A stretch of DNA of 64,000 nucleotides from Hericium rajendrae (Eukaryota; Basidiomycota; Agaricomycetes; Russulales; Hericiaceae), in contig CM065880.1 of the NCBI GenBank assembly GCA_033439255.1, positions 3,348,001 through 3,412,000 on the forward strand. Reading direction: 5' to 3'. A program made the position numbers and the translations under genes. Below are positions 1 through 64,000 of the stretch, in pieces (position 1 is the first letter of the stretch; each line of letters begins with the position of its first letter). Under the pieces are notes generated by a model. The model saw only the letters and a list, made by a program, of their open reading frames with translations, had not been told where the DNA came from and searched no databases.

Positions 1-1875
1 CGTTGTTGTATCTGTCGCATCTGCTCTCGAAACTCTCTGAATCCTTCAGTGATCGATCGTTCGAGTTCTTCGTAAGGATTGACATTGTATTTTTTCTAGA
101 ATCAAAAAAGCCCCCGTCAGAAAATTCATAGATGGTTTATATTGTTGTACAAGATAAAACGAACATGATTAGCTGTTCCTTCATTGATCTGCCATACTAG
201 ATTTTAGTGACCTGCGCCAACAGCAACATATTTGAGTACACACCATCTTTTGAATCATGTTCAAGTTTTCTTTGTAAGTGGCCAAAAGACTTTGCCCAAC
301 GTCCGCCTTGGGTGTGTAGATGGGAAAATACCACCACTTCCCACCCTCGGGTGAGATGACCAGATTGCCGCGGCTGAATTTTTTGCTAAGTAGAGCCACT
401 AGAATATTCGGGAACGCGTAGCGCTGTGAGTTCTTGTTCTTGAAGTGACAGCCAGTATCATGTTTGTGCACGGTAAGGCAAGCGATTGCCAGACTGAGCA
501 ACGTCGGACGATCTGCGTCTGCATGATCTTGCCAAGTCGCATCAGCAATCATGCTCGCCGAATCGGTGCTTGGCGGTTGATCGAGTCTAGTAACGAAGTC
601 GTCAGGCTCGCGTCTAGGGACGCGCGCCATCGTCATTGAATCCTGGGGAGGCTCGCAAGATGTCGGCACGGTCCTCGGGCCGCCACGCTCGAAGCGCAGA
701 AATCTGGATTATCTAGTTAGCTCCGAACCTGGCACGAAAAATTTGAAGAATATACATATCAGCCTTTCCTTGCCTGACCTTCCCAACTTGCCCGTCTAGT
801 CGCCCGCCTCCGACTCCTTCGTCTTGCCCGCCTTGCCCGCCGTCCTCACCTCTCTTGCATCGCTTATCTCCTTTGTGTACCTCGGCTTTCTCGTGTACCT
901 CTTGACTCTCGTGCCCCTCAACCCACCGAAGGCGGGCGACAGCGTACTCGTTCCCGGACCCACCTCTTTCCTTGTAGTGAGCGAAAGAGACCACCCTCAG
1001 GTCTCTGACGCGCACTCTAACCTCCTCCCCGTAATGGCTGGCCGTCTTGCACCGGTTAACGATAGTGTGCACCCAGGATCTCACCGTAACTCGTAGACCG
1101 AACCTGGGCAGCTCCGAACTCTGGGTGATTGGGTATAGCCTTTCCATCGCTGAAGGCTGAGATCGACGATGCAAACTGCAATAGAAAAAAGATGGGTGTG
1201 GTAGCATCAAAGTAATTTTGGTAGAGCACACCGAGAAGGGCGTTTCTCGTCTGCTCCTGTCGGCGCGCTGTCGGCCATCTGGGCTACTGCTTCACTTTCC
1301 AATTCCATGTAAGGCGGTGCGTCTGTCAAGGAAGTGAAAAAGGAGTGTGTTCGACTAGATCTCATCTTGCGGCGACGCACTACTCCGTCGAATATATCTT
1401 ATCATTTAGATAGTACAAGCGTGACAGCTGGGATAGTGAAAGACAAGACATCACCGTCAGGAGCTGCTGGAGCGTACAAAAGCTACGAACAGGAGTCTTT
1501 CAGCGCCGCGTTGTTGGCTCTGCTTTCGTTCCCACGGTAGCGACAGCACGCCGTTTGACTTCAACGTGGTCTATCATATACTTCAATTTTTGAATGTTTT
1601 GCAGGCGACGACGGAAGTTTGCTTCTGAAACACACACAAGCCCCCTAGATCAAACTCGACATGGCTTCCTTATCCACAATCTGTCTAAATTATCCTATCT
1701 GTGGCAACGTCAACAGTGGGCTATGGTGGAGACATCGCCCACTCGGCAGATGGAACAGTACAGTTCAGAGGTCATGTACACAATCCATCGCCCGTCGGTC
1801 ACTGGATATCAAGATAGGCCCACGTCGTAGCGCGAGGTACTCTGTTTCATATTTTAATCATAACCAGCTAAAACT
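1..1875. other. Left edge, no supported gene
   Basis: No coding region can be supported here. A minus-strand open frame at 181-669 (about 160 codons, no ATG at its 5' end) is protein-like in its second half (aromatic- and lysine-rich), but no family is recognised and no exon structure could be built. The opposed frames at 713-1231 and 824-1096 are low-complexity reads of a Lys/Glu/Gly-rich stretch and look like noise. The 5' exon or promoter of the following RAI1/DXO-like gene should lie within about the last 300 bp, but I could not identify its start. Confidence 0.4.
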
Positions 1876-3205
1876 GTGTTGGAAGATTTGCCAAATATGC
1901 GAGAACGGGATTGCCATCGCGTCCAATCCAGATCTTATCGCGTCCAATGTATGATCCTGGGATGGATGCCTGTGTCAGTGATACAGAATATGTCGGCTCA
2001 TACAGCTGGGTTAGTGGCGACCGCCCAACTATTGTCGTTCCCGGTACGTAGTCATCAATTTGCTGAAGCACCGCTCAATTGCAATAGTGTAATTAGTATC
2101 TGACCTTCTCTCAGGCTCACCTCCAAGATGGATCGGCAGGGAGCTCCCATTCACACTTTGTCCTGACACCCCCAAGCGCCTCCACGCCACCCCCTTGTAT
2201 GCACTCCTTCCACTGATGAGGGCTGTTGATACCGTCGGTAAAGAGATTAACTGGCCTGCGATCGATTTCGTCACAGACAGTACTAATTTGAGAAAGTTAT
2301 TGATGTGGACCCGCGGTCATATGGGGAGGAAGCGCGGCTTTTGGATTGATCTGGAACTCGCCGGGGAGCGTACGGTTCTGTTGGACTCACCTAAGGCATA
2401 CATGCGCTACAGAGGCATTGACAGAAGCTACGGGTTATCCTTCGAAAACGGAACCACGACTCCTGCTCCAGGCTGCGAAAGCGGCATTGATCATTATCGC
2501 ATAGTTAAATATGTGAGTACTTTCACGTCATCGAGATGCTCCAGCATTTACTGTGTGAATCAGGACCTTTTCGGCCTCAACATAGTGGTTCGATTCGAAG
2601 TAGATGCATGCATTTTCCCCAACGACATAGAATTCGACAGCATGACAGATCCACTGGACATACTGGATGTTGATTCACACTCTGCGTCATCCGAGGATAT
2701 TCGTATCATTCGTGCAGGCTTTGAGGTCCCGCAGCAGTCCCTCATCGAACTCAAAGCTATTCGGAGCTCGGGGCACATTGACTTACAGGCAGTCTTCCCA
2801 CAGCTTTACTTCTCCCAGATACCATTGTTATATGTCGGAATTCACGATAACGGCACATTTTGCAAGGTGCAGATCAAGGATTGGCTGGACATGGAGGTGC
2901 AACGGAAGATCATCGAGGCGGACCTGCGAAACCTCGGTCAGGCGCTAAAGATGATCCAAGAGCTCGCAATCGCACACGGGACGAAGACGCATTTGAGCTT
3001 GGTATATCAAAATGGCGTATTGAGCGTATATGAAAGGGTTTCAAGGAAACATTGTTTGCCCACGGAGGTGCTGGCGAGATTTCACACAAGGCAAGCACTG
3101 CAGGTCTCTTTGCAATCCCACGCGACGTTGACTTGTTGCTCTTTTTTCGAAGACGTTAGCTCTACTTGCATATATCCTGACCCGGAAATTCCATCGAAGA
3201 GATAA
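1876..3205 (+). CDS. RAI1/DXO-like decapping-nuclease-fold protein, copy 1 (5' end undefined)
   Basis: First of five paralogues here. Readable exons are about 1876-2043, 2115-2512 and 2564-3205; the joins keep one frame. Motifs occur in RAI1/DXO order: GLSFE (G-x-x-x-E motif), then RFEVDAC (E-x-D), IELKA (E-x-K), and a Gln in YFSQIP. In that family these acidic residues and the Lys bind metal and the 5' end of RNA, so removal of incompletely capped RNA is a plausible but unproven role. The 51-nt intron at 2513-2563 is itself open in frame, so it could be retained. No ATG was found: the first exon runs back to an in-frame stop near 1870, and the Arg/Gly-rich start seen in copies 2 and 4 is missing or has diverged. 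The C-terminus runs about 45 residues past the usual end (LARF...). The gene faces the broken coiled-coil gene at 3366-4600. Many fungal members carry the database name geranylgeranyl pyrophosphate synthetase, which these motifs do not support. Confidence 0.6.
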
Positions 3206-3365
3206 AGGCCGACTTGTTGGAAAGCGATCTCGAATATATACCATTGGTCATCTCGTTTCCGCTTCGTCTCGACATTCAGTCGTTGCGTGTGGCTCAAATT
3301 TGCCATGACGGATGCTGGGTGAAACACGTGGCCGCGTGAAATGAGACGAGCTTGGAAAACGACCA

Positions 3366-4600
3366 TCAATCTTGAAGCAAACCGACTGGATGTTGCAGCC
3401 TACAAACTCGACCTTTGAGACTATCACGTTGATCTTCCAGTGCGTCGACCGCTCTTCCAGCATACAAAATTGGGCTTCCAGCCCGCCGACCCGGTCTATC
3501 AGCGCACAGACCCAACATTCCGGCCTGCTGAGCCGCTCCAATTGCACTGCATAGCAGCCAGGCATCTCTCTGCGGAGAGCGACATCTAGCCCAGGTATTC
3601 ATCAGGACACTGAACAGAAGAGTCGCAAGCACGGACGCATATACACCTCTTCCATCATTGGTAAGATTTTAGCGATCGCTTCCTCAAAGCGCGGTGCGAG
3701 TTTGAAGACGGTGGTTTCTGAGCTACCATGCTAGTGGTAACATACTCAACGTCAGCAAAAAAAAGGTAGCATAGAGACGAAACATACCCGAACTCATTGT
3801 CAAGGTCTACTGCCGAGGATTCCTCAACGTGCTTGCCCTAAACCACATATAGCCGGATTGGGATGATTAACAGCTTTCATATAGCCGCTCGCGACTGAAC
3901 ATGGCATATTCGTCCTTTTCCGACCATAAAACCCTGGTATAAAGATCAGGCTCCCATCATCCACCTCACAGGGAACGCGGGAGGTCGGCCACTCTCCCGC
4001 CGGACACGAAGCATGGTATCTGCCAGCAGCGCATGCCGCCAACAGCACGCAGAGGTCGCGAGCGAAGGACCTGCAAGACACGCTCTCAGAAAGGTGCGCA
4101 CGGCACCCCTTATGCACGAACCGTGCTATGCGGGCCAGACCGAGGAGCGTTGGGCAATTCGTAAAACCCTGCCACAAGACCCTCTCGACGACAATATCGG
4201 TCCACGGAGAGCCGTCGACCCTACGAATAGTGTCTCCCGTATAGCGTGATCCACTACCAGCCGCGAACACGGCCTCCTCCAACGTGCCGAATGACGTCTG
4301 CCACGGAGAGCCGCCGCGCTCAATGCGCAGGTAGACGCTGAAGACAGTCGCAGTCAGGCATCATCGTAAGAGACGATGATACATAGAAACTGACCGAGTC
4401 GCGCCCAAACAATGTAGCTTCTTCTTGCGGACTATGCCGACCATAACATACTGGTGACCCGAAAACCGGCCCTAGTACCACGTTACATCCACCATCCTCA
4501 GGTCCTGCACCCGGCGATAGACCGCCTAGCCGTGGCCGGTGGGGTAGTCTCCGTAGCTGACCTCAGACAGAAGACAGTCATTCTGTCTATTGAGCTGCGT
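3366..4600 (-). pseudogene. Broken copy of the coiled-coil family (relative of genes at 26345 and 28191)
   Basis: Minus-strand relic of the same gene as those at 26345-27610 and 28191-29531. The second-exon domain is readable at 3824-4340 (DTIRRVDGSPW, then FARDLCVLLAACAAGRY), preceded by the same intron ending in ctgtcttcag and by a recognisable end of exon 1 (about 4390-4520). Exon 1 carries an in-frame TAG where the intact copies read a Gln codon, and its 5' half is replaced by unrelated sequence. The C-terminal coiled coil (about 3367-3570) is split between two frames, so at least one frameshift is present. It ends about 160 bp from the end of RAI1/DXO-like copy 1, tail to tail. This is a host gene duplicate, not a mobile element. 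Confidence 0.7.
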
Positions 4601-4639
4601 CCTTGACTTTCATAAGAAAACTGCAGTGCGATGTAGATG

Positions 4640-4990
4640 GAAATCCTGCCAGAACTCGGTTCGATGAGAGTACAGGAGGATAAGGGATATACCGACGCCG
4701 TCAAGCTGCGGGAGCACTTGCGAACGACACAACGAAAGGAGCCTGCGCCGCGCTGCCGGCCCTTCCCACGGTCCGCCATCGGCAGAACGAGCTGTGATTC
4801 ATTCAAGGGTATACATGCTAATGTACACATACTAGACGCGAGGTGCCGCAACCCGAGAACGACCAACTAGTACACGCTAGAGAGCGAGAAACGAGAGAGT
4901 AGTTGCGCATGGCGAGAAACACGAACTACAGACCACAAACCGAAGAGGCGAAACTAAAAAAAAATGAATGAGGAGACAGAGAGGAGACAT
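4640..4990 (-). repeat. Duplicated 5' flank of the coiled-coil gene family
   Basis: Read on the minus strand, this stretch matches the sequence upstream of the gene at 28191 (about 27730-28080): a shared GGTCGTTCT...GGTTGCGGCACCTC block, then an AGTATGTGTACATTAGCATG block, then GGGAAGGGCCGGCAGCGCGG. A weaker third copy lies at 20650-20835. Duplication therefore carried several hundred bases of upstream sequence with the gene. It has no long open frame conserved between copies, so it is more likely promoter or leader than coding. Confidence 0.55.
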
Positions 4991-5154
4991 AACGTTAAGA
5001 CCATTAGCTACAATATAGCATGTCATAAGCATTCGTAAACCGGACACGCCGGGAAGTAGACAAGAATAAGGTGCATGGCACAACGTATTATATACAGTAC
5101 CCATCACAGCCCGCCCAAGAAAGCGGGCAGGTCACATAGAAACACGAAATAGAA

Positions 5155-7414
5155 TCACAGCAACACGTCCCGCCGCCCGCGCGCATCACCTCCCGCGCTG
5201 CGGCTGCGCACCCCCGCCTTCGCAGGGATCGCAATCGGCCGCGGCGTCGCCGCCGTCGACAGCACGAACCCACCGTCCGCACCTGGCGCCGAATGCCCGA
5301 CGGACAGCGCAGGCGACAGCCCGAGGCTCGCGCGGCCGCGGGCGACGCTCCACGCGCCCGCGCTCACGGGCGGCGTGCTCCCCGACCGGCGCGCGCGGAT
5401 ACTCTCGGGCGCGCCGACATCCAACCCGCGGCTACGGCTGCGCGACGAGCGCCCGTCGGGCGACATCGTCCAGCGCATCGACTCATGCAGGACGTCGAGC
5501 TCGGGCTCGCTGCGGAAGCCCTTGCGGCCGCGCGAGGTGTCGCGCTCCAGCGGGACGGCGAAAGGCGTGAAGCGCCTACTCGCCGCCGCGGGCATTACGT
5601 CCGTCGGCGTCGCAGGCGCGACGCTGGGGCTGGGCGAGCGCGAGGAGGAGCGCGCGCCGCTTTTCATGCAGTTGCGCCCGCGGTGGGAGGGCGAGGAGGT
5701 TGCGCTGACGAGGGAGACACTGAGAGCGGAAGCGGCGGGCGGAGAACGCGAGCGACTCGTGGGGGCAGGGGGCGACGAGGAGCGCTCGCGCAGCCGTTCG
5801 TCCTCCTCGTCTTCGTCCTGAGGGAAGTGATCCGCCGGACGCGAGCGGGAGCGCGAAGTCGACACGACAACGCTGCGACATGCGGACTGCGACCGGCTTT
5901 GCTCCTGAGCCTCCAAGACCATCAGGTCGAGCTGCTTGTCCGCGGGGCACGCATCAGTGCCCTCATGCGTCCAGCCGATGCTCCAGCCGACCTCGTCGAC
6001 GGCGACGATGTTCCATCGCTTTGCGACGGAGTGCTCGAGGCAGCCCTGTAGGACCAGTTCAGCGCCCCGGCCAAGACCCGGGGGCATGTCATAGACACCT
6101 AGAGCAAAATACGTAAAATCGAACGATAAGATCGACGTACGTGATGTACTCACCGTGCAGGATCTTCATTTGGAGTCTTGGTTCGAAGGAATCCACAAAC
6201 GGCAGCCGACCGGTTAAGAGTGCATAGAGCATGACGCCAAGGGCCCAGATGTCTTGTGCGGGGTGAGGCTGATAAGGATGCGATGCAGATGGCGGGCGAA
6301 GAAGCTCGGGAGACGCATAGGGAAGCGAGCCCGGCGGGAATTCGTATATGGCATGCGTCTTCATGCCTGAGGTGGCAGGCAATGGCGATGAATTGCGATG
6401 GCGCGGGCCTGAGTGATGGCGCAATAGCGACAGGTGGATGGGGAACCCCAGCTTGCCGTGACGCTTTGAATGCGCAATCTGCAGCGTGCGCTCGTGCTCG
6501 ACACCCACAGGTACATCGGACACGCCGATGCGGCGGGCCATGCCGAAATCTCCAATTTTGCATACACCCATGTCGTCCACGAGCACATTCTCTAATTTCA
6601 AATCCCCATGCACCAGCCCCATCTCCTCGTGCAGATATCGCACCCCGCGCACCACCTGTCTGAACATCATCCCTGCATCGTCGTGCGGCAGCGCGGGCCG
6701 GCCGTCGCGCTTAAGGATGTCATAAAGCGTGCCAGCAGGGCAGTAGAGCATGAAGAAAAAGTCGGCATAGGGGGTGTGGTGGGAGTGAAAGAGCGGGAGG
6801 ATGTGCTCGTGTGAGAGCGATTTCCAAATCGTGGTTTCATTGTCGAGGCGGTCGCGCGCGAGCGTCGGATTGGACGCTTTGGACATGTCAGCACGGCGCA
6901 CGATTTTGCAAGCGACGATACCTCCAGACGGCGAGATCGCTTTTCGAATGGTCGAAAAGCCGCCGTAGCCGATGATGGGTCCGAGCGTGTAGCCAGCTAC
7001 CTCTTCGCCCTCATCGTCTGGTAATGGAGCGTACGACGCCGCTGGGCTGAACGCTGAAAGAAACATGGCTGCGGGTGACATGGAGATGGAGACATCCCCC
7101 ATGGAGAAAGAGGTAGACATTGGAGATGCGGTGGGTAAAGGAGTGGTGGAAGGTGGTAAACCGTCGTATGGCGGCTCTGGTACTGAAGCCGCCAGAGCTG
7201 CATCCGAAACTTCGTCTAGCAGCAACTGCCGAGACAATTTTTGATTAACATCCTCTGCATCCGCATAGCTTGGAAAGAGGCCGTGATCCTCATTGTATTG
7301 GCCATCGTCGCTGCCAGATGTAAAGATCGCGGGTATCCTTGGGCGAGATGGCGGTAAGCCATCTACAGGAGGTAGACCAGACTGGTTGTTAAAACGTCCT
7401 TCCTCGTGGTGCAT
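5155..7414 (-). CDS. Serine/threonine protein kinase with Arg/Ser-rich tail
   Basis: Two exons, 7414-6154 and 6098-5155, joined by a 55-nt intron, give 734 residues in one frame. The kinase domain starts near residue 141: glycine loop GYGGFS (149-154), Lys170 in VACKIV, catalytic loop HGDLKLEN (269-276), DFG at 289-291, SPE at 368-370 in place of APE, and DIWALGVMLYALLTGRLPF. All core catalytic residues are present, so it should be active. Two oddities: HGD replaces the usual HRD, and about 77 residues separate DFG from SPE, well over the normal 25-30, giving a long activation-loop insert with several Ser/His. The first 140 residues are Pro/Ser-rich; after the C-lobe (ending near SVAKRWNI) follow about 260 residues rich in RSRS, SPS and acidic runs, probably disordered. 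The family is CAMK-like or NIM1/KIN-like by general appearance; no substrate can be named. The ATG at 7414 is the first in frame. Confidence 0.85.
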
Positions 7415-7461
7415 TCAATTTTTGTGCGTTAAGATCAGCCGAGAATGAGTGGTAAGATAGA

Positions 7462-7505
7462 CGTGGACAACGACGGCTACGGCGACGACAACGACGACGA
7501 CGATG
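7462..7505. repeat. Imperfect (ACG/GAC)n microsatellite
   Basis: Imperfect trinucleotide run of ACG/GAC units about 50-90 bp upstream of the kinase start, in its probable 5' leader. Confidence 0.7.
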
Positions 7506-7565
7506 AGGGAGAGGAGGTGGTGGAGCACAAGTCTGCGCACCTGGGGAATTGAAACGGTCAGCAGA

Positions 7566-7583
7566 ACCCGGAACGTTCCGGGT
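7566..7583. promoter_or_regulatory. 18-bp perfect palindrome, heat-shock-element-like
   Basis: ACCCGGAACGTTCCGGGT is a perfect 18-bp palindrome about 155 bp upstream of the kinase ATG. Its core GAAcgTTC is two inverted GAA units, the arrangement heat-shock factors bind. The palindrome is directly visible; regulatory use is inference. Confidence 0.4.
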
Positions 7584-9458
7584 GGCTGTGCACGTCTACT
7601 CCGCTGCTCCGCTGTTCCGTCTTTTTGATCCGTCCCGAGCACAAACCTTGACTTCCACGTCTTCAACTCAATTTCTACCAAGTCAAATTCCTGGAAAGAA
7701 AGAATACACGTTGTCTAGTGAGGTACAGCCATCTAGTCTGTTTCTGTTCACTGCTCTTATTTTGAATTGGTCCACAGGTTGGATTCCAGTCAGCTCACAG
7801 CTGGCCACCACACATTCCAACTGTGTAGGTTTCTGTGCGTGGTCTAGTGCACCTTAGTTGCACCGACGATATATCTCGGATTTAGCCCACGATTGGTGCA
7901 TTATTCAATGCAGGTTTTAGTGAAGGGTGGCAGCACAATCAATTCCTAAAGAATGGTCTCCAATGGTCGCCGAGCGCCCGACGGCCGATGATTGCATCGT
8001 TCACGCAAGGACAGTTCTTTTAGTTGGATCTTACGCTGGCTACAGGAAGTTTGAATATTCTTGGCAAAGCATGCCTTGCGCCAGCATCAGCTGTCATTCG
8101 TTCAAACACCGTCGTAAGGCTTTTCCCCTCATCAATGAGTGATGGCCTTGCTGCGTTTCACACATTAGGTATTTCTAACCTGCAGCATGCCTCAGAAGAA
8201 CGAGGAAACTTCTCTTAATCTCTCTCGATTACGACCGCTTCCCATGCGAGATATCCCATGTCACGTCACAACTTAACCCATCCCTCATCATCTTATTCAC
8301 CCTATCTCACCCTTGACACAGGAGCTATCCAAAAACGCCAGATCTGCGTGGGTGCACCGCAGCCAAGGAAGCTCCCACATATGTCACCCCAACCCTGTTT
8401 CCCCACACGTCAACGCCAGTTTCGCCAGAATTCGCCCGCTGCTGAATCACCTCGACCGCACGCAGCACGCCGCTGCTTCTCGTCCCCCCGAGATGCCTCC
8501 TGCATCCCTCCGTGCCCTTATCTCCCAACGGCGTCCGATCGTCGCTCTCCTCTCTTACACGCGCACCTCAACCCTCGCACCGCGTGACATAGCCTGGCGA
8601 CCAGAACACCCACCCCGCGATGTCCGCCGACACGTACAGTTTCGTCCACCCGTCTGATTGAACTACGCCCTGCCATGCGCACCCGACTGAATTGCGCGAC
8701 GGCGTTCATCTGGATCTCGAATCTCGACGCCTCTGCACCCGCCCCCGATGGTCGTGATATGCCTGGACTAGCACCGTCCCGCTTCCGGCGTATACGTTGC
8801 GGCGATCCCACCGCCATGTCCCCGATTCCAGCATGCCGGCGTCAGGCGTGCGAGGTGGCTTAAGTGCCAGAGTCCGCTGCATTCAATTGCGCGCGCCCCG
8901 TGCATAGGACGCGCGCGCGAACGTGACCCTCGACGGCCACACTCCTCGGAAACACCTGTACCCTCATCAGCGCACGTCCCCATTCCCACAACAAGCACAC
9001 ACACCGTTTCCGCTACCCGCTCCGCTCCTCCAGCCCGCGGCGAGCCCAGCTTGCGAACACGCCAGTGTGGGTAAAAGAGGATCTCGACCCTCCAACGAGC
9101 CCGACTCCAGAGCTTTATGCCCGCTATCGCCACCAGGAGAAATCTCGCAGCATGCGTGCGCGGCTGCACCGCGCCCATCACGACTCACGCATCTCGCCGG
9201 CGCGTGCTCGGAGAAAACGCAGTCGCCAGCACTGCAGAGCAAACGCATATCTAATTGTCATGTCCTATAATGTCCTCGGGCGTTGCTAAGGTGTGCTTTA
9301 CATGTCCCGAAGCGCACGCATGGAATACATACGCATTCTATCTAGCGGCTTAAGTGTATCGATCTATGTATCTACATGCGCATGTGGAATCGTGATGCAG
9401 GGTATAGCAATGTGCGTGCGCGTGTTCTGTGCGAACCATGCTGTCTATCATAGATCAG
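7584..9458. other. Intergenic, no supported gene
   Basis: About 1.9 kb between the kinase promoter side and the 3' end of the MFS gene. The several 60-140-codon open frames overlap one another on both strands, are Arg/Pro/His/Ser-rich and contain no recognisable motif. The part from 8300 to 9250 is GC-rich and cytosine-rich on the plus strand. Confidence 0.5.
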
Positions 9459-12293
9459 TCAGACGCGGAAGTACGCCTGCGGCGGGGGCTTCTCCACCGT
9501 GCGGAGCTCGTGGCCCTCCTCGCCGGCGCTGTCGTCGTCGTCGTCCCCGATGCCGAACGCGCTTTCCTGCGTCGGCACGCGCTGGTATGCGCCCTGTGCG
9601 GGCCGCTCCTCGTCCGCCGGCTCCTTGAGCTGCATATCAGGGTGCGAGTCCTCGAGCTCCTTCTCCGGGATCTGAGTCGCGCACGTGAGCAACGACACTC
9701 GGGAACATGGAATCTGAGCGACACGCACCGGCAGGCGCACGACGAACGCGAGCAGCGTTGACGTTGCGGCGACGGTGAACACCGCCTTCAATGCGCCGGC
9801 GTACGAGTCGCGTGCTGCGCGCTGGAGCTCGGGTGACAGGCTCGCGACGAGCCGCGCGGAGTGTCGGATGTTGTGTATGGTCTGCGTTGCAGGTTTCAGT
9901 AACCTGTAAGAGGAACAAGAGCGGGACTAACCTCGGTGGCGTTGGGCCCGTGAATGCGCTTGCTGAGCTCGGAATCGAGTGTGTGTTGGAAGATGGCGGA
10001 AGAGATGCCGACGCCGGAGACCTGGCCTACAGTCCTGAACAGAGAGCCGAAGCCTGTGCCGATGGCTACGGAAGACTCTGTCGTGGAATGTCAGGAGACA
10101 ATGAGCTTTCCGACACAAAGATAACTTACGTGGAATATGGGAGAGCAAGGCAACTGCAATATATAGGATTAGCATCGCAGCACTTTACCGAAATACAACA
10201 CTTACTGAGCATAGTCTGCAACACGACAGCATTTCCGAAGCCGAGCGGTATCTGCAGTCAAACATTCAGTGCGCGTCCTTTTCCTTTCGCGGAGATCGCG
10301 GAGATTCAACTGACGATGCTCAACCACTGGTGGACCGGGTTGGAAGTCTCCCGAAGTTGTGATATCAGAACAGTACCGATGAACGGACAGAAGCCGAAGA
10401 CCAGATTGATCATTTTGTATTTCCCCGTGCGATGCATCATCCATCTAGGTATTACGATCAGAAATGAGCCAAGACAACGCAGTGGGATCACATACCCGGC
10501 GAACAACGAACCAACCGACATGCAAATGCTATTCGGCAGCAGATGCAGACCTGCGCAGCATCAACGATGAGTTGTACAGGGCATGTGCAAGGACGCTCAC
10601 CAGCGACGGAGGCCTTGGTCAGCATGACCGTCTGGAACCACATCGGGAGAAAGTACATGATCGTGAAGTTGCAGTTCGCGGTGAGGAAGTTGCTGCACCC
10701 GACGAGGACGGGGATGCGCTGCTTGAGCAGGGACGGAGCCAAAATCGGTTCTGGGGCCACGCGCAGCTCCCATACGAGGAACGTGATGAAGAACGTGATG
10801 GCCAGAAGGAAGGGCACGATGACGTAGGCGCACGTCCACTGGGTTGATGGTCAGAAACGTTACTCGGACGAGTGCACGTAGACGTACCGGCAGCTGGTCG
10901 TTGTAATGAGTGCTCAGAAAGGTAAGGAACGACAGAACCTGCACATTGATGAGACAATTTGGCAAAATCAAAACATCCATAGAGAGTGCTTACTGTTGCC
11001 ATCAACGTTGCACTCCCGCCGTAGTCTATTCTCTTCAGGATCTCTGAAGTAGTCTTCGACTTGCCCTGGAGTAGATGCCGTTCGTAATCTCTCAGGTGCA
11101 GCAGAGACTAGAATTACTTACGGGCATCGCATAGTGGAGATTAAATGAGGTCAAAGTAAACGACAATAGGAAGAGCGGCATTTGAAGCAGGAATGCCCAT
11201 CGCCAGCCCAGCCTAGGACGGAGTTGAGCATACGTCCTGGAGGAGAAAGTCGAAAGTCGTTGACTTGCCATTCGCTAATGACGCCTCCCAGAGGACCGCC
11301 CAATCCTTGTCCGAGCTACTGGGAGTTAGTAGATCATTTGCGAGAGCTAGAAGTTTCACGTACCCCGTTGAAGACTGCAGCAATCCCGGAAGTAAGGCCG
11401 CGAGACTGCAGAAGACTGAGTGAGCACGGTTCGGCTATAAATTACGTGCCCACTTACCCGCATGCTGTACATGTCGGTGGTAATGATCCTGGCATTATGG
11501 GTATGTAAGCAAGATATAGGCATGTCATGGAAAATCGAAACCTACGAAGAGGTGGTATAGCAACCCCCGCCTCCGAGACCGCCTAACTATAGACAGAGTT
11601 ACACCTGTCGATGAGAAGCAAGGTATAGGGTGCGCTTACGAATCGAGCCAGTATAAGCATCTCCATATTTGTGGACAGCCCACAGCAAAGAACCCCGAGG
11701 CCGGCGAAGAACACTGCTGTCTGGTTGGCAGCTCGGCGCCCCATGACGTTGCATAAACGTCCATAAAGAGGCGTGAACGTGCATGTCGCAAGTAAATAGC
11801 TGCGTTTAGCTATCAGGTATGCAGATCACCGAATGAAAGGATTTGAGCGCGTACGCTGTTCCGAGCCAACTGGCTTGGTTGGACTTCTTGAATTCAGAGG
11901 AGATCGAGGGTATCACTGGCAATAAATTATTAAAAGCAGTCGCGCCAGCAGAATCAGGCACTCACAAGTCGCAACGAGCGTAGCTGCAGACAAGACATGA
12001 GCCAGAAATTTCGCAGGATTATCCAGTGTCATTGGCTCTCACTCACTGTTCAAAGACTGAACCCCGATCCGAATATTCAGCGACATCGCACACGCAATCA
12101 GAAAAATGCAGGGACGTACAGAAAGAAAGTTCGCACACCAAATGCCCGCCAGGATCCCACAACGCGTCGACCGGGAGAGTTCCAAGGGCCCTAGCAACTG
12201 AGCGGGCTGCGTGCCAGCTGGCGTCGCAGGCTGGGCATCTTGCGCCTGCTCCTGCAGCAGCGGCTCGCTGACCTGTTCTCCCTCTCGCATCAT
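9459..12293 (-). CDS. MFS transporter, vacuolar basic amino acid (Fnx1/VBA-like) type
   Basis: Multi-exon gene on the minus strand. The N-terminus (MMREGEQVSEPLLQ...) is hydrophilic and acidic, as in vacuolar VBA/Fnx1 permeases. Family pieces follow in order: ILAGIWCANFLS, NTTLVAT, IPSISSEFKKSNQASWLGTA, LYGRLCNVMGRR, GGLGGGGCYTTSS, SIITTDMYSMRSRG, GLGQGLGGPLGG, GWRWAFLLQMPLF, then further helices and a C-terminal tail with five consecutive Asp. This order fits a 14-helix drug/amino acid antiporter, and vacuolar export or import of basic amino acids is the best guess. Exons verified in frame at the 5' end are 12293-12120, 12047-12056 (10 nt), 11966-11983 (18 nt), 11915-11855 and 11799-11640. 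Later exons were followed by homology only and not all borders are fixed. I saw no disabling change. Confidence 0.75.
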
Positions 12294-12414
12294 CGCGTCT
12301 GCAGCTATGATCACGTCGCACAAGGGGAAAGAGACGAAAAGCACAAGCCAGCGGCACCAGCTTGCCGACCATTAAAATGCACGATCGAAAATATATGGGG
12401 AGAGGGAGATCTGC

Positions 12415-12469
12415 ATTATCAGATAACTCAGCCGGCCGATGATGCGATTCGAACCCGTTATCTGATAAT
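12415..12469. repeat. 13-bp perfect inverted repeat with 29-nt spacer
   Basis: ATTATCAGATAAC (12415-12427) and its exact reverse complement GTTATCTGATAAT (12457-12469) flank a 29-nt spacer. The arms contain GATA/TATC cores. It may be a hairpin, a paired GATA-factor site or the remains of a small inverted-repeat element. It lies about 120 bp upstream of the MFS start, so a role in that promoter is possible. Confidence 0.6.
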
Positions 12470-12894
12470 CGCGTACTTGATCGTCACGGAGACGAGAGCG
12501 ATCAGAACAGCGGGAAGAGGCGGGCGGCCCCAAGCGCGACCGCCGCGGTGATCACAGCTTCTCCCGAGCCGTGCAGGTGCTGCTTCTTGTCTGGGCAGGA
12601 CGATTCAGAGCCAATGGTTGTGGGCGGACGGACTCACGTGCTGCAGACGCCGAGAAACGTTGTGGCGCGCAGGAGGGGCGTAGCGAGAGAAGACTCGGCT
12701 TGCACGCGACGCCAAAGCTTGGCTTCGACTCGTCATGCGGGGGGATCGATGGCAAATAGCGATCCATCCCACGCAGAACTTTGGCTTTGCATGACTCGAG
12801 AGCTTGTCGATCAGTGAGTGGTCACTAGCGTTTGGAAAGGACATCTCTGGAAACATACGATGCATCCGAGGTCGGTCTCATAGTCGTTGACAGC

Positions 12895-12921
12895 GGATTA
12901 ATGCTGAAATTGCATTAATCC
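12895..12921. repeat. 10-bp stem, 7-nt loop hairpin
   Basis: GGATTAATGC (12895-12904) and GCATTAATCC (12912-12921) are exact reverse complements around TGAAATT. Function unknown. Confidence 0.5.
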
Positions 12922-13703
12922 TTGAGGTAATGCTCCACCGAATCCACCCAAGTCGTCTAGTAGATGGAGATGGAAGTGGGCCCCCTCTCCGCCGCGGGTC
13001 AAGGCTGAACCTGGCTGAACGCTGAACTTCGGGGTGGCGCTGAGCAGGACTCAGCATCTTTCACATGTGACGAGCCATTTCGTCCTTGAGCTTGAACCAC
13101 CGTGTCCAGAGGGTGTATTCCGCAGCTCAAACAAAGAAACTGTCGCAAAAGCAAAGTTGTCGTGGGCGGAAGACAAAGGAACGAGGGCACGGCCTGCCAA
13201 GAAGTTATCCCAATACGGAAAGTGACGTAGAATGATCCCGATGGCCGACATGCCCGTCGAACATATCCACTCTTAAGGCTGCACTCGACAATACGCACTC
13301 AACAAAAGTCACAGCTGAGTCTCACCGAGAAGGAGCCCTTTGGTATATTCTAAACCATCCCACGCACCTGATTGCACCTCTACCGTTTCACACCGTTCAC
13401 GGACGTTGGACGGCGCGACGCTAGCGCTGCTCGGCGAAACACGTCCACGAAGCACGTCACCGTGAAACAGCGCGCCGCCCTCTTTCCTCGGATCATCGCC
13501 TCTGTTTTGACGCGCCCGCAGACTTCCTTCTCAGACGAGCAGGTCTGTATTGGGAGCCACCTCGGGCCTCGGAAAAGATCGAGGACCAGAGTCGGCATCT
13601 ACTTCACGACTCGGGCCGCCGGGCGGACCAGTGGCGGACCCTGCGGGTGCGCGCATACGGCATGCAGCTTGCGACTCAATTGCGCTCGCAATATCGGAGA
13701 ATT

Positions 13704-13723
13704 GTGGACCACGCGTGGTCCAC
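13704..13723. repeat. 20-bp perfect palindrome
   Basis: GTGGACCACGCGTGGTCCAC reads the same on both strands, with an internal ACGCGT (MluI/MCB-type) core. Such length by chance is uncommon; it could bind a dimeric factor, but no gene start is close. Confidence 0.5.
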
Positions 13724-14640
13724 CTCCCGTCGTGCAGCGCCTGCAGTCAACTTCGCGACCCTGCTCGAGAATCAAACAGGCTCACACGACCCGCTACCAG
13801 AGCCTGGTGCCCACACCGTATGCATTATGTTTGCAACAAGCATGTGCTCCCCAAGGGGCATCCGCATTGTCCCAGAGATGCAGGAGAGAGCGTGCCTGCC
13901 CCGCATCATGTGTCGCGCACCATGACCTGCGCCCACGTCGCAACGAACGCGCCATTTGCTGGAGACCGTGCACAAGGCTGTCCCAATCCAACGAGGCACC
14001 TTGCGTGTGGCTTCTGCGGAAGAGCGGGGAGAGAAGGTCTCCGCACCCTATGGGGCCACTCGGTTCTAGGCTAGTCAGGTCTTCGAGGGCTAGATGGAAA
14101 CGTTCCTCTATCACCTGTTTATAGGGGGAGACCCAGATCAGGCGCATGGCTTTGGCGATAGAGGGTGTGCATACATCTATTGGACTGTTGGTCCATGTTG
14201 CACGTCGAAGCGAAGCAGCTCGTGCCTGCTGTTGCAGAAGCCTTGTGCTGTGCCCACTCGACATCGGGCCTGACCAAATGAACACCATCAGACACAAGGA
14301 CATCTACTAAATTACCACTCAAGTTCACCACATCCACGCCGCGGAACCTAACCCAAGACAGACACGGACGGGAGGGGCAAACGAGCGTATGTTGTCCAGC
14401 GTGAATCGGGTATAGACATCAAACAAACACAAGTATGAAGTAAACGGACTAAGATGTAAGTGCGCGCGAGGGCGAGGGTACGTTTCCGGACGTAGCAAGC
14501 GTGGGAAACGAGGCGGGTATGAAGGGCAAGAGTAAGGCAAAGTAGAAGGTGTATGGCTAGCGAGATAAAGTCCTGCTGGTTTCAGTCCGTCCGCTCCAAA
14601 CGCGCTCGCATGACCCGGCCCAAAGCGAGACGGTGGGCAG

Positions 14641-15546
14641 CTACAGGGCAAGCGCGAGCACGCTGACGCCGCCGAGCGCGCCGAGGACGGTGCCGACGCT
14701 GCGCACGCTCCACCGCCGCTCGCCGGCGCTCTTCTTGCGCAGCGACATCGAGCGCCTCTGGTTGCCCTCCATCTCGGCGGTGCCCTCCGCGCCGGGCGGC
14801 GTCGTGTTGCGCAGCGGCTGCGTGGGGAGCATGTTCGGCGTGACGGAGACCTGGAAGAGCGGCGCGACGGGCGTGCCGTCGAACCCGAAGAGGTGCAGCT
14901 TGTACCCGTCGACGGGGTCCGTGAAGATCTGCCAGCTCTGGTACAGCTCCGTGTCGTTGTACTGCTCGATGAAGTTCGAGACCGCGACGCAGGGGTCCTG
15001 GATCTGCTGGTAGCCGTCCGCCCAGGGGTTCAGGATGATGGAGCCGTTGTCGACGAGCTGGTATTTGCCGTGCACCCAGTTGATCACGCCGGTGATGCAG
15101 TTGGGTTGTGAGCCTGGATTGGGAGGTTAAGAGGGTGTTACAAGATATGTGAAGCGCAAGCCACACACCGTTGCCATTGAACCGATACCGTGCGACTTCG
15201 TAGTAGCCATCACTGGAGCTGTAAAGAGAGCCATAATGAGCAACAATTCACATTTCCTGGAGAAGACAAGGGCACGCACAAGCTGTACGATACACCGGTC
15301 GTCGCCGGGTAGGTGAACGACAAGTTGGCAGGATTTGCGAAGCCCTAGCGCAGGATTAAGGAGCAGTCTCTGCATGATCTGAGCTCGACGTACAGAGCCT
15401 GTGACCACATTCTTCGATCCCGACGCCCACGTCCCGTAGATGGGCGTCGTGTTGTGTGCGGCGACGTATTGGATGGGCGCACCGGTCTGTGCGAGCGCCG
15501 CGGGAACTGAGGCCAAGACGAGGGCGAAAAAGTGGGTGAAATACAT
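14641..15546 (-). CDS. ROT1: ROT1, ER membrane chaperone of cell-wall and glycoprotein biogenesis
   Basis: Four exons (15546-15394, 15344-15280, 15218-15169, 15113-14641) give 246 residues in one frame. A signal peptide occupies about residues 1-19. The mature part has the family pattern: IYGTWASGSKNVVTGS, GFANPANLSFTYP, DGYYEVARYRFNGNG, CITGVINWVHGKYQL, DNGSI, DPCVAVSNFIEQYNDTE, LHLFGFDGTP and PNMLPTQPLRN. It ends in a hydrophobic segment (VLGALGGVSVLALAL) that anchors it. Known Rot1 is an essential ER protein needed for beta-1,6-glucan synthesis and folding of O-mannosylated proteins. N-glycosylation sequons (NTT, NLS, NGS, NDT) fit a lumenal protein. Length is close to that of yeast Rot1. 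ATG at 15546 is the only start giving a signal peptide. Confidence 0.9.
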
Positions 15547-16102
15547 GGCGAAAAGGTGGTGTAGCGAGTACGTCTAGACAAGGGTCAGAGGGGGGAGCGG
15601 CGCCGCTTACGACGGCGGAGGGAAGAGAACGGAAACGGCGAGAGGGAGACTTGTGCGCTGGTCGTCGTCGGGGACGGAGACGGTGGAGAGCGATGACTTT
15701 GTTCCTGTTTGGCCCCTGGGCTCCCCCTGCTTGTTTCGCCGCGTGGGCCAGGTTCAACTCGCTACGGGCAGTCTGGTCGCCGTCCGTCTCAGCCACGTCT
15801 CTATTTCTCTACATTTCTCCCAGTCTCATATCATGCTACGCACTCAGCTCATTATTTCGATGCTACAGTACAGAAAGACGTGCAGAAAAAAAGACAGGAA
15901 AGCTCCAGAGTGCTGCTCACATGATAAGCACGTGACCTGATGACGAGCGTCTAAATTCCATATGCGTAGTACGCAATCTACCCTATGATACCAAATGCCC
16001 AAAATACAAGGAAAACAACATCGTCTATTAACGTGAACATATCGTGAGATGGACTGTCCATTGAAGGCCACAAAGTAAACATTACAACAGCCACTGACAC
16101 AG
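15547..16102. other. Intergenic between ROT1 promoter and PRE7 3' end
   Basis: About 555 bp. It should hold the ROT1 promoter and the PRE7 transcript end. No conserved open frame was found; overlapping plus-strand frames at 15651-15940 share no family motif. Confidence 0.5.
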
Positions 16103-17159
16103 CTAATCTTTCTTCAATTCTCTCCGCACGACGAACACGCGCTCAGCGTCGATCTGCGTGCTCAGCTCTTGGGCACCGCGCAAGCCTTCCATCCCGTGCA
16201 GAGTTCGCCCCTTGGCGAGGACGATGTAAATCTCGAGCCCATCACCGACCTGCACAACACGTGTGAGAAGCGCACTGATAAGACAGACAAAGAGACGCAC
16301 TTCGATGTGACGCTCAGTGGCGCTCGTAAACGAATCGATGACGATCGAAAGCACGTCCGGCAGCGGCAAGTGGCACGGATGCGTCTGCCCAGGCGCCGGG
16401 GTCTGATTCTTGAAGTAGATCTATGATACGAACGAAGCAAGATGCGCGGGAAAAGGTCGGCAAAGCGTCGGGTTGCATCACGGCGGGCTGTCAGACGGCG
16501 TCTGGCGCAAATTTAGGACGGCACCCACCTGATTGTCCAGGAAGGGCTGCACGAGCGACTGCGCCGCGCCGGCGGCGCGACACGCCTCACGCTCGTATGA
16601 TCCCACGGGGTCGAAGGAGTACACGGCGCCCGAGCCTGCGAGTTGCCATGAGATCGCGTGCACCGTCTATGATTGCGGAGACTTACCATCATCTTCGATG
16701 CCTCCGAGGATGTTGTAGACGTAGTACGGGAAGAAGCGCTGCGCGTAGAGCATCGTCTGGATCAGGCGCGCGATGGCGCGGAGCGGCATGTCTTTTGCGT
16801 GCGCGTGACGGTACCACTGCGTGCAAGTCAGCGATGGCATCCATGTGCAGTACAGGAGCAGCACGCACCTCCAGGCGCTGCTTCACTTTCTTGACAAACA
16901 TGTTGCCATCTGCAGCAAACCCGTTCACCGCAAGCACCGCGCGGTCCGTCCTGCGACGCGTCAGCATTCGATGCAATGGAAAGCCAGAAATCGCGACTCA
17001 CAGGCGGAACACCTTGGGCGCATAACGCGTCTGGATACTGTATCCTTCGCTCTGCCTTGTGTCGCCGGCTATGACAGTAAAGTCAGCCCCGGCGATGGCG
17101 AGGATCGTGCCGCCATTCTCAGAGTAGGGGTTGAATTGGTGCTGTTGGGGATGGGCCAT
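16103..17159 (-). CDS. PRE7: 20S proteasome subunit beta-6
   Basis: Six exons (17159-17002, 16950-16869, 16816-16687, 16635-16529, 16420-16301, 16249-16103) sum to 744 nt, i.e. 247 residues in a single frame, the usual size for this subunit. Diagnostic runs: [18 protein letters not shown] at the start, [54 protein letters not shown] and [14 protein letters not shown]. Beta-6 (yeast Pre7, human PSMB1) is one of the non-catalytic ring subunits; the region GGTILAIAG replaces a processed catalytic threonine. It assembles into the core particle that degrades ubiquitinated proteins. A further upstream in-frame stretch lacks homology, so the ATG at 17159 is preferred. All five introns have GT/AG ends. 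Confidence 0.95.
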
Positions 17160-20100
17160 TCCGGGCATTGATGTATTCGTGAGTAATGTGTTTGTGAAGG
17201 CAGATGAGGCAGGCACGGCGGCGAGGAGGAGGTAATGGCAGAAGGCAAGCAGGCGGCGGTGATATAGTCGCGGTCGCAAGGGCCGCGTCATTTTGGACGC
17301 CGGAGGATTGGCGCGGGCGGAGGTTCAATTTGGCAAGATACTCCGAGCTGGAATGGCAGGCACCGCTTCTCCTCCTCCCCGTCTGTTCTCTGTAATCCCC
17401 CCGACGTCTCTCCGTATTCGCGCCAGCTGGCATGTATACCCTATCTTATCTTTAATAAGCGGCTGGATCTATCATTTTCTCGTTCCGCCGATATCGGTCA
17501 CACCGCGATCACACATCATTTTCGTTTACGATTCCGGTATCAGCAAACCCCGCGACGGCGTCTTCGTCTACGCGCAAAATAGCACTCACCTTCTCGCAGA
17601 CTCCACTAGCGTTAGTGCGGGCGCGGATTCCACCACGCCTGCGCTGCTCCAATTAAAACTCGCATTGTCTTCCATATCCCCGAGCAATCCGTCACCTGCA
17701 GGGCGCAGTGCCTTCTAGCATGCGTCTTTTCCGTGTTCGTACCGCCCATGTACACCCGCACGCCACAATCTCCTTGCTTTCTCCCAGGCGCGCACTCGGC
17801 CGCTCAACTTGGTCGCCGCTCTCTCACAGCGCAATGCTGATCTGTCCGCGTACGTGCCTCGCCTCTCACGAGTCTATCTCGCTCTTCCTGTCAGTGGCCC
17901 CCGACGACCGCTTTTCAGGCGTGTTCATCAATAGAAAGTCGTCGCGGCCGGTTCTGAAATGCAGCCGCTTCCGAGCCGCCCGAGATTTGCTCTCACGGTC
18001 GTGCACCGTGAGGCATCCCTGCGCGCAGACTGTGCATCCCACGTCCGGCCTCAAAAAATGCTCATATACCCATTTTAGGAGCCCCATTTATCCGCAAGTG
18101 CGAGTGAGATGAGAATTTCTCCCTTGGCAGCGGTGGACGGTGCAGTACGGTCGGGCTCGGTGAGCCAACGATGAGCACTTTCCGTCCAATGGAACGCCGA
18201 TCTCGAACGACGAGCCAGATCTAGTCCCCAACCCACTCCAACCGCAATTTTTAACCATTTCTGAAGCTGCTCAAGAACTCTCTGTTGATATGCAGGCAGT
18301 ACTTCGCAGCCTTGCTGGAAATATCGCATTGGAGAGGTCGTTTGTGACGGCCACTGACAATTACGTAATGTCACTCCCATGTCACACTCGGCCTCGTCAA
18401 GTCGAGGCTTCGGTCAACTCTTCAATGCCATCTACGAAGATACGGCCCTGCAGCCCGCTTCATCGCATTATGCTCGAGCCCTCACCGACTGATCACCTAC
18501 CGACTTATCTTCCTCCTCAAGCGCATTTGGACCGGCCCGGCTCGGGATATGTCGCTGCCCCGACACACGATGCATGAAAACGTGCATCGAGGATGATGCT
18601 CGCATTCGTCGCCGCGCTCTATCACCCGCAACGATTTATTCCGAAATGACTTGCAGGCCATCAGCATCAATTCATAACTGCCATGACACAAGGCGGAATT
18701 TGTTTGGTCGGGTGTTTCCTGGAATTTTATCTCGCGACAACTCCTCAAACGGAATCTATCGTGTTTGTTGATGCTCAGGCTCATCCAAATGTCTGTCCCA
18801 CGACTCTCGATTCTCGCTTAGTACTCTCCTCTTTGCAGTTTATCTCTAACTATGATAGCGTACATAGATCCCCCGTCGACCAATCAAAGTAGAAAAGCCA
18901 AATCAACTCTACGGAACCCAAATGTCCTCCGCTAGCCATGGATAAGGAAATGCACCAAGTGGCCGTGTATTTCATGGGACGTGACATGGATCGCTGCCAG
19001 GGGTCCTCTCTTCCTCTGCTTTCCCGTCTTCTGCTCCAATAGCGACGCGCTCGGTCCGACAGTCGCTCCTTCTCTTATCGCCTGTTCCGTGCAATTGTGG
19101 AGAAGAGCTGCCTTCCCCCGGCCTCTAGTCTCTTTGCTCTGTTTCTCTTCGCGATCGAGCCCCACAAAGTAGCTCAACGTCAACTCCACATCTACATCAT
19201 TGCCATCTAACAAGCTTTCCCGTCAGCCCCACATCGCCACTCGCGCATGCTGGCCAGTCCAGCCCCGCCCTCTTCCGCAGATCGTCCGCGTCGGCCACAC
19301 TCTGCGAACCCGACACGCAATTGGTGCGTCGTTTGCGGGATCAGGACACCCGCGACCACACGCTCCTACGTTACCCTCTTCTCTGCGCTTCTCTTCTTCT
19401 GCTGCATGGCCGCTGCACTGGGCCCGCAGCAGCAAATAGACGTGTTCCTAGCTGGCCTTGGGAACGGTATCTCTATTGCCGCATCTTCGTGCACCCATAT
19501 ACGAGCGTGCGTTCTCAAGCGGCGATAGTTGCTCTGCGTCCCTCTTCGAATGAAGAACACGCAACTAGGGCGTGGCGAGGTGTGTGATATGTCGTCAACC
19601 GAGCCTGACATTCATATATCGCTTATCTTGTTTGCTCGGAAGACACACACACACACGATCACCGCACCCCTCTGCTTCGTCGGGCAAATACCCCTGCTTG
19701 GCTATTGGCCGCTCAAGTCGCCGCCCGGCATCTAGCGTGCACACAACTACACCAGCTCTAAGTATACAGCCTGTGCCTCGCGACTCCCGCTATTCTTATC
19801 CAGATCCGCTATCTCTCTCTGCGCCGCACATATCAGACATCTGCCGCCCGGCCCAGATCTCGAGCACGCGCCGCACAACGCCCTCCACGCCCAGCCCGAC
19901 GCGACCTCGACCGCGGACAACAGTGACGCCATCGCAACGCCGCGGCGGAGCTACCGCGCCTCTTCTCTACGTTGGCCACTTTGATCTTGCTTCGTCCGCA
20001 TGCGGCGGGGACAGCGCCGGCGTGCTGCGCGCGGGAGTCCTGCATCCCGCGCGGCGAGCGCCCGCGCCCCGAATAGACGCACCCCAGATGCCGCACACCG

Positions 20101-21063
20101 ACGCGCGCGGGCGTGGGTGTTCGTCGTGCGGACGCGGGGGTGTACGTCTTTCGCCGAGGCTCCCCCGCCCGTGCGCCTGCCCAGCCCAGCCCCGTCACCC
20201 CGGTTCCACGCTGCGTCCGTGCGGGCGTGGGTGTAGCGCGGCGTTTAGCTTCGCGCTCCCATGGCTATCAGATACCGGCGGGTATTGACATCGGTGGCTC
20301 GTGTTGTCCTCTGTGCTCATGCCCGGCGAGGGGTCGCGCGCTCGGAAGGGCGATGCCAAGCCGGGGCCGGCGAAGCGTCGAGGGTGCGATCGCGATCGGT
20401 ATTGATGAAGAAGGCATCTCGACGGCGGGGCCTGTTGCGTCTGGTCTCGGGCGCGCTTTAGGCGGGCGAAATGCTCGTTCGAGGTGCTTCCTGCCTGCGT
20501 GAGCCTGCTCACGGGTTGCATGGCTGGCAGATGCGTCTGGAATGAGTCGCTTGAAGATGATGAGGGACGCACGCCAACTACAGTAGTGTTCTCGGCCTTG
20601 CTCTTCTCTCCCCACTCCCCCCACGGTCTGTGGTTGGCCGGTAATCAGCCTTTTCTCCGAACGAATCTAGGCATGCTACATCGCCGATATCTCATCTCCA
20701 AGTCGCGCTCATCTTGTTTCTGTTGTCTCAGCCTCCTTGGCGTGTACCAGTTGGTCGTTTCCAGGTTTCTGCGTCACCGATGCCTGCTGACCATTTGGGA
20801 AATGGTATCTATACCCTTGAATCCGTTACAGATCTTTTTGTTATCGAGCGAGGCCTCCAGTTCGTGCTCTCGTCCACGGCGATGCTGCTCTTGGTTGTGG
20901 TGATGAAGAAATTTGATTGCGCATAGAGTACAAGCCACAAGACTAGAAAGCACAGTGAATAAGAGCAACTGCAGGTAGTATCAAATCGAGAGATGAGTCA
21001 ACCAGTTTCAAATGTGCACAACTCGACCCTATGCGAACAATATGAAATCGCAGAGACAAATGC
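17160..21063. other. Long interval without a recognisable gene
   Basis: 3.9 kb. The first 250 bp should include the PRE7 promoter. Open frames here (17293-17718, 17708-18112, 18932-19213, 19572-20288 and overlapping frames near 20.1-20.6 kb) are Ser/Pro/Arg/His-rich, overlap on both strands and show no motif or splice partner. The 19.7-20.5 kb part is notably GC-rich. A short (AC)n run occurs near 19646-19656. A gene with many small exons could be missed here. Confidence 0.45.
20650..20835 (+). repeat. Diverged solo copy of the coiled-coil family 5' flank
   Basis: Resembles the 5' flank of the gene at 28191: both contain GAATCTAGGCATGCTAC, a run of CTTGTTTCTGTTGTCT-like sequence, and a later ATACCCTTGAATccgTTACAG-like stretch. 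It also shares a GTGTACcAGTTGGTCGTT block with the flank at 4640-4990. No coding part follows, so it may mark a lost family member next to RAI1/DXO-like copy 2. Confidence 0.45.
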
Positions 21064-22385
21064 CTAATCTGCGTTAAATCTGGCCAATACAACCTTCGAC
21101 AAACAGCTATTCCTCGCGACCCTTTCATATACGGTCAATACGCCACTCTGGCATACCAAGCTCAGATGCGTCTCCGTCCCGTGTGCAATTGCAAGCTCTT
21201 GGATCGTCTGTAGCATCTGACCCAGCTTTCGCAGCTGTGCCTCGGCGTTCCTGCGTTGTTCCTCCATCTCCAGTATATTTGTTTTCCGCACCTTGCTAAA
21301 TGTCCCATTCTCGTGAGATCCAACATAGAGCCACGGAGTTTGGGAAAGGTATAGCTGCGGGAAGACTTCCGACGGGCTGATATGGTTCGAATACGTGGTA
21401 GATTTAAGTTCGACGAGAGATTGCTGCGGGACCTCAGAGCCAGCGCGGATAATACGGATTCCCCAGGACAAGTCACTTTCAGAAGCGACGTTCATGGTGG
21501 CCAAAGAATCCACCAAATTATTTGGCCCCGTCCCCCCTTCATCGTCGGGAGGCAGACATGCGTCTACTTCAAATCGAACCATCATTTTGAGGCCAAAGAA
21601 GTCCTAGCATGTGCAGTGAGTGCTGATTCGGGAGCGTCTCGATGACATGTGGATACTCACATATTTTACGATGCGAGCATGGCTAATGCTGAGTTCACAA
21701 CCCGGGGCAGGAGCTGTGGTCCCGTCCTCGAAGGAGAACCCGTAGCCCGTGCCGATAGCACGCTTGTGGGCCCCAACTGTGTTCAGCAGGACTGTACGTT
21801 CACCAGCAAGCTCCATATCAATCCGGAAGTCGTTGCTCCGGCCTGTTGCACCGCGAATCCATCTCAATAAATTTCTCAAATTCTTTCTGTCTGTGATGAA
21901 GTCGATCGCGGGCCAGTCAACTTGTTTGCCAACGGTATCGACAGCCTTCATGATCAGGGAAAGTGCAGATGATGGCATGTTATGTCTTCCATCTGGAAGA
22001 AGTGTAAATGGTGGCGCTCTGTTTGTCCATCTCGGAGGCGAGCCTTTTGTAGCCTGAGCATTACTTCCAAGCCTGACCAATGACAGCGTACCTGGGATAA
22101 TCATAGTTCTACCACCGCGGTCGATCAGGTTGTATGAGCCAACGTATTCTGTGTTCTCGATGCTGGCGCTTGTCCCGGGGTCATGCATTGGATGCGACAG
22201 AACCTGGATCGGTTGCGATAGTAACCCCTTGTCGAGAGCGCTACGATGAGGAAGCTATCATGATAGATTTGCCATGTTTTGATTGGCAGGAAATACCTTC
22301 TACTGCTCCCCTTGCCGCGGCCGCGTGCACGCCCCAGCCCGTTGCCGCGGGCAGAGGGATTGAAACGCGCGGATGAGGAAGCCAT
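21064..22385 (-). CDS. RAI1/DXO-like decapping-nuclease-fold protein, copy 2 (best preserved)
   Basis: Four exons (22385-22297, 22254-22092, 22044-21661, 21603-21064) sum to 1176 nt, 391 residues in one frame. The first intron is only 42 nt. The N-terminus is Arg/Gly-rich (GRARGRGKG), suggesting RNA contact. A shared segment NTEYVGSYNLIDRGGRTMI follows, then PPRWTNRAPPFTL, DWPAIDFITDRKNLRNLLRW and FRIDMELAGERTVLL. Predicted active-site motifs in RAI1/DXO order: GFSFE (186-190), RFEVDAC (E224, D226), VELKS (E277, K279) and LSQTP (Q300). All expected catalytic positions are kept, so this copy is the best candidate for a working enzyme. The family removes aberrant 5' caps or triphosphates from RNA. 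The insert between the E-x-D and E-x-K motifs is longer than in animal DXO. Homology is inferred from motif order and spacing only. Confidence 0.7.
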
Positions 22386-22414
22386 GTCGCATGGATCAAC
22401 GCTCGGTCTCTCGA

Positions 22415-22443
22415 ATTTATAGCCCTACAGGCTTGAGCACGTG
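22415..22443 (-). promoter_or_regulatory. TATA-like box and CACGTG upstream of copy 2
   Basis: On the minus strand a TATAAAT (22415-22421) lies about 30 bp before the ATG and a CACGTG palindrome (22438-22443) about 55 bp before it. Copy 3 has the same pair at nearly the same spacing. The shared layout suggests a conserved core promoter with a bHLH-type site. Confidence 0.4.
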
Positions 22444-23780
22444 TTATGAGGTCCGAAACTTCCTTTGGCACAAGTCTCGTTACCAACCCCCGGAAATGTC
22501 ATTGCGGAAAAAGCTTATGGAATGCACGCACTTCAGGAAGGTAAAAAAAACCTGCTTCGAGAAGCCCACGAGGCTGATTACGGTTTTGAGGGTTTCATTT
22601 TGGGACGCTGGATTCGCAGCCTACTGCGGATGAACTGCGCCGTTGTGACAGGAAATAAGATAAGGTATTCTGGAAGCAACAAGGCAACGCCCACGTTCGC
22701 AAGACGGCCCTTGTACATGTTCCACAACCGAATTAGGAAGTCATAATGTGGAAGTGAGTGCTTGGATGAACGGGTATCGCGTACCCCGTTCGCGTTGATT
22801 CAGAGTACTTATCTCGAGGCAGCGACCAGTGCTCGTACACCTAGAGTAGACAAGACCGATAAGAAGGGAGTAATTAACTTGCCAACTCAAGAAAGAACGA
22901 CGTGATCCCAGAGCCGGCATACACGATCTCCATGTAGGGCGAGGACTCGTGCCTCTCCATGCGGAAGGACGTTGCCGCAATTTCTGTCCCTGTCAGCATT
23001 CTCAGCGGCACATAGTCAGGGATAACACATAAACTGGCTCATATGTTTCATGGTATGGCTATCGTTGGTGACGCGTCGTCCTTCACCATGCTGGCTTCCT
23101 GAATGTCAGGATCACATCGTACAGGAACACATCCGACGGTTCAAAGTCTTGTCGTTGAGATACCTCTCTTGTTATCTATCTTCAGTACGACCACACACTC
23201 CCTCTTGCAGTAGAGTGACTTCGGTCCGATAGTCGCTTGAGTCCTGCGTGGTCAACTCATGAGTAAATCGTACTGAACCCGGCGAAATAATTTGTGGTCG
23301 GTCCTTGGTCGGTCCTTGATGACGTCAAGCCCCTGACCGAGAAGATGTAGAGTGAATTTCAAAAGCCAGCACCGAAAAACGTGCATCCGGATGAGACTTC
23401 GCGGTCGACGTCTGTGTGTGGACTACGACCGTCGTAGTCGAGGGGAAGCTGCCGCTGAGCTGATGCGTTGTGACCTGTTGTAAGTCATGACCGACCATCT
23501 CCGCTGCACTTGTTAGCTCCTGCCCTCAGGCCCTCGACTCGTTTCGAGTCTTTCGATCTGGACTGCTGGTAAATCAGCCCTGAGAAGACTAGTTTTATCA
23601 CTACAAACTTGACGCACCGATTCCGCCGTCTTGACTTTCCACGAGGCCCTTGAGTGCTGCGATTTCGCACACCTTCAGGTGATATACACAAGATGCGCAT
23701 CTGACAAGCCTCAGGATTCAAGATCGAAATGTACGTATCCCGATCAGTCGTATCTGAAAAGGAAGGAAAGCCCTTGTCGC
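22444..23780. other. Gap with gene-like fragments on the minus strand
   Basis: 1.3 kb between RAI1/DXO-like copies 2 and 3. On the minus strand, three stretches look coding though no family is recognised: about 23010-22875 (PLRMLTGTEIAATSFRMERH, then YMEIVYAGSGITSFFLEL), about 22855-22790 (VYEHWSLPRDKYSES) after a possible intron, and about 22755-22625 (LWNMYKGRLANVGVALLLPE, ending near IRSRLRIQR). They could be the 3' exons of a decayed or unrecognised gene. The part at 22540-22650 resembles 31520-31630 upstream of copy 4. Nothing convincing was seen from 23050 to 23780. Confidence 0.35.
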
Positions 23781-25011
23781 TCAATCCACGTCGAACCTTG
23801 CCAGTTCCTCCGCAGGCAAGCAGTTTTCCCTCGTGACCCGCTCATACAGGCTCAGCGCACCACCCTGACACACCAAGCTTAGCCGTGTCTTCGTTCCATG
23901 CACCACCACCAGCTCCTGGATCGTCTTCAGCATCTGACCCAACTTCCGCAGGCACGGCTCGAAGAAATCACGCTGTGCCTCCATTTCCACTGTCTTGTGT
24001 ATCTGCAGTTCGCTGAATGTGCCGTTCTCGTGATATCCGATGTAGAACCATGGGGTCTGGGACAGGTACAGCTGTGGGAAGACTTCCGACCACTTGACAG
24101 GTTTGCGCGACCCTGTGGTCTTTAGTTCGACGAGAGACTGCTGTGGGACTTCGGAGCCAGCGTAGATAATATGGAGGCCCTGCGACCAGGAAGATTCGGA
24201 AGCGACATTGAGCGTGGCCAGCGAATGTGTCACGCTGTCCAGCTCTGCGTCCTTTTCATCGGACGGGAGGCATGCGTCCACCTCAAATCGGACCACCATT
24301 TTGAGGCCGAAAAAGTCCTAGTATGATGGTTAGCATTGATATTGGAGCATCTCAACGATATATGAGTGCTCACGTATTTTATGATGCGATGGTGGCCAGT
24401 GCTACGTTCACAGCCGGGAGCGGGGGATATGGTTTCGTGTTCGAAAGATTCTCCGTAACTCTTCCAGTCGGTATTCCCCCTTATACGGTTCTCGAATATG
24501 TTGAACAAGATGCTGTGCTCACCAGCGAGCTGTATATCAATCCTGAAGTCCCTATCCTTTGAGCCGTTTTGCAGCCATCTCATCAACTTCCTCAAATTGT
24601 TTCTGTCCGTGACGAAATCAACCGCAGGCCAATCGATCTCTTTGCCGACGATATCGACGACGGAATGTGATAGTCCGCTGGGCGTATCTCTGCATCGGAA
24701 GGAATTGCATATGGCAACGCTCGATTCGTCCATATTGGTAGTGAACCTGCGCTAAAGTCAGTTACTTGTGCCTAGGTCAACGCCAGTCTCTGCGCACCTG
24801 GGACGATGATGGTTCGACCATCGTTTTCGACCCAATTATATGAGCCGATGTACTCTGCATTTTCGATGCTGCCAGTCGTCTCGACCTCATGGATCGGAGG
24901 GGATAGGACCTGAATTGGCGATGAAGACAATCCCTCGTTGAGCCCCGAGATTCCACGCTGACGCCTGTGGCCGCGGGCAGAAGGGTTGTGCTGATAAGAC
25001 GCGTAAGCCAT
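23781..25011 (-). pseudogene. RAI1/DXO-like protein, copy 3, frame broken
   Basis: Exons by homology to copy 2: 25011-24798, 24746-24374 and 24317-23781. Motifs survive: GESFE, RFEVDAC, VELKT and LSQTP. In the second exon, however, the reading starting at SLPIWTNRALP runs out of frame before VDIVGKEIDWPAVDF: the codons for the short LLPLLKA-like segment are missing and the frame changes, so about 20 bases appear deleted. Unless an unusual splice bridges this, the product stops early. All predicted catalytic residues lie downstream of the break. Identity to copies 2 and 4 is high elsewhere, so decay looks recent. The gene is divergently oriented to the coiled-coil family gene at 26345. Confidence 0.6.
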
Positions 25012-25039
25012 GGCGAGCAGACCTATATTCAGTCTTGGG

Positions 25040-25077
25040 TTTATAGGCCTGCCAGCGTCTGTCGAGCGGAACACGTG
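25040..25077 (-). promoter_or_regulatory. TATA box and CACGTG upstream of copy 3
   Basis: On the minus strand TATAAA (25040-25045) lies about 30 bp and CACGTG (25072-25077) about 63 bp before the ATG at 25011, matching the layout upstream of copy 2. Surrounding bases (ACACGTGTT, then a GTCTCGT match) are also similar between the two. Confidence 0.4.
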
Positions 25078-26344
25078 TTGGAAGTCCTTGAGTCTTATCT
25101 GGGATGAGTCTCGTCATTGAGTCCTCAAAATTGTCACCGTGAGATGAAGATCTGCAATCCACATACCTTCAAGAGGCAAGAATCTTAGGCAGCACATGAG
25201 GCGGATGATGTTTTGAGGACTTCATCTCCGCCTATGCCCAAAGCAAGCTGAGCCCTCTGGTTTATGTGTGATCATGGCCTCCAATGAACCGTCATTGGCG
25301 CCTGCCGGCGCATTCATCTTTACTTGTCTGTGTTGCGAGGGAAGTTCGGCGGTCTTGCAGATGCCGACGCCCCTCACGTTTGTCTCCGACCCATTCGCTG
25401 GAGCTCCCCGGTAAGCAGGGATTCGAGCCTTCGGCGCCGGTGCTGATCAGCTTAGAGGATAACTTTCTCTCCACAAGCCATCAGCGATGGAAGAGGGATG
25501 GAACCTGACATCCCAAAGCTGTTACCAGCCCAGAATCCACTGTCTGGAAAGAGTATCGATGGATGACGTGCGAGACTCGTCCATACAAGGTGAAGCGCAG
25601 GGAAGCCAAGTTCGTAAAGATCACGGTTGTGTCTCACCAGCACTCATACAGGATGACGATAGCGGGGACCTTCACTTCGGTCTAGTTGAACAAATAGATG
25701 TACTTAATGTCGGCGGATGAAGTCTGCGCTTCGATCTTGATAACGACGAGACCTGAATTGGAGGGCAGGAGATGTATACTGAATAAGTTTTTTATGTTCG
25801 CGGATTTCTGGGTCCTGTACTGCGTTGATTGGACAAGATTTTCAGTCGAGACTAAGTTAGGACCTCAGGCTTGAATACGTACCTTATTTTGATTCTCAGA
25901 AAAGCCATCGAGGAGCAGATTGAGATAAATTTGGAATATGAAGCTTTGGAAAGACAAGGTACGTATAAATGATATCTGCCTTGCCAGCGAGTGTCGACTT
26001 TTGTGTTCGGTGTCGCGGTCAAAGCACAGATCGACGCACTGCGTGACCATCGGCGAGTCACAGTCTTCCTCGGCCCGGGCCGTTTCCACGCATGTACGGG
26101 GGCGGCCGTGACCCCCGTTGTGCTCCTCCTCTCGAGCTCTGTCTAAGTCTTGATCCATGCGAAAGATGGTTAGCGGTCGGTATCAGTAGAATGTCTCACT
26201 GTCAGCGGACAATGCGGGAAGCTCCTTATTCGAAAGTACTAATAAGTACTCCCGCAGGCTCCTAACGGCGATCTCTTATATACTCTCATTGCATCCAGCT
26301 TTTTTTTCTCGAAGTCAGCACACACTTCCAACCACAATTCCTAA
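25078..26344. other. Intergenic between divergent genes
   Basis: 1.27 kb shared upstream region of copy 3 (minus) and the coiled-coil gene at 26345 (plus). Short open frames near 25292-25720 and 25852-26158 have no recognisable motif. A tRNA-like T-loop near 25418 was examined and rejected. Confidence 0.45.
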
Positions 26345-27610
26345 ATGCTTTTCACAGACACCGCAAATTTGCGCATTCCTGCCATGGTTACGGCAGCCTT
26401 CAAGGAATTGGACCTCAATCCCTCGTTGCCACACCACCCCCTCCCAGATGAATCAGAGCTCCCTAGAGAATCAGAGCGGTTCAGCGTCGAGGACTGGGTT
26501 GAATCCATTATGGAGCGGTGCATGGATCGCACCGGCCGCAGCGAGGCGGCCTATCGCCGCATGCACGACCTGCGGGTGGCGGATGTAACGCCGTACCAGG
26601 GCCGGTTTACGGGTCACCACTATGCCATTGTCGAGATAGTCCCCACGGAGAAGCTATATCATTTCGAAGCACCCCGGTAAGTTTCCATGTCTCATCTCCG
26701 ACGATGATGCCTGACTACGACTGTCTTCAGCATCTACCTGCGTATCGAGCGCGGCGGCCCCCCGCAGATCCCGTTCGGCACGCTCTTGGCGGCCCTGTGG
26801 GCGGCTGCTGGTGGATCGTGCTTCACGGGAGTAGACACTATCCGCAGGGTCGATGGCCATCCGTGTATCGACAGCACCGTCGGGACAGTCTGGTGGCGGG
26901 GCTTCACGAGTCGCCCCACGCTCCTCGATCTTGTCCGCGTAGCGAGCTTCCTGCGTAAGGAGTGCCGCACGGACCGCTCTGAAAGTGCGACTTGTGGCTC
27001 CTTTGTTCGCGATCTCTGCGTGCTGCTGTGCGCATGTGGCTCTGATAATTACTTCACGCCGTTCACCGCGGGAGGGCGGCCAGACTTCACTGTTTTCCGT
27101 AAGGTTGATGATGGGGCGTCTGAGCTTTGCGCCAGGTTTTCAGAGTATGAAAAGGACGAGAATGCTACGGTCAGTCGCGAGCAGAGCAGCTTCGCAGAGG
27201 CGGCTAATCACCCTTGTTGGACTACAGATGGTTTGGGAAAAGCACGTCGAGGAACCCCCGGAAGTAGTAGACCTTGAGGTATGTTTCGTCTCTATGTTAT
27301 TTTTTTTGGCTGACATTCGGTACATGACCATTAGCATAGTAGCTCAGAAGTCACGAAATTCGAACCTGCACCGGTAGATCGGTTTGGCGCGCTGGTAGAT
27401 CGGATAGGTGCGCTAATAGATCGGTTTGGCGCGCTAGTAGGTCGAATTGGCGGACTGGTAGGTCGGGTTGGCGCGCTCGAAGCCCGGGTTGGCGCGCTGG
27501 AAGCTCGGGTTGGCATACTGGAAGCCTACATGCCGGATGATCAACGCGATAGTCTGAATGGTCCGTGCGCTGGCATAGAACATCCAGTCGGTTTACATCA
27601 AAATCCCTAG
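26345..27610 (+). CDS. Unknown basidiomycete-type protein with C-terminal heptad coiled coil (gene A)
   Basis: Four exons (26345-26676, 26731-27169, 27228-27278, 27335-27610) sum to 1098 nt, 365 residues in one frame. I do not recognise a named family. An N-terminal region (FSVEDWVESIMERCMDRTG) leads into VADVTPYQGRFTGHHYAIVE and IYLRIERGG, a pattern seen in uncharacterised mushroom proteins. A cysteine-containing helix-like domain follows (TLLDLVRVASFLRKECR, FVRDLCVLLCACG). The last exon encodes about nine heptads of the type VDRFGAL / VGRIGGL / VEARVGAL, hydrophobic at positions a and d, predicting a parallel coiled coil and therefore an oligomer or partner binding. No signal peptide or membrane segment is seen. 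Paralogues lie at 28191-29531 (intact) and 3366-4600 (broken). The exon order is identical in the intact pair apart from one extra exon in the second. Confidence 0.7.
27377..27524 (+). repeat. 21-bp minisatellite encoding the coiled coil
   Basis: About seven tandem units of 21 bp, consensus near GTAGATCGGTTTGGCGCGCTG then GAAGCCCGGGTTGGCGCGCTG. Each unit is exactly seven codons, so unit gain or loss lengthens or shortens the coiled coil by one heptad without changing frame. The first units read VDRFGAL, the last read EARVGAL, showing divergence along the array. Confidence 0.75.
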
Positions 27611-28190
27611 TCGCACCTGTCCTTTGTTTCTATCTTCATACTATTTATGTGATAATTCCGTCCAGTCAGCATCTCTTACGGTTGTAATGAATCTAGGCAT
27701 GCTACCTCATCGGAATCACATTGTCATATTGCGCTTATTCTGTTTCTCTTGTCTTCTCCTTCACGTCTACCACCAACGAATCGCAACCAACTTCAGTGAA
27801 CTTATGGTCGTTCTTGGGTTGCGGCACCTCAGGTATAGTATGTGTACATTAGCATGTATACCTTGAATGAATTACAGCTCGTTCTGCCGTCACCGCCTGC
27901 AGTGGCCAGTCGAAACGCAAGTCTCGAGGACTCGGCTGACCGTGGGAAGGGCCGGCAGCGCGGCGCAAGCTCCTTTCCTTGTGTCGTTGAGTCGCAAGTG
28001 CTCCCGCAGCTCCTAACGGCGGCGGTATGTCTCTCTCCCTCCTCTTTCACACTCACCACACTGATTTTCTGCAGAATCACCGTCCACATCCCTCCACGAT
28101 CTCAATATCAAGCTCACTGAAACAGCGTACCCGTGCAGTCCAGCAGTGGACGCAGCATCCTATTAAAAAGATTTGGAGCATGGGTCGACC
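27611..28190 (+). repeat. Upstream flank of gene B, member of a three-copy repeat
   Basis: 580 bp between genes A and B. Bases 27680-28080 match the flank of the broken copy (4640-4990, minus) and more weakly 20650-20835. It begins with GAATCTAGGCATGCTAC and includes GGGAAGGGCCGGCAGCGCGG. Probably promoter and leader of gene B duplicated with the gene; no conserved open frame. Confidence 0.5.
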
Positions 28191-29531
28191 ATGCCACAGA
28201 ATCCCCTCGAAAATGCACCAGAGCTTCTCTATACGTCCGACCAATACTGCATCGTGAACTGGGTCGAGGCGATCGTTATGCACTGTACGGACCCCCTTGG
28301 CGACGGCGAGGCGGAATATCGCCGGGTGCAGGAGCTGAGGGTGGTGGATGCAACGCTGTACCAGGGCCGGTTTTCGTGTCACCAGTATATTATCGTCGAA
28401 GTAGTCTGCAACGAGCAGCTACATGATTTCGATGCGCCCCGGTAATTTTCTATGTATCATCATCTCCGACGACGATGCCTGACTGCGACTGTCTTCAGCG
28501 TCTACTTGCGCATTGAGCGCGGCAGCTCTCCGCAGATGTCATTTGGCACGCTGGTGGAGGCCATATGTCAGTGGGCAGGCGCTGATGGATCATGCGTCGC
28601 GGGAGGCGACACTATCCGCAGGGTTGACAGCCTTCCGTGGTTCGACACCGTCGTCGGGAGAGTCTGGTGGCAGGGACAGGGATACACGAAGTGCCCGACG
28701 CTCCTCGATCTTGCTCGCGTAGCGCATTTCTTGCATAAGAGGTGCCACGCGCACTTTCCTGAGCGCCCGTGTTGCCAGTCTCTCGCTCGTGATCTCTGCG
28801 TGCTGCTGGGCGCGTGCTCTGCTGGCAGATACCAGGCTTTGTGCCCGGCGGGAGGGTGGCTGGCCTCTCGCGTTTCCGGCGAGGCTGACGATGGGGAGCA
28901 TGAGCTTTACACCAGGTTCTTACAGTCCGAAAAGGACGAAAAGGCTATGGTCCGTCGCAAAGGCCGCCTGGGGCTAACCACCCCTGTTGGGCTACAGATG
29001 GTTTGGGAAAAGCATGGCGAGGAATTTTCGGAAGTAGGCCTTGACAATGAAGTTCGGGTACGTTTCGCATCTATGCTACTTCTTTTTCCTGACGTTGAGT
29101 ACACTACTACTAGCATGGTAGCTCAGAAATTATCCCCAGATTCAATTTCCTATCGCGTTTGGAGATAGTGGTCGCTAAAATCAAAATGTTTAACGATGAG
29201 GTATGTATGCGTCCATGCTTGCGACTCTTCTATGCAGTGTCCTGAGGAATACCTTGGCTAGATATCGCTCTCCGCAGAGAGAAGAAGTCTGGCTGCTGTG
29301 CATTGCATTGACGGTCGGCTTGACAGGCTGGGAGGTCAGGGCGGCACGTCGGTAGACCTGGTTGGCACGCTGGAACCCCAGGTTGGCGCACGGGAAGCCC
29401 GAGTTGACGCGCTGGAAGCCCGGGTTGGCATGCTGGAAGAACAGATTGGCGCGCTGGAAGATCGACTTGATAGTCTAAAAGGTCGGATTGGTGAACTGGA
29501 AAATCCAGTCGGTTTACTACAAGATTGCTAG
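28191..29531 (+). CDS. Unknown protein with C-terminal heptad coiled coil (gene B, paralogue of gene A)
   Basis: Five exons (28191-28441, 28499-28949, 28998-29057, 29114-29200, 29262-29531) sum to 1119 nt, 372 residues in one frame. It is collinear with gene A: VDATLYQGRFSCHQYIIVE, VYLRIERGSSPQM, DTIRRVDSLPW, PTLLDLARVAHFLHKRC and LARDLCVLLGACSAGRYQ. The coiled coil is split by one more intron, and its heptads are less regular (LEPQVGAREARVDALEARVG, LEDRLDSLKGRIGELE). The Arg/Cys positions of the central domain are conserved with gene A, so that domain is probably under constraint. Start: the first in-frame ATG after an upstream non-ATG stretch is 28191. The gene faces RAI1/DXO-like copy 4 tail to tail. 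Function unknown. Confidence 0.7.
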
Positions 29532-30067
29532 TCATGTCTGTACTTTGTTTCTCTTCTCAGAATATGCGATGACTACGTTCGGTCAGCGTCTCTCACAGGA
29601 ATTTTGGGCCAGTGGAAATGACTCGTGGATGTGGAGGTGAAGCGGACAAGTGATAGTCGTGGGTGCATCCGGGATCGCCTCTCGACAAGTTGACTTATCA
29701 GGAACGGTTGCAGGTTATGAGATATACTTGTAAGCACAACTTGTGTCTTCGAAAGGTGTCAACAAATCAAATACACATAGGACCGCGAGGGAACCTGCAG
29801 TATTTACTTTGTATTGAATCTTGTGAAGATCTCCTTTGACAGAAATTATTCACGCTGTCAACTTGAAGCCCGTCCTGCCTTGCAACCAGGCCCGCAAGCT
29901 CTGTGAACGGTAAGGCCATTCCGTGGCACCTTCACGTTGTATCTGACCTGATGCAATGCAAGCCTCACGACTCGAGATCGAAAAGTATTCATACAGCAAA
30001 TTCTACGTTCAAAGTTCCTATCTCAGCCAAGCATGCGTATCTAACATGACAAGTATGTCCGCATCGC
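29532..30067. other. Convergent intergenic region
   Basis: 536 bp between the 3' ends of gene B and RAI1/DXO-like copy 4. No gene seen. AT-rich runs near 29700-29850 would suit polyadenylation signals of both transcripts. Confidence 0.5.
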
Positions 30068-31388
30068 TTAATCCGCGTCGAATCTCCTCATTACGTCCTT
30101 TGGCAAGCAGGTCTCGTCCGAAACCCATTCATGCAAGCTCAATTCGCCCTCTTGACATACCAAACTTAGGCGTTTCTTTGTCCCGTGTGCGATGGCGATC
30201 TCTTGTATCATCCGCAGTGTCTGACCCAGCTTTTGCAGGTTTGTCTCGAGGTTCTTGCGCCGCTCTTCCATCTCAGATATGTTGTTTATCTTCACTTCGT
30301 TGAATGCGCCCTTCGAATGGAATCCCACGTAGAACCACGGCGTTTGGGACAGGTATAACTGCGGGAAGATCTCCGACCATTGGATCCGGTTCCCGGAACG
30401 GGAGGCTAATTCGATGATTGACTGCTGTGGGACCTCGGACCCGGCGCGGATGATGCGAAGGTCCCGGGTTGAAGCAGCTTCAGATGTGACGTTAAGTGCG
30501 GACAATGATGCTGTCAAGCTGTCGAGCTCCGCATCGCCTTCACTGGGGGGGAGGCATGCGTCCACCTCGAAGCGAACCACCATCTTGAGGCCGAAGAAGT
30601 CCTGCCACGACAGTGAATATGAGGGTGTCGCAGTGATCTCAGGGTACTCACGTATTTGATGATTCGATGGTGGCCTGTGCTGCGTTCGCAGCCAGGAGCG
30701 GGAGATGTTGTTTCGCGCTCGAAGGTGAAGCCAAAGCTTCCGTCGGCTTTGTCTTTGGTGCAATTCTCGAATCTGTTGAACAGGACGGTGCGCTTCCCAG
30801 CGAGCTCCATATCGATTCTGAAGTCCCTGCCCTTCGCGCCGTTGTGAATCCATCTCATCAACTTCCTCAAATTGTTCCTGTCCGTAATGAAGTCGATCGC
30901 GGGCCAGTCGATCTCTTTGCCAATGACATCGACGGCCTTCAGGAGTGGGAGGAGTACAGAGGATGGAACGCGAAAGCCATTTTGGTCTTTGAAACGCGTG
31001 CCTTCGTCAGGCCTGAGTGTGAATGGTGTCTTTCTCCCCATCCATCTGGGAGGTGAGCCTGGGTCACGGTCAGATGCGCATGCTCTCCTAACGACTGCAT
31101 CTGCGTATCTGGGACCAGAATGGTAGGATGGGCGGCATCAATCCAATTATATGAGCCAATATATTGTGCATTCTCGATGATGGCAGTGATTGCAGGTTCA
31201 TGAACTGGAAGGGACAGGATCTGGATCGGAGATTGTAGTAATCCCGAGTTGAAAGACCAGTAAGGAGGCAGAGAATTGTCCCTCGATGGCTTTGACTTCT
31301 TGGTTTCGTTCCCCCTACCGCGTCCACGTCCGCGCTGGTGCGCAAAGCCGTGGGTGGAGCGGCTGGGATGGCTGGATGAGGAAGCCAT
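30068..31388 (-). CDS. RAI1/DXO-like protein, copy 4, with altered active site and splice donor
   Basis: Exons by homology are 31388-31109, 31058-30652 and 30601-30068 (1221 nt, 406 residues in frame). The N-terminus carries an RG repeat (GRGRGRG), then YIGSYNWIDAAHPTILVP and PPRWMGRKTPFTLRP. GFTFE and RFEVDAC are kept, but the E-x-K motif reads IELAS, so the expected lysine is Ala. It also keeps SQTPWFYVG. The first intron has a G-to-A change at its donor (CCAG|ATACGC; other copies have GTACG, GTGCG or GTGAG). If it is not spliced, the frame is lost and the product ends after about 156 residues. So this copy may be a catalytically impaired protein, use a rare AT-AG splice, or be newly inactivated. 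The gene faces gene B tail to tail. Confidence 0.55.
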
Positions 31389-32173
31389 GATGTGCAGATC
31401 CACGTTCAAGCCCTCGAGGCTTATGTAGAGTCTTTGCTAATCGAAGCACGCTTTGCAAGCGCCATAACCCTCCATTCGGCTGGAAGCATCCGAAATGCAT
31501 GTACCTTTCAGGGGTAACGGAACCTGCTTCAGGTAGCCAACGAGGCAGAACGGCGACGTAGAAGACTTCGTGTCTAAATCTGGACCTGCAGCCTGCTGCG
31601 AATTCGCAGCGCTTGTGTCATGGTCCAGGAATACGTGCCTTCTTCTCCAGGTGAGTTTACTGCGCATCGAGAGCTTCGTCAACTCACTTTTATCTGGGCC
31701 CCCAATCCAATTCAACCGGAAGTGAACTTGAGAGATGGTGCTGCTAATCGCGCACATGACTAAGAGTAACTCGAATACACGGCGCAAGTTGTCAGATAAG
31801 CTCTCGCCGAACCGAATTACGACACTGTGGCCTGCTGCGGGGAGACCATGCTTTGCAGGGATGGTTCCGGGGTGCAAATTTGTCGGGCATACAAGCCCAA
31901 TGACTGGCATATGTGCACCACAATGCGGGCTTCTTGAAATCTGGGAGGATCGGTGATTGACATCTTCTGTAGCCAGCCTGACTTCGACATAGTTCTGGAA
32001 GAAATCACGAAAGTACAACCACGAGGAGCTGTGTCCCTTTTTATGAACAGTGTGCAGCAATTCCCCACAAGCAGGGTATCGACTGTCAGCGACGCTATTG
32101 TGACTGACTTCTCTGTAAAATAGTGTTATATACATCTCCTCGGACTAGGAAAGACTCACAACATACCTGATCA
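31389..32173 (-). other. Upstream region with a 232-codon minus-strand open frame
   Basis: Between copies 4 and 5. A minus-strand ATG-initiated frame spans 32135-31437 and ends 49 bp before copy 4. It has some protein-like segments (SSWLYFRDFFQNYVEVRLAT) but no recognised family. The part at 31520-31630 matches 22540-22650 upstream of copy 2, where a different frame reads IRSRLRIQ against IRSRLQVQ here. It is more likely a decayed duplicated flank than a working gene. Confidence 0.3.
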
Positions 32174-33613
32174 TCATTGGGCGTTGAAGCGTCGACACGC
32201 ATCGTCCGGAAGGCAGCTCTGGTGTGATGCGCGCTCGCATACACCCAACTTCCCACCTCGGCACACCAAACTCAGTGACTTGTCCTTGTGAGCAATCGCG
32301 ATCTCTTGAATATTCTTCAGCACCATCCCAAGTTTCTCAAAATCCCCATTCATCTGTTTGTCGCCAGCAGAAATGCTGTCGCTCTTATGCGTAGTCGAGA
32401 TCCTGTGGATCCGAGAGAACTGCCCTTACGTGTGTATGCCGATGTGGAGGTGCGATGCCTGGGATAAATAGATGGGAGGGATGATGATCGACGTGTCTAG
32501 CTGCATGCTGATGGTTGAACGGGTCATCAGCTCCACGACGGACTCTTGCGGTACTTCTGATCCTCCGCGAACAACATGCAGGCCATGGGCAGGCAGGTTG
32601 AGAGGTTGCTTCTTGTTTTCAGCGGGAGAGACAGCCTCGATGCTGAGACCGTCGAGGGTATTTGCTAGAGCGTCGGATGAAGGTGATGATGGCACGTCCG
32701 CCCGTTCTGTTGCATGAGGGAGACAGGCGTCAACCTTGTGACGAACGATCATCTTCAATCCGTGGAAATCCTTTAAAGAGAACGGCCTTCAATGCATGAA
32801 TGCTCGATCGAGAGTGCCAACTCACATATTTGATGATACGAAGGTGAACCAGACTTTCCGCACATCCAGGCGGCGCCCTGGTTACCATACGTTCAAAAGC
32901 TATCCCGTATGTCTTGCCATTGCCAGCGACGTCCCGATCGCCGGGCTCCCACCTGTTCAAGAGAACAGTGCGTTCCTTAACCAGCTCGAAGTCGATCCTG
33001 AAGTCCCTCACGTTATCACCTCGTTCGATCCATTTATACAGCTTTCTCAAGTTGGTCCGATCAGAGACGAAGTCAATGGCGGGCCAATTAACGTCCTTTC
33101 CGATTGTGTCGACGGCCGTTAGCAGGGGCAGTAGAGGGAATGATGGAAGCTTGAGCGTGTTATGGTCTACAATGCGGACGCCCTCATCCGGACTGAGCTG
33201 GAAAGGTACGTCTCGCTCAACCCATTGGGGAGGCGACCCTGTGGGAGAATATCTCTATCTCCGCCTCTCGATTATATGGCCAGCTACTCACCTGGTACGA
33301 TGATCGTGGGCTCTTCCGAATCCTCCCAATCATACGAACCGATGTACTCTACGTTCTTGACACCTCCCTTCACCAACGTAGTTCCAACTTGAGGATGTGG
33401 TAAGGTCTCGATCGGCGAAGGCGAGAGCAAGCCCTCGCCCATGTCACGATCGCGAGGGAGGTTATGTGCGGCCAGCCGCTCTTCGCGGGATGCAAAGAAG
33501 ATGAGTTCCTTCCCGCTGTGCTGGATCCAGTTGCGACCACGTCCTCGGTTTCGCTTTCCAGTCTTTCCGTCACGCTTAGAGCTTGTGTTCGCCACAGATG
33601 AAGGACCGGACAT
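32174..33613 (-). pseudogene. RAI1/DXO-like protein, copy 5, degenerate
   Basis: Most diverged copy. Exons by homology: 33613-33292, 33238-about 32827 and about 32771 onward. The N-terminus is basic (GKTGKRNRGRGRNW), followed by YIGSYDWEDSEEPTIIVPG and PPQWVERDVPFQL. GIAFE is kept, but the E-x-D motif reads RHKVDAC (Glu to Lys) and the E-x-K motif reads VELMT (Lys to Met). An in-frame stop follows IGIHT near 32428; the same frame continues with clear homology (GQFSRIHR, NIQEIAIAHKDKSLSLVCRG) to a natural end near 32174. So two predicted catalytic positions are lost and the C-terminal third is cut off. It could still make a truncated pseudo-enzyme. Confidence 0.6.
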
Positions 33614-34595
33614 GATCTACGAATCGATAAGGTCAGTATGTATTCTCGATTTACTCTGCGGATGCTCACGTACATGATGAACCACTGTGGAGTTGGCAGA
33701 CTACACGTCTCTGCTCACGGAGGTGAAGAGTTTTTCTTCGCTTCCACGTCAAGAGGGGTCGATGGCTGTAGAAGATACCAATGCCGGCGAGCGTAGAGCT
33801 CATATAAGTACTAATCGAGGTATAAGGAAATCGAAGCCCGCCTCGAGACGGCCTAGCCGCAGTCAAGTCGTGTTAAGCGGGTAGCTCACCGTCTTGACCT
33901 GTTTTTCGAGCACAACGGAAAAGCCGCGAGTCACCTAGCAAAGAGCGTGCGGCAGCTAGATGCCGGTGTCATTGGTGTGGCGTGTTTTCTCCGTGAGGCT
34001 TCAGAAATGCAGTCCAACATGCACTGCCTGGTAAGTAGAAACATTGAGGAGCAACTGTCTACCGTACCTTTGCTTGTCACCCCAGACCTGTCTGACAGAC
34101 GGTTCTTTCAAAGTTCAAACCGTCCTTCAAACACAGGCTGAGCTATATCCCTTCAAACACTACCGTGATATGTATGAGTCGATGACAAAATGGACCAGAA
34201 ATTAGATGATAGACAGTCGATTGAAAAGGTGTTGTCGTCGCAGACTCCAGAGTGGCCATCATTGTAGTCAAAATATTTGATTACGTCGCCGTTTGTTAGG
34301 ATCAGAGGCTTCTGCCAAACAACTCGTCAGTGAGTTACGTAAATGCTCCGAGCAGCAGATGTCGAAAGCGAGGATTGGAGATCGAACAGCTGATCGAGTC
34401 TGATAGCAGGTCAAGATGGTGTACGACAGAAAATGCGGGAAAAATATAATCGTGATCACGGGCTGAAGAGCTTCGAAGGGCGCGGTCCTTCAGATGCAGA
34501 GGATAATCTGCTTCTCGAGATAATTATGGTATTTTGATTATTCTCTCGTTCTCTCGTTCGTCTACAACAAGCCATGCCAACCAGCACATGGTTCT
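33614..34595. other. Intergenic, no supported gene
   Basis: About 980 bp between copy 5 and the HIS1 3' end. Only short frames without motifs (33687-33884, 33947-34141, 34268-34459). The HIS1 3' UTR lies at the right end. Confidence 0.5.
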
Positions 34596-35782
34596 CTACA
34601 CTCTACAGTTGTCTAGATTGAAAATCAAAATATCCTCCGCGCCGATCTTCACAAGCTCGTCCATAACGCCCGCCACGCTGCTCTTGAGCACCATCGCACT
34701 CACCGCGACCCAGCCCTCCTCCTCAAGCGGGCTCACCGTCGGCGCGCGCCGCCCGGGCGTAATCACCGTCGCGGTGTGCAGCTGTTCGCGGAGGATGTTG
34801 TACTGGCAGATCACGTACTTGCCCGCGGCGATGACGCCCGCGATGCGCGACGTGATCATCGCGATGAGCGGCGTGAGCGCCTCGTGCTTCGGCACGCTCG
34901 ACTTGATCAGGACTGCCTCGGACTGCAGCACGGTTGCGATCGCGTGCAGGCCTGCTGCACGCATTGTCTCGCCAGACTCTGTGGAGCGCGTTGGACGCAG
35001 ATCATCGCGCAGAATATGTGCACATACCAACAAGATCAACTGTGATGAAAAGCGCATGAACATCGGATAAAAGAGGCGAGTTTCGGAAAAGACGCACCAA
35101 TTCCATCCGCCAGCCCAAGCGCACAGGCCGCCTCCACACTTCCGCCCACATACTCGATCTTTGTCCGCTCGCCCTCCGCCTTCTGCAGCCGACTGTCTAT
35201 CTCGGAGAAGTATCCCCCGGCGAGCACCTCAAAGCTCGTCACGACGCGCTTGCCCGCGAGGTCGTCGACGCTCTGGATCGGGCCCGCCTCCGGCACCTGC
35301 ACCTGCAGCGCGCACTTCCCGAAGCCGAGACGGAGCGTCTCCGTGATGTGCTTTTCCATCTGCGCTTCGAGGATGACGTCGTGGCCTGTGATGCCGAGGT
35401 CTACGTTTCCCTTGCCGACGAAGGAGGGGATGTCGGAGGCGGGGAGAAAGACGCTGCATGACGGTCAGAGGTATACTGACGTGATTTGTGCGAGGAACGT
35501 ACAGGGCAATTGGATGGTTGAGGCAGAGGGCGACATCAAGTCTATTGTGTCTCCGGAACTGGATATCAGCACCTGGTCGTGGGTCTCAGCAGCTCGACAG
35601 ATGTCAAGGTGATCTGCAAACGCACCAGCAAGTAATTCCAAGCATTTTTCATGCAATCGACCTGAGGTTCAGAATGAATATTATTCTGCGTACATACCGT
35701 CATCATATCACATACCCTTCTTGGGTATCGCGAACAGTAAACGTCCGTCTAGTGAGTCGAGATCTATGAGCGGTTCCACCAT
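34596..35782 (-). CDS. HIS1: ATP phosphoribosyltransferase (first step of histidine synthesis)
   Basis: Six exons (35782-35716, 35661-35626, 35572-35503, 35453-35098, 35040-35029, 34978-34596) total 924 nt, 307 residues, all in one frame and close to the yeast enzyme in length. Signatures: GRLLFAIPKKGRLHEKCLEL, FRRHNRLDVAL, VFLPASDIPSFVGKGNVDLG, ITGHDVILEA, and the HisG signature built from EAACALGLADGI, VDLV and ESGETM. The fifth exon is only 12 nt and supplies VDLV inside that signature. A C-terminal regulatory (histidine-feedback) domain is present (APTVSPLEEEGWVAVSAMV). The enzyme couples ATP to PRPP in the cytosol and is normally inhibited by histidine. TRP4 lies just upstream on the same strand. 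Confidence 0.95.
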
Positions 35783-36202
35783 GTTAGCATAACGTCCGAA
35801 GCAAAAGCGAAGAAAATTTTTGCCTACTCATGGCCATCGTAAGAAGCACCCTCCACGAGGTTTGACCCGGTTCGGAGGTGCTCGAGCAGTATGTAGATTT
35901 TATCCTTTTGCCGATGAACAAACGTGTCCTCGAGGTAAGCTCCAGTCGCCGGTAAATTTCGAGAGCCATCGTTGAGCCATCGGCCGAGAATGGCAGTCGG
36001 CACGCGTCAACGTGACCTGCTCAATATATCACGTGCTCCAACGCGAAAACATTTTGTGGGCAAAAATTAAATTAAATGCTTACACCGACTGTTATGCACC
36101 GGTGGAAGACATTATATCGCGTTCATAAGTGAAATGTAGCACTACAGCACTCGAAACAAAATACAGATTCTATGACTATTGACCTCGAGCTGTCATTCGG
36201 CT
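35783..36202. other. HIS1 promoter / TRP4 3' region
   Basis: 420 bp between two same-strand genes. AT-rich around 36050-36170. I searched for TGACTCA-type sites and found none here. Confidence 0.55.
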
Positions 36203-37350
36203 TCAAGAACACACCCTCTGAGCCGCCCTCCTTCCCTCATCGCGAAACGCCTCCAGCGCCCTCCATGCAGCACCAGACGTGATCGACCTCTTCGCCAAAA
36301 GCGCCCCTTCATCGAAATCGTGCGCAAGGCCAGCGACGACCAGCAGCGCCGCGGCATTCAGCAGCACGAAATCCAGCACCGGCGTCAGGCGCGCGGGAAT
36401 CTTTTCCCCCGACGTCAGCAGCACCCTAAACGTCTCCGCATTCTCCGCCGGCGTGCCGCCCGCGACGTTCGCCAGCGGGTGCGTGCGCAGGCCGAACTGC
36501 GCGGGGTGCAGCGTCGTCTCCGTGATGACGCCATCCTGGAGGCGCCACGCGAACGTGTTGCCCGCACAGCTGATCTCGTCGAGGCCCTCCGCGCCGCAGA
36601 CGACGAGCGCACGCTGCACGCCGCCCTCCTTCAGCGACTGCGCGAACGTCATGCCGAGCTCGCGCTCCGCGACGCCGAGCACCATGCCGCGCGGGCACGC
36701 GGGGTTGATGAGCGGCCCGAGGACGTTGAACATCGTGCGGAAGGGCAGCGCCTTGCGGATCGGCGCGATGAGCGCGAGCGCGGGGTGGTAGTGTGGTGCG
36801 AGGATGAAGGTGAAGGGCAGCTTTGCGATCGGCATAGGCGTGTCGGCGGACGGGGGCGTAAAGAGGCAGTCGAGTGACTGCAGGAGGTCCGCGGAGCCTG
36901 AGGAGGACGTGGAGGCTCTGCTACCATGCTGCGTGGGATGATATTAGTCTTCTGATCCTATCGAGAGGGGGTGGACCGGCTTACTTTGACCACGCGAGCG
37001 CCTGCGCCTGCGGCTACGACGGCGGCGGTCGTGCTCACATTGAACGTGTTATGGCCGTCTCCACCTGTGCCGACGATGTCCACCACAAAGTCCTTGTCCC
37101 AGTCCTCAATGGCCGCCTTCAGCGCGCGCTTGCGCAGAACGTCTGCCGCAGCAGCGAGCATCTCGGGCCTGCGCTCGATGCGCTCGATGTGCAGCGCGGC
37201 GAGGAACGCGCCGATCTGCTCGGGCCGCACCGCATCTGGCGTGAATATGTGCTCGAGGGAGAGCTGCAGATCCGCCGGGGTGAAGTACTCCGGCGTTTCA
37301 ACAACCTTCTTAAGCAGGGGCTTGAACGAATCGGAGTTGTTTGATGACAT
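36203..37350 (-). CDS. TRP4: Anthranilate phosphoribosyltransferase (tryptophan synthesis)
   Basis: Two exons (37350-36985, 36928-36203) with a 56-nt intron give 363 residues in one frame. Family marks: VDIVGTGGDGHNTFNVSTTA (PRPP-binding GTGGD and NxST), the KHG that follows the intron, FNVLGPLINPA, GAEGLDEIS and GTPAENAETF. It adds PRPP-derived ribose phosphate to anthranilate, the second committed step of the tryptophan branch, as a metal-dependent cytosolic dimer. A longer in-frame extension upstream begins with GTG, so ATG 37350 is taken as the start. The coding strand is GC-rich, which creates long antisense frames. A TGACTCA site lies about 256 bp upstream of the ATG. Confidence 0.95.
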
Positions 37351-38070
37351 TTTGGACGGAGAGGGGTCGACCACTGGCAGGTGAAGAGGTAGATACTGCG
37401 ATTTTTCGCTGGGCCGCTGTTGGATGCTTTCTGCCGCTTTTAGAGAGAATGTATCGTAGTTTCTGATGAATCACAAATCAAACAAAGTATACTACATAGC
37501 CGCTGGGCTCACCTCGATCTGAGCGGATCACTATCTCGAGCTGCATCGAAGTCAGGGTTATCATCTTTTCAGCACTGACACACACCCTGCGATGCGCGTC
37601 AATTGTGACTCACTTGCGGTTGTTACTGACCTAGTTGCAAGCAGTAACCAAGACGTTTGTTCAACACGTCAATCAAGAAAGCTGAACAGAAGAGCTTCCG
37701 TCGAGGGGTCATCTCGAGTGGAGGCCAGCGCTATTTGGCGTTGTTAGGATCAGTACCCTCCGTCTTTACTTTGACACCTGCTACATGTCAACTCATAGAC
37801 TCGTCTTACAGCATTCGAGCCATTTCGTGACGTGCAGGCTATAGAGGAAAGTATCCGATCATCATTAACCCAGACAGTTGAGCGCATTCGAGGTAGAGGG
37901 CTAGGCGGTGCAGCATGAAACAGGTATGAGCCACGCCTCAAAACATCTACGATTTCCATCAGTTTACACGATAGATGAATCATCTCGACCGAGTTGATTC
38001 GTGTTCTATAGGTTCTTTCGGCTCGTACAACACAAAAAGGTATGTAGTCCGCTATTCGTGGTCACCTAGA
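37351..38070. other. TRP4 promoter and intergenic region
   Basis: 720 bp holding the TRP4 promoter and the 3' end side of the oxygenase at 38071. No gene seen. A GCN4/CPC1-type site is listed separately. Confidence 0.5.
37606..37612. promoter_or_regulatory. GCN4/CPC1-type site TGACTCA
   Basis: Exact TGACTCA about 256 bp upstream of the TRP4 ATG. This heptamer is the classic target of Gcn4/Cpc1 bZIP activators that induce amino acid biosynthesis genes under starvation. The site is seen; use is inferred from the gene's pathway. Confidence 0.5.
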
Positions 38071-39409
38071 TCAAGCCTGCTGCCTGATCTCGAAGGCTGG
38101 GACGCTTGCGATGATACAGGCCTCCCCATACGTGCAAGCCAACCGCGCCTCATTCCCATAAGCAATGAACGGAGTCTTGACCTTTGTGCGCGTTGCTTCT
38201 GGCTTCATCACCCAGGTCACAGGCGTGACGTTTTTCGCCTTTGCCCCATCGATGAAGTTGTCAACCATGATTGCCCGCTTGTCTTCCAAAAGTCTATAGA
38301 TGAAACCGTCCTCCAAAGCGTCGTCCTCTCGCACCACCTTGTCGATTATCACCCGATAGTAGTCGTCATTTGGATTTCCATAGACAAGGTATATCTTCGG
38401 CTTTGCCGACAGCTCGCTGCAGACGCGCCAAACCACCGCGTCGCTGCCCTTCAGCACCTTGTGGACGTGGGTCAGTGTCTTCTCGATGGGGTACACGTGC
38501 TGAAGGCCAAATCCGAGAAGGCCCCCAGATGGCAGGAACGTAGGGTCACGAAGCAGGGCCTCCATCTCCGTCTTGATGGAGGTGAGATTCGCGACGGTGG
38601 TCGGAGGGACCTCGACAGCTCCGACGTCATCATAATACACGTTGAATGTCAATGTGACGCGATACCCGGCCTGCACGAGGGACACTTCATGCTCCACATC
38701 GCTGAAGAATGCTACGTATCCGATGGAGGGCGTGGCTTGGTTTTTGACGGCTTGGGCGGAGTCGAACGTCCACTCTTCACCTCGGTGGCGGAGGACCAAG
38801 GCACCGCCTTCGTGCTCCGTGGGATAGACGAGGACGAGCGAGCCGAACATGGTCTCACTGCGGGGCGTGTCAATGTGCGCCTTGAAGAATGAGTCCTTGC
38901 CTAGCTCCTAGTTAGCGCGGAACAAACAGTATGTTTCTCTATGTGCTTACCATAAACATTCAGCTTGTACAGCTCGAATCGGATAGGCCGCGTCGAGTCT
39001 TCTCCGTCCAACAAGTCATTGCGGATGATGGTGTGAAGATCAGTCCTCTCTGGGACGATGGGCGTAAGAAAGTGAGCAGCATCCATTTTCCCTGCCTTCC
39101 TGTACGATTCGTCGAGCACGTCCTTCTGATCAAGACCAAACGTGGCTGGCTGGCATGCTCTGGCCAACGCGGCCAACTGCTCATCGGTCGCCTTGGTGAA
39201 GTCGATTGCGCTGCTGTGACGAGCTCGATCAGCAAAACGTACATGGCAACGAGGTCTGTTCTGCGGCCTACTCACCATGCGGATTCGGGGCCATCGTAGG
39301 AGAGCCTGAGGTCGTCGGGAGACAACGGCAACGTCCCGCTCACGTAGGGCGGCTTGTTGACGATGGAATCGCGAAGAGGCTTGAGAACGTCCTGGGCAGA
39401 GTCAGACAT
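38071..39409 (-). CDS. 2-oxoglutarate/Fe(II) oxygenase-like protein, paralogue 1
   Basis: Three exons (39409-39276, 39213-38951, 38900-38071) give 408 residues in one frame. The N-terminal part reads NKPPYVSGTLPLSPDDL, then DVLDESYRKAGKMDAAHFL. The catalytic double-stranded beta helix begins at FFKAHIDTPRS: HID gives the H-x-D pair, DVEHEV the distal His, and GYRVTLTFN the Arg expected to bind 2-oxoglutarate. Prolyl-4-hydroxylase-type enzymes share this pattern. A C-terminal half (FGLQHVYPI, VLKGSDAVVWRVC) is specific to this fungal family and of unknown role. No signal peptide, so cytosolic or nuclear. Substrate unknown. The other three paralogues are on the plus strand. All metal and cosubstrate residues are intact here. 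Confidence 0.8.
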
Positions 39410-39603
39410 GGTGAGGTATTGCGTTGTTCTCCCTGTCGAATCTCCGTGCCTCCTTTATACTGACTGTTCGCTCTAGATCTAGAACCCGATGCGGTCGGAT
39501 GCGCTATCGAGCCTAGGATATGCTGAAGAGCCTATCCTACCCTTTCCGATGACTCGTATGTGCAATAGTTTCCAATTATCGAGTCTTTTATCTACTTCAA
39601 GAT

Positions 39604-40893
39604 TACAGCCGTTTCCGAAAACCTTGTCCAACTCCGTTTTTTTTGTGACCTAGGCACATCAGGAGAGATCAGGGCCCGAGTCGATAGACGAGCCGCATAA
39701 GGAAAAAAATGATGCAAATACGTACGAAATTGTCGCGTACCCTAGATCAGCCCCAGAGCACCATCTTTACCGAACGGCGACTGACGATTCTTTCTCGATA
39801 GCGAGCTTGCTTTGTCGCGTTCAGCGGCGCTGGATTGAAACAACGAGGGCGACGATGTTGCTCTCCGCCCTCCATGCCCCTGTCATCTTGAACAGAAACT
39901 TCCCGGTATATCTCATATATCATCGCATCCACTGTCTTCGACGTGCGGACAATCGAACAACGACTGTTCATTTATACCTCCGCTTACCCGTAATATAATT
40001 TGAAGGAATTAGTGCTGGCATCGAGAATGACCTTCCGTACAACGAGGGTGAGTCCGATACTAGTGACGAATAGACAGGTGACCAGTCTGCAGTACACAAC
40101 AAGGCGGGGAGGGCATTGTAAGTGACATGGAACGTCAGATCTTCGGTGAGCATTCCTCCTCCTCCGCACTGTCTATATGCTTAACTAATCTAGATGAAGG
40201 CCATTCGACGCAACGAAGTAGGCCTTGCAATTATCTCTCGCCGTCCTACTCGCCTCGACGCGGTGTCACTCAGCCAAATCCTCCAGCTGCAGACACCGCT
40301 GTCGCAGTTGCTCTGCCAATCGGACCGGACCCGCTTGCAATGCGCATGTCCGTGCAATGCGAGCAACGCTAGCCTCCTGCGTTGCTGCGCGAGCCGCACA
40401 AGCATCCCCAGCCTCCCGTGTTGCACGAGCCTCGTGTATCTTACGACCCTTCTGCACCACACCAGCCGGCTGCGCTCAATGAGATTCCTGTACCACACCA
40501 GCGCCCTATGTCGTGCGAGCATCCTATGCCTTGTGAGTTTCGAGATTGTCTTGCCATGCTACGAGAGGACTCTTCGCGGGATGCCCAAGATATCGCAAAC
40601 GTTGTCTGGACTATAGCCTTCGCTATAGAGCCGGAGGCCACGCACTTTTATATCTTGACTGATTTGCCAGAAGAATACGCTTGATGATGCCTCACAGACA
40701 ACGGAGGCAGCAAATGCTCTGCAGCACAGTGGACATCCGTACAAACATTTGCCCATTTTGTTATGTAACAAACACGTCACCGCACTCCGAGACTCTGATG
40801 GAAGTACATACTTGCCGGTCTAGGCGAGTTGCCGAGAGGCACTGGCGAGACGCGAAAAAATGGAGTTGGACAAGGTTTTCGGAAACGGCTGTA
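39604..40893 (-). mobile_element. Degenerate Tc1/mariner-type DNA transposon, 1.29 kb
   Basis: Terminal inverted repeats of at least 30 bp begin CAGCCGTTTCCGAAAACCTT at 39606 and end with the complement at 40891; the two ends match exactly until a single difference, followed by T runs. Both ends are flanked by TA (39604-39605 and 40892-40893), the target duplication of Tc1/mariner elements. On the minus strand near 40684-40570 a helix-turn-helix typical of such transposases is readable (SQDIKVRGLRLYSEGYSPDN, then VCDILGIPRRVLS) and is followed by a stop. No DDE/DDD catalytic domain was found in the remaining 1 kb, so this copy cannot move itself. The middle (about 40200-40560) is filled with Pro/His- or Arg-rich low-complexity sequence open in several frames. 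It sits between oxygenase paralogues 1 and 2. Confidence 0.75.
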
Positions 40894-41442
40894 ACGACAG
40901 GTGTAATATGTAAATGAGGCGGTGATCGATTACCAGCTTCTTGATGAACATGGTGTTTCGTACGTCATACCTTCATCTAGCCACCATCACGGGTGTTGGA
41001 ACGTCATGAACTCTGCACTGATATCGTCCTAGATACTCAGGCTCACGCGAGTCATTCAGCAAAGTTGGCGCAGCAGGATGTCAACATGAAATCAGCGTGG
41101 TGTACATGCGGGCTGGAACACATCGTGTAGGAGGTGCACCTTCTTCCGGGCTTGCGTTCTTGCGAGATGAACGCGCTTCTATCTCAAAGGGCCCGGCTCC
41201 CGTGAGGTGAACCACATTATTACTGCCTTCGCACAATTTCAAAACAGGCGAAAGAACTCTCATACCGATTGCTTTTGAGACTCGATCGTGCTAATAAGAA
41301 GAAAATGTGAAGGCAGCAGAGAACCCCTTTTCGATGTAGGATGACTTCCGTGAATGACTGACACAGACGGTACGAAGCGCTTAAGGGAAAGCAGTTTCTA
41401 TATAAGATACAGGAAGGTTCTATGCGAACGTACACTCCCAAC
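40894..41442. other. Intergenic upstream of oxygenase paralogue 2
   Basis: 549 bp. No gene found; a minus-strand frame at 41220-41555 overlaps the next gene and looks like a shadow. Confidence 0.5.
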
Positions 41443-42761
41443 ATGTCCCAGCCAGCCATCCTCGACGACGCCTTCAAGATACCGCTCACTGACGCGGTCA
41501 TCAATAGACCACCGTACGTCAGTGGTGCGTTGTCGCTTCCGCTCGATTGGTTCAACCTCTTCTACAAGATTACGAACGGTGCTCGGTCTGTCATATCCAT
41601 ATCCAAATTATTGCGATTATCGCTGACGCACGTGCTTCAGATATCTCAATTTCACCACTGCAACAGAAGCAGAGCTCAGCGAGCTCGCCGCCGCCTGCCA
41701 AGTCGCCACGTTTGGCAAGAACAAGGAAGATGTACTCGACGAGTCGTACCGGAAAGCTGGCAAGATGGACACCGCAAACTTCTCAAGTCTGATCGTCCCT
41801 GAGCGCACCGCTGTCATGCAAGCTATTCGCGATGAGCTCTTGCACGGAGAGGACTCGCCGCCCCCATCAGAGTTGAATTGTACAAGCTGAACGTATACAG
41901 TAAGTCCTTCGCCTAGAATCCACAAAGCGCCGTTCTGACCACCCCCCGAAAGGCGAAGGATCGTTCTTCAAAGCTCATGTCGACACGCCGCGCAGCGAGG
42001 CTATGTTCGGGTCTCTAGTCCTCGCCTTCCCCACGCAGCACGAAGGCGGCACCCTCATCATCCGCCACAAGGGCCGCGAATGGACGTTCGATTCGGCGGA
42101 CGCTGTTCGCAAGCAGTCGACTCCCTCGGTCGGATTCGTCGCGCTTCACAGTGACGTCGAGCATGAAGTGTCGCTTGTCCGCCCTGGCCACCGTGTCACT
42201 CTCACTTACAACCTCTACTTCGATGATGTGCAAGCCGAGGACGAGGAGACAGAGAAGAATGGAGCCGACTCGGTGTCTCTCTTACCCTCCCATGAACCGG
42301 TGTTCAACCAGACGCTTGGAGAAAGGCTCCGTGATCCGTTGTTCTTGCCAGACGGCGGCCTGTTAGGCTTTGGCCTCCAACACAAGTACCCTATCAAGGA
42401 CACCCTGGAGAACGTCCATAAGCTGCTGAAGGGCAGCGATGCTGTCGTTTGGCGCGCTTTCAAGAGCTTGTCGCTCAAGCCTGCCCTCTATTTCTGCTGT
42501 CAAAGCTCGGAAGAAGATGATCGCGAGCGGGTGTTATTCCTAGAGCTTCCTAACCTTGATCTGAATGGAGAGGATGAATTCGTTATGCCAAGGCTAAAGG
42601 AGGAGGCGAAAGGTCTTCTTGTCATCGAGAGAGGACTAGATAGCCATGAGGTGGATCCGATTGTGCCAGTGAGGTGGGTGACAGACGTTACACCGTTTAC
42701 ATCCCTCACGGAGAAGCACTCCGAGTACTATGGCAATGAACATGCGAGTAGCATCTTCTAG
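41443..42761 (+). pseudogene. 2-oxoglutarate/Fe(II) oxygenase-like, paralogue 2, one-base frameshift
   Basis: Exons by homology: 41443-41585, 41641-41899 and 41953-42761. Exon 2 is 259 nt, whereas it is 260 nt in paralogues 3 and 4; one base is missing near 41855-41870, where GEDS should continue to PIRIELYKLNVY but the frame reads PPPSELNCTS and stops. Outside this point the gene is well kept: INRPPYVSGALSLPLDWFNL, LDESYRKAGKMD, FFKAHVDTPRS (H-x-D), DVEHEV, GHRVTLTYN and FGLQHKYPI. All catalytic residues are downstream of the shift. Either a recent inactivation or a sequence error; the rest of the frame is open. Confidence 0.65.
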
Positions 42762-43347
42762 GCGGAAGTTTGCCTCATCGTACGCATACCAAGCGTCGAG
42801 GTGCGACAAAGGATACTATGAAGAGGACGTGGAAGTGGAGGAAGATGAGCAGTATGCATGGATAGTGACACGACATGTACCTACGAGACTGATCCAAACA
42901 ATGCTTCTTCGCTGTATGCAACTGCCAGTTCTGCCTCGTCCAGCAATACTTACATGACTATAATGCAAGGTGTCTGGTGTGGCGAACCAACTCCCAGGAA
43001 TTGACTAGGGCTGACTCGTGTGGTCGAACAAGCCGGCAACTGGGCCAACGAGCATGAAGCCAAGATCTTGACATAATGATCTGCGCGACCACGTTCCGGG
43101 CTCCCCAGATATCGTCAACGACGATCTTGTTCCTCACACGAGTCATCCACAGCGATGACGCATTGATGGTTGGTGGCAATCAAAGGCCTCATTGTTGATT
43201 CAAAATTTCAAGGAGTCCACCGGAAGCGTGCAGGCAACGTGCCTCGGGACAATGCGCTAGTGCCCAAGCGGGCGAACAAAGATATGCCAGGATATAAGAA
43301 GAGATGGACGCATCAAAATACCCAAAAATTCATTTTCGTCCCCAGCT
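42762..43347. other. Intergenic between oxygenase paralogues 2 and 3
   Basis: 586 bp. No gene found. Short frames at 42730-42957 and 43170-43361 have no motif. Confidence 0.5.
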
Positions 43348-44768
43348 ATGACTGCCTTTGACGACACCTGCCCCGCCGACCTGATACCGCTGAGAGACGC
43401 GATAGTCGACAAGCCGCCCTACGTCAGTGGCACAATGACATTGCCGTCGGGCTGCTTTGAGCTATGGTACAGCGCCAACGACGCGACTCGGTGAGTCTCT
43501 TTGTTGGAGAAACCGCGCCTAGAAGGAAACTTACACCCTGGTTGAATACAGCCGCGTCGACCTCACGTCTGCATCGGAGGCTCAGCTCCATGCTTTGGCA
43601 TCCGCATGCGACCCTGCAACATTCGGCGTCAACAGAACGGACGTCCTTGACGAGTCATACCGCAAGGCCGGCAAGATGGATACCGAGCACTTCCGGACGT
43701 CAATCGTCCCCGAGCGCACGAAGCTGGTGAACGTGATACGCGACGAGCTGCTGGAGGGCGAGGATTCGGCGCGTCCGATAAGAATCGAGCTGTACAAGTT
43801 GAATGTCTATGGTGAGCATAGCTTGCGGTGCTCGCGGGTGCAAAGTTCTGACCATGTTGACAGGGAAAGGTTCGTTCTTCAAAGCCCACGTCGACACACC
43901 GAGGAGCAAGAGCATGTTTGGCTCACTGGTTCTCGTATTCCCGACGAATCATGAAGGGGGAGCGCTCATCCTCCGCCACCGCGGCGAGCAGTGGACCTTC
44001 GACTCTGCCGCGGCCGTCGCGAAGCAGTCCGAGCCGTCGATAGGCTTCGTCACGTTCTTCAGCGACGTTGAACATGAGGTCTCGATGGTGAACTCCGGTC
44101 ATCGCGTCACCTTGACCTACAACCTATATTGGGACGATATTGCGGAGCCTGGTGCGACAGTCAAAGCGCCGACAGCTGTTCCTGCGAACGAGGCGCTGTT
44201 CAGGGATGCGCTGGCGAAGCTGCTCCGGGATCCCACTTTCTTGCCAGATGGCGGGCGCTTTGGCTTTGGGCTGCGTCATGTGTATCCGATCAAGGACTCC
44301 ATCAACCACGTTCACAAGCTGTTGAAAGGCAGCGATGCAGTCCTCTGGCGCATCTGCCAGCGGTTCGGGATGCGGCCGAAGATCTTCCTTGTCTACGAGG
44401 GCAGGGCTGACTATGGCGTCGAGGAACGCGTAATTCTCAGCGACCTGCCGTCCTTCGGAAATGGTGACGACGGGATGGAGTACGAGAATCTCATCGACAG
44501 ATTGAAGGAGCAAGAGAAGGCGATTGTCATCGGGCGGAAGAAAACGTCGACACGATACCGGCACGAGGACGAAGCCGACATGACGATGAACATGGACGAC
44601 GACGTCCATTATGTGAACTGGGTCACGGAGCCCAAGTCCAAGACGGCGCACAAGGAGGCGTATATTGCGATGGGGAACCAGGCATATCTGGACTGTGCGT
44701 ACGGAAGTGTCTGTTTGCTTGTTCAATGCCGCAGCTGGGAGAAGAGGGCAAATGCCAACTACTCTTGA
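43348..44768 (+). CDS. 2-oxoglutarate/Fe(II) oxygenase-like protein, paralogue 3
   Basis: Three exons (43348-43490, 43552-43811, 43864-44768) give 435 residues in one frame. N-terminal family segment VDKPPYVSGTMTLPSG and LDESYRKAGKMDTEHF; catalytic fold with H143 and D145 in HVDTP, H205 in DVEHEV and R215 in GHRVTLTYN, all as expected for a working enzyme. The C-terminal half has FGLRHVYPIKDSINHVHKLL and GSDAVLWRIC. Intron positions equal those of the other paralogues, so the family arose by DNA duplication, not retrotransposition. No targeting signal. It is the best template for judging the damaged paralogues. The reaction is an Fe(II)/2-oxoglutarate hydroxylation by analogy; substrate unknown. 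Confidence 0.8.
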
Positions 44769-46139
44769 GGCGTAGCTTCACTGTTTATTTCCTCGTCAGC
44801 GGTACCTAGAAATAATGGCATCAGCTTGTAAGAAGTGCTAGGCGATGAGTGCATAATACCGTGCAAGATATGTGATCATTTGAATTTACCGATTTCCACG
44901 AGTTGTGAGCCCCCTGCGCAGAGAAACTCGTCTGGAAGCTGTCATCTCAGCGCTGACAGCTGCTGGTACAGTGGCAGGACGTCGACGGTGTGCGGAAGGA
45001 AGGAAGGAAGGAAGACAGTTCCCGGCCGTGGTGCAGTGTAAGCGCCTATTGGCGCCTATTGTGGTTGAACTTTCGCCTACTTTCGCGTCTCGCTCATGGA
45101 CTCGAGTCGTTTATCGAAAGCCAGCTCTGCGCCAGAGTGTGCTTAGTGGTTGAGATATGTACAAGCTCAAGCATACTCTGATGCAGCTGTATAGTCATGT
45201 TCGCATCTCGACTAATGATCAAGTTTCAACAGCGGCTATGTCTACACCCCAAGCTCGCCAACGACGTGGGTTTACGAAGTTGTGAGTGCACTCCACTTAG
45301 CTTTCTCAGACGGGCCTCAGGCATTATTCATGACTGCGCCTAGAAAACAATCATCACGGAGCAGCACACAGCTCTTGGAGACAGAACCTCGTGGTGGTCC
45401 ACTTGCGGTCAAGCGTCTGCCAGCTTGGCTTGTATCGATATGCTGGGTTCACACACTAGGGAGAAGACGGAACTGTCTGTAGCTTCCATGAAGGGTGACA
45501 GGTCACACGTAGATTCGGGCATCTTTGGCGATTTCAGCGTGCTGCAGCGCATGGGAATCTGCTCCTACTGACACCGTTTCTTTCCTATCTTCTGCGGCAA
45601 CCATCTAGATGAATGGCTGGTATCTGCGTCTTGGCTCCATGATGCTGTACGAGCGGTTTCGAGGCCTTGGGGTCTCCTATCGACATCTTAGACACCAAGT
45701 TCGTGAGCAAACAATATTTTCTTTGAATTTCTGGAATGATTTTATAACGTCATCCAGGATGATATAAATCTAACGGCAACTGCAGCCTGACATGTGCTTT
45801 GTTTAGATCGATGCAAGGTATCTGGGAAAAATGAAGCTTTCAGCGTTGCTATCGTACTCCCCGGCAGGTACTCACATTCCATACGACCAGTGCCGCTTGA
45901 CCAGTGCCGCTTCAGGAAGCTGTGTCAACGTTCCGCTCAAACGGCGGACTTAGAGTAGCAGCCAGTGGAGTACCGCGCGATACATGTGACTATGTTCGAC
46001 TTCTCTGGACATCTTTGTCCTCCCCGAGAATTCCCGTCCCCTCTTTTGTTCCAGCAGTTAAACGCCACCACGAAAAGCCCTATAAGTATAGAATTTCTTC
46101 AGGAGCATCAGTGCTCTGATCCTTTCGAACAGGCCTTTC
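44769..46139. other. Intergenic, no supported gene, with a (GGAA)n run
   Basis: 1.37 kb. A perfect GGAA microsatellite lies at 44994-45014. Short plus-strand frames have no family motif. The right end should contain the promoter of the P450 gene. Confidence 0.5.
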
Positions 46140-48348
46140 ATGATGTTCGAGCGCGACCAGCTTTCCTCATCTCTGCTATGGGCTTTCGTTCTAGGTGTCA
46201 TCGCCACCATCCGCTGGCACGTCCGACGTCGCCGGGACAGTCATCCACTTCCGCCTGGCCCGACCCCTCTGCCTCTAATCGGCAATATTCTCTCGATCCC
46301 CACTGAGGCCCCGTGGACCACATACGCACAGTGGTCGCATGATTATAAGAGTATGCTGCTATCTCATGCATTATGTCAATGGCGCACAGCGGCAGAAATC
46401 TGACTGCACGATTTCAGGCGACATCGTCTCTTTCTGGAACTTTGGCAAGCTGGTAATCGTGGTGAATTCGCAAGCCGCGGCAAAGGAGTTATTCGAACGT
46501 CGCTCTGCGAACTACTCGCAGCGGCCGCGGAATACCATGATTGAACTGTAAGTCTACATGATATATGTACCCCATCCTAGGCTGACGCGAACGTTTTGAG
46601 GATGGGCTGGGATTGGAATTTCGCTTTCATGCCATATGGCGATCGTTGGCGGAGCCGGCGTCGGCTGCTTCATCTATCGCTTTCTTCGACGGCGGTGTCA
46701 GCCTATTTCCCAAAGCAAGAGGAGAAGTGTCTATCATTTTTGCTTGGCTTGTATCAGACTCCTGATAGACTCCTCGACCACGTCCAAACGTAAGCCATAG
46801 GAGTCACACTTGCTTCTATTTACTGCGCAGCTCACACAATCGCTTTTAGCGTGGCTGCCGCAATATCGATGGTAGTAGCATATGGACATGATATCGCTCC
46901 GGAGAATGATCGATTTGTCGAGCTGGCACACCGGACGTTCGGTATGCTGTCAACCGTATATTTTCCTGGCGCAGCGCTGGTTAATGCATTTCCATTCCGT
47001 ACGCGATATATCTTTCACTCTATGCATCTGTATCTGATACATTCATCAGTTCGTCATGTCCCGTCGAGGCTGCCGGGGGCAGGGTTCAAGCGCTACGCAA
47101 GAGAATGCTTTCAGCTGAACATTGAGATGAGAAATTCACCGTGGCAGGCTGTAAAAAAGCAATTGGTAAGACACATACCGGTCGCTCGTACTGAATTTGT
47201 TAACAATTCTTCCTCTTCAAATATTTGCTGATTGTGCAGGCAGACGGTAGCGCACCGTCATCCTGCGCATCCAGTTGGATCACGCAGAACGAGGACACCA
47301 ATGCAGGGGAGCTGGCTGACGAAATTGCAAAAGATGCTGCTGCCATAGTCTATGCTGGTAAGCGCTTTCGTACGACGCAAGGCCCCAGCTGACAATTCTG
47401 CGTGACGTCAGGCGGAGCCGATACGGTTTGTCTTCTCCCAGGTTTTTATTTCCTGACATTCACACTATAAGATAGACTTCATCTGCGGTCATGACCGCAT
47501 TGCTCGCACTAGTGCTGCACCCAGAAATCCAGCGCCGTGCTCAGACGGAAATCGACAGGGTCGTTGGACGCAGCCGTCTTCCTGCATTTGGCGATCGGGC
47601 ATCTTTGCCATATGTCGGGGCAATCGTGAGAGAATGTCTGAGGTGGCATCATGCGGCACCCTTGTCCGCAACGCGGGAAGTAGTGGAAGATGATGTGTAC
47701 AATGGGATGTTCATCCCCAAAGGTCAGTTGCGTCGCATGCATGCTTGCAATCACTAATTCGTTGAGATCATCTTTGGCTAGGAGCACATATATTTCCTAA
47801 TCTTTGGTGTGTCTTGAATCATTGTCCGTAAAAGATATGTTCGAGTGCGACTAATCCCGTCCCGTGCAGGGCAATCACTCATGATGCAAGAATCTACGCG
47901 GACCCGCATGACTTCAACCCGGAAAGATTCCTCATGAAGGATGGAACGTTGAACTCGGACGAGTCCAAGACCACCTTTGGGTACGGCAGGCGGTGTGTCT
48001 GACTGGCTCCCTTAGTTCCAGATGCCGTGTCTAAACTCTGTTTTTATCGGCAGCATCTGCATTGGCCAACATCTGGCTGATGCGAATGTCTGGATTATCG
48101 TGACCAATTTCCTGGCTATCTACGAGATTTCTAAGGCGAAGGATGAGGGAAACGAGATCCCCATTGACGTCTCGTTCTCATCCGGCTTTATCAGGTATGC
48201 TCGCGTTCTGATTCCCGCCCTGGAGACTCACGCGTTGTCTCTTTGTCATGACCTGTCTAGCCACCCAGCGCCATTCAAGTGTTCCATTAGACCCCGAGAT
48301 TCGGAGGCAGAGGCTCTGATTCAATCCCTGCGAAACTCTTCTGCTTGA
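46140..48348 (+). CDS. Cytochrome P450 monooxygenase 1
   Basis: Twelve exons sum to 1551 nt, 516 residues in one frame: 46140-46350, 46418-46547, 46601-46789, 46850-46998, 47050-47165, 47240-47357, 47412-47425, 47476-47722, 47782-47806, 47870-47992, 48054-48194, 48261-48348. An N-terminal membrane anchor is followed by the proline hinge (LPPGPTPLPLIGN). The I-helix reads AGGADTTSSA, the E-x-x-R is ECLR, and the PERF region reads FNPERF. The heme loop FGYGRRICIGQH has the Cys ligand. Exons 7 and 9 are only 14 and 25 nt. The style resembles mushroom P450s annotated as O-methylsterigmatocystin oxidoreductase-like; the substrate cannot be inferred. The protein should sit on the ER membrane and use a P450 reductase. 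Its tandem neighbour is closely related. Confidence 0.85.
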
Positions 48349-49201
48349 CGAGCCTGATTCATTGGTATGTACTTTCGCAGAACGCGTGGCTATCTTTCTT
48401 GACTTCTGAGGCACCACGATCGGGCTTCGTTGTGGATAATGGTACATATCACTGTCTGCGTTCTGTCCAATACGATGTCGCGTGCATATGCTCGCAACGC
48501 GACCTCTTTTCCCGCTCTTCCGGCGTTCGCGCACATTGATTATACTGATTACAACGTGAGGGTGACCCATGATCAGTCTCAGCTTCTGTTGCCCGTGCGG
48601 TGTCGACACGATGCAGAAAATTTCAACCTCCTCTGACAAGGATGTCTCGAAGTTTTCAGCGTGGCTTATAATAATGGGTCCAACAATTTCCCAGCAGGGG
48701 TGGCATCAATCCAGTGCGAGTATTCGAATATCTTCCTAAAAGTGACTGAACGTAAAATGTCATGATCATGAACAGCATGCATCGATAGCGATCTTCAATC
48801 CAAATCCCCATCGTCGAAGAGCTGTAGCCATTTCCAGTAGGTTGACAGGTCGCCCATGTCTTCGTTTCGCTTCAAAGACCGATATCGCAGGCTGCATAGT
48901 TCTGTTCACGAATCTCTGCAGTAATTGTGGCATCCCGGTTAGACTGTACGTTTATATTGCGGCCCACGCAAGACAGGCCAAGATCTTCAGGAATAATAAC
49001 TGCAGTAGGTATGTATATACTGGTGCGTCATGACGTCGATATTGTCCTCTTGCAGAGAGCTTTTACGCTATAGGCTCCAGGATCCAGGTATGCGCTTTCC
49101 GCGTGTGTAAGTAGTTTGAATGCGATGCAGGTACATCCTGGGGTACTTAAGTCTGCCCAGCATGCCTCCTCCAAACAGCTCCCAAGCGTGTACATCTCAA
49201 T
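48349..49201. other. Intergenic between P450 genes
   Basis: 853 bp. No gene found. It probably contains the first gene's terminator and the second's promoter. Confidence 0.5.
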
Positions 49202-51392
49202 ATGCTCGATCAAGTGCCCACGTCGACGATACTTCTCTGGACATCTGTCCTGATCATCTCTGCGACACTGCTTTGGTGCAGAAAGCATCGAGACCATACT
49301 CTTCCTTTACCTCCAGGTCCTACTCCGATCCCGATCATCGGCAATGCTCTGTCTATCCCGACTCGGACACCGTGGGTGACATATGCACGGTGGTCAGAGG
49401 AATCAGGAATTCCAAAGTATGTCTACCGCTTTCAATTCTCATTCGCTTTGACATATTCAAATTGCTGTATGGCCAGGCGATTTGGTCTCATTTACAGCCT
49501 TTGGTCAAGTGTACATCGTCGTGAACTCCTTGAAGGCAGCGAAGGAGCTATTCGAGCGTCGCTCAGCCATATACTCCGACAGGCCACATCTCGCAATGAT
49601 TGACTTGTAAGCGGAGTAATTTTTCTGTAATGAAGGCATCACTGACCAGCGCGTCTTGAGGACGGGCTGGAGTTTCAATGTAGGGTTGATGCCGTACGGC
49701 GGTGAATGGCGCGCACGTCGCCGCCTGCTCCACCTCCGACTCGCCACGGGAAGGGCTTCCGTGTATTTCCCTCTCCAGATAGCGAAAACCGAAGAAATGT
49801 TAAAACGGGTATACAATGACCCCAAGGGGTTTCGCAACCATCTACGGGTGTACGTGGATGACTTGATTATAAATTGTTCTGCTTTACCGAGTGCTACTTT
49901 AGGTCCGCTGCATCTATAGCAATGGAAATAGCATATGGACATGACATCGCGCCCAAAAATGATCGCTTTGTTGAACTGGCCGAGAAATCGGTGAACATGC
50001 TGTCGGAAGCAGCTGGTGCAGCTGGCGTACTGAATGTGTTTCCTTTGCGTGCGTGGCATCTCTTCGGATAATTGCATATTACTGTGACTGACTGGTGTTC
50101 CATGCAGTTCTACGTCTGCCGGCTTGGATGCCCGGGATGAGATTTAAAGTTCTGGCAAAGAAGTGCAGCGCGATGACCTCGGAGATGCTTGAAGTCCCTT
50201 GGAGCATCGTAAAACGTCAAATGGTACGCACTTCTACCACCCGCTGTCGCGCTAGGTATTTATGTGACTGATCATCTTATCTCTTTTCCATATACACGTG
50301 AAGGCCGAAGGTACTGCACGTCCTTCGCTGGCGTCCACTTGGATTGAAAGGAACAAGGAATCTGGGGCAGGGGAAGAAGCTGACCACATTGCGAGAGATG
50401 CCGCCGCTGTACTTTATGCCGGTGAGTAATAGAACTGCTACAACAAATTCTTAGTCGGACTAACTCCGTCATGTTTCATCCGCCTCCTCAGCTGGTGCTG
50501 ATACGGTGCGTGTCCCGTGCTCTTTCCCCTTTCATTCACTGAATTCTCCTCGTAGGGTGCGGCCACCATGACAACCGGATTACTAGCCCTCCTGTTGAAC
50601 CCGGACGTCCAACGCCGCGCACAGGACGAGATCGACAGCGTTATCGCACGTACTAGCCTTCCGACTTTTGAGGATCGAGCCGAACTGCCATACATAGGTG
50701 CGGTTGTGAGGGAAGTTCTTCGCTGGCATCATGCAGTACCTTTGTCTGTTATGCGAGAGGTGGGAATGGACGATGTATATGACGGGATGTTTATACCCAA
50801 AGGTGGGTACTTGCGAGCCCATTATTCGTGAGCTGATCGACCCGCTAGGAGCTCAAATAATTCCCAATCTTTGGTGCGTCGCGCAGATGTTCTTTAGTCC
50901 CCGTCTATCTAACCTTAGTACGTCTTCCAGGGCAATGACACATGATCCACGAATCTACGCGGAGCCCCACAAGTTCAAGCCAGAGCGCTTCCTCACGGAA
51001 GATGGGACCCTGAATAATGACGAATCCAAAACAACTTTTGGATTTGGCAGACGGTATATACTCTTCATCGTTTCTCTACCTTCCTTAGCTTATTTTAGTA
51101 CAGGGTCTGCGCCGGTCAACATCTCGCGGAAGCCACAGTGTGGATTACCGTCGCATCATTTCTTGCTGTTTATCGGATCCTGCCAGCAAAGGACGCGGAA
51201 GGTAATGCGATACCAGTCGAAGTCGCATTTTCTTAAGGCATCATCAGGTACGTTGCCCTGCTGTTGACGTGGGTTTGCGGTTCACATACCGGAAATCATG
51301 CTAGTCATCCAGTCCCATTTCAAAGCTCCATTGCGCCTCGCGATGCAGAGGCAGAAGCATTGCTGAAGGCGCTTCAAATGACTTCAGAGTAG
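49202..51392 (+). pseudogene. Cytochrome P450 monooxygenase 2, probably broken
   Basis: Same exon plan as P450 1, including the 14-nt (50492-50505) and 25-nt (50849-50873) exons. Features are clear: LPPGPTPIPIIGN, AGADTGAAT, EVLR, FKPERF and a heme loop FGFGRRVCAGQH. Two problems are visible. The first exon, ending at the only good donor (49416), leaves two bases, while exon 2 (49477-49606) needs one, so the frame is lost at that junction. In the penultimate exon a TAA at 51234-51236 replaces the Ser codon of the VAFSxGII stretch, before the final exon (51305-51392), which is otherwise intact. The stop alone would remove only the C-terminal tail after the heme region. The first may be an unusual splice or an error. 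Confidence 0.65.
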
Positions 51393-53004
51393 TAAGAAGG
51401 CTGGAGCTGAGGCGATCCTCGGAACATGGCGTTGCCATGTATTGTCTTATTATCTGCCGTCAGGAGATGTACCAGCAAGCAAAGTTTCTTCAAGGGAGAA
51501 CCATGGTGCACCTGTAGCAAAAGGGACTGGGTACGCCTCCAAGTACGGACAAAACCGCCGGGTCAGTGTCGCAGATGGCAACGACCTCCTTGGTCATACA
51601 TGTTGACCGCACCGACTTTGAAGTTCTTCTCGAAGCCGAAGATCGGTACTTACAGTACTCCGTGGCCGCGATGTTTGTATCTTCTCTCTTCTCTCCGAGA
51701 CATGACGACGAGACTCCGTAGGGCGCCGCCGACTCGGAGAGAAATCTCGCAGCATGTCCAGGCTCCCTGATCTATCTCAGATAAAAGAGCAGACCATGGG
51801 CTTTAAGATCATACAATTCAACGCGGCGGCGTAGCCTGTGCTAGTGCAAGCAGACTTGAAGCAGTGACTCTGTCGCTTGGGGTCGAGCCTGAGGAGAGAC
51901 GATGCTTTTCGGCAACCGCCGAAGTACATAGGTTGCTGAGTTTCAATTTCTCGCAATATCATTGCCATCGAACGACGTTCGCGACGACCATGTGACGACC
52001 ACGGCGATGACCACGATATGACCGAGATGACCCTCTCTCTCTCGGTGCATTAACAGCTGGAAAGTGTAAGATGCTTGTCGCGACGTCTGATCTGATCTGT
52101 CTCTTTCCGCTTCTTCTTTCCCTATGGCAATGATTTACTTATCATCGACTTCATGCCTGGTGCCGAGCATTTGGTTCGATTGGCGTGGATGTGCGGGGGC
52201 CGGGTCCCAAAATGTACTCTGTAAATGTAAGTCATCTATGCATATCCCTCTTCCCAGCTGCTACGTATTATATCCTGAACCGCATGATCCAGACATTGCT
52301 CAAGCATCGGACTCGCACGCTTTCGTAGTCGTGTGAGCCAACCTCACATACCTGCATGGTACCCCTGGCAGGTACTGGGAATGCCAATCCTGCACAGCGG
52401 TGCCCATTTCTGGCGATATCTCTAGTGAGTGCTGATTTCGTAGCTTGCGAACGCGAAGCTCGATATGTTAGCCTTCCACAAGCCTTCCAGACGTTCCGTC
52501 TAATAATAGCACACAGACCTGTTTTCAGCTCGAGATATCGAAGTATAGCATGCGGTCTTCATGCGCCATTCATATTGAGGAGCTGTCTGCCCCGCTCGCT
52601 TTCATATTCTGACACACGAGGTTCTTAGCATTGGTCGGTCCTTCACAATTCGCTGCCCTTCGTACATTCAAAGCAAGTCACGCCCTTTGGATTCACGCAT
52701 GAAGCCCACGATTTGATACGAGGTTTCGCCAGCTTCATCTATTAGCGCCTGCACATCCAATATGTGCAATTCATCGCCTTCTCGAGGATGCTTTGTGATC
52801 ACTGAGCTCTGCATCCGAAAGGGTGTCGCGCCGTACTCATGTGATGTCGCTGGCCTGCGCGGTTCAGCATGCGGTGACCCTCCAAAGATAACCCTGTTGT
52901 TATGATATGCCAGTTACCGGCCATATAAAGCCTGCACGGTTATGACCTTCCTGGCCTATCGGGGATCTGCACGGCCTCCCCGCTCTGCCTAGCTCATCTT
53001 CAGA
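51393..53004. other. Intergenic, no supported gene
   Basis: 1.6 kb. Frames at 51426-51770 and 52356-52628 are short and motif-free. A stretch near 51910-51930 (TTTTCGGCAACCGCCG) recurs near 60860-60880, so a short dispersed repeat may be present. Confidence 0.45.
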
Positions 53005-55812
53005 ATGCGCTCGCTTTGTTGCTTTGTTTCCCTCTTCGTCGCTGCGGCCCTCGCGGCGCCGACGACTTCGTTCACGCATGTCGTCCACGAACGGCGCGCT
53101 GCTGAACCTTCCATGGACTGGTCTCTAACACGCCGCCTCGAGAGTCACCATGTCCTCCCGCTCCGGATCGGTCTCACGCAGCAGAACCTGGACAAGCTGG
53201 AGGAGTTGCTCATGGACATCGCGCATCCCGAGTCATCCAACTATGGACAGCACTGGAAGCCCGAAAAAGTGGTAGACTATTTTGCGCCGAGTGGCGAGAC
53301 GGTCAACGCTGTCAAGACGTGGCTGAGCGACGCGGGTTTCGCGAGTGAGCGCATCAAGCTGTCAGCTAGTAAGGGCTGGCTGGAGGTCAATGCGACGGCT
53401 GCTGAAGCCGAAGACCTCCTCAAGACGGAGTACCACGTCTACACTCATAGTTCCGGTGCTGAGCAGATAGGTCTGTTCGCCCGGATTACATCGAGATTGC
53501 AGATGGCTGATATTGTGCACAGGCTGCCACTCGTACTCTGTCCCAGAGCATGTTCGTGAGCACGTCGATCTCATCAAGCCGACTGTCCACTTCACGCACC
53601 GTGTTCCTTTGTCTCGCAACGACAAGCGCAAGCGCGCCCCTGCGGGTCTAGGTGCCCCGTCTACGCACACGGGCCCGAAGACCAACGGTGCCAAAGTCAC
53701 CATCACGCCCGTTCTCGAGAACTGCGATACACTCATCACACCGGATTGCTTGAGGGCACTGTACTCTGTGAACTACACGCCAGTTGCGACTGCAAAGAAC
53801 ACCTATGGAATTGGTGGGCCTTCCATTCATAGAGTCTTCCGATCGGTGGCGAGCTAATACATGTCAACTGGTAGTGGAGTTCACGCCCCAAGCATTCCTT
53901 CAGGGTGATCTCGATCTGTTCTTTGGGTGAGTATCATAGCATCAATACTTCTCTCTGACAGTTCTCTCAGCATAAAACAGGAATTTCTCTCCAAGTCAGG
54001 TCGGCACCAAGCCAGACCTTATATCCATCGATGGCGGTACGTGTCGTCGATTACATTGTCGCGAAGGCTGGTGACTTACCGATGCGAGCAGGTACCGCCC
54101 AGACCCAAGAACAAAGTTTCAACTTCAATGGCGAGAGCGACCTGGACCTGGAGTACGCCTTCTCGCTTACGAATCCCCAGCCGATCACACTTTTGCAGAC
54201 CGGCGATCTCGTCGAAGGTCAGTAACGTTGCTCTTGCGAATTCGAGACTGCGAACTCTGATTCACCGATCTGCGTTCCTAGGTGCTTCTTTCAACAATTG
54301 GCTGGACGCCGTCGATGGGTCGTTCTGTACCTTCGAAGGCGGTGATGATCCCACGCAGGTATGCCAGTTTTCGACGGGTGCGCGAAGGTAGAGCGTTCTT
54401 AGTCGACTCTCCGCAGGACGGAATCTATCCGGACAGGGCAAGAGGCGGCTTCAAAGGTATTTTGTCCAGCACGTATCTTGACCAGTTATCATTTTGACCC
54501 GCTCTCAGGCCCCGAATCGTGCGGAATCATTGCGCCGCCGAACGTAGTCTCCGTATCGTATGGTCAAGATGAGGCCTCCGTCACCGCGACGTATGCTAAC
54601 CGCCAGTGCACGGAGTACGGCAAGCTCGGGATGCTAGGCACGACTGTGTTGTATAGCTCCGGTGACGACGGTGTTGCAGGCAACGATGGCGCTTGTCTGA
54701 ACACACGGGGTAGAATATTCTCCCTGCATTCTCTGCTTGGAGTGTGCTCACTCGATCCTTAGGCCAAGCCTCGAGCTCCGGCACGAGATTCAACCCCGGC
54801 TTCCCCGTCACTTGTCCATTCGTAACGGCTGTTGGCGCGACGCAGGTCAACCCAGGCTCTACAGTGAACGATCCTGAGGGTGCTTGCGAGCAAGTCATCT
54901 TCAGCGGAGGGGGCTTCAGCAACATTTTCCCGATGCCGTCGTTCCAGGCAACCGCGGTCACGAATTTCCTCAAGAACACGCCGCCGCCTTTCACGGCGCA
55001 GCAGTTCAACAACAGCGGGAATGTGAGTTCTGAAAATGTATTTGGTAAGACTGGGTTATGATGTTAGATCCAAGGCGCGTGCCTTCCCTGATCTGTCGGC
55101 GAACGGGTACGTTGGACTTCGTTTATTCTCGTACTGGATATCGGTTGATTGAGTGAACTCCCTTCAGTGCCAACTACGTCATTGGTAAGAATGTTTCGTC
55201 TTCTGGAAATGGGCGCGTGCTCAGGCAGTTTGAGCAGGCATCGACGGGGAATTTGAGCTTGTCTTCGGCACCTCGGCATCTTCGCCTGTCGTTGGCTCTC
55301 TCATCACCCTCATTAACGACGCACGCATTGCTGCTGGTAAAGGACCTGTTGGTACGTCGAGCTTCAGTCCTGCCCGCATGATCAACTTTCTGAGACTCCA
55401 TCCCAAGGTTTCATCAACCCAGCTGTGAGAGTTACCCATCTGCACATGACGATTGACCTGACTAGTGGACCCTAGATATACACCGAGAGTTTTGCCAGTG
55501 CATTCAATGATATAACGATGGGAGGGAACCAAGGTTGCAGTAAGTTCAAAATAGGATTTCATTTCGTAGCGTGTCTGATGCTGACTGGCGTTCTTCAGAT
55601 ACGTCGGGCTTTACATCGTGAGTGATCTTTCAGTCATCATGACAGTACACCTACAACGTCCTCAATCTGATTTGATAGGACAACCGGCTGGGATCCCGTC
55701 ACAGGTATGCAGTCTAGTGTTCCGACTTTAGAAGATAGGCTAATACCGCGAGACAGGTGTCGGCACGCCGAACTTGACGAAGTTGATGCCGCTTTTCTTG
55801 GCTCTGCCATGA
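53005..55812 (+). CDS. Secreted S53 (sedolisin) serine-carboxyl peptidase, tripeptidyl-peptidase-like
   Basis: Signal peptide at the N-terminus (MRSLCCFVSLFVAAALAAP), then the S53 prodomain (GLTQQNLDKLEELLMDIAHP, SNYGQHWKPEKVVDYF). The catalytic domain follows across many short introns: the E/D pair in NGESDLDLEYAF, the oxyanion Asp in YSSGDDGVAG, the substrate-binding VTAVGATQVNPGS, GGGFSN, the nucleophile in FGTSASSPVVGSLI and the calcium site GWDPVTGVGTPNL near the C-terminus. The final exon ends LALP at 55812. All three catalytic positions are present. These enzymes are secreted and act at acid pH on protein substrates, typically trimming tripeptides from N-termini, which fits wood- or litter-decay nutrition. 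I followed about 15 exons by homology; several internal borders are approximate. No inactivating change was seen. Confidence 0.85.
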
Positions 55813-56112
55813 CACTACGCATCAGAAGTTAATTTGTACAACCGACATGTCATTTAAATTGAATGACAATGAGGATTCTCAAAATCAAGACTCGGTGCTG
55901 TACCACGCCAATCATCGTACAGATCTGCTTGAATACATCAAGACACCGAGATTCGGCCTTCCACCTTCGAAAATGTACAGGGTATATCAACGTGTCAAAG
56001 TCTGCATTGCATGACGCAACATGGAATGGCTGTGGCTCTAAGCCGATCTGGGAAGCTTGAACTTGAGCCCGTAGTGTATTTATTCCAGCATTATGGATAC
56101 GACTCACAGCTG
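55813..56112. other. Convergent intergenic region
   Basis: 300 bp between convergent 3' ends of the peptidase and the membrane protein gene. No gene seen. Confidence 0.5.
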
Positions 56113-57816
56113 CTACACCTCCAGCGTGGAGCTGGACTGTCTGTGCCTATCCACCAGCCCGGCGGAAAATGTGATGTTTTCTTTCTCGTATGCAGCCGCC
56201 TTCTCAGGGTCAATCGAACTCCCGTCCGAGGCAGTGGATCCCTGTCCCAAGTTGCTGTTCTCTGCGAAGAGCATCGTGTGCATCGTGCGAGTCGCTGCTG
56301 CTTCTTCGTGGAGAGCCATAGTCATATACGTATTCTCAATTTCTTTCCCCATGCCAATGCGAACGATGATCAGAGTCGGGGCAATACCCTATGATGCGGG
56401 GATGGCGCCATATCAGCAAGCGGAGATATTAAGGAGGCAGCGTGACAAACCATCAACTGAACCGCAGCGCCGTTAGGTATGGACTTGTTTTGACACCGTC
56501 AGCGAGCTCATATCTTCGCCAGAAGCTGGGGCTCTTACACTATAGTCGGGAGCGACGAAGTACATTAAGAGGAAAAGGAAGAGCGATAATGAGTATATCG
56601 CGCCAGACTCGACGCTACACGAAACGCGTCTGTCAGGAAGCGCTGCGGCTCGAGAACAATATTATTCGCTTACATCAGGGCAACCACAGAGCCATAGCGC
56701 CATCCGTTCGTCTTCCCTAAGGCTCTCTCGATCTCCCTGCCCATCCACCAGATCCGCGTTGCTGGCGCGGATAAAACACAGCATTGAAGTGACGCTGAAG
56801 ACTCGACTTGAAAATAATCTGCTTACCTATAAGAGTCGTAGTAATTACATTTGTGGCGAGTGAAATGATTGGATGGGCCAAGTCCAGCCGGTCTTGGAGC
56901 GCTGCAATCGCAAACCAACGCGCCGGAGGGGCAGCCTGTGATAAGGGCGCGTCGTGTCTGATCTGGTATATCTGCGCATCGGTCGCGGAGATTGCAAACT
57001 CAAGACCTGTTCAGAAATGAATGTGAGGTGAATATGAGAATGGACCAGGCACGCGGTGTGAGCCATACCTATATTGGTCAGTAAAAGAATGGCCGGAAGG
57101 ATGGCTACCCATCGGCGGCCCTGCCACACGACGATGCAGCGGTAGATCTAAAGGCAAGCTTCAAAAGTCCGTTAAACACCACCGATGATACGTTTACTTA
57201 CCAAAACACCGTCGGCTATAAGTCTGGATGAAGGGTAGGTAAACATGATACCAAAATCTCGTCTGCATTGATGTATATGTGGTGAGGGGTACATACAAGT
57301 TCACAGCGACCAGTGCATCGCCGATAGGATCCAAAAGCTGCGCAATCAAGACCTGATTCAACCTCGCCTGCGTGTCAGGACCGCATGCGACGCATGCCCC
57401 TCCTACGCAGACTGAGCCGGCAGTCACAGCTGGCGTTAGAAGAACGCCGAGGAACTCCGTGACTATAAATGCGGTGCATAGCGAGAACATCGCAATTAAA
57501 GTCGCCAGGAAGTATTTGTTGGGTCGTTCCCACACTAGGATATACACGCTTTGCGAAAACAGCGCCACGAAAAGACCTGGTTAGAAATTAGCGCATTTCC
57601 TTTGACCGCGGATTCTGCATAGAGAGGTCAACCGTAGAATAGGGTCTCGACCTGCGAATGTCCATGAATTGAAGCAATCAGATCAGTCGGTAGAGCCAGA
57701 GAGCGAACTCACCCAAAGGCCGGCGATGAACATCTTTGCAAGTTGTTAGGTCCAGTCAGTATAGTGACGTGCGATAAGCACAGGAAGCGCACCATGTAAC
57801 GTTGTTCCCCGCACAT
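56113..57816 (-). CDS. Multi-pass membrane protein of a basidiomycete-expanded family, paralogue 1
   Basis: Minus-strand gene with many small exons. Readable pieces in order: MCGEQRYM, MFIAGLW (57733-57713, 21 nt), VETLFY (57651-57633, 19 nt), ALFSQSVYILVWERPNKYFL with a helix LATLIAMFSLCTAFIVTEFL (57576-57297), LIADGVL, IYRCIVVWQGRRW with AILPAILLLTNI, SLATNVITTLI, TRIWWMGREIERALGKTN, ESGAIYS with a long helix, IAPTLIIVRIGMG and a hydrophilic tail ending STLEV. About six or seven hydrophobic segments suggest a seven-helix protein. The sequence style (FxAGLW, YRCxxVW, GRIWW) is common in uncharacterised mushroom membrane proteins. Start uncertain: MCGEQRYM at 57816 is the first in-frame ATG; the stretch upstream is open but begins with a non-ATG. 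Role unknown. Confidence 0.65.
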
Positions 57817-58446
57817 CGTCGCAGAACCCGCAAGAATGGGCGGAGGAAGCGAAGTATACCAGTTTGACGTGAGAGCGGGGAACAAAGGAACTAGATTCGT
57901 CTCTAATATAAGCGCATCAAGGCGCAAAGGTCGAAGCAGCCTGGACCAGAACCTCGCGGTAGCGGCCAGTGCCTATCTCCGGAAGGAATGATCGGCGACG
58001 CGTCGGATACGCACGTTCTGGGTAGGATGATTCGGCGACAGTAAGGTTGCTGTGATCCGTTCGGAGCTGAAGCTGAAGGCTGGCTATAATGACAAGTCCC
58101 AATCAACGCATCAATGAGTGCTTCCGTCAGAGCAGCGTGCATGGCTGTATAGTGTATATGCATGCTTGAAGCTTTTGCCAGTCGCAGCTCTCGCTAGTCA
58201 ATGACAAGTCCGGATACTATGGTTCAACCAGTGTTCAAACCGTCATTTTCCTGGGCCGGAAGTCTATTCTATTTCTTTGCTACAGGCACGAATACCTGGG
58301 CCTGAGTGAAGCGGTATTGCTTACTCCAGATCAGAAGTACGCCAAGAAGGATGAGCATCATGGCATTTTTACGAAGAGAACATACTGAACAGATTATATC
58401 ACGGAACCACCAGCTAATCAGCCGAGCCTAAGCCTTCACGGGGTAC
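57817..58446. other. Intergenic or 5' part of membrane protein paralogue 1
   Basis: 630 bp. Bases 57817-57927 are open in frame with paralogue 1 and resemble the N-terminus of paralogue 2 (WYTSLPPPI against HWTEDSLLPS), so coding may extend upstream. The rest holds no gene that I could see. Confidence 0.4.
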
Positions 58447-60065
58447 CTAGGTCACGATTTCTCCGGGGATCGTGCGCTCCGCAAATCTGATTGTCGGAGA
58501 CGGGAGCTGGGACGTATGGTCATGCTGGATTGTCGAATGCAAGGGTTCCGCGTCTGAGCCACGCCCGACCTGAAGGACGATGAGAGTCGGCACGATTCCC
58601 TAGTTCATAATTAGCATCTTCAGAGGTCTTTAATTTATCGGGAGAGCGTACAACGATTTGTAAGGCTGCGTCGTTTGGGATGCTCTGGGTTGGAGGGAAA
58701 ATAATCAAAGACTCGTCATTGAAACACAGTAGCGGTCCTCACAGCGTAGATGGGTGCCTCGAAGAACGTGATCAGCGTGATGACGAAGACGAAGCTGAGC
58801 AGAATGCCCGATTGGATCCTGACCCAGACATTTTTGTTAATCCAGCATGCTCAAGATCGTGAGAAGACGGAGCATACATCATTGTCATGGCAGCCCTATA
58901 TTTCGTAACGGCTCCTTTCCCCAAGCTTCGCTCCAGTTCACGCTTCATTATCCAGATCTGCCAAGCTGAGCGTATCTTAGCGATATCGAGGCAAGAGGCC
59001 ACAGAAACGTACCAATCAGAGAGGATGCAATCACATTTGTTGCCAGTGTAAATGCATATCCGGCTTCAGCGACAATATTATATTGTGTCTGAGCAGCGGT
59101 CCATGCAGCGGAGACAGGATCCTGGTTGAGAGGGGTGTCGAGTCGTATGCGGTAGATTCTGACATCATAGAATACTGCGGCAATATTGCAGGCTATACTC
59201 AAACCAGCATGAAGATAAGATATGCGAACAATCAGGGCGATCGGCTTCCCTGTCATGGCAAGATAGAGAACCAGGAGAGGAAGGACGATCCACTTGCGAT
59301 ATCGCATCTGGTATAGAACGAAGAGACGAAATATCTTATGGCTCTGAATATCAGTAAAAGGCAAGAGCAGAAAAATTGGAATGGTTTACCAGTACACCAT
59401 CCGCGATAAATCTGGCCATATGAAGCGCGAGGCATTCATCATTATCAGCCGACGCGAGGGTAAGAAGCAAGATCACTCACAGGGCAGCGGCAAATCCAGC
59501 ATCTATTAGTGCCTCTAATAGCGCTGAGACAAATGCCTCCCCGAACCTTTCCTCGGTCTCCGTACTACACGAAAGCGCCGCGCCTTGAATAACCTGCGAG
59601 TTTGCGGTGGCGTCCGGCGTCAATAAGATCCTCAGAAAATCAAGCACCATCACTACGGTGCATAGGCCGAACACGATAGTAGAGGCGAGGAGATAGTACC
59701 GAATGCGAGCTTTATGTAGTAAAGCATGCACAGAGGCACCGAAAAGGGTTGCGTTGATTCCTGAAAATGCGTTAGATGAAACTAGTCGGAGAACTCTGAA
59801 ACTGGGAGACATACCATACAGGACAGTCTCTGTCTAAATAAGTTACAAAAAATGGTCAAACATATAGTACGTACCATGAAAAGCTCATACGTACCCATAG
59901 ACCAGCCAACTGCGCCTTCGCGTCATTAGAAGAGCTGGGCTACACGATACGGAGCGAAATCAGCGACGCACCATATACCATTGCTTCCCGCACATGACGA
60001 AGGAAGGCAATAGACTATCCTCCGTCCAATGTACAGTTGAAGACGAGTCTTTATCTTGCACCATA
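58447..60065 (-). CDS. Multi-pass membrane protein, paralogue 2
   Basis: Tandem paralogue of the gene at 56113. It starts MVQDKDSSSTVHWTEDSLLP at ATG 60065, then CGKQWYM, AQLAGLW, TETVLYG and INATLFGASVHALLHKARIR, with the helix YYLLASTIVFGLCTVVMVLD. Later pieces are LFIADGVL, LYQMRYRKWIVLPLLVLYLA, LATNVIASSLIG, IWIMKRELERSLGKG, an internal helix, IVPTLIVLQVGRG and a hydrophilic tail ending PGEIVT at 58447. Its small early exons match paralogue 1, confirming the exon calls. An AQLAGLW exon beginning after gaag was preferred because the alternative acceptor introduces a stop. Likely at the plasma membrane or an internal membrane; no ligand or partner can be named. Confidence 0.6.
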
Positions 60066-61343
60066 GCCCGGGAACTTTAGAAGAGGAAGATAACGAAGCA
60101 TCTCGGGAGGTTCTTGTGTGAACATAAGTTACCATGAAGGAAGCGACAAGGCCGTACACCACGGACCGCCCGCCATCCAAGAGCTCGTTGAGAGGGATTC
60201 TAGATTCTAGAAGTCTCACCGCTGGGCGCGCGCTCTGTGGAACGGCATGCGCTACCTCGCCGAAGAACGCGGCCAGCTGTTCCTGAAACTTGTGGATGAG
60301 CGCTCGAAGAAACGAAAGGCGCTTCAGAGGTGCACGGACGCAATGAGGTTACCTACAGATACTATTGACAGAGCACTGCATGGTAGAATCGGCAACTGCC
60401 TCTGCCGAGGATCATCTCTGCTGATCAGAGTCGATTCCGCGGCCCGGGAGTCTTTTCCTCTGATGAGATGTTCTGGAAGGAAAAAAAATCTCATTCCACG
60501 GCAATTCCACGGCTTGCATATTGGCTCGTTGAATCATCTAAAAGGGCTAACGATAGATCCGATTGACAGTACCTTACGCTGAGTCTGCCACTGAGCCTTC
60601 TGCAGTGTTGGCGCGGGTAGAATTTGCCCGGCTTGTTCCCCGCGGTGACACGGTACGCGGCTAGAATTGGTAGAAAGAATGTAGAACGACTGTCTTCTGT
60701 GCGAGGTCAGCAACGGAGACTAGAAAGAATGGAGAACGCTGTACTATGGCCCACTCCAAGAGGGTCAGAACAAGGATGCTCGGATTGAAACATCATGATC
60801 GTCACGGTCGTGGTTCAAGCTGCGTCACCGTCAACGTAGAGTAGCACTACGCTTTCGGCAACCGCCGTAGCACCTTCAAGATAGCCCTCACATACTTTCA
60901 CCTTCTTCCTCGATATCCAGGCTCATTCGACTGGAGTCATTAGCACCTGCGCAAGGTACTAATGTGCCGGAAGTAGGGATCAAATTTGAAAAGATCTCAT
61001 ATCCGGCACATCTTGCGAGATGAATTTCTTCTTCTCATGCGGCGCGAGGCGACTATAATCTTTACTGCCTCCGTACCGTTTCAGAAACAGCAGGTAGAAC
61101 GCCCTGCTTTGACTAGCTGTCGGAAGACTTACTGCATCATCATGAAGATACCGAGCGCGTGTTCAATGACTCAAGGTTGATGGACGTATGAACAGATGCT
61201 GCCAGCAGTCTTTTAACCAGCGTAACAACTTGAGTCATGCGCCAACTCATCATACAGGCTGTAAGCATGCGGTGCTTCGCATGGGGTGACCAGTTGGTAT
61301 ATAACGCTCTCGAAGCCTTTGTCCAAAATATCTTCCCAACAGC
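60066..61343. other. Intergenic, no supported gene
   Basis: 1.28 kb. A stretch near 60685-60725 (ACTGTCTTCTGTGCGAGGTC then CAACGGAGACTAG) resembles part of the broken gene at 3366-4600 (about 4540-4590, minus), so a small dispersed repeat may be present. Frames at 60247-60582 and 60986-61180 have no motif. Confidence 0.45.
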
Positions 61344-62796
61344 ATGTCCCGGACTGTCAGCAACGAGGTTTTGCAGCCACTCACCAACGCCATTGTCGAC
61401 AGACCGCCGTACGTCAGCGGTACTCTATCGCTTCCGCTGGATTGCTTCAATCTGTTCTACAAGACCGCCAATGGTTCGAGGTAAGTCTTATTGCCGCTTG
61501 TGATGACCATTGCCTCTGAGATGCCCGCTCCAGCTATCTCAACTTCACAACCGCGACGGAGGCGGAGCTCAGCGAGCTCGCCGCCGCTTGTAAGGCCTCC
61601 ACGTTCAACAAAAACAAGCAAGGTATCCCCGACGAGTCGTGTCGCAGAGCCGGAAAGATGGACGTCGACCAGTTCTCGAGCCCTATCGTTCCTGAACGTA
61701 CTCCACTAGTGCAGGCTATCCGCGATGAGCTGTTGGAGAGGGAGAACTCTACCCGACAAATTCGGCTCGAACTGTGTCAGCTGAACGTCTACGGTGAGTG
61801 AGACTCGTTACAGTTGCAAAACCGTGGTCTGATGAGTTACATGAAGGGGAGGGGTCGTTCTTCGAGCCCCATGTAGATGCTCCCCATGGCGTGGATATGT
61901 TCGGGTCTCTTGTTCTCATTCTCCCTACTCAACACGAATGCAGCCCTATGATACTCCGCCGCGGAGACAGAGCATGGATCTTCGATTCAGGGAATGCATT
62001 CGGCGAGCAGTTCGCCTGCTCAGTCGGATTCGTTGCGTTCTACAGTGACGTTGAACACGAAGTTTCCCGCGTCCGCTCTGGCCATCTCGTAACCCTCACA
62101 TATAGCCTGTATCTCGAGAACATCGCCATGGAGGACAACCGCTTCGATGTCGGCGCCCAGCTGATGCTCACTGTAGCCCCGAATGGGTTGAAGTTCGACC
62201 AGATGCTGAGCGAATTGCTCCGTGATCCGTCATTCTTACCCGACGGTGGTCTCCTCGGATTCGGTCTCCAACACAAGTACCCGGTCGAATGGAATCTGGA
62301 ACATGTTCACAAGCTACTGAAGGGCAGCGATGCTATCATCTGGCGCACGTCTGAGAGGCTGTCCCTGAAGCCCACGCTCTACTTTTTCCACGAAGGAAAA
62401 TACTGGTGCGAGGCTAATCCTTATGAGCCGTCGCTAGTGAGGGTGTTGTTTCGCAAAGCTCCTCCATTCATCGAAGGGGAGGTGGATACAGACGGGCCAA
62501 ACATCATTTCAGATCTCAAGGAAATGAAAGGCACCATCGTCATCGAGAGGGTCCACACGGCCAGTTCGCGAAGCTCGCGGTCCCGAAAGTGTGTAGATGA
62601 AGTCGATGAGCCGGTTGTACCGGTGAGTTGGGTGACAGACCGCACGTCGTTCACTGCCCTCAAGACCACGTATACCGAGCATAACTACAAATGGTCAACG
62701 CACAATGCCTTTAAAGCTGAGGTCTGTTTGCGTGTACGCGTCACAAGCTTTGAGGAGAGGCGAGGTATCAGGAGAGACGAGGAACTTAAAGGGTAA
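61344..62796 (+). CDS. 2-oxoglutarate/Fe(II) oxygenase-like protein, paralogue 4, altered cosubstrate site
   Basis: Three exons (61344-61480, 61534-61793, 61847-62796) give 448 residues in one frame, with the same intron positions as paralogues 1-3. IVDRPPYVSGTLSLPLDCFN and PDESCRRAGKMD mark the N-terminal part. The metal residues are kept: HVDAP (H-x-D) and DVEHEV. The Arg that should bind 2-oxoglutarate, present in GHRVTLTYN of paralogues 2 and 3, is Leu here (GHLVTLTYS). The region between is also more diverged (FGSLVLILPTQHECSPMILR). It may be a pseudo-enzyme, or bind the cosubstrate differently. The C-terminal half (FGLQHKYPVEWNLEHVHKLL) is well conserved, suggesting that part matters independently. 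It lies 16.6 kb from the nearest paralogue. Confidence 0.75.
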
Positions 62797-64000
62797 TGGG
62801 TGAAGACGGCGGGGATGACGGAGGAGATGAGTGGATGTAGTTGACGTGTTCCGTTCAAGGACATGACCATGTAGCAGTGCTTGACTTGATACTCTGGAAG
62901 GCCGGTCGATTTTCCACTGCAAGGGGAGTAGCTCGCAGCATGCTTTCAATGATTGGTCAACACCGGCACTTGTGTACTGCACGTTCAAGAGTGTTCCGAA
63001 GTGTCCATTAGAATGATGTATGCATGACTCTCGTCGATTGGAAAGGACATGCCGAACATTGCCATAGAATACATAGTGTTGACCCCTCAAAGAATGAAGT
63101 AGATGAAATTATTTGTCCTAGTTACTCTCAGAAAAAATATGTGTACATATACACAAGACACGGCGGAGCTGGCGCTCCGCCGGTCTTGGTAGCAGGTCTA
63201 TGCATGAGCTGGGGGTGCCAACTTATTTATTCCAGTACATAGTAGGTCTACTTTGAGTATGTACATGCACGTGCTAGTGAGCTTTCGAGGGTGCAGCGAT
63301 CAGACACCGTTAGCAATGGCATTAATGTATGCGGCAATCCGAATGTACTCGAATCATGTTGGGAAGAAATTCATGGGCGGCTGCTCCTCGCGCGCCTCGA
63401 CGAGTGGGGCCACGAGCAGAATTACGTCAATCTCCACATCACCGACTGGGAGGAGCGCAAAACGTGCGTGGAACACATGTACTACGACGTGTGCGCAATC
63501 GTGCTGGGAGTCGCACATTGGATATGCCCCGAGGACTGGTGACGTTACGTGGGCGAGCGCTTCGAGAGATTTCTGGTCAGGCGCTGATTGAGGAGAGACC
63601 AGTGGACAGAGGTCACAACGAAGGAGTGGACAGCAAGGAAGGTAATTTCTACAGAAAGCGCCGGTCGCGACGACGCTGATTTGGTGTAGGAGAACAAACT
63701 TTTAGCGAGTTGGGTAGAGTTGTGGATTATCAGGGTCATTGGAAGAGCTCACCTACACCCAAAAAGCACTGTAGTGCACTGTGCATCGAGGAATCGCAGT
63801 CGGCATGAGTAATCCCGAGACGCAGCCTGACGCAGCATAACACGGGGCGAAGGCACAGCATACCTGACAACGATCATCCTCTTTCCTACCTCTACCACTG
63901 CTTTCCTTTCCCTTCGTTGACGTTTAGGACGATGCGTGACATGCCCGATATGTGTTCTGCCGACAACTAATGCCACTTAATCCAGAATTCGTCAGTTTCA
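62797..64000. other. Right edge, no clear gene; short open frame at 63291-63542
   Basis: 1.2 kb. A plus-strand frame at 63291-63542 (83 codons, ATG start) reads like real protein (NPNVLESCWEEIHGRLLLAR, then HEQNYVNLHITDWEER) and may be an exon of an unrecognised gene or a relic; no family is recognised. Minus-strand frames near 63750-63976 may be upstream sequence of a gene beyond the window. Confidence 0.35.

Follow-up and report, generated by a model that had tools for sequence, protein, structure and literature searches.

Nine related loci are arranged in tandem in the genome of Hericium rajendrae, and we think it reasonably probable (about 60%) that they form a birth-and-death array of a diverged family derived from the DXO/Rai1 PD-(D/E)XK fold, in which one copy, c2, is possibly active and most of the others are pseudoenzymes or dying genes. 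The copies are clustered paralogs whose motifs align, and several of them have decayed.

A local tandem expansion

The nine places span 49 kb of contig 3 (C3:3332743-3381613), as located by tblastn and with ends taken from exon models. Five of them (c1-c5) lie within the 64,000-nt stretch of DNA that we analysed, hereafter the window, and four (n1-n4) lie outside it. The preliminary description had proposed five paralogs within 32 kb; c1, c2, c3, c4 and c5 were all located, and their number and paralogy are borne out, but the array itself is larger than had been supposed. The modelled proteins of c1, c2, c4 and c5 share 44-60% pairwise identity, and blastn comparison of c1, c2, c3 and c4 gave E-values of 4e-52 to 2e-127 for all six pairs, so the similarity of the copies is not due to chance. 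Genome searches gave no relatives of the array elsewhere among the matches listed, and the family has expanded locally, in tandem, within this genome. A search of viral contigs for relatives returned 56 pattern matches, of which 0 were confirmed.

A single exon plan had also been suggested for the five copies. Two intron positions are indeed common, one after V-P-G and the other after K-Y, but c2 has an extra 5′ intron, c5 has an extra 3′ intron, and the first-intron donor of c4 is broken, reading AT and not GT. The DXO-like gene c1 occupies positions 1905..3205 on the plus strand (exons 1905-2043, 2115-2512 and 2564-3205), and its first exon has no clear start. On the minus strand, c2 (21064..22385; exons 22385-22297, 22240-22092, 22043-21661 and 21603-21064) is an intact DXO-like gene encoding 386 aa, and c3 (23781..25011) is a likely pseudogene, its second coding exon being frameshifted by a 28-nt gap relative to the other copies. 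Also on this strand are c4 (30068..31388; exons 31388-31109, 31058-30652 and 30601-30068) and c5 (32174..33613; exons 33613-33292, 33238-32826, 32770-32430 and 32375-32174). The spliced frames of c2, c5, n1, n2 and n3 are open, with GC donors in n2 and n3; n4 is truncated and frameshifted.

Comparison with RAI1/DXO proteins

The preliminary description assigned the family to RAI1/DXO and proposed a profile search against PF08652. Membership in that profile was not recovered: none of the six copies scanned (c1, c2, c4, c5, n1 and n3, with c3, n2 and n4 left out) matched RAI1, even at E 10, in a scan whose positive control, the RAI1 of the same genome, scored 392.5 bits (E 2e-117). Searches of the PDB by profile and by phmmer with the array family likewise had no RAI1/DXO protein among their matches. 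The part of the assignment that stands is a remote homology, indicated by profile-profile alignment and motif-block placement and, weakly, by Foldseek.

In hhalign, the array family aligned to RAI1 plus DXO with a score of 26.3 (P 0.016) and with the motifs in register, although the HH-suite probability of this match was only 2.9%. None of 200 column shuffles reached 26.3, and four unrelated families scored 11.1-17.6. Alignment to the genome's own RAI1 alone scored 28.9 (P 0.006; HH-suite probability 6.4%), and alignment to DXO alone scored 19.9 and was out of register. Global hhalign produced a meaningless path.

We then placed the family's motif blocks freely along 334 residues of DXO (chain 10yz_A, which we take to be mouse DXO). 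Blocks I, II, III, IV and V-VI each scored highest exactly at the homologous motif, V-VI being tied with one other place. On the genome's own RAI1, blocks II, III and V-VI fell on the homologous motif and the last block fell near the C-terminus as expected, while blocks I and IV missed their motif; the first-hairpin block failed in both proteins. The order-preserving block sum was equalled by 1/5000 sequence shuffles for DXO and by 1/5000 for RAI1, and eight unrelated control proteins, mostly shorter than the targets, scored 14-34 compared with 60 and 70. Permuted block orders scored as high in 157/2000 cases for DXO and 178/2000 for RAI1, and block order by itself is not decisive.

The structure models were poor, with a mean pLDDT of 46.9 for model 1 and a still lower 38.3 for model 2, which omitted the N-terminal exon. 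With model 1, Foldseek ranked Rai1 chains 1, 2 and 4 of 350,542, none of them significantly (E 0.25-0.58, TM-scores 0.09-0.13, rmsd near 10). With model 2, Ashbya Rai1 ranked 11 at E 3.

Compared with RAI1/DXO proteins (PF08652; mouse DXO, yeast and S. pombe Rai1), motifs I, II, III, IV and V-VI are recognisable in the array as T-x-R-x-x-L-x-K-L, G-x-x-x-E, E-V-D, E-L-K (in c1-c3) and a Gln with P-x-h-x-h-G after it. The differences are considerable: the family lies below Pfam detection, the motif VI Arg is replaced by His, the motif V Lys is gone except in the broken c3, and most copies lack the Glu of III or the Lys of IV. In the array proteins, a long linker of low complexity also separates III from IV; several of them carry an Arg/Gly-rich N-terminus, and their genes stand in tandem. 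The canonical RAI1 of H. rajendrae, of which one copy was found in the genome, lies apart from the array at C16:147020-148657. Its likeness to the array is remote and at the level of motifs, and it has six exons with, by inspection, no intron position in common with the array.

Predicted catalytic residues across the copies

According to passages of two published sources, the Glu of motif II, the Glu and Asp of III and the Glu of IV in DXO make up a two-metal site, the Lys of IV probably activates water, the Arg of I and Gln of V hold the 5′ phosphates, and the Lys of V and Arg of VI hold the RNA body (PMC4513879, PMC13213243).

The five copies in the window had been described as sharing one motif series. 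This is true of G-x-x-x-E (5/5), and nearly so of E-V-D (4/5, with K-V-D in c5) and of the later Gln, aligned with DXO Gln280 (4/5, with Pro in c5), but E-L-K occurs only in c1-c3, c4 having E-L-A and c5 E-L-M. Across the whole array, the motif I Arg is present in seven of the eight copies having the region (c2, c3, c4, c5, n1, n2 and n3); c1 has Ser, and n4 is without the region. The Gly and Glu of motif II, G-Phi-x-Phi-E, are present in 8/8 copies having the region, although c3, with GESFE, departs from the first Phi. Motif III reads E-h-D in 5/8 (c1, c2, c3, c4 and n3) and K-h-D in c5, n1 and n2, with the Glu absent from the K-[I/V]-D of n1/n2. Motif IV is E-h-K in 3/9 (c1, c2 and c3), the Lys position being Ala in c4, Met in c5 and Thr in n1-n4.

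The Lys of motif V, K-x4-Phi-h-Q, is replaced in all seven tabulated copies and occurs only in the frameshifted c3 (K-WSEV-F-P-Q), n4 having been left out of this count because it is frameshifted. The motif V Gln is present in 5/7 tabulated copies (Pro in c5, Arg in n1) and is also kept in c3 and n4. Another candidate for this Gln, the one in L-S-Q, was rejected, as block placement matches Gln280 to a Gln five residues earlier. In place of the G-h-R (or K) of motif VI, all nine copies have G-x-H.

The only intact copy with Arg (I), Glu (II), Glu/Asp (III), Glu/Lys (IV) and Gln (V) is c2. If the family descends from the DXO/Rai1 PD-(D/E)XK fold, c2 would keep the two-metal site, the probably water-activating Lys, and the Arg and Gln for 5′ phosphates; because these are kept, it may remain able to hydrolyse a 5′-modified RNA or nucleotide at the first phosphodiester. 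Since the Lys of V and Arg of VI are absent, its substrates may be short or different, or RNA may be held in another way. Copies whose motifs III and IV read K-[V/I]-D and E-L-[T/M/A] may bind without cutting; if maintained by selection, as in n1/n2, they would be pseudoenzymes, and otherwise dying genes.

Alternative readings and implications

Somewhat unlikely, in our estimation, is that the whole family is non-catalytic, with E-L-T as the ancestral motif IV, the Lys of c1-c3 secondary, and RNA 5′ ends or a partner (e.g., Rat1/Xrn exonucleases) bound through a DXO-like fold and an Arg/Gly-rich tail. In the tree, the E-L-T copies n1-n4 do fall opposite the E-L-K clade, but this tree is unrooted, so the Lys may equally be ancestral. 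Loss of the motif VI Arg throughout the array fits such a family, as do the RGG/GRG/RGR triplets (27, overlapping, in residues 1-134 of n2 and seven in the first 120 of n1) and the apparent constraint on n1/n2 (dN 0.12, dS 0.66) despite their K-[I/V]-D and E-L-T. However, c2 holds all metal ligands together with the Arg, Lys and Gln, a combination that would be unlikely without selection. We consider it unlikely that the array is mostly decaying, its duplicates heading for loss and having no common function. The c3 frameshift, the c4 donor loss, the unclear start of c1 and the state of n4 agree with decay, as do segmental duplications at 85-88% close to the array, but five spliced frames remain open, and dN/dS is 0.17-0.29 in the eight of 21 pairs that were hand-checked and had computable dS, values that are rough as dS is mostly >1.

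Very unlikely is a different PD-(D/E)XK nuclease family, DNA-acting or of unknown substrate, whose E-x-D and E-x-K resemble DXO by convergence. No DXO match was significant by sequence or fold, and the other weak Foldseek matches of model 1 included SSO0001, PvuII, MspI and NhoI, and among these weak matches are what we take to be PD-(D/E)XK nucleases; the likeness to DXO nevertheless reaches motif I, G-x-x-x-E and the V-VI block, beyond the generic PD-(D/E)XK core. That these are geranylgeranyl pyrophosphate synthases is scarcely credible. Mushroom homologs presumably carry, as reported, the name geranylgeranyl pyrophosphate synthetase, and in n1, n2 and n3 the linker contains DDLAD/DDLTD, which is similar to the DDxxD motif, but c1, c2, c4 and c5 lack DDxxD, as do the exons of c3 and the piece of n4. 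We rejected this identity, as no prenyl-synthase Pfam match was found, at E up to 10, in 6/6 scanned copies.

Conceivable, if distinctly unlikely, is a fast-evolving tandem family in which one active DXO-like enzyme stands amid pseudo-decapping proteins with Arg/Gly tails; these would sense RNA 5′ ends or shield them, and an arms race with fungal RNA viruses or mobile elements would maintain the diversity of the family. Among the matches listed in open-access literature, with most subscription papers outside its scope, no diverged DXO/Rai1 branch or expanded fungal RAI1 family is described. If the descent we propose is true, a diverged branch of the DXO/Rai1 fold exists in fungi and is missed by the Pfam profile, and the reportedly misleading annotation name in mushrooms would be corrected. 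Natural residue losses would then separate binding from cutting, and the array would offer a series of natural mutants of a two-metal RNA 5′-end enzyme.

Extent of the array

As the preliminary description proposed, the window holds five paralogous genes. These are c1 (1905-3205, + strand), which is without a clear first exon; c2 (22385-21064, -), which encodes a clean protein of 386 residues in four exons; c3 (25011-23781, -), whose frame is broken by a gap of 28 nt in the second coding exon; c4 (31388-30068, -), whose intron-1 donor is AT where GT is expected; and c5 (33613-32174, -), with a frame open across four exons. We searched the genome (46.8 Mb, 19 contigs) by tblastn with c2 and an outside copy, n3. 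This gave at least 22 and at least 25 exon matches, respectively, which are lower bounds because the six-frame search scores the best candidates only. All matches lie at 3332743-3381613 of C3, the contig carrying the window, which spans C3:3348001-3412000. Genes here are rich in introns, as expected of a fungus.

The genome-wide search thus places the family at nine or more sites, c1-c5 and n1-n4. The copy n1 lies at C3:3334335-3332743 (-); n2 (+, ending at C3:3339161) and n3 (C3:3339936-3341347, +) have GC for GT at the first donor; and n4, near 3347.2-3347.5 kb of C3, is truncated and frameshifted. Around the array, -7028 to -4454 and -825 to 1569 (window coordinates) form a segmental duplication of 85-88% identity, and n1 and n2 are inverted copies of 80.6% identity.

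Other duplicated genes occur here. A small family sharing the stretch YLRIERG is interleaved with the copies (3824-4360, -; 26708-27277, +; 28446-29168, +) and has a more distant match on contig C2; neither of the two members scanned matched Pfam above cut-off. Another local cluster, at 38071-44768 and 61798-62796, consists of four reading frames that are related to one another and resemble 2OG-Fe(II) oxygenases; the one scanned matched PF13640 (E 3.6e-8). The gene at 36175-37765 (-), which we take to be anthranilate phosphoribosyltransferase-like, recurs outside the window (about 5692-7282 of locus L027; DNA 87% identical), with the n4 fragment directly behind that copy.

Comparison with RAI1 and DXO

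None of the six copies scanned matched Pfam RAI1 (PF08652), which scored 392.5 bits with the canonical RAI1 of this genome (contig C16), and PDB sequence searches with the family as query did not find DXO. In hhalign, a seven-copy profile scored 26.3 against RAI1+DXO (P 0.016; HH-suite probability only 2.9%), pairing G-F-S-F-E with G-Y-A-F-E and E-V-D with E-V-D. No column shuffle among 200 reached this score, the highest being 24.2; reversing the profile lowered it to 14.6, and the range for four unrelated families was 11.1-17.6. The score was 28.9 (P 0.006) against the genome's own RAI1 alone and 19.9, out of register, against DXO alone; single-clade profiles gave 21.7 (n) and 25.1 (c).

We then took seven blocks from the family alignment, each at its best ungapped position in the target. 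Five of them (I, II, III, IV and V-VI) hit precisely their counterpart motif in DXO (334 residues), with V-VI scoring equally at a second place; in the genome's own RAI1 this held for II, III and V-VI, with I and IV off. The last block fell on RAI1 residues 374-405, presumably the region of the closing hairpin; it was misplaced in DXO, where the compared stretch stops short of that region. The first-hairpin block was misplaced in both. For each target, 1 of 5000 shuffles matched the order-preserving block sum; block-order permutation, a weak control, gave sums as high in 157/2000 (DXO) and 178/2000 (RAI1) cases. Eight unrelated proteins, mostly shorter, summed to 14-34, compared with 60 and 70 for the targets.

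Taken together, we interpret these comparisons as a sign of remote homology to DXO/RAI1. The proposed kinship stands in this form, and its PF08652 membership does not; the family should not be filed under that entry.

Structure models of c2, predicted from an unspliced reading of contiguous window sequence, suggest a DXO-like fold. For model 1 (mean pLDDT 46.9, pTM 0.31), Foldseek ranked Ashbya Rai1 first and chains O of the yeast Rat1 complex, which are Rai1 (8jch_O is so named), second and fourth, none significantly (E 0.25, 0.38 and 0.58; TM-scores 0.09-0.13). Model 2 (38.3, 0.27) had Ashbya Rai1 at rank 11 (E 3, not significant).

Active-site motifs and divergence of the copies

PMC4513879 lists six motifs common to Rai1 enzymes: Arg (I), G-Phi-x-Phi-E (II), E-h-D (III), E-h-K (IV), K-x4-Phi-h-Q (V) and G-h-R (VI), with Lys (V) and Arg (VI) contacting the RNA body. 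PMC13213243 assigns metal binding to Glu and Asp of motifs II-IV, phosphate holding to Arg (I) and Gln (V), and possibly the activation of water to Lys (IV).

Of the eight copies having the region of motif I, c1 has Ser and the other seven Arg. At motif III, five of eight read E-V-D, the exceptions c5, n1 and n2 having K-h-D. Lys of motif IV is confined to c1-c3 (3/9), with Ala in c4, Met in c5 and Thr in n1-n4; Gln (V) is kept by 7/9 and gives way to Pro in c5 and to Arg in n1. The earlier claim of E-V-D, E-L-K and a later Gln in all five window copies thus fails for c4 and c5. Lys (V) is replaced in all seven copies tabulated, c3 with its frameshift being the one copy that has it, and Arg (VI) is His in all nine. 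By these counts, only c2 among the intact copies combines a full set of metal ligands with Arg (I), Lys (IV) and Gln (V).

An eight-row tree separated (c4,(c3,(c1,c2))) from (n3,(c5,(n1,n2))) with support 100/99; being unrooted, it does not order E-L-K and E-L-T. The nine-row last-exon tree agreed in its unrooted shape, at lower support (89/89) and with a long branch to c5. With dN 0.12 and dS 0.66 between them, the motif-poor copies n1 and n2 are under constraint. Their N-termini carry RGG/GRG/RGR triplets, 27 overlapping in 134 residues in n2 and seven in 120 in n1. The linker of n1, n2 and n3 (loci L026/L027, outside the window) contains DDLAD or DDLTD, resembling the DDxxD motif of prenyl synthases; speculatively, this stretch might be the source of the reported misnaming of mushroom homologues as geranylgeranyl pyrophosphate synthetase.

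The array is best read as a diverged DXO-like family, amplified locally, with one intact gene retaining a nearly complete active site and several copies that are pseudoenzymes or dying. If the family is enzymatic, the likeliest activity would be two-metal hydrolysis at the 5' ends of RNA or nucleotides; a role in quality control or defence is conceivable.
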